The notes under the pieces: generated by a model
The model's input: only the letters and a program-made list of their open reading frames with translations
Database searches by the model: none
Told to the model about the DNA's origin: nothing
In this document: positions 1 through 64,000 of the stretch, piece by piece
Layout of the letters: every line of letters begins with the position of its first letter
How positions within the stretch are numbered: the first letter of the stretch is position 1
Assembly: GCA_963681505.1 (NCBI GenBank)
Contig: OY811976.1
Coordinates: 4,516,003-4,580,002, forward strand
Direction of reading: 5' to 3'
DNA length: 64,000 nt
Source: Eunapius fragilis
Lineage: Eukaryota; Porifera; Demospongiae; Spongillida; Spongillidae
Translations under genes and position numbers: made by a program

Positions 1-90
1 TTCTGGGTACGATAGCAGCGAAAGGGTAAAGGGAAAGGGGTGGGGGCGCCATGGCCAGAATAGTATTACAGCTTTTGATCTATTTATGTG

Positions 91-235
91 GATAAAGCGT
101 AAGCGTAGCAGTTGCTGAGCGTAAGCGTAGCGTTTGCGTAGGTATGATAAAGCGTGAGCGTAGCGTTTGCGTAGGAATAACAAAGCGCTTTGGGAACGTA
201 GCGTGCGACGTAAACATTACGCATACGGTATGTGT
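91..235. repeat. Short GC-containing tandem repeat
   Basis: Several imperfect copies of a unit like GCGTAAGCGTAGC / GCGTTTGCGTAGG are strung together. This is a degenerate minisatellite in otherwise AT-rich DNA. No coding potential is visible in it. Confidence 0.6.
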
Positions 236-261
236 ACTTTTTTTTGACCGCTACTGTATAC

Positions 262-1838
262 TTAACATCAAATTGATGCTCTTTTAGTGTACAACCCGAC
301 TATGATATGTTTTTTTGGAAGAGGCGAAAGGGTTAAAGAATAAAGGTTTATACAGCATCGTTTTCAATATTTAGGTCACTTGTAGAATTAAACTCCAATT
401 TTTTTTTTCATAAACAGAAGCTGTTCATTATCCTTACAATTTTACAAAAAAAAAGTCTGAGTATCAGCTAGTTCTGGGAACCACAATGGCAAGACGCGTT
501 TTGTAATTTCTTCATGGTTGATTTTAGCACTAATTAGAAGTGTTGTTTAGATACGTCTCAAGGGTATCACCAAATACTATTCTCAGCTCTCACAACAATT
601 ACAAATGGAGTTGGTAATAAAAAATGATTTTTAGTAAATCAAAATTACGCATTTATTGGGAACTATGGGATCATGGCTTGGGTAAGCATGCTCGTTTATC
701 CTGTCATAGGTGGTTAAAGCTCAACGTTTCTTTTCATTGGAAGTAAAAAGCAACAACCAGCCCAACCAGCTGTCGATGAATCACTGGGGGCTTCTGCTCA
801 GCAACTTATACAGGCACCTGCTCATGAAGCTGTGGTCCCTGGTGAACTTGCACCCTTAGACGACGGTGTACAAGATGATCCCTGAACTTCCTTTAGACGA
901 CGACGTACCAGTGGTAGCCGGCGCACCTTTAGCTGATCCTCCTGCCACCGGCTAACCACCTGAACAGGTTCAGGTAGTACGCTGGCTACGTTGGGTGGGA
1001 CCACTGGTACGTCATCGTCTAACGGAAGTTCAGGGACCACCGGTACGCCAGGTGCCTGTATAAGTTCCTGAGCAGAGGCCGCTGGTGGTTCATCAACGGC
1101 TGGTTGGGATGGTTGTTGCTTTTTACTTCCAATGAAAATAAATGTTGAGCTTTAACCACTTATAACAGTAAAAATGAGCACGCTTACCAAAGCCTCGATC
1201 CCATAGTTCCCAATAAATGCGCAATTTTGATTTACTAAAAATCATTTTTTATTACCAACATAATTTGTAATTGTTGTGACAGCTGAGGACAGTATTATGT
1301 AATACCCATGAGACGTATCTAAACAACACTTGCTTCTAATTAATGCTAAAATCAATTATAAGAAATTAAAAATGGCGTCTTGCCATTTAACCTTCTGTGG
1401 TTCCCAGAACTAGCCGATACTCAGGCTTTTTTTTCGAAAAATGTAAGGACAAAGAACAGCTTCTGTTTACGAAAAAAAATTGGAGTTTCATTCTGCAAGT
1501 GACCTAAATATTGAAAACCGTGCTGTATAAACATTTATTCTTTAACCCTTTTGCCTCTTCCATAAAAACATATTATAGTCCGGTTGTACACTAAGAGAGC
1601 ATCAATTTGATGCCAAATATAGCCATACACATTCTGTGAGTAGGGAGCTATGACTCTTCAGAGTAGAAAACCATTAATTATTCACGATGGTGTTATATTG
1701 TAAACAATTAGCGTTATTAAATTTTTTATGTGTATTGTATTAAAGTAGCATCCATATTAGGTCAAACAAATATGAGCATTTACACAAAAATCTAAAGCAT
1801 AGCATCCAATTTGAGTCTCATGGGATATGGAATGACTC
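262..1838. mobile_element. Foldback-type element A, left end truncated
   Basis: Two long arms are inverted copies: about 265-840 pairs with about 1060-1620, for example the ATCAAATTGATGCTCT region on the left against GAGCATCAATTTGATGCC on the right. The right arm continues to about 1838 with a terminal block (CATAGCATCCAATTTGAGTC then GGGATATGGAATGACTC) that recurs, inverted, at the left end of the element at 9044. The matching outer end is missing on the left, so this copy is truncated there. The loop between the arms reads as open frames rich in Pro, Ala, Val and Asp on both strands. No transposase is visible, so it is non-autonomous. The superfamily is not determined. Confidence 0.65.
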
Positions 1839-1879
1839 ATTTATCATATGAGGTTTGCCACACCCAACAATAACTTGTT

Positions 1880-4200
1880 AACGATTTCCTGACGAGATTT
1901 AATAATCATGATTATTAAGATTATGCCTGAAATAATTGTATTGATTGGCCTTATTGAAGTGGTGTGTCGGGTTTCGTGCATAACGTTTGAACAAAGCAAC
2001 AGATCAGCATGGCTCAACAAATTTCATGGAGGGCAGTGATTCTGCTACATTCCCATATCCATATAAGTATGTACCAATTGGACTACCAACCTTCCGTGTG
2101 GGTTGAAAGTTCAAGACATGACGCAGTTTCAAAGCTTTGTTAGAAATAGCCATTCGTCTCATAAAACAAATATTAGTCCTAACAAGAAGTATTCGTAGTG
2201 TCTTACCTTTACATCACTTTCGGAAGCTTTGTTACTTAAAACAAACGCTGACTTTTTGTTTACTAATGGAAGCCTTAGAAAGGGTGTCTTAACCACCCTA
2301 GCAACCAACATATCAAACGGTACCACTAACCTGTATATTGAACCTTCAGAGCTCTATGAACGCAAAGTTTTCCTGTGCTTTCGTTTCTACAATCCAATAC
2401 TCCTAACAGGTATGCTAAATCGTAGACTATTAACGATACAGCTGCATACCAAATCGCGTGACTCAGCAGGAAATCATTAACTAACCAGGCAGCTGGAATA
2501 TAACTTTCACTTTTATTGTTCAAGACGTAATTTATGTGCCCACGGCTATTATACGTAGCGCATTCATGCACCTACGGCCGGTATTCAGTTATTTTCCCTG
2601 AGCGATGATTTATCATAAGTGAACGTCAGTTAATCATAATCCACTTTGCATTGCAACTGTTTAGCGATTACTGGCTAATATAATTGCGAAAAATCATTAA
2701 ACTCACAGCACATGATTGACATTTCTTGTTCTAAGTAGCTGTGGGCAATCTTCAACAACCAAATTGAACATTATCATTATGTAATAAAGTAGTCCTACAT
2801 TAAAACGTAAGAAATAAATGGCACATTCCATGAGGTAAGCAAAATTAGCCTTCTAATATTTTATCAGATGATTTACCCTGTGTTCAAGTATTTATCTGAT
2901 GCCATCGTCATTGCACCATTTAAACTTAAGTATCGTTTTTATTATATCTTAAATGAAACTCTGAATATCAGGCAGCATGGTAGTGCCCCTTTATATAGCG
3001 TATTCAGTTCATATATTTTTGTAAATACGCACTGTAAGTTACATAACATAGTTTCAGGTTCCCCTAACCTAAAATTTAGCAACCTGTAGTAATTATAACA
3101 CATGCATGAGTAATAATAAATCAAACCACTAATGCTCAGAAAGGAGCAAAAACTAAATTTTACTCATTCCCCAGATAAGAATATTTACCTTTCTAACATT
3201 AAAGTCATTTCGAGTAATGCCCTTCTGCTGGCGGTAAAATACACCATTCCTCTTTGCCACTTCACTGTCAGGTTCCAATCTGGTTTGTGTAGCAGAAGCT
3301 TCAGCTGCAGCCAATGATTGGTTCACTGAGGGAAAATGAGATGAAACTAGAATTAAGTATATAATTGAATTTAATACTGTAAAAACAATTAATTTGGTAA
3401 ATGAACCTTAGGAAAATAAATTTAGAATCAGGTATGATGTTTTCCATTGTAAGTACACCAAACTGTAATGTTATAGCACCCACTTTCTACGTGCTTGTTG
3501 TAGTGGGCAATGTGCAACATCAGTTTCAGCATGCAATGATGCACAAATATGTTGTATTTTCATATGCACATATGCACAGCGGTTTAAAACCATAATATTT
3601 CTAAACCATTAATGATTTCGTTCGGGTTTATGCCTATCGGCATGTATATATTTACGTGTGTTCTGCCGGAATATGCCTTTAGGCAAGCAGCTGCATCATT
3701 AATAGCTGTTCCTTTAGCATTAATGATAGAATTGATTAATGAAAAGAAAGCACGGAATACTGTGGTCATCATACTATCTATGGGTGAAGGGATAAATGCA
3801 GGTACCATACGATAACTGGTTGCTAAGGTTCGTATATGGGTAACGCCCTTTTAATGTGTCATTAGTAACAACAACACAGAGTGCATTTTCAGCTACAAAG
3901 CTTCCAAACGTTATAGAAAGTTTAGGTGCCACAAATACAGCCTTGTAAGCCTAATAGTTGCATGCATTTATTATCCTTTATGAAGCATCGGGGTAGCGTT
4001 CTGATTATCGAACTTCCAACCCGCACAGAAGGTTGCTCTTCCAATCAACACACCCCTACAATTGACATGGCAATGTAGCTAAATCATTGCCTTGAATGAA
4101 AATTCTGGTTCCATATTGATCAGTTGTTCCAGTCGAAAGTTACAGAAGCCAACCACCTTTAAACATGCCGTTCAATAAATTTAGTTCAATCCGGCAAACA
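1880..4200. mobile_element. Foldback-type element B
   Basis: The segment around 1970-2460 (GATCAGCATGG, CTACATTCCCAT, CGGAAGCTTTG, ACCCTAGCAACC) is found again in inverted, diverged form at about 3800-4160, which makes two arms of several hundred bp. The interior, about 2500-3800, is AT-rich and has no recognisable transposase. A second copy of the left arm lies in the same orientation at 13741-14350. Ends are approximate because the arms have diverged. Short open frames here are not convincing genes. Confidence 0.5.
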
Positions 4201-5800
4201 TTAATTATATTGATTTTCATTTATGGAACGAAATTGTTTGTATATTGTTTTGTTATTGTGTTTAGTAGTTGTATTGACACATTTGTGTTTTGGTAAAATA
4301 AATCTGTGTATATAATATAAATAAATTAATATAAATAAATGAATACATAATTATTTGATAACATATAAATGATGCAACCTAGTAACATTAACTAGTACGA
4401 TGAATTATTACAACAGTTTAACAAACAAACCACATCAATCATGCAAGATTTACCTAATAGGGCACATCTCACATTTGTATATGCAAAGTAATTAACAGCT
4501 CAAACTTGTAGCACTAAATGAACTTCACACAAATCCAAACCAAAATTAATTACCTATTGCATTTTACGTCACAAAAATCAAGCCAAATGGATCAAGTACT
4601 GTAATACATTAAAATGAGGATGATGTAATAGATTTGAGGTAAATCTGTTAGAAGAGTTACTTGCGTTATCATAAATAGACTCTTTCAATAGAATACACGC
4701 TATCAGGTGATAAGTATGGACAGAAGTGAAGGTTATGCAAAATGAGCGTTATGCATATAAATACTCACTATTGGATTGATTTGACCTGTACGAATTAAGC
4801 ACTTGGCAGGAAAGAAAGCTTTCTCTACCATATCTAGCATTTTGGATCAACTTTTTTCCACTTCACTTAATCCTCTATAGATCATGCGGTCAGCCAATGC
4901 CATCGGTAATGCTTTCCCAACTTATTAGCTTCAAGGATGCCCATATCACTGTGAACAAAAGCCCACATCACTTAAAACTTATGCATGCTCGCATGCAAAT
5001 TGCATGTATTTCTCATTTCTGCCAAACAAGCTACTTTAATTGTTTTATTGTTTTTTGAGTACATTAATGTGCAAGCGTGCTGTTTTAACACAACTGCTTC
5101 AAAGTGAGATATATATTCCATGCAAACAAGAGATAAGTACAATCGTACTTAATGTAGGTTTGCAGACAAAAATACATGCATATGCTTTGGTGATATATTC
5201 ATTGTCATATAGGGCAAAGACGGTGCAACCCTCCATTACAGAATAAAGGCAATATTGTCTTATACACATTGTGATAGAGCATCAATTCCATACTTGCAGC
5301 ATGCATAAACTAAAAGAACCAGACATAGACAGTCCCGCACCTTCGCTGTTATTAACAAAATTATTAGAAATTAGCCACTTGTTTGAGCATTATTAGCAGC
5401 ACTAAAAAAGAAGTCAGTTAGAGCTGGCTAAGTTGATATTTGGGCAACACATAGACAAATTGATCAGCGATTTTGACTCCCTTTATTAGAATTGTGTAAA
5501 AAGTGTGTGAAATTGGTACAACAAAACTTTTTCGTGTTTTAAGCACATTAATATTGCACATATGACAGCAGTAATTATAACTATTGGATCATTGAGAAGA
5601 GGAGATCAAAGCTATTAACTCACATAGTTATGTTTTTTGTACTTTTTTTCCATCAGAAAGCAATACAATAAAACTGGAAAATTATCTATTTAAGTTAGTA
5701 CAAACTTTGTCAATTTGTTTATTCAGAAAATGGATTGCTACAATGAGGTACAATACTGTTTATGAAATTATATTATTACATGATACCAATAACCCATGTC
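4201..5800. other. AT-rich stretch with no supported gene
   Basis: I see no coding region, RNA gene or complete mobile element here. The stretch lies 3' of the visible leprecan exons on the minus strand and is probably intron of that gene. No further leprecan-like exon could be recognised in it by eye. Confidence 0.4.
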
Positions 5801-5838
5801 ATAATCCTAAACCACTGTGATACGTGAGATAAACTTAC

Positions 5839-6289
5839 AATTATAATATCCATACTGCATATAGTGGAAGTAACTACCCAGAAAATGTTCTTGTTTGTCT
5901 TGTCTAAATCTGCCTAGTTTCTCCACACAGTTGTGTTTGCAGTTCAGCATACCCTTCAGTGATGATATCATGGCCAATGATAATGTATGAGCATTACTGT
6001 ACTTAAGAGGGCCTTCACAGAGGAGATGGCAATCCTGAAGAGCACTACGGAACTCCTGTAGGGAAGATTCAAAGGTCTCTATCATGTCCTTCCAGTTTTG
6101 TGCAAAATATTGCTCCTGTCCTTTAATGTACAAGTCACGATAGGTCTTTGTTTCTAGAGGCTCCAAGTCCTCCTTGGTAACAACTGACCGTCCCTCATAA
6201 AACTTCATGTTGGCCTTTGTGTGTATGCTGTATGGATTATAGTAGTTGTATGTAGCAGCAGCCTTTGCAGCTTGCTTAACATCGCCTTC
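5839..6289 (-). CDS. Leprecan-family (CRTAP / prolyl 3-hydroxylase) exon 2
   Basis: This internal exon of 451 nt encodes 150 residues plus one base. The acceptor is TTTTCATACAG just before a codon start (phase 0) and the donor is GTAAGT after 5839. It carries a second copy of the leprecan TPR-like repeat: a tyrosine-rich start, the block YIKGQEQYFAQNWKDMIETF, then two C-x3-C pairs at exon residues 87/91 and 117/121, ending HYMQYGYYN. Exon 1 has the same layout, which is the tandem arrangement known for CRTAP and P3H proteins. These act in the endoplasmic reticulum on fibrillar procollagen as part of the prolyl 3-hydroxylation complex. The rest of the protein, including any 2-oxoglutarate/iron dioxygenase domain, is not visible, so CRTAP, P3H and P3H4 (SC65) types cannot be told apart. 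Confidence 0.85.
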
Positions 6290-6635
6290 CTGTATGAAAA
6301 TAGAAAAAGACATATGAAATAGGTTGAAGCAGTAGTGGCTACATCAAAATACTTAATAACCGGTAAGCAATTGTACTACAATAATATCCTATCCTAAAAA
6401 TATATACTTCTGTATGAAATAGGCCACATACTTTAAATAGTGTACAATCATGGACGTTCACTATCAAAGTACAGTGGTTATTAAGAAATAACTACCTGCC
6501 AAATTTTTATCCCTTGGCAGCTGCACGCTCTTTTTGTTATTCCATTGTGCGTTAGTGAGCATTCCGTGTAACTGATGCTCTAGATCACTGTGACATCATA
6601 ACATGCATCGATGCAATACTAAAATAATGGCTAGC

Positions 6636-8812
6636 GGGTCATTCCATTATAAGCACATCTTCAGACCTTGATGCAATTACTCATATTTGTTTATCTAAGG
6701 ATGAATGTTACTTGAACCTGTTATTATGTTAATAACCTTAACGGTTTACGAAATACACTGCACAGAATAATTAATTTTTCCAGAAAATTTGCAACTTGGC
6801 AGACTTATAACTTTTCCATTAGTGACATCTTGGGCGTCAAATTGAAGCTCAATACACGTAGAATCTATATGTATTAATAACTTTAGCAGGTGATGAATAG
6901 GTTAAATTGTCATCTTTTCACGGATTTCTAAATTGAGATGGTTTCCGGATCGATACACTGAAAAAAAAACTTCAGGATTGAAGGGACCATCAAGATGTTT
7001 TTATGAAATAATAATTCAGTATAGACAAGCTCTAGGGACCACATCGAGTTTTAAGACTGTCTGCCATCTTAAATGTTAAGCAGAACTTTTAAGCAGTAAG
7101 TGTTTGTTCATACGCCACAAGTGTGTTACATAAGTATCGCAAACCGCAGCTCAGAACACTGGCTACAAATTGCTCTCAGCTGCATGTAGTAATTTTTTAA
7201 AACATGTGCAACTTTTTGAAGAATGGGCGTGCTGGTCAGGTAAGTCGACTAAGCAACCAGCCATGGCCAACAACTCTATAGCAGGCCCTCTTCTAATGGC
7301 GGCAATTATGAACTGGACGGTAGAACCAAATGCAGCTGAAGGCGAATCAGCAGCGATCGTGCCTGTACCATCAGCGATCGCGCCTGTACTAGTTGAAGAA
7401 CCAGCTGATGGCAAACAGGCAGTGATCGCACCCTTAGGCGAACCAGCTGATGTACTCAAGTAGAGTATTCTTCCAATGCAGGGACTAAGTGCGTTCTTTA
7501 AATAGAATGCATTCAAAGGCGGGTTCACTTAGATTAGCTGCGTCCTCAGGTGTGTTAAGACTGACTACACTTAAAATAATTAAATGGCTGCCAAAGGAAG
7601 CGTTTATTCATAAATATTCATACACAGACGTTACCACAGATTAATAATGTCCAATACACTTTGGATTGATAACGTGTAATTAATATATAATGTTGTTTCT
7701 ATGACAACGGTTACGCACGGTGAAATAATTGACTTAATGTTAGAATTGAAAACCCGGGCGATAAAAGAATAGTTTTTCGCATGTTTCTGCAGTTCTTCTA
7801 CTTCTGGGATACCCACATTTAATCATTATACTAGGCTTTTTGATCACTATTTAACCGTTTCAAGCGCTTGCAGACAAACATTAGAACTGCGAAAAATTAC
7901 ATCATTTTCGTTGTGCAACTTATGCAAATGATGTTATATTTCGTTGTGCCCACCCACAATAGTTAGACCAGTATCAAATAAACAATATATAACTGTTTTT
8001 GTCCACAAACAACGATATTAAATCACCCAGGTTTTGCGAAAATGTAAAGAAACTCCCCCATATTTCGGAGCGCGATGCAATAAACAACTAAGGTTGCTGT
8101 GACAACTATCAATTGAATTAATTTGCGGGATCATTGAACAAAGATTTGGTATAAAGAGAATAGCTACAAGAAGTACCCAAACAGAAAAGCGACATGTTGG
8201 AATAATTAAATTAGCAGAAAATTCAAATTCCAAATATAGTGTAGCCAGTCTTAACACACCTGAGTCATCATAGACAAATAAAACTCAGTGCTGATAGCTG
8301 TGGTATGTTAGGTACATTGCACACTTAGCACCACTGAGTAATATAAGCCGAGTAAAAAAACTAAAGTATGGCTGCCACATCATCAAGCCCATGCGATTAT
8401 CCGGCGTTATCTAACACTGAAATTTTTATAAACAAAAATGCGGAATATTAGTCCTCCCTTGATGATTGAATTTTTAAAAACTTCTGTATCAATCCAGAAG
8501 TCGTTTAAATTTTGAAATCAGCGCCTTATATGTAATATTTATTTAACCCTTTTACCACCCACAAAAATGATTCTTAAATATGGATACCACTTGAGTTCAG
8601 CTTCAAAAATGTCTGTATCAGACAGAAAAAGGAAAATTTATGAGCCGGCCAAGTTGAAATAAATCTGGAAAAATTATAAGTATATTTCGTAAACCATTCA
8701 AGTTATTATCTTCATAAACGATTAAAGTAACATTCCTCCAAAGATAATTATGAGTAAATGCATCATGATCTGAAGATGTAAAGCCCGCTCCCATACAAAG
8801 TCATATTGACCC
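6636..8812. mobile_element. Foldback-type element C
   Basis: The left end GGGTCATTCC and following CACATCTTCAG...GATGCAATTACTCATA is repeated inverted at the right end (TGAGTAAATGCATC...CTGAAGATGT...TTGACCC), with a further matching block around GGTTTACGAAATA / TATTTCGTAAACCA. The ends are related to those of element D at 9044. The flanks share TAGC directly at both ends, a possible short target duplication. The loop has a Pro/Ala-rich open frame (about 7260-7463, plus) with repeated AIVPVPSAIAPV-like and EPAD peptides, similar in flavour to the loops of elements A and D. A smaller TIR element (7545-8264) is nested inside. No transposase is recognisable. Confidence 0.6.
7545..8264. mobile_element. 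Nested TIR element (MITE-like) inside element C
   Basis: CTCAGGTGTGTTAAGACTG followed by ACTACAC at 7545-7570 is matched in inverse by GTGTAGCCAGTCTTAACACACCTGAG at 8239-8264, with one mismatch over 26 bp. The 720-bp interior has no recognisable gene. The superfamily is unclear. Confidence 0.5.
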
Positions 8813-9043
8813 TAGCCAAACATATTGAACCACATAGAGAACATGCTATGTGAAAGGTTTTGACACAAATGGTAGATAGCTGTTTTAAGGACTAGTACTT
8901 CTCAATACTGAGAATCAAGAGCTTTCAGCTGTCTTTTTATGGAACATAACAGTTACTGAGGTAGCATGCGTCCTTATGTTGCTAGCCGCATATTTTGATT
9001 TTAAAATTTTTCTACCACCAATGGTAGGATTGAAAGCAATACA

Positions 9044-10882
9044 GGGTCATTCCATATCCTGTGGGACTTGAGTTGGACGCTATGCTTTAGATTTTGGTGC
9101 AAATACTCATATTTGTTGACCAAATATGAAAGTTAGTTTGGCCCAAAAAAAACATTTATTAACGCGAATGGTTTACGAAATATACCAGTCATGAATAATT
9201 AATTATTCAGCTTTGATAAGTCATAACTCCCTTCGCACAGAACATGTATGGCTATGTTTGGCATCACATCGATGCTCTCTTGGTGCATAATATGTGTTCA
9301 TGGAGGTAAAAGGGTAAAATCATAAATGTGTTTATACATGGTGCATGGTTTTTCATTTGCAGAATGATGATTTGTAAATGGAAGACATTCATTGTCTCTA
9401 TGTATTTACAAAATAAAAAGTCTAAGTATCAACTAGTTTTGGGAACCACAGAAGGTTAAACACCAAGATGCTATTTTGTTTTAATTCATGATCACCTATT
9501 CATCAGTCGCCGTGGTGGCTCATTCTTTATATCCAATCGAAGTGAAACATTCTGGTCTAGCCAGTATAATGGAGCTTACACTTACCTGAACAACGTTCTC
9601 ATGACTCTAAAGGATGCATGTTTTCAACTACACTAAAAATCAATTTTTACTAACACTGTATTTAATTGTTGTGATAGCTGAGGATGGTATTATGTAATAC
9701 CACTTGAGACATTTCTGAATAGCACTTACTTCTAATTTGTGCTAAAACCAACCATGAATTAAAACAAAACAGCATCTTGGTGTTTAACCTTCTGTGGTTC
9801 CCAAAACTAGTTGATACTTAGACTTTTTCAAAAGTCTAAGTATCTACTCATAGCAGCTCCCTCAGCTGATGATCGGGCCAGCCCGCCAAGCACCCCAAGT
9901 AGCGTTCGTACTGGCTACCCCAACTGTTGTCGCGGTGGCCACCCCATCAATTGATGAACTAGTGGGACTATCAGCAGCCACAATGCTTCCCCATACCGTG
10001 CATCATGGAATAGTGGAAATCACCGTACACACCCTCTTCACACTCAAGCATATGTGAGTGTGAAGGCGCAAAAGGTCCCGCTGGTTCATCAAATGATCGA
10101 CGGGGTGGCCACTGCGAAAAAAGTTGGGCTGGTCAACGGTACGAGCACACAGCTAGGGGCATTGGCGGGCTCGCCAGATCAACTGGTACAAGTACAGGGC
10201 ATGTGGTCATCAGTTGCCTGGCTGGTTGGTGCTTTTTACTTCCGATTAAAATAACTATATTCTGGTGAATCTGGTCTAACCAGTACAAGCAGGCTTACAC
10301 TTACTTGAACCATATTCTCATAGTTATAAAAGATGCGCATTTTCAATTTACAAAAAAAATCCTATTTTTATCTAATTGTTATTAAGAAATACCACTTGAG
10401 ACTTTTAAACAACACTTACTTCTAATTAGTGCTAAAACTATATAAAACAAAACGATGTCTTGGTGTTTAACCTTCTGTAGTTCCCAAAACTAGTTGATAG
10501 TCTGACTTTTTATTTCATAAATACATAGAGACAATGAATGTTTTCCATTTACAAAATAAATAACATTCTGCATATGACTTAAATATTTAAAACCATGCTA
10601 TAAACACATTTTTGATTTAACCCTTTCACCTCATCCATGAACACAAATTATAGATGGGTAGTGCACTAAGGGAGTGATGCCAAATATACATGTTCTGTGA
10701 GAAGGGAGTTCTGACTCATCAAAGTAGAAAATAATTAATTTTCATGACTGTTGTATTTCGTAAACCATGTGCGGTTTTTTGGGGGCAAACTAACTTTCAT
10801 ATTAGGTCATACAAATATAAGTATTTGCACTAAAGGTAAAGCATAGCGTCCAACCCGAGTCCCACAGGATATGTAACAACCC
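9044..10882. mobile_element. Foldback-type element D (most complete copy)
   Basis: The left end GGGTCATTCCATATCCTGTG and the block GTTGGACGCTATGCTTTAG match the right end inverted (CTAAAGGTAAAGCATAGCGTCCAAC ... CACAGGATATGTAACAACCC). Homology continues inward for roughly 700-800 bp per arm, including GCATCGATGCTCTCTTGGTG-like and AACCTTCTGTGGTTCCCAAA-like blocks. Element A's right arm belongs to the same family. The loop (9869-10254) carries two Ala/Val/Pro-rich open frames ending in a sequence whose reverse encodes the same GSKK-Q-PA motif seen in element A. No transposase domain is recognisable. Confidence 0.65.
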
Positions 10883-10938
10883 TATAGGGGATCAAGTCCC
10901 AATTCAGGGCCACAAACAAAAAGGCTCGGACTTCCTCC

Positions 10939-10960
10939 TCTCCCCCCCCCCCCCCCCCCC
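10939..10960. repeat. Poly-C tract
   Basis: This is a run of about 20 cytosines. Similar C or G runs occur at about 28163, 28264, 35131, 39895, 44569, 46768 and 62909. Their lengths differ between the two palindrome arms. Confidence 0.8.
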
Positions 10961-11434
10961 CTCCAACTAGTACCTTGTTGTAGCAATGAACATGGTACAG
11001 AGGCAACTAACTGTACTCCGCATACTTAAGGACAGGCACAAATTATTTTAATCATATTTACGGCATAATTTTTGTACTTTCCAACCTCATTTTTATTTCA
11101 TGGCTATAGCGATACACACTTGAAGCTTATATCAGTACTAAGTATATTGAACAAACAGTAAAACTGTGAAAGTTATATTCCAGCTGCTTGGTTAGTTAAT
11201 GAGTTGTTGGGTGTGGCGACCCTCTTAGGTGATAAACAATACAAAAGGCTAGACCTTCCCGTACACGTTTGTGCCTTTTAATGACACTGGTACGGACTCA
11301 GAGGTAAGTAACTGGCTATGGGTCCTGCTTTGTTTTGAACTACTATTATTGAGTAAACAACTATAACAGAATGTGTTATGAGCGGGTGGTTACACTACAA
11401 AATGGCGGTTTTTTGAACAGTTAAAACTCTTCTA

Positions 11435-12123
11435 CAGTACCGGTCAAAATAAACTTTATGTAATTTATTACGGCGTCTCAGTTTAACGGTGCGACCGTTA
11501 CCGTGTAGTTCTACGTTGTGACTGTAACGTAAATAAACAGTAAAATAATACATCGCCGTTACAATGAACGGTACGGTATGATTAATCAATTACGATGACA
11601 CCGTTTTAAAATAAATGGCACACACCAATGATGCCGTAAAAACGGTGCCACCTGTTTAACGTTGAAACGTCGAAAATGGTGTACTGGTACTACAAGAAGC
11701 TTAGAATAATTTTTTTCGCTTGAAAGGACTTAAGGCACCCGAAATAGAGAAGCGCTTGTTGCAAGAAGGATTAGTTGCAACGCGGCAAGGTATTCATGGG
11801 TTTATTAAGCGGTATGAGGCTACAGGATCAATTGGATGGACTTTCCGAGGTAGCGCGTATTGTGAATTAGTCAGCGCCATTCTCAATGAACTCATTACGC
11901 TCTTCGTCGATTTCGAGGTGAGATAGAACGTGCTCCGATACCATAATTATGTTCGTTCAAAACTACGATTACGCCGTTATTACGCTGTCCAATTATCGCG
12001 AAGATAACGGCGTAACCGTACAATCCAATTGGACTGCGAGTCTAATAGCATACCGTTATTAATATCCAACGTTCTACCGCGACACCGCAATAAATTACGT
12101 AAAGTTTATTTTGACCGGTACTG
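11435..12123. mobile_element. Tc1/mariner-type element, internally deleted
   Basis: The terminal inverted repeats start CAGTACCGGTCAAAATAAAC and extend about 45 bp with few mismatches. They are flanked by TA on both sides (11433-11434 and 12124-12125), the target site of Tc1/mariner transposons. At 689 bp it is far shorter than an autonomous element (about 1.3-1.6 kb) and keeps only a small transposase remnant. Confidence 0.85.
11720..11926 (+). pseudogene. Tc1-type transposase N-terminal fragment
   Basis: The remnant begins LKGLKAPEIEKRLLQEGL and continues with RQGIHGFIKRYEATGSI. This is the helix-turn-helix DNA-binding module that opens Tc1-family transposases, where a second-position GL-K-x-x-E-I is followed by R-x-x-V-x-x-F-I-K-R-x-x-x-T-G-S. 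The reading frame drifts into unrelated sequence after about 45 residues, and no DD(E/D) catalytic domain follows. It sits centrally between intact TIRs, so it is a deletion derivative needing a transposase supplied in trans. Confidence 0.75.
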
Positions 12124-13740
12124 TATGTTTATACAGTTTACGTCAACCGGCATTAGTGAAACAATAAGGAATACATTAATTTGCTTCAAGTGTCACTTTG
12201 AAGTTGCTTTGCACTTATAGACTCTTTGAATTTCCAATGAGAACTCGCGGCCCGAGTTCTCAACTAGAAATGACCATTTTATGCAAAAGGGGCAGTATAG
12301 GCTAGCAAAGGATGAGTCTTACAATTCTTCATGCTACCGCATGTTAATACAAGCCATGTAAATTGTTCTGAGTGTCCACCCGGTACTACAAATTTACACC
12401 TGGGTGCACAGAAAAAATACGTTTTTGCTGTTCGGTTATTCAAAAGATCTAGTTACACTGAATGCTATGGACACATAGTACAAAGCCTTTAGGATTGGGC
12501 CCAAATAACTAAGCTTTAAATCCTTTGATACTCGTAAAAAAATGCATGCAAGTAGAGCTGTCCATTATGCTCTGTGCAGTACTTTTTATGTGCTAAGGAA
12601 AGTGAAAGTACACGTTTTTTGCAACACTTGAACAGTAAATAGCTGTTTGTATGACAAGTACTTGTTACAGAAGCTAATGTAATCGATGGCTAGCTTTTTT
12701 TTCTAAAAACGGATGAACGTACATTTGGCTGTACGTAGCATCATGGTATTGATAAGTTTGTGTTGTTCAAAGTGACATAGGAATGTCATTGTCAAGGCTG
12801 CCTCATGTTAACATATAATTATTATCAACATTCATGTCCGAAATTGCATCATTATTACGTTATGTGGTTCAATACATTTCAGTCTTCATTTAGCGCAAGG
12901 ACACTATATAAACAGTTATGCATTCATATATGTTACAACATAACAGTGAACTAAAGCAGCAATTCAAATTTGGTGGATTGTTATTTAATATAACTACTGA
13001 ACTTAGATAGCGAATATTGGAGATTCAAAACACGGGATGAAAATGCAGCTCACAGGTAAATTTCTTCAGCTAGGTAAGTTGCTCTAGGTCACTAGTTATT
13101 TACTGCATCTGGATATTTCTATAAATGCAGTGTATCAAAGATATATCGTAATTCGTACATTTTGACCCTTGTTAACATTTGTTGTGATAACAGCAAGCAA
13201 ATAATTTCCATCATCTAGTTGATAACAGCAAGCAAAGAATCTTCATAATCTGGTTGATATAGTGCGTGTGTATGAGCATAGGAAGGTTGTTTGTAATCAA
13301 TTAGCTTATGAACACTTTGAGTGTCAATATGGATGACATAGTTAATTGATTATTTGCCAGCATTGTTTTGAATTATGGCTACCCGTTTCTTAGTAGTCGT
13401 CATTCTTGAAGAATCTCGCGGTTAGCTAACTTAAAGATATTAACTATATAAATTTGATATATATGGTGCACTAGCTTGAAAAAGAACGGTTGCCAAGAAC
13501 ACTCAACATAGGCGGAGCCAAGCAGTCAGGGATTCGAAGCTGTACATCGAGTATACTATGAAACAGATGATGAAAATACGATAGTGTTATCCCTTGGTGT
13601 TATTTCCAACGTACAGGTTCTTAAAAAGGCTTCACTCTCCCATGTTTTAATAGAACAAGCAGGTGCTTATTGTAAGGCGTGAAGGCAATAGAGACTCCAT
13701 TGTGCGTACACCTGACGCTGTTAGTTTCGGCGTTTCTTTC

Positions 13741-14350
13741 AATTAACAATTTCCTGCCGCGATTTAATAATCATAATTATTCAGGTTACAACTGAAATAA
13801 TTTTATTGATTAACCTTATTTAAGTGGGGTGTCGGGTTTCACGTAACATTTGAACAGAGCAACAGATCAGCATGGCTCAACAAATTTCATGGAGGGCAGT
13901 GATTCTGCTACATTCCCATAACCATTATAAGTGTACCAATTGGATTACTAACCTTCTGTGTGGGTTGAAAGTTCGATAAACACGACACAGCTTTGGAAGC
14001 GTTTTTAGAAATAGTTATTCTTCCCATAAAACAAATATTAGTTCCTAACAAGAAGTATTCGTGGCGTCTTATCTTTACATCACTTTCGGAAGCTTTGTAA
14101 CTTAAAAAAATGCTGACTTTTTGTTTACTAACGGAAGCTTTAGAAAGGGTGTCTTAACCACCCTAGCAACCAACGTATCGAACGGTACCATTAACCTGTT
14201 TATTGAACCTTCAGGTAACCCTATGAACGCATAGTTTTCTTGTGCTTTTGTTTCTACAATCAAGTACTCCTAACAGGTATGCTCTATTAACGATATAGCT
14301 GTACACCAAATGGCATGACTCGGCAGGGAATCGTTAAATACTAACACAGC
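13741..14350 (+). repeat. Second copy of the element B left arm
   Basis: The sequence from ATTTCCTGCCGCGATTTAATA through GAGGGCAGTGATTCTGCTAC to CACCCTAGCAACCAACG is a diverged direct repeat of 1880-2480. It may be a solo arm or a truncated copy of element B, since I did not find a matching opposite arm to its right. Confidence 0.6.
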
Positions 14351-14800
14351 AGCTCTATGCCCCTGAAGCATTTTGAGACAAAGTGAATAACCATGCGTTA
14401 CATAGTGGTTTTATATATGTGTGCACATAAATGTGCACTTGGCAGTCAAAGAGTTAAACAATACATGTATATCACAACATCCCCCCCTACAGCCATATTT
14501 GTTTACATAGCAACATTCCAAACAGTTCGTATGATAGGTGAGTTAAAAAGCATGCAGCATACCCATTAGAAGTAGCAATACTTAACATACATATTTGTAT
14601 CTAGTTTTAAGCAAGTGGATGGTTCTTGCATGAAATATAACATTTTGGTACTAGCCACCATTTTGTATGATGCAAATTATGTGGTGGCAGCCTTAAAAAC
14701 TCAACGCACTTACAAGCAGGCTGCAATAATTATTCAAAAATGGCGTCATACAAAACAAGCTTAGTTTTGTATTCGCTGTTTAAGAACACATGTACATTAG

Positions 14801-15059
14801 TCAGGGTTTCATTGGGGGGGGGGGGGGGGTGAGGGGGGCCATTATATTGCCCCCCCCTTGGTATTTAGGGAGTGATCTTTAATAAATGCATCATAACTAA
14901 GGTAAATGTAATACACACAATGTACATGTACATTTAAAAGAGATAAGTGACATATCCTGTAGGCTCAAAGTAATCTGTTTTGCCTTATAATCGCCCCCCT
15001 CTAAAAAGTATGAACTCTGCTTTTGCCCACCCTTAAGGTTTTTCTCGATGAAACCCTGA
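14801..15059. mobile_element. Small TIR element with G/C-rich ends
   Basis: TCAGGGTTTCAT at the left is matched by ATGAAACCCTGA at the right. Both ends are flanked by TTAG, a possible target duplication. Long G and C runs lie just inside. The element is 259 bp with no coding potential. Confidence 0.6.
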
Positions 15060-16218
15060 TTAGTAGTCATTTAAAAACCTTATACTAACAATTACTTAAT
15101 ATGTTCTACTGGATAAAGTGTTTTTAACGGTCTTTATTTATGTATCCTCCGCGAAGCGGGTGGAAATCACATGACACATGCAAAGATAAGAAGGCGGAGT
15201 AGAAGAAAGCAGTATTTCATTGCAATGACTGGTGTGAAGTGTACAGAGAAGGTCAGAGTAACTAGCCTTGGGTTCTGCTTGGCAAACCGACACTGCTTGT
15301 AAGAAACTTGTAGTTTGAGAATTAAACAAAGATGCAAGTTGTTATAGATGCATCTCATGTAAAATAAAATTTAAAAAAACTCAACGCAGTACTGGATTAA
15401 GTCCATAATCAAACATTGTTTATAACTTGAAAATTTGAAGTTCTAAATAGTGATATAAAAAGAGAAAGGCATTGCTGAAATATTGTAGATATCTACTAGT
15501 GCATTCACCAAAATATTTCCGCTTATTTTGACCAGCATATAGCAACATACACATACTTCCTCAATGTCACTCCCTGGTGCAAAATATTATTAAATCAAAC
15601 AGCAAATTTCTCAACCAATCTAAAATATGTAGTGAGTGTGCTCTAATCATTACTCCATGCCCATACAGTTCATTTGGTAATAAATTCAAACCAATCAATC
15701 AAAATTATTGACCACTTATTTGCAAATATTAATAGGTTCAGCAAGTCAAATTATAAACCTTAATTTCTAATTAGAGAGACTTTTGAGGCATGGTTGTTTC
15801 ATTTAGGTCACTAATAAGAGGACATTAGGCCTCATTCCCATTCCACACCTTGAGGCTAGCTATTAGAATCTAACTGGGGCTGTGGAATATGGCTAATTAC
15901 TATTATTCTAGATATTCTATCTCCCTGAGTGATAACTATGAGTCAATAGCTAGTCTTGAGCTGCAAAATGGGCTAGAGCCTAATCTCCAACTTTCAATGG
16001 ATGAAACATATAACCATTAATGAAGCCATTAATACATGTGGTTTCTATCCTTCATATTGGATAGCTTCTGAATATCAAAACTGCTAAGACATGGAATTAT
16101 GACATATAATTAGGAACCAAACACTCTACTGGATATGAATTCCATTCCCACCATCACAATGCTGCAAACTGGATTATATAATCTTTAACATCAATTAATG
16201 CGGAACGAAAATTCTCAC

Positions 16219-16671
16219 GTGATAGTAAGCCATTTGAAGGTAGTTATACGCTTCCTTTAACTCCATGAGATCTGAAATTGAGTAGGGTACAGCGCTCAAT
16301 GGGTACGCACCGACGAAGTCTTCCTTGCACCTCTCGATGCAGCCGGAGCGATGCAATACAACGTCAAAAAACTCCAGCTCTGAATCTGTAGAGAATTCCA
16401 ATGGCTTCGCAATGCTACTCCTATGACATTTCGCGTAGCACTGCAGTCTGGCCTCCACTAACTCGTTGTAATCCTGCATAGCTAGACCAAAGTGTCTGAT
16501 GGTATCACCATACTTTTGTACATTGTAAGCGGTGAGTCCATCAACGTAGTGTTCATCGTACGTGATGAGGTTATCCGGATTACCTAGGCCGTGCCTCGCG
16601 TTCACACCCCTGGCTGCAACATACAGGGCCACAACGCAAAACAGCAAACGGATCGCAGGTTTTGTCAGCAT
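16219..16671 (-). CDS. Leprecan-family (CRTAP / prolyl 3-hydroxylase) exon 1 with signal peptide
   Basis: This is the 5' coding exon, 151 residues, ending in phase 0 at a GTGAGA donor. I chose the ATG at 16671 over the in-frame one at 16713 because it starts directly with a signal peptide (KPAIRLLFCVVALYVAA). Residues 38-151 form one leprecan repeat: YDEHYVDGLTAYN, then C-x3-C at 78/82 and again at 111/115, and the closing YNYLQMAYYH. The spacing matches the N-terminal repeat of CRTAP and the prolyl 3-hydroxylases, ER proteins that modify collagen. The next exon is 9.9 kb downstream at 6289-5839 and repeats the same pattern. An ER retention signal and any catalytic domain would be outside the window. 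I see no clear TATA box upstream. Confidence 0.85.
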
Positions 16672-16926
16672 CTTGCAAAGGAGTACAGGCTGTATGATTA
16701 ATGAATTAAACAACGGTACAAAAGGTGAAGGGCAATTAACAATGAGCCTTTGTGTGCATTGTGTTTGGTTTTATTGATTTCGGTTTATTAGAATAATAGC
16801 CCTGGCCGGGCGCCGCACAGGGTATGCTAAATGACACGGCTGTTTCGTATGGGCATTAGGTATATAACCTTTACGATTCTTCCAATATGGCTACCCTTGG
16901 AAAACGCATTGAAATTTTGACTATAA

Positions 16927-17202
16927 CAGTGGCGTAGGAAAAGGGGGGGCAGGGGGGGCCATGCCCCCCTACTTTTACACCAGCGATACTACAGATAAAT
17001 GCTAATGAATTGCACTGATTCTAGTGTAGTTTTGTAACGTCGTTAGATGCAAATAGCGTTGGCTTCTGAGGCACAGCCCCAGACCCCAATGCCGAAGCTT
17101 ACAGTGCTCCCCTAGCTGTCTGGGGGAGGGGCATCGCTCTCCCGCCATGATGACCATCGAACTTTGCCCCCCCACTTTTAAACTCCTTCCTATACGCCGC
17201 TG
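16927..17202. mobile_element. hAT-like MITE
   Basis: The left terminus is CAGTGGCGTAGGAAAAGGGG and the right terminus, read in reverse, is CAGCGGCGTATAGGAAGGAG. The interior starts with G runs and the typical CCATGCCCCCC block. TATAA abuts both ends, so a 5-bp target duplication is possible. It is 276 bp long. It belongs to the same CAGTGGCG-type family as the elements at 28239 and 30296. Confidence 0.7.
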
Positions 17203-17379
17203 TATAACATTACATTTCAAAAACGGACTAAATATTGCTACAGTTATTCTTCTATTAACTTTAGCTCTATGTTTGCTGTAGCATCAGCTTGGGCTGTTTT
17301 ATTACCCACATACGAAGGTTTCAAATTGGCGCAAAATTATCCCAGTCTGGGCTATGTAGCTTTTTCCGCCCTTATCAGT

Positions 17380-18360
17380 ACCACAATCAAGTAGTATCAC
17401 CCTTGCACGTAACTACGTATCGACATCCTGTGGTGCCAAGTCTCCTATCCCTATGGTATAAGAGCACAGCACGCATGGCTACATTACCAAAAGACTGGCC
17501 AATGCAGAGACAACCCAATCCCACAGGGACCAGCAACCAAGGCGGGGCAGTTGTTGTTAGGGAACAGAGCATATGATGTGTGCTCTTGGGGGAGGTGCGT
17601 ATGACATGAAGACTCCTCCCTCCTCCAAAGCAGCTCGATAAATGAGTATTTCTAAAGCAATGGGGGTGGGGCAGCATACGTTCAAGAACAGCGTGGACAG
17701 TGGGTACGATCTCTTCGGCCCGCGCTCCCACCTGAACTCTCACCAGGCCCAACCCGACAGCCTCCTGAAGGGTGAGGTTGAAGAGGAGGTGGAGAGGGAT
17801 GGGGAAGAGAGGAAGATGAAGTTCCCAGTGCTGGGGGGAGGAGAACCTTTCAGTAACCTCTTTCGTCCCAGGTCGGCAGATGGTCCCCGCCTTTCCCGAA
17901 TGCGCTCCCTGGCCCCCGCAAGGTGGCAAGCTTGTCTGCTCCAAGGGGCGAGCTGTTTGGCAGTCTGGGTAGCAGGCTGCATGCCTACGAGGAAAGGGAC
18001 TCCCCAAGGCTATGGGGGTAGTGATGATGGTACCTCTGGAATCATCGGTCTAACCCTTCCAACTCCCCCTCATTCTCTAGATGGTGGTGTTATGAGGGCG
18101 GGCGTGGCCACCACCACCCTGGGGATGAGAATCCCCATAGGCAGTCTTCAAGTCCCTTTCCATTGGAGGGCACTTGCGGGACTCTATGGATCAGAATGGC
18201 TTTTGACCGCCTCCCTGACTACAACAGAACCACCACTGGCAACAGCAGTAATAACAGGGCTATTCACCAGAGGATCCACATACTTCACCAGAGGCTCCAT
18301 CACCTCCACCAACCACTTCTAGTGTTCCCATCCTCTCATAAACTCTGCCACCTAGCTACA
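17380..18360. other. GC-rich segment with overlapping ORFs on both strands, unresolved
   Basis: Open frames of 206 residues (minus, 17387-18007) and 226 residues (plus, 17642-18322) overlap here, and neither matches a family I know. On the plus strand a good donor (CTACAG then GTAAGT) follows 18360 and could end an exon rich in His, Asn and Gln. Base composition is clearly higher in G+C than the flanks. It could be an exon cluster of a plus-strand gene or a retroelement remnant. I cannot decide. Confidence 0.3.
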
Positions 18361-18574
18361 GGTAAGTTATCCTGCATATTGATTGCATCATTGTATATTT
18401 TGCGTACTTGTGAGCATGCTTGGTTGGGTCTTTGTTAGGATGTAACTTTTATTTCAAAGATAATGTATATGCATAGGTGCTAACTTTAACTATGCACCAT
18501 ACCTTAATATTTCTCAACAGCCATGGGGATTTAATATTTAATAGATTGTGCCCCCATGAGTATTTCTGGCTTGT

Positions 18575-18690
18575 AAGAGTACGTCTGACTATGTAGGATT
18601 ATGTTTGACCATAGGAGTATATGTCTGACCATGTAGGAGTATGTCTGGTATTGAAGAGTATGTCTGGTCATATCTAGTCAAGAGGAACTA
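18575..18690 (+). repeat. Short tandem repeat (GTAGGAGTATGTCTGACCAT unit)
   Basis: About four or five imperfect copies of a 20-25-bp unit lie head to tail (GAGTACGTCTGACTATGTAG, GAGTATATGTCTGACCATG, GAGTATGTCTGGT). No function is seen. Confidence 0.6.
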
Positions 18691-18713
18691 TGTATGGAAA
18701 CCTCTTAACTGAG

Positions 18714-19267
18714 CATTGACGTGGAGAGGAGCCTCCCCTATGTGGATAGTGCCCTCCATCACAGCACCTCTCTACTAAAGCACAAACTGGAGCAGTGCGG
18801 CAGGTCTGTGGAAGAAGGAAGTGTCCCTAGGATGAACCAGTTTGCTGATATCTATCCAGTCACGTAGCCTATGTAGGTTGCTGTCTGTTTGAGTGCTGGA
18901 ATCCTATTAAAAACTTGTTAGTACTGTTTATTTGATATATTTATCTGTTTACCTCTTGTTTTCAGTCTCCATAACTTTCACTTTGAAGAAAGTCTGGCAT
19001 TGTTGACACCCATAGCTTGTTGGGTGAGCAGTTGTTTAGAAATGCTGTGTGTGTGTATCTGTGTGTATGTGTACATGCATGTGTGCCATGTACATGTGTA
19101 TGAATTTATGGATTGTACTATGTTGCCCTTTATTTATTCATATACTGTATGTGTGCACATGTATGTACAAGGTTACAGTACTACCTCCCAGACTTTGTAA
19201 CAGTCAGAAATATATGTATAGCACCTTTAAAGAAGAATTGACAGTTGACCTCACCAAAGCCATCAAG
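18714..19267 (+). CDS. Tentative small exons of an unrecognised gene
   Basis: Three short stretches look exon-like. The first is 18714-18867, after an AG, reading IDVERSLPYVDSALHHS onward with a stop at 18865. The second is 18966-19023, after TTGTTTTCAG and before GTGAGC, reading LHNFHFEESLALLTPIACW. The third is about 19220-19267, reading STFKEELTVDLTKAIK before GTTTGT. They could belong to one plus-strand gene that also uses the GC-rich segment before them. The family is unknown, and a decayed copy is equally possible. A TG-rich microsatellite-like stretch (19040-19170) lies between the second and third. Confidence 0.3.
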
Positions 19268-19489
19268 GTTTGTGTGTACATATATGTGCGCTTGTAAGTG
19301 TGTATGTGTACGTATATATAATTTATGTGTGTGTTAAGGTAGTTCAGAGGATTATAGAAAGGAGTCAGGCGTGACTAAACCCTAGGCAAAGCTTCCTTTC
19401 AATATTATATTCTTTTCCCATGCCATAAATAAGCCATGTGAGGCAGGGGGCATAGGAACACTGTTGGGGTATTCCATTTGCCCTACTCA

Positions 19490-20300
19490 GAACATTAAAC
19501 ATTGTTTATTAACCATCCCTATCCCCGAACCAGATTGTCCTCAGGTCCTCGTTCCAGGTACTATATAAAGGGTGTTCTTGGGAAGGCAACCATTCAGTTA
19601 TATAGCCACCCAATCAAGGACCTGAAGTTTTTTGGCTATCAACCCCCCCACCTCCGTGCATTGATTGTTCCTTTAATTTGTAGACTGATTTTCCTGTCCT
19701 TCGTCAATGGCAGGCAACATCCTTTGGATTTCTGCTCTGACCAACCACCCAAGTCACTGACCACGTCATGGTGAGGCACATCTGGTTGCACCGATGGTGT
19801 GAATCAGAGTTACCCTTGGTCCCAGGTCGGTTCTGTGGTATAGGGCCAACCACTCTCCACGACCCCTTCATGGTAGTCGCACTATGAAATTACAGAAGCT
19901 CATGGTGGGGACATGTGGTTGCCAACATGGCCTTGGGCTGGTACTGCTGCATGGGTGTATGGGCCGGAGATAAGTGTGTGATCATTGTAGAGGTGGGTGT
20001 GGCAGTGGTATAGAGGGTGCCATCCTGGAACCTGTGGAGAGTGGAGAGGAGGAGGCTTGCCTGCTGAGGAGGCCAACTTGAGGGACATGACTTGATTGAG
20101 TGCTCAGAGGGGCTGGTGGTATCTGAGATGTACCGTGCAATGGCTGCTCATGTTGCGCAGGTCACTGGATGCATACATTTTAAAGCTGAAGGGTAACCAA
20201 AGGGGGGTGTGCCTATTGTTTTTGTTTTTGTTGTTTTTGGCGACCCTGGGGTGGGGCCAGGGGGGAGTTGCTGATGGAGGACCTGTCGTAATTACTCATT
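19490..20300. other. Low-evidence open frames, no call
   Basis: Several 60-90-residue plus-strand frames occur (for example 19502-19774 with KDLKFFGYQPPHLR, and 20096-20302 with a hydrophobic Phe/Leu run). None has a recognisable domain or convincing splice context. Confidence 0.25.
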
Positions 20301-20846
20301 AAGTATGCAAAGAAGCGTAGAAACTTGCTCCGTTACTTGTGCTCAATCGTGGAAGGTAATTGGTTGTAGAATGCAGTGCGATTGCCTAAATTCAAGCTAC
20401 TTCGCGATCCAACAATATCAGGCGCATTCAATTTATAGTAATTTGCGAATGAATCTTGACTTTGTCTTTTGATGCACAATCACAGAATAGTAATTTTTAT
20501 TTACTATAGGTTCAAGTTTATTACACTACAGAATTTCAGGAGATTTGGATGGTGCCCAAAGGGTGCTTTAATGGTCTAGGCGTTTTGTATTAGCCTGCTT
20601 GAAAACACAGATCATTTTATTTAAAAATACTATTTTTCTGCTTCAGCATAATAGATTTGCTTATACAAAAATCAACCTAAAGGCATTGTACACTTCTATT
20701 CATTGCTTGCTTCAAATTGTCAAGGATATGAAGAAGCACCTTTTTAGAGCTTGGGATGATATTGTTTTGTATCTAAATGTGCCATTTGGACTTCCATTTT
20801 GATAATCCCCAAAGTACATGCACATATCCAACCTTTTCACTTTCAG

Positions 20847-21561
20847 TTCATTCTATACACAGCAGTCAACCAAGCACTTCCTGTCCCATGCCAACTAAGC
20901 TTAGATCAGACTGCAGTAATTGTGGAAAAAGCAGAAGTGCAGTACAGCAATTGCTCACTTCAAATGAAGCTCTCAAGGCTAAGCTCCGAGTACTTACTGC
21001 TGTTAAAATGCAGAACTGCTATCTTTAAAAAAAGTAAGCAGGAAGTCAAAAATTGAATAAAAACTACATTCTAAATGGTGACGTGTGAAAAAAGAAATGA
21101 TGGGAAGTAATGCAATGGTTAAGAAGTTGACAGAGGAAAATGTGTTATTAAGAAATGAAAGCTGTCCAGCTAAAGTGAGGCAATTAAATAAATCCTGGTT
21201 GTAGTGAGATATTCTTATCACAGATTCAAAATAACTTCTATAAGTATAGAACGTAATTTGAAACAAGAAAATTATGAATTAAAGAAACAAGTATGCAAAA
21301 CATAAAACAAGCTAGGAAAGTCAGGCTGCGTGCCAAGTGCATGAGCAAAACTTTGCAAAAATACGGGATCAATGACAAAAACGCATGAATCAAAAGAAGG
21401 AGGACAGCTTTAGAAGAGGTATTGAAAGGAAATTACATTCTGTTGCAGAAAGTTTGGAGAAAGAGTTTCCAGAACTGTCTGAGGCTCAGAAAAGTACAAT
21501 ACTAACTGTTATGTCAGTTCATCCCTTAATGGCCTTTACTTTGAACATGTTTGGTATGTAA
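20847..21561 (+). pseudogene. Broken coiled-coil protein gene
   Basis: Coding-like segments are separated by stops and frame changes. At 20847-21028, after a CTTTTCACTTTCAG acceptor, the frame reads SDCSNCGKSRSAVQQLL then NEALKAKLRVLTAVK. At about 21098-21200 it reads GSNAMVKKLTEENVLLRNES. At 21413-21561 it reads RGIERKLHSVAESLEKEF then ELSEAQKSTILTVMSVHPL. Heptad-like Leu/Glu/Lys spacing suggests a coiled coil. The last block has an unbroken, strongly protein-like frame ending just before GGTATG, a possible donor. I do not recognise the family. Either this is a decayed gene or I am missing short introns. Confidence 0.4.
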
Positions 21562-22070
21562 ATGCAAATAATGTACTCTATAATGGACACATCATTTTTG
21601 GGAAATCTAAAATTCCAAAAGTCATAGTCACATAATGTTACAATTACAACATATGGGCTACTAGCAGATTATATTGCTGGTGACCTTAACTTAAGTGGTG
21701 GACTTAATCCGTGAACTTTTGGCATCAATTTATTGTCATTGCTAATGAGCTATTTAATAGTGACTTAATCTGTCTAGATTTGCTTCATGATTAACAGGTT
21801 TGAATCTTAATTTTAACTGTGTGCATACGGATCATAATGACCTTCTTTGTTATTTTGACTAATTATAATACATGAAAATCACACAATCACAGCAGTGTTA
21901 AGTGCATCTCTATGTATAATACTAGTCAGACTATGTGTGTTAAGGTTTTGGTTAAGGTTGCACACTTATAAATATCTCTGTATTGAATAGAAACACAACC
22001 CGAACAGTTTTTGTTTTACGCATCCCATTCATTCGCGTACATATTATTATAAAATATTATTATTACAGCC
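21562..22070. other. AT-rich stretch with nothing recognised
   Basis: No gene or element is supported here. Confidence 0.4.
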
Positions 22071-22195
22071 AATGCCACAGCCATCCTCTCCAGGTGTTTT
22101 GTCCCTGTCTAGTACCTATAGTAGGGTGCATTTAATTACCTTACTGCTGTATATTCGTGTATTCATGTAATAAACATTGTTCCATTACACGATTG
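22071..22195 (+). mobile_element. 3' tail fragment of an RLE-type retroelement
   Basis: The segment from CAATGCCACAGCCATCCTCT to GTATATTCGTGTATT is the same 3' end found at 46480-46577 and, reversed, at 28475-28576. It encodes the last codons (TAILSRCFVPV and stop) plus the 3' UTR. It lies just outside the palindrome, tail to tail with the minus-strand copy at 22261-22871. Confidence 0.7.
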
Positions 22196-22260
22196 GGAAT
22201 AAATGCACCTACAGGATTATTATGTAACACACTATCTAACAGGTATCTTGAAAGGACATT

Positions 22261-22871
22261 GGGCGGGACAGCAGAGCTCGAACATTTGCCCTCACCAGGG
22301 TCAAGTTGAGTCGCCCGTACAGACTGGAGGTAGCCCGGGACTTCGAGATGTTGTAGCGTGTAGCAAGACGAGAAGCCAATCGTGCCAGGTGCTGCCTAGC
22401 TTCTGTACCCCCAACACCCATAACTCTCCACAGCTAGTGGGACACGCTTCCACCCAAGCTCAGAACATTTCTCATCATTGGCGTTATGCTTCCGCTGTTC
22501 AGCTGCCAAAGCTGCTGACCCTGCCGTCACACTCGCTTCAGTAAAGGTACTTGGATTAAGCGGCAATGTGACGGTAATGTCAAATGCAGCTGGCTTGCCT
22601 AACATCCAGTCAAGGACCAGAACATCAGCAGGTCGTGTACGACGTTTGTCATGCCCAAGACCGCTCCCTGCTTCAACACGGGCACCAATGCAGGATCGCC
22701 TGCAAGTCTCCAGAAACACATCTCGAAGCCTGTTGTGGCGGGAGACTACATCACCCCTGTACTTGCATGTTAATGCATGATGACCTAAGGGGTCCAGACA
22801 GTGTGAGGAACAGAATGGACAGTTGGCACCTTGAGAGGAATCAATACCTAACCACCACTTTATTAGGAACT
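22261..22871 (-). pseudogene. RLE-type non-LTR retroelement, C-terminal fragment (copy 1, left arm)
   Basis: On the minus strand the fragment reads CPFCSSHCLDPLGHHALTC (a C-x2-C...H-x4-C zinc motif), then VVSRHNRLRDVFLETCRR, then TRPADVLVLDWMLGKPAAFD. The CCHC motif followed by R-P-x-D and a second acidic residue is the layout of the restriction-like endonuclease domain at the C-terminus of R2-like non-LTR elements. The element is 5' truncated: its homology starts next to the GGAACTA module at 22860. One frame change separates the endonuclease part from the last block (ARQHLARLASRLATRYN). The reverse transcriptase domain itself is absent. Family membership rests on motif recognition only. Confidence 0.6.
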
Positions 22872-22960
22872 ACGATAGTTCCTATATAGGAATTGACCCG
22901 GGTCGTGAAATCATTAAAAAAACGCGACCCGCGTACTAGTATAACTCGCGTACCAAGAAA
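22855..22960 (+). repeat. GGAACT/TTGACCC module, copy 1
   Basis: This segment has a short palindrome (GGAACTACGATAGTTCC), then TATATAGGAATTGACCC, then ATCATTAAAAAAACGCGACC. The same order of motifs occurs at 26025-26100 and, reversed, at 34125-34200. It could be a promoter-like module or the end of a mobile element. Confidence 0.5.
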
Positions 22961-23524
22961 CGGATAGTTTAGCTCTTTTGTTCCTATCGAACCAGAAGGC
23001 AAAGACGAGATTGGAAGAGCAGCCTGAATTGATGATCTTCAAGTCTGCTGGACAGAACGTTTTGGTATTATTATTATTATTTTTTGTTAAATAAATAAAT
23101 TTTTTTCAAGATAAATATACAATATAATTATTTAACACGATCGTTTTTATTTTGATCTTTAAATTTACATGGTACTCGCATGGAGATACATAATTGAACA
23201 AGTAAGATATTGTTGAAATGCAAAATTTTGCTCTTTCTAGTGGTATACAAAAAAAATTTGAAAAAAAATTGTCAACTACCTATCGTTAGCAAGTTTAGTT
23301 TTGTTAATTAGTAATAGCCCACAACACATTTTATCGGCTTGGAAGCTGTAAAAGTGCTTGGGAATCCGCTTAACTTGTGGTTGATCTATTAAGCAGTAGT
23401 CATTGTGGCTACATGAAACGGAGCGTTAGCAGGCACCCTCCCCTTACTACCCCCAGAGTAAACGGCCAGTTAGTACCGGAAACACGTGCATGTACATGTT
23501 TCCTTGAGCATTCATATTATAGCA

Positions 23525-23812
23525 AACTTTTTTTTTTCTTAACAAAAAGGAAGGAAACAATACATAAAAATTTCATTATAATAATAGTAGTGATGTAGGA
23601 TTTGTAGACACAAACTGAGTAGAAACAAGGAATTACGAAAATTATACATTCATATATTACATAGCTACATTATTTAGCAGCCTGTAAAAAAAAATTGCCA
23701 AATGTAGGCATATAATATTTAATGAATGTATAATTTCCGTAATTCCTTGTTTCCATTCAGTTGGTGTCTAAAATCATACATCACCAATTTTATTTTTATT
23801 CCTTGTAAACCT
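23525..23812. mobile_element. Long-hairpin MITE, copy 1 (left arm)
   Basis: The left half (AACAAAAAGGAAGGAAACAA ... GATGTAGGATTTGTAGACAC ... GTAGAAACAAGGAATTACG) is mirrored by the right half (CGTAATTCCTTGTTTCC ... GTTGGTGTCTAAAATC ... TTTTTATTCCTTGT). The arms can fold into one long hairpin. It is the same family as 33103-33342, 33533-33815 and 59765-60018, sharing the ACAAG...CAAGGAAACAAG and CTACAT/ATATAGGA blocks. Confidence 0.6.
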
Positions 23813-23965
23813 AACTGTTCCTCCTGTAGCAAGCTGTATGATCCCTGTTTCGGGACAATGACCTTCTTCAAAAGTAAAGCAACTTTTCTTTCTTCATCAG
23901 GAGTAAGTGATAGTGTAGGACAGTTCTCACCACTTGTTGCTGCTACCCACTCAATTATGCACTAA
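23765..23965 (-). pseudogene. Unrecognised coding relic (left arm)
   Basis: The minus strand holds a protein-like frame: EWVAATSGENCPTLSLTP, then DEERKVALLLKKVIVPKQG, then LQEEQLGLQGIKIKLVMYDF. The regular Glu/Lys/Leu content and lack of stops suggest a real former exon. It runs directly into the hairpin MITE at its 3' side. I do not know the family. The mirror copy is at 51110-51300. Confidence 0.4.
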
Positions 23966-24833
23966 GTTGCTCTGATGATGACCCTTGCTTTCATCACTAA
24001 TAATACCAGCACCAACTTGATACTTCTGTTATTAGCAGATGTTCTGTTCCACTGGTTGGAAGGCCAGAACACAGTTGACATTACAACTGCTTCAAAATAG
24101 AATAACTTTTCTGGCCTGCATGGGGTAGACAATTATCATTAGAGAAGAAGACTGATGTGCTATAAGCATATTGGGTGTGACCTTTGGTTGGAGGCCACTA
24201 CCAACAGTTGACGTGTTCCGCATGTCCTATTTCACTTTTCATGAAGTTCTCACACAACTGCATGTGTGCATTATGAAGTCATGTCATACCAGCACCTTGC
24301 ATTCTTCATTGGTATGCCTTTGCCACTGAAATGGAGTTATATAGAACACCTGTGATATGCCTCCTCTGTCAAAGCACGGGTGAGAATGCTTACAGTAGGT
24401 ACAGAAACGTTGAGGCAAATGTTTTGCAATCATAGCTGCATGCATGTGGCTGTTTGCGCATTTTTAGCCGTTGCCACACACTCTGCAGAGCTTAGCTATA
24501 GGCACTTGCTGAATGTGTTAATCTATTCCTGTGTACAACATGTTCGTACATATATTACATCCATTATTCATGAATTACGACCGTGAATACTGAACTTCAT
24601 GCCCTGAACTATCTGAACGACGAGTACCATGCACCGGTCTAATAAAAGTTCATGAGTGCGGTGGGTGTTATTTGAGTAGGAAAGATAAATGTAGGCCCAT
24701 TGATTGTGTGATGAATTATCGCCAGCCTGCCCACATGCAGCAAACTTGAGTAAGCAAAATCGGTATTCCAAGGGCAAAAATATTCCGCGGCACCACGACC
24801 TCTAAACAAAAAAAACCTACCACGGTCATATTA

Positions 24834-24966
24834 GGGGGCGTCTCCAAACTATTTAGCAAAGATAACGTCATTGTGACCCCCCTCCTCCCCCATAACGCCA
24901 TCGAGCCTTGACCCCCCCAACGTCAAGATGACGTTATCTTTTCCAATATAGTTTGGAGACGCCCCC
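24834..24966. mobile_element. PIF/Harbinger-type MITE (left arm)
   Basis: The terminus GGGGGCGTCTCCAAACTAT is matched inversely at the right end, and the whole 133 bp folds back on itself (GATAACGTCAT / ATGACGTTATC). TTA flanks both ends (24831-24833 and 24967-24969), the expected 3-bp target duplication of PIF/Harbinger elements. Confidence 0.8.
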
Positions 24967-25039
24967 TTATAAAATTTTCAGCGAACACAATAAGAGCGTT
25001 CCTACTATACATGTATGTAGTGCTTTGCAGGGTATTTTG

Positions 25040-25325
25040 GGGGTGCATTTGTTGGGAGCCATGTTCACAAATTAAAGCACTAAAGGTAGAGCGTGAAGGA
25101 AGAGACTCCAGTACGCAGTACCGCCAGTTTCCCCCGCTAGAAAATTCAACCAAAAGAACATACTCTTGTCACACATGCATGCACGGGTATAAAATACATT
25201 CTAAATACAAAAGAACAATGCAACGGCTAGCGCGAGCTATAAGGGGTGCTGCACACAAATGGGAGCCGGTTCCCAGCTGACGTAATTTCGTGAGGTCCCC
25301 AGACCATCACAACTACTCCCCCTTA
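25040..25325 (-). mobile_element. Possible LTR of the gypsy relic (left arm)
   Basis: Downstream of the RNase H relic on the minus strand, a purine run (AGATAAGGGGGAG) is followed by TGTGATGG. The sequence runs about 280 bp to near GTGAACA, and TGGCTCCCAACA follows, which resembles a tRNA-type primer site. A second LTR was not found, so this is tentative. Confidence 0.35.
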
Positions 25326-25369
25326 TCTGGTGACAAGTCGAGGGTTGTCACATTGGCGTCCAACGGTCC

Positions 25370-25660
25370 TCAAAGACAAAGCATCGGCATTTCCATTTGC
25401 CTAGTCCAGTCGGTGTTTAACTGTGAATCAAATTGTTGCAAAAATAGATACCATCTTGTCAGACTAGCATTGTTGTCTTTCATTTGATTTAGCCACTGTA
25501 AGGCTTGACGGTCGGTGTGCACGGTGAAATATGACGTCCAGTTACGTACACTCAAAAGTTCTGAATGGCCAAGTTAATTGCTCGGCACTCCTTTTCGATC
25601 GGAGCATATCGCTGCTCTCTAGGTAGCAATTTTCGACTGAAATAGGCTAGTCACAGGAAA
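25370..25660 (-). pseudogene. Ty3/gypsy RNase H relic (left arm)
   Basis: The minus strand reads YFSRKLLPREQRYAPIEKEC, then RAINLAIQNF, a stop, then FTVHTDRQALQWLNQMKD and LTRWYLFLQQFD. This is the second half of a Ty3/gypsy RNase H, where the family has a SRK-L-x-x-E-x-x-Y-x-x-x-E-K-E-x-L block and HTD-x-x-A-L-x-W-L. The stop, the frame change and the absence of the other pol domains show it is dead. It abuts a tandem repeat (25640-25995) where the N-terminal half should be. Just 3' of it lie a GGGGGAG polypurine-like run and TGTGATGGTCTGGGGACC, which could be the start of an LTR. Confidence 0.75.
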
Positions 25661-25995
25661 AATAGAATCCCTAAAAAATTTGCACCCCCGTGCCATTTTT
25701 CCTATGAATTTTGGCAGCCCCACTCCAATTTTCCTACGAAACTCAGCATTCCTTTAGGAAAATAGGCATCCCTAAGCCTTAGTATAGCCATTTTTCCTAG
25801 GAATTTTGGCACCCCCGCTCCAATTTTCCTACGAAACTCAGCATTCCTTTAGGAAAATAGGCATCCCTTAGTCTAGCCATTATTCCTTGGAATTTTGGCA
25901 CCCCCACTCCAATTTTCCTAAGAAACTCAGCATCCCTATAGGAAAATAGGCATCCCTTAGCACAGCCATTTCTCCTATGGAATTTTGGAAACCCC
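25640..25995. repeat. ~100-bp tandem repeat (left arm)
   Basis: There are about three and a half head-to-tail copies of a unit containing CCATTTTTCCTAGGAATTTT, GGCACCCCCGCTCCAATTTT, CCTACGAAACTCAGCATTCC and AGGAAAATAGGCATCCCTTA. Copies differ by a few percent and small indels. The mirror is at 49080-49435. Confidence 0.9.
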
Positions 25996-26009
25996 TCACA
26001 TTCCTAAAT

Positions 26010-26110
26010 AATAATGGCAATCGGAACCTGCGGAAGTAGGTTCCATATAGGATTGATGCCATATAATGAAGTCATTTTAAAAAACGTGACTCGCGTCTGG
26101 AGGGACGACG
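26010..26110 (+). repeat. GGAACT/TTGACCC module, copy 2 (left arm)
   Basis: The motifs GGTTCCATATAGGATTGATG and GTCATTTTAAAAAACGTGAC correspond in order and spacing to the copies at 22855 and (reversed) 34125. It is followed by TTGTCGCTATCGAACGATGA. It mirrors to 48965-49065. Confidence 0.45.
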
Positions 26111-26269
26111 GTGAATCGGATCATTTCCCTCTTTGTCGCTATCGAACGATGACACGAATACGAACAGTTTTGCGTTGGTTCAGTTTCTGTGTCCCAACAG
26201 CACGCGCTTTTAGAGAACAAAAATACTCGTGCCCACGTCTCGTACCCGGTCCAACCGTTATTCAACGCC

Positions 26270-26345
26270 ATTTTTCTTCTTCTCCTCCTCCTCCCCCTCC
26301 CCTCCCCCTCCCCCTCCCCTCCTCTCCCCTCCTCCTCCTCCTGCT
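26270..26345 (+). repeat. CTCCTCC pyrimidine tract (left arm)
   Basis: This is a strand-asymmetric run of CTCCT/CCCCTCC repeats. Pro- or Gly/Glu-rich ORFs reported across it on either strand are artefacts of the repeat. Confidence 0.8.
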
Positions 26346-26749
26346 TCTTCTCTATCCTTCCGCCATGATAAACTCGAGCTAGAAACGTTGTCCACGAGCG
26401 CCAACAGCATCAATCGCTTCAGCATATATCCGGATTTTATCTTTAGGGGTCAGAAACATGCATGACGCATCGGGCGAAATTAAAAAGGGAGTAGTCCTAA
26501 TATGGTATATACGGCTGCAGCTCGGGCTGCATAAACAAAAAATCTCGTACCCTGACCATACATCTACTATGCTATTCACCGACATACGGTAAGTCACACC
26601 TACGCGTTATGAAATAGTTACCAGTTTAACAAGGCGAGATGGCTCTTTCATCGCGTGATCCGTAGCAGCAATCATGTGATATATTAGTTGACGTAATCAA
26701 TTATCCGCCATATTGGTGCTCGGGTATTCCACTCTTTTAAACGTAAAGC

Positions 26750-27040
26750 ATGTCAAAGCTGTCTTTGTATGCAGATAGCTTGCCTCCAGATGCAAAGACT
26801 CGATATATGGATAAAATCGAAAGCATTGGTGGGTTAGATCCGTTCTCATCTGACTTCGTTGGAGAAAAATCGGACGTTGTACCACCAGTTAGTGGATGCG
26901 ATTTGGTATCGTATTTATTATTGCAGACCAGTTTTATAACTAGCAAACAGTTCAAAGCCCATAAATCTCTGGAGGCTTATAACCAGTTTGTTAGTGGATG
27001 GGTGAAAGACATACTACAAACGCACATCGTCTCGGTGGAC
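26750..27040 (+). CDS. N-terminal exon of a multicopy metazoan gene (left arm)
   Basis: The frame starts at an ATG in MSKLSLYADSLPPDAKTRY, continues with KIESIGGLDPF and then VSYLLLQTSFITSKQFKAH and AYNQFVSGWVKD. The phrase QTSFIT-x-K-Q-F-K-A then A-Y-N-x-F-V-x-G-W-V is, from memory, the N-terminal signature of a large, transposon-like protein family in invertebrates, often followed by SWIM-type or YqaJ-like domains. No such downstream domain is seen here. The frame stays open to 27319, but beyond about 27040 it overlaps the opposite-strand THAP frame and is probably not coding. The right-arm copy has a 1-nt change after GEKSDV that breaks the frame. Confidence 0.5.
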
Positions 27041-27492
27041 ATACCCCCGCTACTTTCATTCAGCTCACTATCCACAGCCTTTGACTTTGCCGCAACTCCT
27101 GGTACACTGCACTTTTTATTCGCATTTTTTTCTCGCTTAGTAGCTGCGCGCCGTCTTTTCGAGTACCTAAGGAGCCGTTCAATGTCGCTGTTACTTGGGC
27201 TTTTCTTACATATACCCGGAAGATTCAGTGAAGGCAGCCAATCTGGGACTAATTCACTATACAGTGACTGCGCTGGTTTACCCTTGATGAAGGGCAGGGA
27301 ACATATCCGAGCGTTATGAAGTGACGCCGAGTCTTTACGACCGATTGCAGCCAGGAAGCCGTTCCTTCGTCCCTGTGACAATTCTAGCTCATATTCACCA
27401 TACTGGGCTCTTACTTTAGGTATCCCGTACAATCTTGTGCCCTTGCCTACCATAGAATTGGTCAAACACTGGTCGACAACGCAGACTCCCAT
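26977..27492 (-). CDS. THAP-type zinc finger protein, first exon (left arm)
   Basis: Starting at the ATG at 27492 the protein has the THAP layout. There is C4-x4-C9 near the N-terminus, then GKGTRLYGIPKV, RRNGFLAAIGRKD, RICSLPFIKGKPA and PDWLPSLNLPG, followed by a basic stretch (RRRAATKREKNANKK). THAP domains bind DNA through a C2CH zinc site. Here C4, C9 and C64 are present, but the position of the zinc histidine (two residues after C64) is Pro67 (codon CCC at 27294-27292), where CAC would give His. The same change is in the right arm. The finger is therefore probably defective, or the gene is decaying. The last part of the frame overlaps the convergent gene at 26750 and is doubtful. Confidence 0.65.
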   Translation of the reverse strand: MGVCVVDQCLTNSMVGKGTRLYGIPKVRAQYGEYELELSQGRRNGFLAAIGRKDSASLHNARICSLPFIKGKPAQSLYSELVPDWLPSLNLPGICKKSPSNSDIERLLRYSKRRRAATKREKNANKKCSVPGVAAKSKAVDSELNESSGGMSTETMCVCSMSFTHPLTNWL

Positions 27493-27599
27493 TTCAGCCG
27501 AGCACCAATATGGCGGACACGATAACGTCATTACATTTACGTGATTAATTGCTTTTTGTCATGTGACCATGAAAGAGCTCTAGAAGTCCAAAACCACGC

Positions 27600-27840
27600 A
27601 ATGGACTCAGCAGCGCTCTTGATGCAGCTACAAGGCTGATCCAGAATTATGAGTGCGTCAGCTACAAGCTAGGCTAATCAAGGTCTATGAGCACGACAGC
27701 TGTAAGATTGATCCTGAAAAGATGGTCTATGAGCGCGACAGCTACGAGGCTGACCCAGAAAAGAAGAAGGCCTATGAGTGTGACAGCTATGAGGCTGAAC
27801 CAGAAAAGTAGAAGACCTATGAGCGCAACAGCCACCTCTC
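27600..27840 (+). repeat. Degenerate YEADPEKKK peptide-repeat tract (left arm)
   Basis: About five imperfect 42-45-bp units (CTATGAGCGCGACAGCTACG, AGGCTGACCCAGAAAAGAAG) translate on the plus strand to YERDSYEADPEKKKAYECDS and YEAEPEK, with stops in some units. Peptide repeats of this type are, to my knowledge, common in sponge and other invertebrate multicopy proteins. Here it is a relic. The mirror is at 47225-47465. A cousin with RARY-x-KDPE-x-KRARY units lies at 57270-57590. Confidence 0.65.
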
Positions 27841-28238
27841 ACTGTGAGTCCAGAAAATTATTGGTAATGATTTATTTATTTAGGGGGCTTGTCCAAACTA
27901 CACACCCAGGAAAGTTCAAATTTGTATCATAACTCATAATTGTATCATAGCAAAAAACATATTTGAAACATCGATCGTAGCAAGCAGATATGTATCAAAT
28001 ATGTTTTGCTAATATGTTACAAATACACATATCTGATACAATTATGTACTGTATACGCTTGCAGAGATGAATGTTTCAAATATGTATTACATATTTGATA
28101 CAAAATTAACTTTCCTGGTGGTGTATGTTTGGAAAAATTAGCGTCATTGTGACGTTAACATATTAACCCCCCCCCCCCCCCCCCCCCCTCTAAGCGTCAT
28201 AGCGTTTTTGTTAGATTAGTACCATGAAACATTACTCA

Positions 28239-29910
28239 CAGTGGCGGATGCAGGAATAAGGCAATGGGGGGGGGGGGGGGGGGGGGGGGGGCGGTTATAT
28301 TGGAGGGGCGGCATATTTTGGAGCGCGCTCTTCTCCCCCCCCCGCCCTCCGTCCCCCTACCTTCCACACACTGGGTCTGCTCCTGAACCTTTGGATCGCT
28401 TTGATGACATCGTGTGATGAACAATCAATTGCCAATTAATTTGTCGGGACTTTTATTTTTATTAACAACATTATTAAGAAATACACGAATATACAGCAGT
28501 AAGGTAATTAAATGCACCCTACTATAGGTACTAGACAGGGACAAAACACCTGGAGAGGATGGCTGTGGCATTGGCTCTAACTAGGTTGAGGTTCAGCCTC
28601 CCATATAAGGCAGCTAGGACCTCAGCCTTAGCCCTGTTGGAGCTAGTTGCAAGGCGAGAAGCCAGAAGAGAAAAGACTCCATTGCTTCTGTCCCCCAAGC
28701 ACCATATGCCTCAACCACCATGGGGACGCAAACCCACCTAGCTCCTTGCATTTGGCATCATTTTCTTCATGCTTCCTTCCTCGGTAGCTCTGGCAGCCTG
28801 ACCTGCTCCGAATCCCGCTTCAAGTAAAATATTTGAGTTAAGCGGTGACGTCACAGACAAGTCAAAGGCTGCTGGCTTACCCAAAGACCAGTTGGGTATT
28901 AGGATGTCTGCAGGGCGAGTGTGGCTATGGTCTTTGGAGAGGTTACTTCCTGCCTCCACCTTAACACTCAGGTGGGCCCTGCGACAGGTCTCAGTAAGGG
29001 TGTCACGTAGTTTATTGTGGCGGGTTACTACATCTCCACCACGCTTGCAGGTGAGTGCATGATGGCCAAGGGGATCAAGTACTTTCCCAGGACACAGAGG
29101 ACAAATTGAGCCACATGAGGTGTCTAGGCCCAGCCACCACTTAATGGCCACCTGGAACTCTGAAGGCTGGAGATGAAGGCCTAGCCCCTCGGAGGGAATG
29201 ACTGACACCCAAGATGCAGCGTGAGGGGAGGAGACAGAGAGAAGGCGTGCTCTATTTGCGGCAGAAGATTGCTCATAGAGTGTATTAAACAGATGGTTGT
29301 CAATCTTGCAGGATAGCACCTTTTGATGGAAAGGGGATATAAACACCTCCTCTATGCTGACCGCCTCAGATAAAGGTACAAGTGAGTTAAACAACTCAAC
29401 TGCATGGATAAGGTGTCCTTGGGACAATGGACCTGCACCAGAGGAGCTCAGAGAGGCGATGTAAGCAGCTGGTGAATGCCGACTCAGGGAGCGCATGCCC
29501 AGGCCACCCCTGCCTAAGCTGAATTCTGCCTGTTGCCAGGCCTGATTGGAGGTGTCCACTGCTGTGCACTTGGAGAAGGTAGCTCGGATGTCATGATCAA
29601 AGGCCTCAAGGCTGATATGGCCTGAGAGAGTGGGGTTTTATTATCAATTATCGTTCAGGATCTGATAATTCATAATAAAGATTTAACAAATAACAATAAC
29701 TATTTTAACCGTAGTCCCGTTGACTCCCATACCTAGACACGATTCCTGACAGCTGTGAGTGGATTACATTGATCACCGCTATGTGGAAACACTGTGGCAC
29801 GCGTAGCTTTTATTTGTACGTCGTAGTGTGTTTAATAATAGGGGCGGCATTTTATATCGATGGGGGGGCGGCCGCCCCCCCCCCCCAACGCTATGGTAGA
29901 TCCGCCACTG
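28239..29910. mobile_element. hAT-like element with perfect 8-bp TSD (left arm)
   Basis: The termini are CAGTGGCGGATGCAGG on the left and, reversed, CAGTGGCGGATCTACC on the right, each followed by G or C runs. Both sides are flanked by ATTACTCA (28231-28238 and 29911-29918), an 8-bp target duplication as expected for hAT transposons. It carries no transposase. Most of its interior is a fragment of an RLE-type retroelement (28531-29630, minus). The mirror is 45146-46834 with TGAGTAAT on both sides. Confidence 0.9.
28531..29630 (-). pseudogene. RLE-type non-LTR retroelement, C-terminal fragment (copy 2, left arm)
   Basis: The minus-strand frame (28738-29559, extending upstream to about 29630 through FDHDIRATFSKCTAVDTSNQ) covers GRGGLGMRSLSRHSPAAYIA, CPLCPGKVLDPLGHHALTC, VVTRHNKLRDTLTETCRRAH and HTRPADILIPNWSLGKPAAF. 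The zinc motif C-x2-C...H-x4-C, followed by R-P-x-D and F-D, is the arrangement of R2-like restriction-like endonuclease domains. The C-terminal block (SRLATSSNRAKAEVLAALYG to SRCFVPV and stop, at 28531) is in another frame after a 1-nt shift near 28780. The reverse transcriptase core is missing upstream. The encoded 273-residue stretch is identical in both arms. Confidence 0.65.
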
Positions 29911-30295
29911 ATTACTCAATGTGCAGTGTAGTCTGAATAGACGTAACTGCTGCCACTGGAGTCAATGCTGCAGCTAACTAGATGTTCCGTATTATAAAAC
30001 AATACTTGCGGACAATAAAATTTTTCTTAACGTCACAGCCTCTCCCCCCTCCCCCCCCTAATGTCACAATGACACTAATTTTTCCAAACATAATTTGGAC
30101 AAGCCCCCTTACTTTACAGACTAAAAGTCTATTTAGGCAGTTGCTGGGGGCTCCACTGGCTATGTACATGTATATAAAAACTGTCCGATTTGCTAAGCGA
30201 ATTCAACACGAGACCCGGACCAGTCGCAAAGCTTGCTCCTAAGATGACGCATTGCCGTAGGGCCTTAGAACTACCATCAAAAAGGTAAGATCAAT

Positions 30296-32054
30296 CAGTG
30301 GCGGATCCGGGGGGGGGGGCACCGGGGGCACCGGGGGCACGTGCCCCCCCCTTTCGTTTGTCTAATTATATATTCATAGTTGCGCAATATAGCGTTTTAA
30401 ATTGCAATTTGAAGGTACAGCAACAAAAAGCGTCCGCGCTTCGCGCAGGAGCAGTGGCGGATACATGGGGGGTGGGGGGGGGGGGGTGTTTGATTGATGT
30501 ACGGATGCTTCAACAGCAAGAAAGTGAATTCTCTTTTAACAAAGCAGCTTTAGAAAGCATTGCTGATTGTTTAGTGTACTGTGGTAAGCAAGGAATTGCA
30601 CTTAGAGGCCACCGGGATGATAGTACTGCCAATGAAAGTACTAACAAAGGAAATTTCAAAGCATTGCTTTTTTTTTAGCGGAATCAGTAGTCACAGTATG
30701 TGAACTGATTATCTCACCTCACTTTTACACTAATAATGAAGATTATGAAGGCTGCACAGATAGCTGGAGTTGGGACTCTGACGCTAAAACTAGAGCGCAA
30801 GGTATTTTAGCCTCATTTAGGAATTTCGAGTTTTCTGTTTGTATTGTTGCACTGAAAAACATTTTGATGCCTTTACGTGGTATAACATCCAAGCTTCAAA
30901 AGCGAGATCTGGATATATACATGTATGAAGCATTCTGTGATGTTGAAAGTGTGGTCAAAGATGTTAAGACCATGCGTAGAGGCATTGATGAGAGATATGA
31001 AAGTTGGTACGAAGAAATTCTTAATTCATATTACGAGATGCACTGGTGGCGAAGAAAAGCAACCTCGAGTAGTTGGACAGCAGCAGAACAGATCCAATCA
31101 CCAAGCAAATAGTCCTAAGGAATACTACAAAATTGCAATTATGGTTCCATTCTGCGATGAAGTCTTAATGCAGTTAAGAAGTCGTTTCTCTGAAGATTCT
31201 AAGGTATAAGTATTAGAGATCTCTTAAGACTTGCCCCTTCTCTGTGATGACAGTGTCTTGAAATCTGTAGTCAATGATTTAAAACTTTATGAAATCGAAC
31301 TGCCAAGATATGAAAGCCTCTTTTTAAAGCTTCAAATTTGGAGGGATAGGTGGTTGAGGTGCAGCACCAAGATACCCGATACTCTTCTGGGGCTTTAACT
31401 TTGTGTTGTTTCCCAATGTTCATCATTTGCTACAGCTAGGATGTGTTCTTCCTGTTACAAGCTGTGAGGCAGAGCGTTCATTCTCTGCATTTCGAAGGGT
31501 GAAAACTGTTTTTCGTTCATGTATGGGTGAAGAGTGGTTGTCATCATTGTGTCTGATGCATATCCATTATGATGTGCAGATCGATAGTCGCGTGCTGTAG
31601 TAGAAGAGTTCATTCGGAAGCAACACGACGTCTCTTCTCTACTCTTTATCACAAAGACAAGTAACTCAAAGGGATTTTTAAAATCATTTTGTCGCAATTT
31701 TATGACTATACTGACATGTATATATGTATAATCATAATGTAACACCGTAAATGATCGTGATGCGCATGCATGCATGCGCATTAATTTTACACACTTAAGG
31801 TCCGGCACATATGTAGCATTCATGGCACCTTTGCCAGCATACTTACATGATAATCGAGTTATATCAATATTTGGATTTAAAAAAAACCTGTACATGTTCG
31901 TGTGTATGAAAAGTAGTTAATTTTGCATGCAATGCCAGCCCGTCTAATTTATGAATTCAAAAGCTTCCGCGCTTCACGCGGGAGGGGGCACATGCCCCTC
32001 TCGCACCCACCCCCTCTGGTGAACCCCCTTCGAAAATTCCTGCATCCGCCCCTG
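30296..32054 (+). mobile_element. hAT element with decayed transposase gene (left arm)
   Basis: The left terminus is CAGTGGCGGATCCGGGGG and the right terminus, reversed, is CAGGGGCGGATGCAGG. TCAAT abuts both ends (30291-30295 and 32055-32059), a 5-bp direct repeat rather than the usual 8. A second CAGTGGCGGATAC terminus lies at 30452 after a CGCGCTTCGCGCAGGAG block that normally marks the inner part of these elements. The left end may therefore be a composite of two insertions. It encloses the transposase pseudogene at 30483-31600. Confidence 0.8.
30483..31600 (+). pseudogene. hAT transposase (ZMYM/THAP-repressor-like type), decayed (left arm)
   Basis: The fragments are in order. The first is FNKAALESIADCLVYCGKQG then IALRGHRDDSTANES and NKGNFKALLFF, matching the C-x-x-x-G-x-Q-x-x-A-L-R-G-H-R-D-D region of hAT-type transposases. 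The second is WSWDSDAKTRAQGILASF then LMPLRGITSKLQKRDLDIYM. The third is PKEYYKIAIMVPFCDEVLMQ. The last is HHLLQLGCVLPVTSCEAERS then FSAFRRVKT, the C-terminal hAT dimerisation region with its SCEAERSFS signature. Stops and frame changes lie between them and much of the catalytic core is absent, so it is dead. The right arm differs by one substitution (W/R in the HWWRRK segment). Confidence 0.85.
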
Positions 32055-32156
32055 TCAATGGCATATATGAACCTCGCTTTTATCAATTCGCGCGTGGGTT
32101 CACGTTGTAGATTGGATTGGAAGCACATCACGTGAGAACATCCTTCTATAGTGGCA

Positions 32157-32478
32157 CTCCATGATACGGTAAGAACTATCCCTTGATCTCTGCCATCCTA
32201 TGCAACTATTTTTTTTTAAGAGGCATGTTCGTGTAGCTTGGTCTTAGCCGCATCCCACTGTGTAATTCGTATTTAGCGTAACGTATTATTATTGGTGATG
32301 CGTGTTTTTGTATTTGTAGCTTATACCTGTAGTGATACTGAGAACTATCCCTTGATCTCTGCCATCCTATGAAACCATGTTCGTGTAGCTTGGTCTGTGC
32401 TGCATCCCACTGCGTAATTCGTTTCAAGCCCACATGGATGTGGATTGCGTAAGGGATAGTTCTTACCGTATCACGGAG
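32157..32478. mobile_element. TIR element with CTCCATGATACGG ends (left arm)
   Basis: CTCCATGATACGGTAAGAAC at the left is matched by GTTCTTACCGTATCACGGAG at the right. Inside, a ~95-bp block (TATCCCTTGATCTCTGCCAT ... GTGTAATTCGT) is duplicated head to tail. It is about 320 bp, non-coding, superfamily unknown. Confidence 0.7.
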
Positions 32479-32689
32479 TACAGAGGTATGAAGTGCTTCA
32501 AATCCCTCTCTAAATAATCTATAGTTGTAGTAAGGGAGGTTAATTATCTGATGTACATGTGTAAGGCTTCACATGCAAGTCTGTGCATGCCTTGTTAACA
32601 CCTGGTATGCATGCTGGTGACACTGCTATTTGAGTTACATATACCTGTGGCTAAAATGTATTTTTAATGACTGCAATCATTTCCTATAG

Positions 32690-35600
32690 CTACTCCCTGT
32701 ATGAACCCAGGAGTATAATGGAAAAGCTGTGCAAGCTGTACTGTAATAGTGTCCATTGGACTTCCACCAGTGGACACCCGGCTGCTAGCTTCATCAAGTT
32801 CCCCTCATGTTGGGACATCCACACCACTACAAGACCCATTACTCCTCCTCATCAGGGTACCCCTCTTTCCTTGGATGTTGCACTTCCACATCGGGACACT
32901 GCCTCTCTAGGACCCCCCTCCACACAGTATACCCCTCCTGCTCCACCACTACATGCAACCCCCACTTCCACCTCCACAATTACACACCATTCGGGGATCC
33001 TAATACACCATCTTCATATTTGGGGACGGTCTGCTGCAACTATATATTCTTGCAGCCCAATTGGACACCATGGTATTATCAGAAGTTAAAAAACAGATGA
33101 AACAAGTAATAAAAACATTCTCTATGAGAAAGTTGGTGGCATATAGGATTGGAATAGTGGTATAGAAAGGAAGGAAACAAGGGTCTATTAAGAAGGGGAA
33201 ATTATAATAGTCCTATATTTCGCACACAAACAATGTCCTACAAATGGGCAAAATATAGGACTATTATACATTTCCCCTTCTTATTAGACCCTTGTTTCCT
33301 TTTTACACCATTATTCCAATCCTATATGCCACCAACACAGCAATTCGGCCGTCCGCACGTGGGTGATTACAAATTACACATTCAGACATGCATCCGTGCA
33401 TATCACAAAGCGTGCACTCACGATTAACGTAGTCATGATATTTTTTAAACTTCACCGTCCAACCCATACGGAAATATTAAACGCACATTTAACCTTCTCC
33501 AAGCGTTTATAAAATTTGAATTCGATAGTCTACAAGTAAATAAAAACATTCTCTACGAGAAAGTTGGTGTGATATAGGATTTGATTATGACATTGGTGGT
33601 GTAAAAAGCAAGGAAACAAGGTCTTATCAGAAGGGAAAATGTCATAGTCCTATATTTAGCACATTTCTAGGGTATGTGTTGTTTGTGTGCTAAATATAGG
33701 ACTATGACATTTTCCCTTCTGATAAGACCTTGTTTCCTTGCTTTTTACACCACCAATGTCATAATCAAATCCTATATCCCACCAACTTTCTCGTAGAGAA
33801 TGTTTTTATTTACTTGTTTTCTTAATTTTTTTTTCATATATTATATAAAAGCGAGTCCTCCAGCCGATTCTGAAGCTATTGGTGAAAATTTCATCGCTTA
33901 GAAATGTTCCTGTCCTGAGTTATGCGTTGCCAAGAAGGAGGAGAAGGAGAAAAAGAAGACGACCCGCCCCTTGTTCCGAGACTGGGTACGAGGACGGGCA
34001 GTACACTCTTGTTCTCAACAACCACGCGGTTCAGCGACATGAAACAAAAACGAAACTACTCATTTTTGACTTCTAGATCGATTGCTAAAACAAGCTACAC
34101 AATCCGATCGTCGGGAGTGTTGTTACAGACGGGTCGCTTTTTTAATGACATTCATAGTCGGGGTCAAATCCTATATGGAAGTTTCTAACGAAACTTCCGA
34201 TAAATGCAGTCACCGCGACACAGGCACTGCGCACATGATGTATTCAATGAAGGTATGTGCGTACACAATCGGCTAGTTTTTCTAATGCCTAAAATTGAAA
34301 GCAATGTGCTCAGATAACACATGCGTAAAAAGCATTGCTGTCGCTGCTGCTACAAAGGGGTGACGCAAGGCTAGTTGTTCAGAGGCCCCACCTTTATGAT
34401 CTTCGAATCTATGGGTCTTGTCACTCTGACGGGTGTGGTTATTTCGGGTTAGTGGTGTGCTTAATGCTATGCACACTTACATGTCTCTATGTGTACCTTG
34501 TCATGCCCTCCCTCCTCTCCCCTCCCAACAGGATTCTGAGGAGGTCATGAGGAGGACTTGGACTCAGTGACAGCAAACATTGAGTATGTACAACAGAACA
34601 TTCTTGAGTTGCAAAATGAGCTGATAGCCGTTGAAGATGCAAGGGTGGGTAATGATGAGCGAGTTGGAACAGCATCATGATCCATTATCTCCCCCCACTC
34701 TCCCCCATCCCTCAGACCTGTGAGGGTGACACAGTGGAGGCTCATAGCATCATTATGTCCTGCAATCCACGGGAATGCAAGTACATCATGGAGCATCTCC
34801 TGGACATTGTCCTCCATCTTGTAGGTTACATGTGCTCAGCAAACATGAGGCATGGGGAGGGGGGTGGGGGTGGGATTATAAATAACATAAAATACATTTA
34901 TTGGCATCTAGAGCACCATATCAGTGTCATCAAATAGGTGCCAAATGCTGCATCAGCATTGGGCCATCCGTCATCACCAGTCACACAATGCACCCCCCCC
35001 CCTACAGAAACCACTTCCTTATAATAATCAAATGTTTGATAACTGTTAAACCAGAAATGGGAATGTGACATGTGTGCATGTAGGAATTATAAAGAGGGTG
35101 GGGGTGTGGATTGTTTAAAGTGCACATACGCCCCCCCCCCCCCCCCCCCCCCCCCCGCTATAGGGCATTCCACAAGAGTATTTTAAATTGCTATCCACTG
35201 CACCACTGCCACAATAAACTATTATGTGTACATGTTTATTGGTGCAACTACAATGTATTATCCCTACATGTACATGTATGTGTTTTGCAGAAGCATGTAC
35301 AAGTTTTTGGCTATGTAACCATGAATGCAAGGTTTTTCCTTAGTCCATTGGGTAAGATGCCAACCCATTTCTGGATAAATGATCTCTGCATGGGGGAAAC
35401 AACTGCAGGAGAATTGAAGTTCCAGGCACAAGTAGATGCAGCGTATCTTAGTCGTGGCCTTCCTTTGCAACGGTATACTAAATCAATTTCTCGTGTAGAG
35501 GATAATGTGGTTGAGAGCTTGGTAGATTTTGTGTACTCAGATGAAAATGTAGCCAGGCTAGCTTGGGTACCTAGAAAGGCCTTGAATAAACAATGGAGTG

Positions 35601-36848
35601 TTCTCAATCACTGGGCTGCAATGAAATCACTTGTCCTTAAGCGAGACATTGCATCAATGTACAGCCTATATGCACAAAGAGCCAGTGCTGCTCATAAGGT
35701 CATTGGGAAGTCCCTCTTTTTTACCATTGTACATCACATCACAGGTGGTTGTGGCAAGAAACAGTCTGCAAGGGCAGGTATAGATTACATAAAAGTTAAC
35801 TTTCATTTGGACAACTTTGAGATAGTGGACAAAATCATTGACATAGTGGTCCCAGTCACTGACACTGACCAAGAACAGCGAGATGAAATTCTACGTCAAA
35901 AGGGTCTAGTGTTTGATTTTATCTCCTACGGTTATGCCCACCATGTCAGAAAAGGTGTACTAACTCAGTATGAATTCAATGATCAAAGAGGTAAAGAGCA
36001 TGAATGTAATGTGACCAGTGAAGAGAGGTGTCAGTTTAAAGCATATAAGAATTCACACACTATGAGCGAATTTTCTGATGCATTTGGAATACCTGAGAAG
36101 CAGCAAGAATTTGTTGATAGTGTCAAGGCTCAACTGGATAATTGTAGTACCATTCAAGGTTGTATTGCTGATGGATACTGCACAACATCTCATAGCCCAT
36201 ACTACACTCTGGATCTAGCAGAAGATCATGCTCCAAAGAGAACCTACTCAGCAGCTGGTCGACTGGAGTGCCATGCATGTTGTGCGCCTTTCCTATTTTA
36301 TGACACTTTACTTCAAATCTGATATATTTCTGGAGAGGCATGTGTGTAGTGGTATCTTTGTCCCCAAAGATGCCCTTAGCATGGCTATGCGTTATGCGGA
36401 TAGTGTACTGGCTACAAGGGATTTCTCTGTTGATGGTAATGTTGCTAGTGTGTCTGCATTATTCCCTGCTGTAGAAGGTATGCCATCTTATGCAACGTTT
36501 GAAGCTAATTTCCAACTCGGATGGGCTCACGTCCGAAAAAACATGCACCCAGGCTTCAGCAGCAGTGTAGAAGAGTTCATCCACGACTGTTGGCAAGAGG
36601 GTGTAGCAAGCCGCGTAAAAGTGTCGGCAGAAGCAGTAGTAGCACGCCTTGCAGAAGAATACACATCAAGAAAGATTCGATTGGCCGAGCTTCCTGTCGT
36701 GGGGCAAGTGCGTGGCTCCTATCAGTCAATTGGCCAGCGTAAAATTGCGAACGATGCAGGTGAAAATTCTACACTCGTTAGAAAGAGGCGGGGCCAAGCA
36801 TTGACGGACGCGAACGCATGCAGACAAGCAAAGAAGCGACGGGTATAG
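32690..36848 (+). CDS. Multi-exon gene of unknown function with kinesin-stalk-like exons (left arm)
   Basis: Four pieces can be placed. The first is a Pro/Thr-rich exon from 32690, after TTTCCTATAG. Exon a, ending 34644, reads EEDLDSVTANIEYVQQNILE and LQNELIAVEDAR. Exon b, 34716-34820, reads TCEGDTVEAHSIIMSCNPRE and CKYIMEHLLDIVLHL. The large exon from 35291, after TTTTGCAG, opens KHVQVFGYVTMNARFF. Exons a, b and the large exon join in phase 0. Exons a and b resemble the KIF21/KIF27-type kinesin coiled coil (I-x-Y-x-x-x-x-I-x-x-L/C-Q then E-G-D-T... C...A-x-Y-L-L-x-H-x-L). The large exon is unrecognised. Its frame changes near 36240 and then continues to 36848, ending in basic clusters (RKRRG, KKRRV) that look like a nuclear localisation signal. 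No motor domain is seen. The frame change is in both arms, so this is either a pseudogene or a missed feature. Confidence 0.5.
33103..33342. mobile_element. Long-hairpin MITE, copy 2, right end truncated (left arm)
   Basis: GAAAGTTGGTGGCATATAGG and GGAAACAAGGGTCTATTAAG are mirrored by CTTATTAGACCCTTGTTTCC and CCTATATGCCACCAAC. The outermost part of the right arm (the reverse of AACATTCTCTATGAG) is missing. It is the same family as the next element 190 bp away. Confidence 0.8.
33533..33815. mobile_element. Long-hairpin MITE, copy 3, near perfect (left arm)
   Basis: From CAAGTAAATAAAAACATTCT to the loop and back, the two ~130-bp halves are almost exactly complementary (TTCTCTACGAGAAAGTTGG, ACAAGGTCTTATCAGAAGGG, TAGTCCTATATTTAGCAC). 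Only a few mismatches are visible. A transcript through it would form a long RNA hairpin. The loop is about 20 nt. No gene is inside. Confidence 0.9.
34125..34200 (-). repeat. GGAACT/TTGACCC module, copy 3 (left arm)
   Basis: On the minus strand this reads AACTTCCATATAGGATTTGA, CCCCGACTATGAATGTCATT, AAAAAAGCGACCCGTCTG, matching the copies at 22855 and 26010 in order and spacing. It mirrors to 40853-40928. Confidence 0.55.
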
Positions 36849-37239
36849 CATGCCTATCTTGACTGCAATGTTAATTTTTCATTTGTGCACTGCATTTTTA
36901 TTTGGTTTATTACATTTGTGTCAAGGTTTAACAGGATAAGAATGCGTATGAAAAAAGTGTACCTGGCGAACCAACTTACCTGAACCCATTTTCTTACAAT
37001 AATCACCATATTTGTTCGAATGCAACCTGTCACGAAATACATGCAGTATTGTACCTCAAAATGGTCAAATATACGAATCCTTGCAAATCCGAGAATCGTA
37101 TTAAAACAGAGGGAATTAATCACTATTTGCAAAGCCCCAAAATTTGACGATTTTCCCCGCTTTTCTCGTGGATGCGGTGTTAAATGTGAATCAAGTTGTG
37201 AGGTTTACGACGCATGCGCGTCTGGATTCACGCCACGTG

Positions 37240-37427
37240 ATGACCATTTTTCGTCGCGAGTCGGTAAGTATAGTCTCAGTAATACCTCACAAAATGTTAA
37301 TTTGTGCGATTTTCAGGATCTGATGACCACTGTACTGCGGAACACCACTACATCTTCTACCGCTAGTGAAACACCAGGAAACCAACTTTTCCGCCTACAG
37401 TACAAAGCACCATTATTCGGTTCCTGA
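37240..37427 (+). CDS. First exons of an unknown gene at the palindrome centre (left version)
   Basis: The ATG at 37240 lies in CCACGTGATG and opens MTIFRRES, then a 53-bp intron (37264-37316: GTAAGTATAG to GCGATTTTCAG), then DLMTTVLRNTTTSSTAS. Identity with the right arm stops at 37367, inside this second exon. The left version then continues ETPGNQLFRLQYKAPLFGS and a stop. Just upstream, ACGCATGCGCGTC is a near-palindromic CpG-containing site that resembles an NRF1-type promoter element. The protein is unrecognised. The left continuation is probably not original, because the right-hand version ends in a good donor. Confidence 0.4.
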
Positions 37428-37684
37428 AGTTATGTCGACCAACAGTCGTAAAGGTCAGTCTAAGAAGGTTATGAACAAACATGGTACCGCACAAACACTT
37501 AGTTGACGTAGTTAAAAAAAGCTTACCGGGTGATGATGCGTAGCGGTTCTTACTAGCCAAAAAACACCACTAGAATGACTTCCCAATAATCTTTTTCAGA
37601 TTTCCTGACAAGCAAAGCTTACAGTAACTCACCTGGCGTAGCGCACCCACGACATTTTCCTATAAGCTGCATGGCTCCTACTTG
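37368..37684. other. Unique spacer of the inverted repeat
   Basis: These 317 bp do not match between the arms. They contain the rest of the exon seen on the minus strand (QVGAMQLIGKCRGCATP then a GTGAGT donor near 37630-37684) and short AT-rich sequence. There is no self-complementary core, so the structure is a spaced inverted repeat, not a simple fold-back point. Confidence 0.8.
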
Positions 37685-37812
37685 ACTAGCGGTAGAAGAT
37701 GTAGTGGTGTTCCGCAGTACAGTGGTCATCAGATCCTGAAAATCGCACAAATTAACATTTTGTGAGGTATTACTGAGACTATACTTACCGACTCGCGACG
37801 AAAAATGGTCAT
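37632..37812 (-). CDS. First exons of an unknown gene at the palindrome centre (right version)
   Basis: This is the mirror of the exon pair at 37240. It has the same MTIFRRES start and 53-bp intron, then DLMTTVLRNTTTSSTAS continuing across the arm boundary into QVGAMQLIGKCRGCATP, and a GTGAGTT donor. This version looks like the natural exon. Its 3' continuation on the minus strand would run through the spacer into the left arm, where I see no matching exon. Confidence 0.4.
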
Positions 37813-38203
37813 CACGTGGCGTGAATCCAGACGCGCATGCGTCGTAAACCTCACAACTTGATTCACATTTAACACCGCATCCACGAGAAAAGCGGGGAAA
37901 ATCGTCAAATTTTGGGGCTTTGCAAATAGTGATTAATTCCCTCTGTTTTAATACGATTCTCGGATTTGCAAGGATTCGTATATTTGACCATTTTGAGGTA
38001 CAATACTGCATGTATTTCGTGACAGGTTGCATTCGAACAAATATGGTGATTATTGTAAGAAAATGGGTTCAGGTAAGTTGGTTCGCCAGGTACACTTTTT
38101 TCATACGCATTCTTATCCTGTTAAACCTTGACACAAATGTAATAAACCAAATAAAAATGCAGTGCACAAATGAAAAATTAACATTGCAGTCAAGATAGGC
38201 ATG

Positions 38204-41200
38204 CTATACCCGTCGCTTCTTTGCTTGTCTGCATGCGTTCGCGTCCGTCAATGCTTGGCCCCGCCTCTTTCTAACGAGTGTAGAATTTTCACCTGCATCG
38301 TTCGCAATTTTACGCTGGCCAATTGACTGATAGGAGCCACGCACTTGCCCCACGACAGGAAGCTCGGCCAATCGAATCTTTCTTGATGTGTATTCTTCTG
38401 CAAGGCGTGCTACTACTGCTTCTGCCGACACTTTTACGCGGCTTGCTACACCCTCTTGCCAACAGTCGTGGATGAACTCTTCTACACTGCTGCTGAAGCC
38501 TGGGTGCATGTTTTTTCGGACGTGAGCCCATCCGAGTTGGAAATTAGCTTCAAACGTTGCATAAGATGGCATACCTTCTACAGCAGGGAATAATGCAGAC
38601 ACACTAGCAACATTACCATCAACAGAGAAATCCCTTGTAGCCAGTACACTATCCGCATAACGCATAGCCATGCTAAGGGCATCTTTGGGGACAAAGATAC
38701 CACTACACACATGCCTCTCCAGAAATATATCAGATTTGAAGTAAAGTGTCATAAAATAGGAAAGGCGCACAACATGCATGGCACTCCAGTCGACCAGCTG
38801 CTGAGTAGGTTCTCTTTGGAGCATGATCTTCTGCTAGATCCAGAGTGTAGTATGGGCTATGAGATGTTGTGCAGTATCCATCAGCAATACAACCTTGAAT
38901 GGTACTACAATTATCCAGTTGAGCCTTGACACTATCAACAAATTCTTGCTGCTTCTCAGGTATTCCAAATGCATCAGAAAATTCGCTCATAGTGTGTGAA
39001 TTCTTATATGCTTTAAACTGACACCTCTCTTCACTGGTCACATTACATTCATGCTCTTTACCTCTTTGATCATTGAATTCATACTGAGTTAGTACACCTT
39101 TTCTGACATGGTGGGCATAACCGTAGGAGATAAAATCAAACACTAGACCCTTTTGACGTAGAATTTCATCTCGCTGTTCTTGGTCAGTGTCAGTGACTGG
39201 GACCACTATGTCAATGATTTTGTCCACTATCTCAAAGTTGTCCAAATGAAAGTTAACTTTTATGTAATCTATACCTGCCCTTGCAGACTGTTTCTTGCCA
39301 CAACCACCTGTGATGTGATGTACAATGGTAAAAAAGAGGGACTTCCCAATGACCTTATGAGCAGCACTGGCTCTTTGTGCATATAGGCTGTACATTGATG
39401 CAATGTCTCGCTTAAGGACAAGTGATTTCATTGCAGCCCAGTGATTGAGAACACTCCATTGTTTATTCAAGGCCTTTCTAGGTACCCAAGCTAGCCTGGC
39501 TACATTTTCATCTGAGTACACAAAATCTACCAAGCTCTCAACCACATTATCCTCTACACGAGAAATTGATTTAGTATACCGTTGCAAAGGAAGGCCACGA
39601 CTAAGATACGCTGCATCTACTTGTGCCTGGAACTTCAATTCTCCTGCAGTTGTTTCCCCCATGCAGAGATCATTTATCCAGAAATGGGTTGGCATCTTAC
39701 CCAATGGACTAAGGAAAAACCTTGCATTCATGGTTACATAGCCAAAAACTTGTACATGCTTCTGCAAAACACATACATGTACATGTAGGGATAATACATT
39801 GTAGTTGCACCAATAAACATGTACACATAATAGTTTATTGTGGCAGTGGTGCAGTGGATAGCAATTTAAAATACTCTTGTGGAATGCCCTATAGCGGGGG
39901 GGGGGGGGGGGGGGGGGGGGGGCGTATGTGCACTTTAAACAATCCACACCCCCACCCTCTTTATAATTCCTACATGCACACATGTCACATTCCCATTTCT
40001 GGTTTAACAGTTATCAAACATTTGATTATTATAAGGAAGTGGTTTCTGTAGGGGGGGGGGTGCATTGTGTGACTGGTGATGACGGATGGCCCAATGCTGA
40101 TGCAGCATTTGGCACCTATTTGATGACACTGATATGGTGCTCTAGATGCCAATAAATGTATTTTATGTTATTTATAATCCCACCCCCACCCCCCTCCCCA
40201 TGCCTCATGTTTGCTGAGCACATGTAACCTACAAGATGGAGGACAATGTCCAGGAGATGCTCCATGATGTACTTGCATTCCCGTGGATTGCAGGACATAA
40301 TGATGCTATGAGCCTCCACTGTGTCACCCTCACAGGTCTGAGGGATGGGGGAGAGTGGGGGGAGATAATGGATCATGATGCTGTTCCAACTCGCTCATCA
40401 TTACCCACCCTTGCATCTTCAACGGCTATCAGCTCATTTTGCAACTCAAGAATGTTCTGTTGTACATACTCAATGTTTGCTGTCACTGAGTCCAAGTCCT
40501 CCTCATGACCTCCTCAGAATCCTGTTGGGAGGGGAGAGGAGGGAGGGCATGACAAGGTACACATAGAGACATGTAAGTGTGCATAGCATTAAGCACACCA
40601 CTAACCCGAAATAACCACACCCGTCAGAGTGACAAGACCCATAGATTCGAAGATCATAAAGGTGGGGCCTCTGAACAACTAGCCTTGCGTCACCCCTTTG
40701 TAGCAGCAGCGACAGCAATGCTTTTTACGCATGTGTTATCTGAGCACATTGCTTTCAATTTTAGGCATTAGAAAAACTAGCCGATTGTGTACGCACATAC
40801 CTTCATTGAATACATCATGTGCGCAGTGCCTGTGTCGCGGTGACTGCATTTATCGGAAGTTTCGTTAGAAACTTCCATATAGGATTTGACCCCGACTATG
40901 AATGTCATTAAAAAAGCGACCCGTCTGTAACAACACTCCCGACGATCGGATTGTGTAGCTTGTTTTAGCAATCGATCTAGAAGTCAAAAATGAGTAGTTT
41001 CGTTTTTGTTTCATGTCGCTGAACCGCGTGGTTGTTGAGAACAAGAGTGTACTGCCCGTCCTCGTACCCAGTCTCGGAACAAGGGGCGGGTCGTCTTCTT
41101 TTTCTCCTTCTCCTCCTTCTTGGCAACGCATAACTCAGGACAGGAACATTTCTAAGCGATGAAATTTTCACCAATAGCTTCAGAATCGGCTGGAGGACTC

Positions 41201-42363
41201 GCTTTTATATAATATATGAAAAAAAAATTAAGAAAACAAGTAAATAAAAACATTCTCTACGAGAAAGTTGGTGGGATATAGGATTTGATTATGACATTGG
41301 TGGTGTAAAAAGCAAGGAAACAAGGTCTTATCAGAAGGGAAAATGTCATAGTCCTATATTTAGCACACAAACAACACATACCCTAGAAATGTGCTAAATA
41401 TAGGACTATGACATTTTCCCTTCTGATAAGACCTTGTTTCCTTGCTTTTTACACCACCAATGTCATAATCAAATCCTATATCACACCAACTTTCTCGTAG
41501 AGAATGTTTTTATTTACTTGTAGACTATCGAATTCAAATTTTATAAACGCTTGGAGAAGGTTAAATGTGCGTTTAATATTTCCGTATGGGTTGGACGGTG
41601 AAGTTTAAAAAATATCATGACTACGTTAATCGTGAGTGCACGCTTTGTGATATGCACGGATGCATGTCTGAATGTGTAATTTGTAATCACCCACGTGCGG
41701 ACGGCCGAATTGCTGTGTTGGTGGCATATAGGATTGGAATAATGGTGTAAAAAGGAAACAAGGGTCTAATAAGAAGGGGAAATGTATAATAGTCCTATAT
41801 TTTGCCCATTTGTAGGACATTGTTTGTGTGCGAAATATAGGACTATTATAATTTCCCCTTCTTAATAGACCCTTGTTTCCTTCCTTTCTATACCACTATT
41901 CCAATCCTATATGCCACCAACTTTCTCATAGAGAATGTTTTTATTACTTGTTTCATCTGTTTTTTAACTTCTGATAATACCATGGTGTCCAATTGGGCTG
42001 CAAGAATATATAGTTGCAGCAGACCGTCCCCAAATATGAAGATGGTGTATTAGGATCCCCGAATGGTGTGTAATTGTGGAGGTGGAAGTGGGGGTTGCAT
42101 GTAGTGGTGGAGCAGGAGGGGTATACTGTGTGGAGGGGGGTCCTAGAGAGGCAGTGTCCCGATGTGGAAGTGCAACATCCAAGGAAAGAGGGGTACCCTG
42201 ATGAGGAGGAGTAATGGGTCTTGTAGTGGTGTGGATGTCCCAACATGAGGGGAACTTGATGAAGCTAGCAGCCGGGTGTCCACTGGTGGAAGTCCAATGG
42301 ACACTATTACAGTACAGCTTGCACAGCTTTTCCATTATACTCCTGGGTTCATACAGGGAGTAG
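38204..42363 (-). CDS. Right-arm copy of the multi-exon gene with kinesin-stalk-like exons
   Basis: This is the mirror of 32690-36848. The large exon (38730 up to 39762) and the C-terminal frame (38204-38824) encode the same residues as on the left, including the shared frame change near 38812 and the terminal KKRRV. The stalk-like exons lie at about 40233-40337 and 40409-40512, and the Pro/Thr-rich exon ends at about 42363. The apparently longer N-terminus of the large frame in this arm comes from a different poly-G length, not from real coding sequence. Confidence 0.5.
41238..41520. mobile_element. Long-hairpin MITE, copy 3 (right arm)
   Basis: This is the mirror of 33533-33815, with the same near-perfect self-complementarity. 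Confidence 0.9.
41711..41950. mobile_element. Long-hairpin MITE, copy 2 (right arm)
   Basis: This is the mirror of 33103-33342, with the same truncated end. Confidence 0.8.
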
Positions 42364-42574
42364 CTATAGGAAATGATTGCAGTCATTAAAAATACATTTT
42401 AGCCACAGGTATATGTAACTCAAATAGCAGTGTCACCAGCATGCATACCAGGTGTTAACAAGGCATGCACAGACTTGCATGTGAAGCCTTACACATGTAC
42501 ATCAGATAATTAACCTCCCTTACTACAACTATAGATTATTTAGAGAGGGATTTGAAGCACTTCATACCTCTGTA

Positions 42575-42896
42575 CTCCGTGATACGGTAAGAACTATCCC
42601 TTACGCAATCCACATCCATGTGGGCTTGAAACGAATTACGCAGTGGGATGCAGCACAGACCAAGCTACACGAACATGGTTTCATAGGATGGCAGAGATCA
42701 AGGGATAGTTCTCAGTATCACTACAGGTATAAGCTACAAATACAAAAACACGCATCACCAATAATAATACGTTACGCTAAATACGAATTACACAGTGGGA
42801 TGCGGCTAAGACCAAGCTACACGAACATGCCTCTTAAAAAAAAATAGTTGCATAGGATGGCAGAGATCAAGGGATAGTTCTTACCGTATCATGGAG
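42575..42896. mobile_element. TIR element with GATACGG ends (right arm)
   Basis: This is the mirror of 32157-32478, with the same internal duplication. Confidence 0.7.
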
Positions 42897-42998
42897 TGCC
42901 ACTATAGAAGGATGTTCTCACGTGATGTGCTTCCAATCCAATCTACAACGTGAACCCACGCGCGAATTGATAAAAGCGAGGTTCATATATGCCATTGA

Positions 42999-44760
42999 CA
43001 GGGGCGGATGCAGGAATTTTCGAAGGGGGTTCACCAGAGGGGGTGGGTGCGAGAGGGGCATGTGCCCCCTCCCGCGTGAAGCGCGGAAGCTTTTGAATTC
43101 ATAAATTAGACGGGCTGGCATTGCATGCAAAATTAACTACTTTTCATACACACGAACATGTACAGGTTTTTTTTAAATCCAAATATTGATATAACTCGAT
43201 TATCATGTAAGTATGCTGGCAAAGGTGCCATGAATGCTACATATGTGCCGGACCTTAAGTGTGTAAAATTAATGCGCATGCATGCATGCGCATCACGATC
43301 ATTTACGGTGTTACATTATGATTATACATATATACATGTCAGTATAGTCATAAAATTGCGACAAAATGATTTTAAAAATCCCTTTGAGTTACTTGTCTTT
43401 GTGATAAAGAGTAGAGAAGAGACGTCGTGTTGCTTCCGAATGAACTCTTCTACTACAGCACGCGACTATCGATCTGCACATCATAATGGATATGCATCAG
43501 ACACAATGATGACAACCACTCTTCACCCATACATGAACGAAAAACAGTTTTCACCCTTCGAAATGCAGAGAATGAACGCTCTGCCTCACAGCTTGTAACA
43601 GGAAGAACACATCCTAGCTGTAGCAAATGATGAACATTGGGAAACAACACAAAGTTAAAGCCCCAGAAGAGTATCGGGTATCTTGGTGCTGCACCTCAAC
43701 CACCTATCCCTCCAAATTTGAAGCTTTAAAAAGAGGCTTTCATATCTTGGCAGTTCGATTTCATAAAGTTTTAAATCATTGACTACAGATTTCAAGACAC
43801 TGTCATCACAGAGAAGGGGCAAGTCTTAAGAGATCTCTAATACTTATACCTTAGAATCTTCAGAGAAACGACTTCTTAACTGCATTAAGACTTCATCGCA
43901 GAATGGAACCATAATTGCAATTTTGTAGTATTCCTTAGGACTATTTGCTTGGTGATTGGATCTGTTCTGCTGCTGTCCAACTACTCGAGGTTGCTTTTCT
44001 TCGCCTCCAGTGCATCTCGTAATATGAATTAAGAATTTCTTCGTACCAACTTTCATATCTCTCATCAATGCCTCTACGCATGGTCTTAACATCTTTGACC
44101 ACACTTTCAACATCACAGAATGCTTCATACATGTATATATCCAGATCTCGCTTTTGAAGCTTGGATGTTATACCACGTAAAGGCATCAAAATGTTTTTCA
44201 GTGCAACAATACAAACAGAAAACTCGAAATTCCTAAATGAGGCTAAAATACCTTGCGCTCTAGTTTTAGCGTCAGAGTCCCAACTCCAGCTATCTGTGCA
44301 GCCTTCATAATCTTCATTATTAGTGTAAAAGTGAGGTGAGATAATCAGTTCACATACTGTGACTACTGATTCCGCTAAAAAAAAAGCAATGCTTTGAAAT
44401 TTCCTTTGTTAGTACTTTCATTGGCAGTACTATCATCCCGGTGGCCTCTAAGTGCAATTCCTTGCTTACCACAGTACACTAAACAATCAGCAATGCTTTC
44501 TAAAGCTGCTTTGTTAAAAGAGAATTCACTTTCTTGCTGTTGAAGCATCCGTACATCAATCAAACACCCCCCCCCCCCCCCCACCCCCCATGTATCCGCC
44601 ACTGCTCCTGCGCGAAGCGCGGACGCTTTTTGTTGCTGTACCTTCAAATTGCAATTTAAAACGCTATATTGCGCAACTATGAATATATAATTAGACAAAC
44701 GAAAGGGGGGGGCACGTGCCCCCGGTGCCCCCGGTGCCCCCCCCCCCGGATCCGCCACTG
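42999..44760 (-). mobile_element. hAT element with decayed transposase (right arm)
   Basis: This is the mirror of 30296-32054. ATTGA flanks both ends (42994-42998 and 44761-44765). The transposase fragments run 44572 to 43453 on the minus strand with the same stops. One residue differs (HWRRRK here). Confidence 0.8.
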
Positions 44761-45145
44761 ATTGATCTTACCTTTTTGATGGTAGTTCTAAGGCCCTACG
44801 GCAATGCGTCATCTTAGGAGCAAGCTTTGCGACTGGTCCGGGTCTCGTGTTGAATTCGCTTAGCAAATCGGACAGTTTTTATATACATGTACATAGCCAG
44901 TGGAGCCCCCAGCAACTGCCTAAATAGACTTTTAGTCTGTAAAGTAAGGGGGCTTGTCCAAATTATGTTTGGAAAAATTAGTGTCATTGTGACATTAGGG
45001 GGGGGAGGGGGGAGAGGCTGTGACGTTAAGAAAAATTTTATTGTCCGCAAGTATTGTTTTATAATACGGAACATCTAGTTAGCTGCAGCATTGACTCCAG
45101 TGGCAGCAGTTACGTCTATTCAGACTACACTGCACATTGAGTAAT

Positions 45146-46773
45146 CAGTGGCGGATCTACCATAGCGTTGGGGGGGGGGGCGGCCGCCCCCCCATCGATA
45201 TAAAATGCCGCCCCTATTATTAAACACACTACGACGTACAAATAAAAGCTACGCGTGCCACAGTGTTTCCACATAGCGGTGATCAATGTAATCCACTCAC
45301 AGCTGTCAGGAATCGTGTCTAGGTATGGGAGTCAACGGGACTACGGTTAAAATAGTTATTGTTATTTGTTAAATCTTTATTATGAATTATCAGATCCTGA
45401 ACGATAATTGATAATAAAACCCCACTCTCTCAGGCCATATCAGCCTTGAGGCCTTTGATCATGACATCCGAGCTACCTTCTCCAAGTGCACAGCAGTGGA
45501 CACCTCCAATCAGGCCTGGCAACAGGCAGAATTCAGCTTAGGCAGGGGTGGCCTGGGCATGCGCTCCCTGAGTCGGCATTCACCAGCTGCTTACATCGCC
45601 TCTCTGAGCTCCTCTGGTGCAGGTCCATTGTCCCAAGGACACCTTATCCATGCAGTTGAGTTGTTTAACTCACTTGTACCTTTATCTGAGGCGGTCAGCA
45701 TAGAGGAGGTGTTTATATCCCCTTTCCATCAAAAGGTGCTATCCTGCAAGATTGACAACCATCTGTTTAATACACTCTATGAGCAATCTTCTGCCGCAAA
45801 TAGAGCACGCCTTCTCTCTGTCTCCTCCCCTCACGCTGCATCTTGGGTGTCAGTCATTCCCTCCGAGGGGCTAGGCCTTCATCTCCAGCCTTCAGAGTTC
45901 CAGGTGGCCATTAAGTGGTGGCTGGGCCTAGACACCTCATGTGGCTCAATTTGTCCTCTGTGTCCTGGGAAAGTACTTGATCCCCTTGGCCATCATGCAC
46001 TCACCTGCAAGCGTGGTGGAGATGTAGTAACCCGCCACAATAAACTACGTGACACCCTTACTGAGACCTGTCGCAGGGCCCACCTGAGTGTTAAGGTGGA
46101 GGCAGGAAGTAACCTCTCCAAAGACCATAGCCACACTCGCCCTGCAGACATCCTAATACCCAACTGGTCTTTGGGTAAGCCAGCAGCCTTTGACTTGTCT
46201 GTGACGTCACCGCTTAACTCAAATATTTTACTTGAAGCGGGATTCGGAGCAGGTCAGGCTGCCAGAGCTACCGAGGAAGGAAGCATGAAGAAAATGATGC
46301 CAAATGCAAGGAGCTAGGTGGGTTTGCGTCCCCATGGTGGTTGAGGCATATGGTGCTTGGGGGACAGAAGCAATGGAGTCTTTTCTCTTCTGGCTTCTCG
46401 CCTTGCAACTAGCTCCAACAGGGCTAAGGCTGAGGTCCTAGCTGCCTTATATGGGAGGCTGAACCTCAACCTAGTTAGAGCCAATGCCACAGCCATCCTC
46501 TCCAGGTGTTTTGTCCCTGTCTAGTACCTATAGTAGGGTGCATTTAATTACCTTACTGCTGTATATTCGTGTATTTCTTAATAATGTTGTTAATAAAAAT
46601 AAAAGTCCCGACAAATTAATTGGCAATTGATTGTTCATCACACGATGTCATCAAAGCGATCCAAAGGTTCAGGAGCAGACCCAGTGTGTGGAAGGTAGGG
46701 GACGGAGGGCGGGGGGGGGGAGAAGAGCGCGCTCCAAAATATGCCGCCCCCTCCAATATAACCGCCCCCCCCC

Positions 46774-46807
<34 letters not shown>

Positions 46808-46834
46808 ATTGCCTTATTCCTGCATCCGCCACTG
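45146..46834. mobile_element. hAT-like element with 8-bp TSD (right arm)
   Basis: This is the mirror of 28239-29910. TGAGTAAT occurs at 45138-45145 and 46835-46842. Confidence 0.9.
45425..46524 (+). pseudogene. RLE-type retroelement C-terminal fragment, copy 2 (right arm)
   Basis: This is the mirror of the minus-strand fragment in the left arm. The zinc motif is at about 45957-46013 and the RPAD...FD motif at about 46140-46195. The frame breaks near 46270 and the true C-terminus (SRCFVPV, stop at 46522) is in another frame. No reverse transcriptase core is present. Confidence 0.65.
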
Positions 46835-47224
46835 TGAGTAATGTTTCATGGTACTAATCTAACAAAAACGCTATGACGCTTAGAGGGGGGGGGGGGTGGG
46901 GGGGGGGTTAATATGTTAACGTCACAATGACGCTAATTTTTCCAAACATACACCACCAGGAAAGTTAATTTTGTATCAAATATGTAATACATATTTGAAA
47001 CATTCATCTCTGCAAGCGTATACAGTACATAATTGTATCAGATATGTGTATATGTAACATATTAGCAAAACATATTTGATACATATCTGCTTGCTACGAT
47101 CGATGTTTCAAATATGTTTTTTGCTATGATACAATTATGAGTTATGATACAAATTTGAAACTTTCCTGGGTGTGTAGTTTGGACAAGCCCCCTAAATAAA
47201 TAAATCATTACCAATAATTTTCTG

Positions 47225-47465
47225 GACTCACAGTGAGAGGTGGCTGTTGCGCTCATAGGTCTTCTACTTTTCTGGTTCAGCCTCATAGCTGTCACACTCA
47301 TAGGCCTTCTTCTTTTCTGGGTCAGCCTCGTAGCTGTCGCGCTCATAGACCATCTTTTCAGGATCAATCTTACAGCTGTCGTGCTCATAGACCTTGATTA
47401 GCCTAGCTTGTAGCTGACGCACTCATAATTCTGGATCAGCCTTGTAGCTGCATCAAGAGCGCTGC
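47225..47465 (-). repeat. Degenerate YEADPEKKK peptide-repeat tract (right arm)
   Basis: This is the mirror of 27600-27840. Confidence 0.65.
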
Positions 47466-47582
47466 TGAGTCCATTGCGTGGTTTTGGACTTCTAGAGCTC
47501 TTTCATGGTCACATGACAAAAAGCAATTAATCACGTAAATGTAATGACGTTATCGTGTCCGCCATATTGGTGCTCGGCTGAA

Positions 47583-48014
47583 ATGGGAGTCTGCGTTGTC
47601 GACCAGTGTTTGACCAATTCTATGGTAGGCAAGGGCACAAGATTGTACGGGATACCTAAAGTAAGAGCCCAGTATGGTGAATATGAGCTAGAATTGTCAC
47701 AGGGACGAAGGAACGGCTTCCTGGCTGCAATCGGTCGTAAAGACTCGGCGTCACTTCATAACGCTCGGATATGTTCCCTGCCCTTCATCAAGGGTAAACC
47801 AGCGCAGTCACTGTATAGTGAATTAGTCCCAGATTGGCTGCCTTCACTGAATCTTCCGGGTATATGTAAGAAAAGCCCAAGTAACAGCGACATTGAACGG
47901 CTCCTTAGGTACTCGAAAAGACGGCGCGCAGCTACTAAGCGAGAAAAAAATGCGAATAAAAAGTGCAGTGTACCAGGAGTTGCGGCAAAGTCAAGGCTGT
48001 GGATAGTGAGCTGA
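47583..48014 (+). CDS. THAP-type zinc finger protein, first exon (right arm)
   Basis: This is the mirror of the left-arm THAP frame. C4, C9 and C64 are present and Pro67 again replaces the zinc histidine. A 1-nt shorter A run near 47992 ends the frame early (KSRLWIVS and stop), where the left copy continues with KSKAVDSELNES. Confidence 0.6.
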   Translation: MGVCVVDQCLTNSMVGKGTRLYGIPKVRAQYGEYELELSQGRRNGFLAAIGRKDSASLHNARICSLPFIKGKPAQSLYSELVPDWLPSLNLPGICKKSPSNSDIERLLRYSKRRRAATKREKNANKKCSVPGVAAKSRLWIVS

Positions 48015-48029
48015 ATGAAAGGTAGCGGG

Positions 48030-48325
48030 GGTATGTCCACCGAGACGATGTGCGTTTGTAGTATGTCTTTCACCCATCCACTAACAAACTGGTTATAAGC
48101 CTCCAGAGATTATGGGCTTTGAACTGTTTTGCTAGTTATAAAACTGGGTCTGCAATAATAAATACGATACCAAATCGCATCCACTAACTGGTGGTACACG
48201 TCCGATTTTTCTCCAACGAAGTCAGATGAGAACGGATCTAACCCACCAATGCTTTCGATTTTATCCATATATCGAGTCTTTGCATCTGGAGGCAAGCTAT
48301 CTGCATACAAAGACAGCTTTGACAT
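48030..48325 (-). pseudogene. N-terminal exon of the AYNQFVSGW-type gene, frameshifted (right arm)
   Basis: This is the mirror of 26750-27040. After GEKSDV the frame is lost through a 1-nt deletion (GACGTGTACC here against GACGTTGTACC on the left), and a further change follows in the SFITSK segment. Confidence 0.5.
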
Positions 48326-49079
48326 GCTTTACGTTAAAAGAGTGGAATACCCGAGCACCAATATGGCGGATAATTGATTACGTCAACTAATATATCACAT
48401 GATTGCTGCTACGGATCACGCGATGAAAGAGCCATCTCGCCTTGTTAAACTGGTAACTATTTCATAACGCGTAGGTGTGACTTACCGTATGTCCGGTGAA
48501 TAGCATAGTAGATGTATGGTCAGGGTACGAGATTTTTTGTTTATGCAGCCCGAGCTGCAGCCGTATATACCATATTAGGACTACTCCCTTTTAATTTCGC
48601 CCGATGCGTCATGCATGTTTCTGACCCCTAAAGATAAAATCCGGATATATGCTGAAGCGATTGATGCTGTTGGCGCTCCGTGGACAACGTTTCTAGCTCG
48701 AGTTTATCATGGCGGAAGGATAGAGAAGAAGCAGGAGGAGGAGGAGGGGGAGAGGAGGGGAGGGGGAGGGGGAGGGGGAGGGGGAGGAGGAGGAGAAGAA
48801 GAAAAATGGCGTTGAATAACGGTTGGACCGGGTACGAGACGTGGGCACGAGTATTTTTGTTCTCTAAAAGCGCGTGCTGTTGGACACAGGAAACTGAACC
48901 AACGCAAAACTGTTCGTATTCGTGTCATCGTTCGATAGCGACAAAGAGGGAAATGATCCGATTCACCGTCGTCCCTCCAGACGCGAGTCACGTTTTTTAA
49001 AATGACTTCATTATATGGCATCAATCCTATATGGAACCTACTTCCGCAGGTTCCGATTGCCATTATTATTTAGGAATGT

Positions 49080-49435
49080 GAGGGGTTTCCAAAATTCCAT
49101 AGGAGAAATGGCTGTGCTAAGGGATGCCTATTTTCCTATAGGGATGCTGAGTTTCTTAGGGAAAATTGGAGTGGGGGGTGCCAAAATTCCAAGGAATAAT
49201 GGCTAGACTAAGGGATGCCTATTTTCCTAAGGAATGCTGAGTTTCGTAGGAAAATTGGAGCGGGGGTGCCAAAATTCCTAGGAAAAATGGCTATACTAAG
49301 GCTTAGGGATGCCTATTTTCCTAAAGGAATGCTGAGTTTCGTAGGAAAATTGGAGTGGGGCTGCCAAAATTCATAGGAAAAATGGCACGGGGGTGCAAAT
49401 TTTTTAGGGATTCTATTTTTCCTGTGACTAGCCTA
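49080..49435. repeat. ~100-bp tandem repeat (right arm)
   Basis: This is the mirror of 25640-25995. Confidence 0.9.
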
Positions 49436-49708
49436 TTTCAGTCGAAAATTGCTACCTAGAGAGCAGCGATATGCTCCGATCGAAAAGGAGTGCCGAGCAA
49501 TTAACTTGGCCATTCAGAACTTTTGAGTGTACGTAACTGGACGTCATATTTCACCGTGCACACCGACCGTCAAGCCTTACAGTGGCTAAATCAAATGAAA
49601 GACAACAATGCTAGTCTGACAAGATGGTATCTATTTTTGCAACAATTTGATTCACAGTTAAACACCGACTGGACTAGGCAAATGGAAATGCCGATGCTTT
49701 GTCTTTGA
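49430..49708 (+). pseudogene. Ty3/gypsy RNase H relic (right arm)
   Basis: This is the mirror of 25370-25660. It keeps the HTDRQALQWLNQMKD block and the same internal stop. The purine run and TGTGATGG that could start an LTR follow at about 49755-49775. Confidence 0.75.
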
Positions 49709-50109
49709 GGACCGTTGGACGCCAATGTGACAACCCTCGACTTGTCACCAGATAAGGGGGAGTAGTTGTGATGGTCTGGGGACCTCACGAAATTACGTCA
49801 GCTGGGAACCGGCTCCCATTTGTGTGCAGCACCCCTTATAGCTCGCGCTAGCCGTTGCATTGTTCTTTTGTATTTAGAATGTATTTTATACCCGTGCATG
49901 CATGTGTGACAAGAGTATGTTCTTTTGGTTGAATTTTCTAGCGGGGGAAACTGGCGGTACTGCGTACTGGAGTCTCTTCCTTCACGCTCTACCTTTAGTG
50001 CTTAATTTGTGAACATGGCTCCCAACAAATGCACCCCCAAAATACCCTGCAAGCACTACATACATGTATAGTAGGAACGCTCTTATTGTGTTCGCTGAAA
50101 ATTTTATAA

Positions 50110-50240
50110 GGGGGCGTCTCCAAACTATATTGGAAAAGATAACGTCATCTTGACGTTGGGGGGTCAAGGCTCGATGGCGTTATGGGGGAGGAGGGGGGTC
50201 ACAATGACGTTATCTTGCTAAATAGTTTGGAGACGCCCCC
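50110..50240. mobile_element. PIF/Harbinger-type MITE (right arm)
   Basis: This is the mirror of 24834-24966, 131 bp here, with TAA flanks at 50107-50109 and 50241-50243. Confidence 0.8.
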
Positions 50241-51109
50241 TAATATGACCGTGGTAGGTTTTTTTTTGTTTAGAGGTCGTGGTGCCGCGGAATATTTTTG
50301 CCCTTGGAATACCGATTTTGCTTACTCAAGTTTGCTGCATGTGGGCAGGCTGGCGATAATTCATCACACAATCAATGGGCCTACATTTATCTTTCCTACT
50401 CAAATAACACCCACCGCACTCATGAACTTTTTATTAGACCGGTGCATGGTACTCGTCGTTCAGATAGTTCAGGGCATGAAGTTCAGTATTCACGGTCGTA
50501 ATTCATGAATAATGGATGTAATATATGTACGAACATGTTGTACACAGGAATAGATTAACACATTCAGCAAGTGCCTATAGCTAAGCTCTGCAGAGTGTGT
50601 GGCAACGGCTAAAAATGCGCAAACAGCCACATGCATGCAGCTATGATTGCAAAACATTTGCCTCAACGTTTCTGTACCTACTGTAAGCATTCTCACCCGT
50701 GCTTTGACAGAGGAGGCATATCACAGGTGTTCTATATAACTCCATTTCAGTGGCAAAGGCATACCAATGAAGAATGCAAGGTGCTGGTATGACATGACTT
50801 CATAATGCACACATGCAGTTGTGTGAGAACTTCATGAAAAGTGAAATAGGACATGCGGAACACGTCAACTGTTGGTAGTGGCCTCCAACCAAAGGTCACA
50901 CCCAATATGCTTATAGCACATCAGTCTTCTTCTCTAATGATAATTGTCTACCCCATGCAGGCCAGAAAAGTTATTCTATTTGAAGCAGTTGTAATGTCAA
51001 CTGTGTTCTGGCCTTCCCAACCAGTGGAACAGAACATCTGCTAATAACAGAAGTATCAAGTGGTGCTGGTATTATTAGTGATGAAAGCAAGGGTCATCAT
51101 CAGAGCAAC

Positions 51110-51300
51110 TTAGTGCATAATTGAGTGGGTAGCAGCAACAAGTGGTGAGAACTGTCCTACACTATCACTTACTCCTGATGAAGAAAGAAAAGTTGCTTTA
51201 CTTTTGAAGAAGGTCATTGTCCCGAAACAGGGATCATACAGCTTGCTACAGGAGGAACAGTTAGGTTTACAAGGAATAAAAATAAATTGGTGATGTATGA
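51110..51300 (+). pseudogene. Unrecognised coding relic (right arm)
   Basis: This is the mirror of 23765-23965, reading EWVAATSGENCPTLSLTP and KVALLLKKVIVPKQG. Confidence 0.4.
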
Positions 51301-51550
51301 TTTTAGACACCAACTGAATGGAAACAAGGAATTACGGAATTATACATCATTAAATATTATATGCCTACATTTGCAATTTTTTTTTACAGGCTGCTAAATA
51401 ATGTAGCTATGTAATATATGAATGTATAATTTTCGTAATTCTTGTTTCTACTCAGTTTGTGTCTACAAATCCTACATCACTACTATTATTATAATGAAAT
51501 TTTTATGTATTGGTTTCCTTCCTTTTTGTTAAGAAAAAAAAAAGTTTGCT
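51263..51550. mobile_element. Long-hairpin MITE, copy 1 (right arm)
   Basis: This is the mirror of 23525-23812, with several 1-nt length differences. Confidence 0.6.
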
Positions 51551-52203
51551 ATAATATGAATGCTCAAGGAAACATGTACATGCACGTGTTTCCGGTTACT
51601 AACTGGCCGTTTACTCTGGGGGTTAGTAAGGGGAGGGTGCCTGCTAACGCTCCGTTTCATGTAGCCACAATGACTACTGCTTAATAGATCAACCACAAGT
51701 TAAGCGGATTCCCAAGCACTTTTACAGCTTCCAAGCCGATAAAATGTGTTGTGGGCTATTACTAATTAACAAAACTAAACTTGCTAACGATAGGTAGTTG
51801 ACAATTTTTTTTCAAATTTTTTTTGTATACCACTAGAAAGAGCAAAATTTTGCATTTCAACAATATCTTACTTGTTCAATTATGTATCTCCATGCGAGTA
51901 CCATGTAAATTTAAAGATCAAAATAAAAACGATCGTGTAAATAATTATATTGTATATTTATCTTGAAAAAAAATTTATTTATTTAACAAAAAATAATAAT
52001 AATAATACCAAAACGTTCTGTCCAGCAGACTTGAAGATCATCAATTCAGGCTGCTCTTCCAATCTCGTCTTTGCCTTCTGGTTCGATAGGAACAAAAGAG
52101 CTAAACTATCCGTTTCTTGGTACGCGAGTTATACTAGTACGCGGGTCGCGTTTTTTTAATGATTTCACGACCCGGGGTCAATTCCTATATAGGAACTATC
52201 GTA

Positions 52204-52814
52204 GTTCCTAATAAAGTGGTGGTTAGGTATTGATTCCTCTCAAGGTGCCAACTGTCCATTCTGTTCCTCACACTGTCTGGACCCCTTAGGTCATCATGCA
52301 TTAACATGCAAGTACAGGGGTGATGTAGTCTCCCGCCACAACAGGCTTCGAGATGTGTTTCTGGAGACTTGCAGGCGATCCTGCATTGGTGCCCGTGTTG
52401 AAGCAGGGAGCGGTCTTGGGCCATGACAAACGTCGTACACGACCTGCTGATGTTCTGGTCCTTGACTGGATGTTAGGCAAGCCAGCTGCATTTGACATTA
52501 CCGTCACATTGCCGCTTAATCCAAGTACCTTTACTGAAGCGAGTGTGACGGCAGGGTCAGCAGCTTTGGCAGCTGAACAGCGGAAGCATAACGCCAATGA
52601 TGAGAAATGTTCTGAGCTTGGGTGGAAGCGTGTCCCACTAGCTGTGGAGAGTTATGGGTGTTGGGGGTACAGAAGCTAGGCAGCACCTGGCACGATTGGC
52701 TTCTCGTCTTGCTACACGCTACAACATCTCGAAGTCCCGGGCTACCTCCAGTCTGTACGGGCGACTCAACTTGACCCTGGTGAGGGCAAATGTTCGAGCT
52801 CTGCTGTCCCGCCC
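52204..52814 (+). pseudogene. RLE-type retroelement C-terminal fragment, copy 1 (right arm)
   Basis: This is the mirror of 22261-22871. It reads WWLGIDSSQGANCPFCSSHC, then the H-x4-C half of the zinc motif and TRPADVLVLDW. One 1-nt length difference from the left arm shifts the frame near 52420. It runs into the assembly gap. Confidence 0.6.
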
Positions 52815-53014
52815 NNNNNNNNNNNNNNNNNNNNNNNNNNNNNNNNNNNNNNNNNNNNNNNNNNNNNNNNNNNNNNNNNNNNNNNNNNNNNNNNNNNNNN
52901 NNNNNNNNNNNNNNNNNNNNNNNNNNNNNNNNNNNNNNNNNNNNNNNNNNNNNNNNNNNNNNNNNNNNNNNNNNNNNNNNNNNNNNNNNNNNNNNNNNNN
53001 NNNNNNNNNNNNNN
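52815..53014. other. Assembly gap (200 N)
   Basis: Exactly 200 N, which looks like a fixed-size scaffold gap. The right palindrome arm ends at its left edge, and gypsy sequence unrelated to the arm begins at its right edge. Protein frames drawn across it are not real. Confidence 0.98.
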
Positions 53015-54115
53015 CCATTTTTGATGTGGATACCTTGGTCTCTGGTACTAGCACTGCTTGCACCATTGTTCTTGAGCATCCAGTATCCAGAACAATGTCC
53101 TCCACTGGGGTTTGTTCCACCATGCGTTTGCATGTTAGCCTCTTTTCTCCACCCTGTGATATTCTCTGATCATGGGTACCCATAGCTGCCAACGTCTTGC
53201 TGGGACACCGCGTGGCGACATGGCCTTTCCCACCACAATTGAAGCATTTCAGCTCTGTCCTCTCATTCATTGGCAGTACCACTTTATATTCTTTTTCTTT
53301 TCGATTTTTGATTGACAGTTTCTAAATAAATGTCCTGTCCGACCGCATGCTTCGCACCTTACCACACCCGAGCCAAACTATTGGTCTCCTCGTCCATCAT
53401 CGTCTTTGGTAATTTTTCCGGTCTGGATGTACTAATCAGCGAGAAGTCCTGCCTCCAAACAGGTCCTTGGCCACCTGTCAGTGACCCATACTTGCAGCTC
53501 TGCTGTCAGTGAATTTAGAAACTGTTCTAATACTATGAGATCCAGCAGCCCTTCCATATCTGATTTCTCATTGGTCCATTTACGTGCCAAGTCTTGCAGA
53601 AATGTTGATGATACGTCTCGGCGTTAATGTTGCATTGCTGAAGGATGGTCTCCTTCACTCGATTGTAGTTAGCAGCGTCCTCTGCCGACATAGCTGCGTA
53701 AGCTTGCTGTGCCTCGCCGATCAGATTAGGGGCGAGGCGAAAAGCCCAATTATCTTTCGCCACATCGTGAGCCACCATCAGTCTCTCAAACGTCGTAAGA
53801 TATGCCTTGATATCTTCGCTCTCGGTGAGTTTTGTAAGCTTCACTGATCCTTTTTTTAGCTGGTTCCCCTTGGTCGCTTCAATACCACGTGCTTAAGAGT
53901 CCAAGAGTGTTTGCAGGAGCCGCATATGTTTTTGGCGATCTCTAGCGAAGACCTCTTCCATCCGTCTTCGGTCCCCTTCTTCTCTTTCTCGGTACTCTTT
54001 TTCTCTCTGTTTGTGCTGATGTCTCTAGCTCCCCTCCATCTCTTTCTCGGTACTCTTCTTTCTGTTCGCGCTGACGTCTCTCCTCTTCGTCTTTAGTGCG
54101 TCTTTCTTCTTCCAG
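53015..54115 (-). pseudogene. Ty3/gypsy fragment B: gag, zinc knuckle and protease start
   Basis: Reading the minus strand from 54115: a charged stretch (ERRTKDEEERRQRE, then RDRQKHMRLLQTLL) precedes the gag domain at 53844-53533 (KLTKLTESEDIKAYLTTFER, LMVAHDVAKDNWAFRLAP, EAQQAYAAMSAEDAANYNR). A CCHC zinc knuckle (CFNCGGKGHVATRCP) lies at about 53210-53255. An aspartic protease active site (VEDIVLDTGCSRTMV) lies at about 53060-53105, just before the gap. Stops and frame shifts separate gag from the knuckle. No LTR is visible. Being interrupted by the gap, its pol region cannot be judged. Confidence 0.8.
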
Positions 54116-54119
54116 GCAG

Positions 54120-57100
54120 CAAAAAGTACAAAATCACACACTTCAATATATGGTATCCCAATTACCAGATAGGAAACCCAATTACATGATATGAATACAT
54201 CACAGCCCCTCTCTTCTAATTTTAGAGCAAAAAGTTCAATAACGTTGTGGTTTCTTTATGACTCTTCCACTTCTAGTGGTAACCATCTCCAAGGATTTTG
54301 GTATGTTTGCTTGTGCTTCTTGATGCACTTCTGAGCGGTTGAGGTTCAGATGTGACTGTGACTGTAGGAACTGATACTGGTGTATTCATTTGTTTCTGCT
54401 TCAGTATGTGGAGGATGTGCGCTTAGTTGGGGTTACACCCTAGTATGTGTTGTGTCTGGGTGTGGTTGTACTTCAGTATGGGAAGGACATGCGCTTAGTT
54501 GGGGTTACACACTGGCATGTGTTGTGTCTGGTTGTAATTCCTTCTGTTTTTCCTCCCCTCGTCGTTTATCTGTCAGATTATCCGGCTTGACCCTCTGACT
54601 CTGTAGTGTCATCATCTTCTTTATCAGAAGTTGCTTTGCCTTATTTGGTCGGCATGTCCTTGTCTAGACCCGGCCACCAAACATAACTCCGTGCTAAAAC
54701 TTTCATCTTTACCACCCCAATATGTCCACTATGAAGCTCAGAGATGACCAATTGGCTAAGGGATGGTGGAATCACCGTGCGGATTCCCCGAAGTATGCAG
54801 CCTTGTTTCATAGTTAGTTCACATTGCTTGATGAAGTAGGCATTGAGGGCACCCCCCACTACTTGTGGCCAGCCTTTTAGAATGTACTGTAGCCCTGCTT
54901 AATATAGGGTCACATTGAGTTTCTTTCCTTACTCAGGGCACTTGAACCGGCAACCTCTCAATCTGACTTAACTGAAAGATTGCAACAGCATCTTGGAACG
55001 ATTTCTCCGCAATGGTACAAGCAGCAGTGGAGATGCTTTTACTGGGACAGAAAATGGGTACGAGGGGTTTGTGGTCTGTTTCTAGTGTAAACTTTACACC
55101 CCACAGGTACTGATGGAAGCGTTTTATCCCTCCCGACCAGTGCTAATTAAAAAGCCCCCTTGTCTATTTGTGAGTATTTTTCTTCAGCCTTGGATAGTGA
55201 GCGTGAAGCAAAAGTCACTGGTCGTTCTTGGCCATCTTCCAGTACATGGGAGAGTACTACACCAAGGCCATATGGGCTTGCATCACAACAAAGTTTGATA
55301 GGGGGTTTCGGGTTGCAAAAAACCAGCATCTAGTCTGATGATACCAGTTCCTTTACAGTCTCAAAGGATTGTTGACCGTGATGAGACCAACATCATATCT
55401 GACCTTTTTTTTTAAAGTGATGTAGTGGGGCCAACTGTGTTGATAAATTAGGCAGAAACCGGTTATAATATTTGATGAGTCCCAAAAGGAACGCAGTTGA
55501 GACACATTCTGTGGCCTTGGTGCCCGTCTGATACATGTAGCTTCTATTTTGTCTTGTGTTTTGTGTATTCCCTCTCTATCCAAGCGATGGCCGCAGAATT
55601 GAATGCTGTCTTTGAAAAAGGCACATTTCGTTGAGAGTAATGCCATGCTCAAGGCATTCCAAACCCTTGCTCAGGTTAGTATAATGGTCTTCCATGGTTT
55701 TTCCCGTTATGACAATGTCATCAAGGAGACACTGTGTCATGGGTATACCTTCCAATATCTGCTCCATAGTTCACTGCCAAATTGCAGGAGCTGATGCCAC
55801 ACCAAAAGCAAGCCTCTGAAAAAGGTACAGATCTTTGTGTGTGTGAATAGATCCTTTGGGTGTCTTCATCAACTTCCATTTTAAGATATGCTTGCCGGAG
55901 ATCCGGTTTGCCTAAATATCGCTCCCCCAGTGAGGGATGCAGAAATCTCTTCTATGGTGGGCAGAGGGTACTTGTCCAGCTTTACTGCTGGATTGACCGT
56001 GACCTTACAGTCGCCACAAAGTCGTACTGTTCCATCAGGCATGGGAATGGCTACCACGGGTGTAGCCCACTCGTTCCAATTAGTAGGTGTTATGATACCT
56101 TCACTTTCAAGTCTTTCAATCTCAGCTTCAACCTTTGCCCTCATGCAAAAGGTACGGGGCGGGTTTGACAGAACACTGGAACAGCTCCTTCCTTCAAATT
56201 CACCTTTGCCTTCATTCCCTTCAAGGTGCCAAGAACGTCTTTAAAAACACTTGCATACTTGATTTAGAGGTCATTCAGCCGATTCTCTGTTTCCTGTGGT
56301 TGAGTACACAGGGCATTTATTTGTTCCATGGACTTCCAGTTTTGCTAACCAGTTGTGTCCTAACAGAGGAGGGCCTGACCCATCAACCACTAATAGTGGC
56401 AAGGTGTGAGTATGATTATTTTCCTCTACCTTGACTGCCACCTGCCCTTTGGGCGTGATGACCTCTCCGGTGTACGTCTTCAACTGTTCTTTAAAGGGAG
56501 GTGGCTCAGCTTCTCCCTGTAGGATATGAGGGATACAGCTGCTCCCGTATCTAGCTCCATTTGCATCTTTCAGCCTTCTACCATGATTACCTTGTAGAAA
56601 GGTTTCACCGTTCCCAGGCTGTGTATTTGCATATCCCGCAGACTATCCCAGTTGATTTGGTAATCTTCCTCTGATAGGGTCTCCTCTACAGCATGTAGTT
56701 TTCTTTTATCATAAGATTTGGTAGGCTGTGTCTGTGAAAGTTTATCATGGCTGACACCTCCTTGGCAAATCTTGTTGCGGCAGACGCACTCTATGTGCCC
56801 CTTTTTCTTGCAAAATCTATACTGGGCATCCTTGAACTTGCACTTGCTCTGTTCGTGTCTTCCACCACACCCTGAACATGACAGTCCACCACCCTGAACT
56901 ATATGGACATCCTCAGGGTGTTTCTCCAGCTTGGAAGTGTCATGAAATTGTGCTGCATCCTTGCTTGCTTGTTTGGCTGCCTCCACCATTTTTAGCGCTT
57001 TGTCAAAAGTGAGGTTGACTTTCGTTAGAAGTCATTTTTGCACACCTTCATCGCGAATTCTGCAAACCAGTCTGTCTCGTAGAGCGTCATTCAGTGCCAA

Positions 57101-57225
57101 ATTCATAATGTTCAGATAATCGCTGTAGTTCCGCTGCGTACTCATTGATGGGTTCACCTTCTTTTAGGTCGCGTTTGTGGAACCTAAAACGCTCCGCAAT
57201 TGCCAAAGGTTTGGGAGCCATGTGT
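54120..57225 (-). pseudogene. Ty3/gypsy fragment A: gag to integrase, decayed
   Basis: In minus-strand order the domains are: gag (AIAERFRFHKRDLKEGEPIN, 57225-57000, frame-broken); zinc knuckles (CSGCGGRHEQSKC, CKKKGHIECVC, about 56890-56770); protease with DTGA at 56551-56540 and LLGHNWL; RT from EIERLESEGIITPTNWNEWA (56144) to the catalytic motif, which reads LLDD in place of the usual YxDD (about 55726-55715); the RT thumb (KCAFFKDSIQFCGHRLDREG); RNase H (CDASPYGLGVVLSHVLEDGQ, 55329-55147); and the integrase H2C2 zinc domain (VISELHSGHIGVVKMKVLAR, 54859-54641). The integrase catalytic core is deleted. A Thr/His-rich pol tail with a 72-bp duplication (54400-54545) follows. GAAGAGAGGGGC then TGTGATGTATTC near 54204 may be a polypurine tract and LTR start. 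Each domain is in a different frame, so it is dead. Confidence 0.85.
54400..54545. repeat. 72-bp tandem duplication in the gypsy A tail
   Basis: Two copies of a unit containing GCGCTTAGTTGGGGTTACAC and ATGTGTTGTGTCTGG lie head to tail, about 72 bp apart. Confidence 0.8.
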
Positions 57226-57269
57226 CACGTAAGCAGCATCACGAGTTCTGTTCATCGTACCTTTTTTGT

Positions 57270-57590
57270 CCGCAGGACGGGCACAGTATTAAAAAGACCC
57301 TGAAACGAAGCAAGCAAAGAAATAGAAGAGATCCTGTAGTGAATCGGGTCAATAAAAGAGCAAGGTACAGACCCTCGTCATCCAATTTTAATTTGTATCT
57401 TCTGTAGTTCTGATGATGATGACCCATGCAAGACGCTGGACGGGCACGATACGTAAAAGACCCTGAGACGAAGCGAGCAAGATATGACGACGCAGACCCT
57501 GGATCGAAGTGAGACGCAGAAAGAGCACGGTGGTACCAAAAAGGCCCTGAATCCAAGCGGGTTGGTGAGCACAAACGCTACCTTTGATCA
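57270..57590 (+). repeat. Degenerate RARY-KDPE-KRARY peptide-repeat tract
   Basis: Plus-strand units read GRARYVKDPETKRARYDDAD, RARWYQKGPESKRVGEHKR and, earlier, GRAQY-x-KDPETKQAK, with stops between. This is the same style of repeat as the YEADPEKKK tract inside the palindrome, in a different sequence version. It directly abuts the 5' end of gypsy fragment A. Confidence 0.6.
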
Positions 57591-57889
57591 TGCTGAAACA
57601 AGAAGAGCAGTTAAAAGGGCTACATAGTCTGGGTCTGATCTAATCACTGCCTCCCAAGTGCTGTAGAATAAAAAGTCAAGATTAAATGGTGAGTCCCATG
57701 TATGTAATACTATATTCTTTAACAAGTACTGTGATGAAATAACTGAGCATTCTGATGTGTAACTTAACTGTAATGAAAAGTTAGGTATAATAAAGTAATT
57801 TAATGACTTGGGTTTTGTCTCTTTGAACCAAGAGATGATAAAAGGCAGGGTGTATTACATGTTGCTTGAAAAGACACTAAATAGCAATA

Positions 57890-58234
57890 AAACGTACAAG
57901 TAAAGGTTGTTGAAGATGCATGCACACATGAATGGTTGGCTGACAAAATATGCACTAGAATGTTAGCAATCCCTGTTGACACTAATGGCTGGTGTGTTGT
58001 GGCTAATGAAATAAAGGATGAAAGTAAGGGTTAAAGTACTGATCATCCCAAAAAGTGGCTTTGCACCTGTCAGTGTAAACGCTTGAGTGATGAAGAGGTA
58101 GATATTGTTATAAAAACAAAGTTCCTTTTCACAAAGCCTGTAGCGGACATTAGAGTAGCACTAGGTGACCTTGATAAATGTTGCCACATTGATCATGACC
58201 TAAATGCAGACATTTGTGATGAGACATGTGTATG
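57890..58234 (+). pseudogene. Unrecognised Cys-rich coding relic
   Basis: The frame runs VQVKVVEDACTHEWLADKIC, then RMLAIPVDTNGWCVVANEIK, has one stop (58034), and continues DHPKKWLCTCQCKRLSDEEV, DIVIKTKFLFTKPVADIRVA and LGDLDKCCHIDHDLNADICD before a final stop at 58232. A single stop in about 115 codons of clear protein-like sequence suggests a recently lost gene, or an intron I do not see. It lies 300 bp after the peptide-repeat tract on the same strand and may be part of the same former gene. The family is unknown. Confidence 0.45.
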
Positions 58235-58239
58235 AACAC

Positions 58240-59280
58240 CCCTCAATATAATACCACACAATAGCAGTATAACTATGGTAAGGAGCGTAGGGGTTTTTTA
58301 TAGGTGGATGGGGAATACTGGTTCTAAACTGGTTTTGAGTCCTGCTCCCGGTATACATGTAATGCAGGCTAGGGATTAGCACTTCATGCCTGCCTCAGCA
58401 TGCTGATTGCTCCAGATGCTACAGTAACTGTTGTCATAACACTTCAGCTCTAGCTGGCTTCTCTGACGATGTATCCTGACATGCTGCTAGGTAGTGGAAT
58501 AAGATGGCATAGCACTGTAACTCCAAACACAAATGTGTTCAATGTTGGGAAGGTTATATCAGAAGGTTATATGTGCAAATGTGTAATGCTTAGTATAATA
58601 CCATATAATTAGCATGTCAGTTTACTTGGGACATAGTGATGCTAACGTATATGTGCATAAACCTTCCACAACAAATAAATACATGTAAAAATTAAAATTA
58701 GTGTGTCCGTATGCTGATTGATTGTCAAGAGAAGGGATACTTGAGTTGAATTAGCGATGGTAGCATATGAGAACTGTCATGTCAAACTTAATCATGTATG
58801 CTATGTGTATACAGTACAGGATCTAATTGGGTGTAGCCTGACTTAGTTAGGTGTAGCCTGACTTTCGTGTTTTGGTGGAAAGTTGGGTATCAAGCGTATA
58901 CCTTATGCTAACTCTGATTCGCAAGTTGTTGTGTATGTATAATACTTCATGCATCCACATGTGAGAAAACTACGAAGTGCAAACTTATTACTCAGGGAAT
59001 TATGTGCAATTGGAATAATGATAATTTTACATCAAACATGGCTAGTCATTACTAGCACCCCAAAAAGTAGGATAGGAGGCAGGACTTTATCAGCATTGCA
59101 ATGCAACTGTAGTTAACACGTTCATTTGAAGCCTCACCTCAGGTATGATAAGTTACTTTCCCACAAATGAGGTGCAGCAGTGTATATAAAGGTAATCTCC
59201 GAATCATTGCTCAGTTGTATGATTCAGCAGTGAGACCATAATATGGGGTGTGAGTATGGTTTGATGTACTTTTCTTTTAA
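58240..59280. other. AT-rich stretch with nothing supported except a dispersed repeat
   Basis: A ~75-bp block at about 58855-58930 (CTTTCGTGTTTTGGTGGAAA, GTTGGGTATCAAGCGTATAC) recurs inverted at about 63195-63265. No gene is seen. Confidence 0.45.
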
Positions 59281-59288
59281 ATACAGAT

Positions 59289-59635
59289 ATGGATCGTGCA
59301 ATTGAAGGTATAGCGGGCAACATCGAGGACGAACACGTTCCTCCTCCACTTACCACAGCTGATCCGTCCCTCCTGCTTCAGTTGAGGCACATTTTTTTCA
59401 TCCCTACAGGAGGGGACGTACAAGACGAGGCGGGTTCTTGTTTAATAAACATGTGAAAAGGCATTATACATACGCGCGGTGTCACCACAGACGCCACGAA
59501 CAAACCTCGCATAAGCAATCAGCCCTGGTGGGAACTATTGATACAGCAGCAGCCTCTCCAAACATTCCCAATGCTCGTTGGGAACCACAATTACGTAACA
59601 TTATCGAATGCCGACGAAATCTTAATTACCAATAA
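59289..59635 (+). CDS. Tentative exon(s) of an unknown gene
   Basis: An ATG two bases after a TTTAAATACAG acceptor opens a 55-residue frame (MDRAIEGIAGNIEDEHVPPP, LTTADPSLLLQLRHIF) ending at 59456. A second frame overlaps it from CATCCCTACAG (about 59408) to a stop at 59633, reading RGRTRRGGFLFNKHVKRHYT and PNIPNARWEPQLRNIIECRR. The two could be exons separated by a short intron, or alternatives. The domain is unknown. A long-hairpin MITE follows within 130 bp. Confidence 0.35.
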
Positions 59636-59764
59636 TACTAACGCAATTGACACAATTATATTATGTAATTGGGTCTTGATATGTATGAGGCTACCTGACA
59701 AGAAAACACGTTTTGCGAACGCACAATTGGCAGTATGCACAGAAGCCACCTAACCAATCCCTCT

Positions 59765-60018
59765 GCATGATAGGAAAAAAAGCAAGGAAACAAGTAGATA
59801 AAAAAAGACACATTATGAATTGGTACCAGAATACAACAAGACGGTCCTACATTTAGCCAAGTACCATGCACTTTGAATTTCAATTTGCTAAATGTAGGAC
59901 CATCTTGTTGTATTCTGGTACCAATTCATAATGTGACTTGTTTCCTTGCTTTTTACACCACCAATTCCAATCCTACATCCCGCTCTATTTCTCAAAGAGA
60001 AATTTTTTATCTACTTGT
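59765..60018. mobile_element. Long-hairpin MITE, copy 4
   Basis: GAAACAAGTAGATAAAAAAA and the arm TTATGAATTGGTACCAGAAT ... GGTCCTACATTTAGC fold onto GCTAAATGTAGGACC ... ATTCTGGTACCAATTCATAA. The right side adds CCAATCCTACATCCCGCTC and CTCAAAGAGAAATTTTTTAT, matching the ends of the copies at 33103 and 33533. It lies outside the palindrome, so the family is dispersed. Confidence 0.8.
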
Positions 60019-60040
60019 ATAACTTACTGTTGGTTGTGGA

Positions 60041-60395
60041 CTATGGACAAGGAGATACAGCAATGCAAACAGCTTTGATGGAAAAGGATGGAAACTTGAT
60101 CTCTTTCTCAACCATCAGTAATTGAACAACGCCTACAAAGTACATGTTGCAAGCAGTATTGAAATGAAGTACATGCACTCTGGAAGAGCAGTAAAGGACT
60201 ATAAGCATTCTCTGACCAGCATTGATGTCCATGTCGTCAGAGGACGTCTCTGAAATCATAGCCTGTGCAGTTGTCATCTGCCTGAGCACCACAATAATGC
60301 TGAGAGCAGTGCTCCAATCCTCATCGTTCACCCCTGTTTCAACAACCATATTGCCATCCTTTGCAGCAGAAACGAAATGCCAAGTGACACAATCT
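60041..60395 (-). CDS. Possible exon downstream of the zinc-finger exon
   Basis: The minus-strand frame reads CVTWHFVSAAKDGNMVVET, GVNDEDWSTALSIIVVLRQM and MISETSSDDMDINAGQRML. It is protein-like in its first two thirds and then hydrophobic. A possible donor (GTAGGC) follows CNMYF near 60135. It sits just after the zinc-finger exon but in a frame that a simple 27-nt intron would not connect. The family is unknown. Confidence 0.35.
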
Positions 60396-60420
60396 GTACA
60401 CAACTAACAGTAACACATAC

Positions 60421-60551
60421 CGGAGGTGCATTGGACTCAACGACAGAATAGAATTCAACGTAGGATCGATGCTTATCAGTTTCCTTGTGACGCTTAAGTC
60501 TCCAGTTTGATGGAAAGGCAACCTTACACACGTAGCAGTACAAATCTGACA
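60421..60551 (-). CDS. C2H2 (U1/JAZ-like) zinc-finger exon
   Basis: This internal exon lies between an acceptor (CAAATTATAG) and a donor (CCTCCG then GTATGTG). It encodes SDLYCYVCKVAFPSNWRLKR then HKETDKHRSYVEFYSVV. The pattern C-x2-C-x12-H-x5-H with a following basic residue is that of U1- or JAZ-type C2H2 zinc fingers, which bind nucleic acid. Neighbouring exons were not identified with confidence. The finger is complete, so this may be part of a live gene or a domesticated transposase. Confidence 0.5.
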
Positions 60552-60559
60552 CTATAATT

Positions 60560-61568
60560 TGCATGTAAAATTAGATACATCATCGAGGTTACCCACAAAG
60601 GTAAACCCGTAGTCCACACACCAACCGTTTATATTCGTGGTATAAGGGAGATAATTATGTATATAATTATGTATGCTGAATATTCTCGTTCTGAAATGTA
60701 CCGCTTGTACAGTCACTCGAATCTTCCATTTTTTAAAGGTCCCGCCCCTACACGTGTCGCATTGTGTCGATACGAGCAGCTGTCAACCATAATAAATGAC
60801 AACCTGCAAAGGATCCTTTCCAGGTCTCCTCTTCCGGGGTCTCGGCATCCACAGTCCAATACGACTACACGAGTACAGCAATTTCGCAAACGAACGCCTC
60901 AACTACCGTGCCAATAAGTCATCCGGCTGCAGTTGCCGCTAACCACCATTCCATTACTAATCCTGGCTTACAGTCGACTATCTGTTATCTCACACAGATC
61001 TTGTCAGAATTAAAATTAAAGGAATTTATGAACACGTGTTTTACAGAGACTCTGAGTAACCTCTTCCTGTCATTATAATAGCCGTCACAAATGTTAACTG
61101 TTCCTTGCAGTGACTGTAGGCAAGCCGTAACAACACCGAATTCAGAACTGTAGCGATCATGATTACAGTTTATCTCGAAATGTAAATTACAAGTACCATC
61201 GAGACTGTTCTACGATGTCGTTACAGATTATTAAGATCACGGGTTGTGTACAGACCCGTAATTCGATACCAATACAGGATGTAACAACGTTGCATCTCGA
61301 TATGAACTGAAAATTTCTGGCTGTGTAGGAATACATCACAGGGATTCGCAACCATTTCAAAATTTCTGAGCGTAGCGCCTATTACGTTCAATGAGAGCAG
61401 ACTATTACGCGTATGTTACAACCGCTATGAAAACTAATAGCTCTGTCGACTTAGTTGCCCACGTATATTATATACATCGTACAGTAAAGGTATGCATGCA
61501 TGGTATGCGGACATCCATGTGAATGAATGATGCAACCCTTTATTACATTCTGTTCTTACAACAGCTTA
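60560..61568. other. Mostly unassigned; one weak plus-strand ORF
   Basis: The frame 60657-60917 (plus, 86 residues, with PTRVALCRYEQLSTIINDNL) is the only candidate and has no recognised domain. The rest shows nothing clear. Confidence 0.3.
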
Positions 61569-61611
61569 GTATAAATTGATCTTCGTTGCCCCAAAGGATC
61601 AACGGTCGAAA

Positions 61612-62229
61612 ATGAATTTCCAACTGGCTTGTCTCCTATATCTGGTCTACCTGGGATCCGCTAGTCTGGAAGATATCCAAAACAATTTCCAAGTTTTAAA
61701 CGCTTTAAGCGGCGCAGTAAGTTAAAATTCTTCATGCGGTATTAAATATTATATAACGTCAAACATACAGTATACTGTGGATGACTCTAATATCACTAAG
61801 TTTCAAACTTTGTGTACAATCCTTCGACAAGCACGAGGCAATGTGTGCAGTGCGGAGCAATATCTACATGTAGATGGTATTAGACGTAAAGCATGCGCGT
61901 ATCTATCGGACATTTCAGTAAGTCTATATATACATATATTTATTTACTTCATTTAGGAGCGCAACTTTCCGTTTACATGCATGACTGTGATAATATAGGG
62001 CATCAATACCAACTATACATGCGAACAAGTGATCGATGTGATATGCGTCATCGAAGAAATAAGGCTGTTGCAGATACCAATCAACATTTTTCACATGTGG
62101 GCAATCACTTCAGGTGAACTTCCAAATTCGTACAAGCAAAACAGCACATGCAACTGGGTTAAGAGTGTCTTCAATCTCTCCCGTGATGATATTCCCTTAA
62201 TACTACTTCCTTTGTCTCAATATTGTTGA
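61612..62229 (+). CDS. Unrecognised secreted, cysteine-containing protein (three exons)
   Basis: The exons are 61612-61716, 61771-61917 and 61999-62229, all joined in phase 0. Introns are 54 and 81 bp with GTAAGT donors and CATACAG / AATATAG acceptors. The predicted protein has 160 residues. Residues 1-18 are a signal peptide (MNFQLACLLYLVYLGSAS). The mature part has seven cysteines (50, 61, 77, 92, 100, 135, 160) and N-glycosylation sequons at N42, N89, N132 and N143. TATAAAT lies at 61570-61576 and AATAAA at 62281-62286, so the gene looks complete and compact. I chose the exon 3 acceptor at 61998 because an alternative one at 61956 gives a stop after 13 codons. A GTGAAC after 62115 could allow another splice form. 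I know no matching family. Confidence 0.75.
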
Positions 62230-62280
62230 ATAGCACATGCATCACTGTATATATACTTGTTGAATAAGTCAGTGCTATAT

Positions 62281-62286
62281 AATAAA
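62281..62286 (+). terminator. Polyadenylation signal AATAAA of the secreted-protein gene
   Basis: The canonical hexamer lies 52 bp after the stop codon and is followed by T-rich sequence. Confidence 0.6.
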
Positions 62287-62299
62287 TCTTTATTGCATG

Positions 62300-62907
62300 C
62301 ATGCATATTTCTGAGAGAATTAAACATTTAATACGTCAATATCAATAGTGATTCAGAAACAGTAAGCATGCTTATCACAGCTTTGGTGGCATCAACTTTC
62401 TATCCAAAAATATGGGCGTCGGCATATCGGATTGCGTTTTATGTACCGTATAGTACCGCTAATAACAACCCCTCCCGAAAGGCTGCAAGGTGTTTAAACT
62501 ATATCGTGTCTTTAACCTTGTTAAAGTGGGTACAACTAATGAATTTGAATATAGGTACGCAGAAGGGTGTAGCTCAAACCAGGCCGGAGCAGGAGCAGTA
62601 CGTTGCACACATCCGAAGACTAAGTTAAGTACATGCGGAGGGCCTTGTACACATTCTAAGTACATTCTAAGTACTTATAAGATGGTCTAGATAGCAACTC
62701 CAGCTCCTGCTCCTGGTATTAGGATGTGGCTATATGGTTTTAAAAGTAGCATGCACCTCCTGCTCCTGGCTTTAGGTAGCGACTCCTGCTACTGCTCCTA
62801 GTTTTAGGTAGTAACTCCTGCTCTTGCTCCTGGTTTTAGCTATACCCGTACGCAGAAGTGTTCATGGCCAAGACACAAGTTGAAACACGAATAATTTTTT
62901 TTCGTTG

Positions 62908-62939
<32 letters not shown>

Positions 62940-63250
62940 CTTATACTCTCAGCAACGCTTTTAGATATAAGTTATTCCGTTCAAAAGCGTTGTGTTAATC
63001 TTCTTCAGCTTACCTACACATGTATCTAGACCAGTGTCAGTCAGTATATGCGTTGCGCCAGAGGGCTGGCCACACTAACTTTTGACCTAGTTGGGTTAGC
63101 AGTATCAAAGCCTATACTGTACCAAGAATTTTATCCATCTGATAGCCCTTGTGGCTATATGTTCATGTAAACATATGCAATAATAGCCCACACTTGCTAT
63201 CACAAATCTGGTAGGCTTGATACCCAACCTTCCACCAAAACGCGAAGGTC
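62300..63250. other. Non-coding stretch with simple repeats
   Basis: At 62695-62840 there are several copies of CTCCTGCTCCTGGTTTTAGG-like units. At 62909-62939 there is a run of about 31 G. The short frames at 62368-62690 have no recognised domain. Confidence 0.6.
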
Positions 63251-63253
63251 GGG

Positions 63254-63675
63254 CTATATGCCCAACAACTTTTCACCCTGTGCGTCGGGCCTGTAACACC
63301 AGACATTAATGTCAGTCAACATAACTGGGCTAGTAAAGAATTCCAAATCAGACTGTGCCACGATGATTGTGTCATTAATCAAGCTGTAATACACAATCGC
63401 TTGGCCACCTTGTTTGACTACGGGTGGCACGAGATTAATTTCTGGCCTTAGCGTCCTCATTAACGAATGAGTGAAGCGTGCTTCCCCTCAGTGACGTCAA
63501 AGCTAAAGATGTTGGGGAATTTCAGGATGAAAATCTCGCCCTTTATGCATCCTCTTAAAATGAATGAAGGGCAATTGATGAGCTGCAGTGCATCATAGTA
63601 CATACTGTCGAATTGTAACAATAAGAGGTGCTCAGCCCATATCACACGTTCATAGCAGTAAATATAGGCCCACAC
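63254..63675 (-). CDS. Two adjacent unrecognised minus-strand frames
   Basis: The upstream frame (63675-63460) contains YDALQLINCPSFILRGCIKG and EIFILKFPNIFSFDVTEG. The next (63460-63254) contains LRPEINLVPPVVKQGGQAIV, YYSLINDTIIVAQSDLEFF and LTDINVWCYRPDAQGEKL. Both look protein-like (alternating hydrophobic residues, possibly beta-rich). They are separated by a stop at 63460, so this may be one broken coding region. The opposite strand of the second frame is also open, so the call is weak. Confidence 0.3.
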
Positions 63676-63781
63676 TGACTAACAAAATTAGAGCTCTCTA
63701 TCTCTATAAATCCAGGCCACAGGCCATTTGGTCTGTCACCTGAGGGTCAAGGGTGCATGGCTCGAGACAGTGCATGCATAC

Positions 63782-63873
63782 AGGAGCCGGGATTATACAA
63801 TCAATACATGAATGTCGATTAGGAGGCCTAATCGACCTATCATTCTTGACTGCCGTGTATAATCCCGGCTCCC
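63782..63873. repeat. Short inverted repeat with an inner palindrome
   Basis: GGAGCCGGGATTATAC at the left is repeated inverted as GTATAATCCCGGCTCC at the right. Between them GTCGATTAGGAGGCCTAATCGAC is itself palindromic. It is 92 bp and may be a tiny foldback element or a cruciform-forming site. Confidence 0.8.
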
Positions 63874-64000
63874 GTATATAGTTATTTTTCGCCCCCAAAA
63901 ATGCAAATCAATGTTTTTCAAGCCGGTCTATTCTATTCTCATATACATAATAAATAATTAATATACACATTGATGCACTACACTGAATGTGGAGATGTAC

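Follow-up and report, generated by a model that had tools for sequence, protein, structure and literature searches.

We analysed a 64-kb stretch of chromosome 6 of Eunapius fragilis (4516003-4580002, hereafter the window), taken from a genome of 218,937,333 bases in 24 contigs. The published description of this assembly, odEunFrag1.1, gives a size of 218.91 Mb plus a 28.5-kb mitochondrion, with 10.49 Mb for chromosome 6. The features of the locus are collected in Table 1, with positions counted from the first base of the window.

Table 1. Coordinates of the palindrome, its parts and the adjoining features in the window.
Feature	Position	Strand	Remarks
Left arm	22261-37367	+	Contig-continuous, taken as true sequence; based on self-BLAST, alignment and repeat copies
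Spacer, 317 bp	37368-37684	-	Inverted piece, about repeat positions 189-505; the repeat's first 188 bp end the left arm
Right arm	37685-52814	-	Reverse copy of the left arm; last base abuts the gap
Right arm, proximal clean part	37685-46702	-	Holds 3 of the 49 run-length differences; the 2,237 bp beside the spacer are letter-perfect
Right arm, distal error-rich part	46703-52814	-	Adjoins the gap; 46 of 49 run-length differences
Scaffold gap, 200 N	52815-53014	.	Read in the letters
Interspersed repeat broken by the join	37180-37872	.	Positions 1-188 at 37180-37367 (+), 505 to 1 at 37368-37872 (-)
High-copy repeat stretch, left arm	26642-27582	-	Contains ORF 26980-27558, which looks THAP-like; served in assigning the errors to one arm

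Results

Geometry and gene content of the palindrome

When the window was compared with itself by BLAST, the right arm (37685-52814) aligned with the minus strand of the left arm (37367-22261) at 99.558% identity over 15,151 columns, with 2 mismatches, 47 gap openings and 65 gap columns. The two arms measure 15,107 and 15,130 bp, respectively, and their similarity is far above chance expectation. The preliminary description had proposed a 30-kb palindrome at this site, and its coordinates and its 317-bp spacer proved exact; the arm identity rounds to 99.56%.

The same description held that the arms, if real, double at least one multi-exon gene and a THAP gene. This gene content is only weakly borne out. 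The former is not confirmed within the arms: the identifiable multi-exon gene, a member of the leprecan family with two exons, sits outside them at 5.8-16.8 kb. As for the latter, the minus-strand ORF at 26980-27558 would be the gene meant and looks THAP-like by its motif; it belongs to a high-copy repeat, and Pfam reports no THAP domain in it. The last residue of its C2CH pattern is P, which is found in 8 of the 13 copies listed, while the other 5 carry H. A Pfam scan of 10 ORFs from the arms returned no match at the cut-off; a sub-threshold match to Flavi_capsid in one of them (E 0.022) was taken for chance. A six-frame scan with the THAP motif C-x2-4-C-x33-55-C-x2-H found none in the arms; its two matches overlap each other, resemble chance hits and lie in the contig to the right of the gap. 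An Rfam scan of the window gave nothing at gathering scores. The searched parts of the arms are largely repeated elsewhere in the genome. None of these results indicates that a functional host gene has been doubled, although short exons may be present.

The right arm ends at a scaffold gap

Exactly 200 N follow directly after the right arm's final base. The arm length of 15.1 kb is therefore fixed by the end of the contig, and the match starts at 22261 because the right arm stops at 52814. Beyond the gap, the sequence from 53015 on matches nothing else in the window in a blastn search at E 1e-20. A duplicate arm that ends at a contig end or gap, as this one does, is what a misassembly would leave, whereas a real palindrome would have unique sequence bounding both arms; here the right arm is bounded by a gap. 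This observation weighs against the first alternative to a misassembly, a real and very recent inverted duplication that arose via fold-back repair or template switch and in which the contig would end as the arms exceed the reads in length, since the sole free outer boundary of such a duplication would coincide with a gap. Overall we consider this alternative unlikely.

The arms differ mainly in homopolymer length, with probable read errors in the right arm

Of the 10,968 homopolymer runs compared between the arms, 49 are of unequal length; for 45 of these the difference is one base. Homopolymer compression leaves 4 arm differences in about 10,970 positions, namely 1 substitution and 3 two-base insertions. 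Three control repeat pairs from the same assembly are dominated by substitutions (68, 57 and 17, against 9, 5 and 2 gap openings), and all three retain their differences after compression, unlike the arms. The raw counts for the arms (15 substitutions to 43 gap openings, from MAFFT) differ from two of the three controls (Fisher tests, p 7e-14 and 1e-6), and most of these 15 substitutions are one-base shifts beside homopolymers. With 4 differences left after compression, the arms differ only in the way that reads of one sequence do.

These counts bear on both alternatives. For a real duplication, so low a count (1 substitution among some 10,970 positions after compression) demands an extremely recent event or gene conversion, and a single substitution is too few to judge whether conversion has kept them rare. 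The second alternative is that two haplotypes were joined head to head, or that an inverted haplotig was left in, so that the arms would be alleles. Inverted haplotypes should differ mainly by substitutions; the arms have the one just described, against 14 and 18 mismatches in the 2,146 and 1,190 columns of two inverted blocks on C20. The C20 pair (99.1% and 97.9% identical) is of the substitution type, as alleles could be, and thus lends the haplotype reading some support elsewhere in the assembly, while the arms themselves speak against it.

To decide which arm bears the errors, the differing sites were aligned locally to other copies in the genome, with six records of the locus itself excluded. 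Nine of the 49 difference events fall inside stretches tested for copies, and 8 of these have comparable copies. At all 8 testable sites the copies match the left arm (217 comparisons favour it and 1 favours the right arm, with 1 tied), which places the errors at these sites in the duplicate arm. The differences are also graded along the arm: 46 of the 49 run-length differences fall within the 6.1 kb adjoining the gap (binomial p 3e-15). Nearest the spacer, 2,237 bp are letter-perfect. The 46 length differences in the distal 6.1 kb correspond to about 0.75%, the rate expected for an uncorrected HiFi read. HiCanu computes overlaps on homopolymer-compressed sequence; hence, most of the arm differences would be invisible to it.

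Judged from the sequence, the arm differences resemble errors of reading that befell the right arm, and that the tested ones are errors of one arm counts against a real duplication. One-sided errors show that an arm is poorly supported, however; taken alone, they do not show that it is false. Their side and gradient describe a poor contig tip, which could equally occur in a real palindrome, and under a real duplication the homopolymer differences would represent the low-coverage tip of a true palindrome. The clean proximal 9 kb of the right arm also favours that alternative and weighs against an artefact, which would then need more than one raw read.

The join cuts an interspersed repeat

Taken together, the inverted spacer and the 188 bp that end the left arm form one 505-bp stretch of an interspersed repeat with many copies elsewhere. 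Six copies that we examined are 88.9-93.8% identical and run unbroken through the join site. Beyond position 505, about 30 bases are shared by all 6 copies, and a much longer stretch is shared by 5 of the 6. The copy in the window instead jumps from repeat position 188 to position 505 on the opposite strand. The continuation past 505 is absent from the window, where a blastn search with eight repeat loci (E 1e-8) matches the palindrome only; for a real duplication, this missing continuation of the other copies is a further point against. No shared bases were seen at the join by eye. Comparison of the repeat with itself gave inverted matches of merely 10-16 columns, too short to support priming via long terminal inverted repeats.

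For an overlap assembler to create this join, some read must contain it; therefore, a chimeric or rearranged molecule existed. By the same reasoning, the requirement for at least one read holding the novel join speaks in favour of a real duplication, and the remaining question is whether the molecule originated in the tube or in the animal. Against the haplotype reading, both arms lie in one gapless stretch that passes through the broken repeat, which is better explained by the same haplotype having been read twice.

Near-identical pairs elsewhere in the assembly

Further pairs, each on a single chromosome, were sought with repeat-bearing queries among the matches listed, at most 40 scored candidates per query, a form of sampling that yields no rate. 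Near-identical duplicates are present elsewhere in the assembly. On C7, 7995001-8001045 matches 8060700-8054658 in inverted orientation at 99.9% with 4 mismatches, and a 200-N gap (8026595-8026794) lies between the arms. The contig tip that starts right after this gap, at 8026795, repeats its neighbour in inverted orientation, and all 6 differences between the two concern homopolymer length. As a second inverted contig tip beside a gap, it supports an artefact of this kind, although the gap on C7 lies between the arms and that on chromosome 6 at the outer end. The C7 tip also shows that contig tips of low coverage bear homopolymer errors anyway, so that such noise is not specific.

C23 holds an inverted pair with equal scores, but the 2,800 bp at its centre contain no gap and are non-palindromic about the centre, so that a palindrome is not confirmed. 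On C8, the members of an inverted pair lie 4.7 kb from each other and have near-equal scores, and C6, C3 and C11 have direct pairs with equal or near-equal scores. The existence of further inverted near-identical pairs counts in favour of a real duplication. The recurrence of same-score pairs in both direct and inverted orientation agrees with the haplotype reading. It is conceivable, if improbable, that chromosome 6 carries a genuine inverted duplication of 15 kb or more that arose extremely recently by fold-back; together with C7 and perhaps C23, it would mean that large palindromes arise repeatedly in this genome.

Discussion

A fold-back misassembly at a contig end is, in our estimate, the explanation of the palindrome with a probability of about 0.87. 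We prefer it because the arm ends on a gap, substitutions are nearly absent, and such palindromes are ordinarily rare. The preliminary description had allowed both for an artefact that doubles the content of the region and for a recent duplication or gene conversion; the evidence favours the former, while the latter drew its positive support from the letters alone.

The published account of odEunFrag1.1 describes a PacBio HiFi library of the ultra-low-input (ULI) type, with 184.53 Gb in 18.74 million reads. Dividing these totals gives a mean read of 9.85 kb, shorter than the arms. With two arms of 15.1 kb each, few or no reads of this length can span to both unique flanks, and the absence of such reads would prove nothing. 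Assembly used HiCanu, purge_dups and YaHS and resulted in 825 contigs with 802 gaps; according to the same account, curation corrected 212 misjoins or missing joins and removed 8 haplotypic duplications, the last of which agrees with haplotypic copies having been present. The ultra-low-input protocol employs long-range PCR (PMC11809032).

What we observe is that the palindrome stops at a contig end, that the arm differences are chiefly in homopolymer length, one-sided and graded, and that the join breaks a repeat; the library and software are published. From these facts we infer a chimeric read, a walk back along the locus and a true continuation that was lost. One molecule of the amplified HiFi library would have linked the locus to a reverse copy of itself, crossing from position 188 of the repeat copy at 37180-37367 to position 505 of that copy on the opposite strand and thereby leaving the 317-bp loop. 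The assembler may then have accepted the chimeric read and walked back along reverse reads of the same locus, until the path ended about 15 kb on, where very few uncorrected reads supported it. Several placed reads would underlie the proximal 9 kb, against one or very few for the distal 6 kb. Scaffolding would have added the 200-N gap after the false tail. On the true chromosome, the left arm would run straight through the repeat into sequence that is now missing at the gap.

The reported rates of the initiating event are low, which tells against an artefact and in favour of a real duplication. For ultra-low-input data, PMC11809032 reports at most 0.81% of reads with supplementary alignments, with no excess of chimeras over unamplified libraries, and PMC12870357 reports virtually no fold-back reads in PacBio HiFi among the only three PacBio samples that it examined. 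Yet one read in 18.74 million suffices.

Several known systems resemble the proposed artefact. In the fold-back artefact reads of PMC12870357, too, a locus is succeeded by a reverse copy of itself; the example reads there have 0 and about 2 kb between the segments, which the present loop of a few hundred bases fits. Those artefacts are single reads, chiefly from Nanopore, whereas here the artefact would sit in an assembled contig. The palindromic chimeras of whole-genome amplification in PMC6218980 likewise combine amplified DNA, PacBio sequencing and artificial inverted repeats that disturb Canu assemblies; they stem, however, from multiple displacement amplification, while the ULI library relied on long-range PCR, for which far fewer chimeras are reported (PMC11809032).

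Large palindromes in draft genomes have also been described for the 2013 assembly of Adineta vaga and for other parthenogens (PMC5916493, PMC7953838), whose authors warn of scaffolding errors. This discussion of wrongly scaffolded palindromes in asexual animals lends the haplotype reading a precedent. The arms in those cases are diverged homologous copies, whereas those of the present palindrome are one sequence with read errors, and we regard a haplotype join as very improbable.

Among biological systems, the gene-converting palindromes of mammalian sex chromosomes have long arms, an arm identity above 99% and a short spacer. The palindrome on chromosome 6 shares long arms, very high identity and a short spacer with them; mammalian palindromes are established in genomic DNA, whereas the present one has a gap at one of its outer ends, and its tested differences are errors of a single arm. 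Cellular fold-back inversions (PMC10622511, PMC7467729) likewise show an inverted duplication around a short single-copy loop, and as known biological events they favour a real duplication. They are proven events, however, while the present palindrome is known from assembled letters. Our literature search, which was non-exhaustive and in part a weak test, found nothing on palindromes in Eunapius fragilis, and we claim no novelty for the palindrome. Should it prove real, it would represent a large palindrome of very young age in an early-branching animal.

As a fold-back misassembly, the palindrome would have its main consequences for users of the assembly. The combination of a duplicate arm that ends at a gap, homopolymer-only differences on the side of the gap and a join inside a repeat forms a signature that can be recognized without reads, and it could be used to screen HiFi assemblies. 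For Eunapius fragilis itself, about 15 kb of chromosome 6 would be counted twice, along with any gene models there, and surveys of repeats or palindromes would mistake the duplicate for biology.

Inverted and direct pairs elsewhere in the assembly

A second inverted, near-identical pair was found on contig C7. Its arms are separated by a 200-N gap, and all six differences (6/6) at the contig tip after this gap are homopolymer differences only. For the pair on C20, substitutions make up the majority of the differences, and this pair is either an old duplication or else an unpurged haplotype. The pair on C23 contains two elements that match in score and coordinate sum, and the central 2,800 bp of the pair lacks both a gap and palindromy about the centre. 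In each of the direct pairs, on C6, C3 and C11, both members lie on one chromosome; these are perhaps retained haplotypic duplications.

Features of the window

The short self-palindromic stretches within the arms are perhaps hairpin-type transposable elements. For long homopolymer runs to explain all three length differences (3/3) in the clean part of the arms, those of 12 and 13 bases must be included as well. Among the ORFs to the right of the palindrome, a domain scan places Integrase_H2C2 in one (54644-54898, E 2.8e-9), while the remaining ORFs are read, by inspection, as a candidate LTR element. Outside the palindrome, the same type of scan detects TPR_leprecan in two exons (E 1.5e-25 and 9.2e-15, respectively), which belong to a leprecan-family gene of the prolyl 3-hydroxylase/CRTAP type.

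Features in the window and in the Eunapius fragilis assembly (G000; C, contig)
Feature	Location	Strand or orientation	Remarks
Inverted near-identical pair	G000:C7:7995001-8001045 and 8054658-8060700	opposite	99.9% identity
Inverted pair	G000:C20:101575-104700 and 165629-168800	opposite	98-99% identity
Inverted pair	G000:C23:1359478-1361485 and 1384753-1386760	opposite	equal scores, same coordinate sum
Direct pair	G000:C6:8082836 and 8157419	same	equal or near-equal scores
Direct pair	G000:C3:7539844 and 7566484	same	equal or near-equal scores
Direct pair	G000:C11:5997004 and 6011177	same	equal or near-equal scores
Self-palindromic stretch	window 33532-33817; mirror copy 41236-41521		286 bp, 93% (window self-comparison)
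Self-palindromic stretch	window 33132-33336; mirror copy 41717-41921		215 columns, 84% (window self-comparison)
G or C homopolymer runs	window 28265-28291 and 35131-35156, plus mirror copies		~26 bases
Broken retrotransposon-like ORFs	window 53536-57031	minus	just right of 200-N gap
Leprecan-family gene, two exons	window 5810-6343 and 16198-16770	minus	TPR_leprecan domain matches
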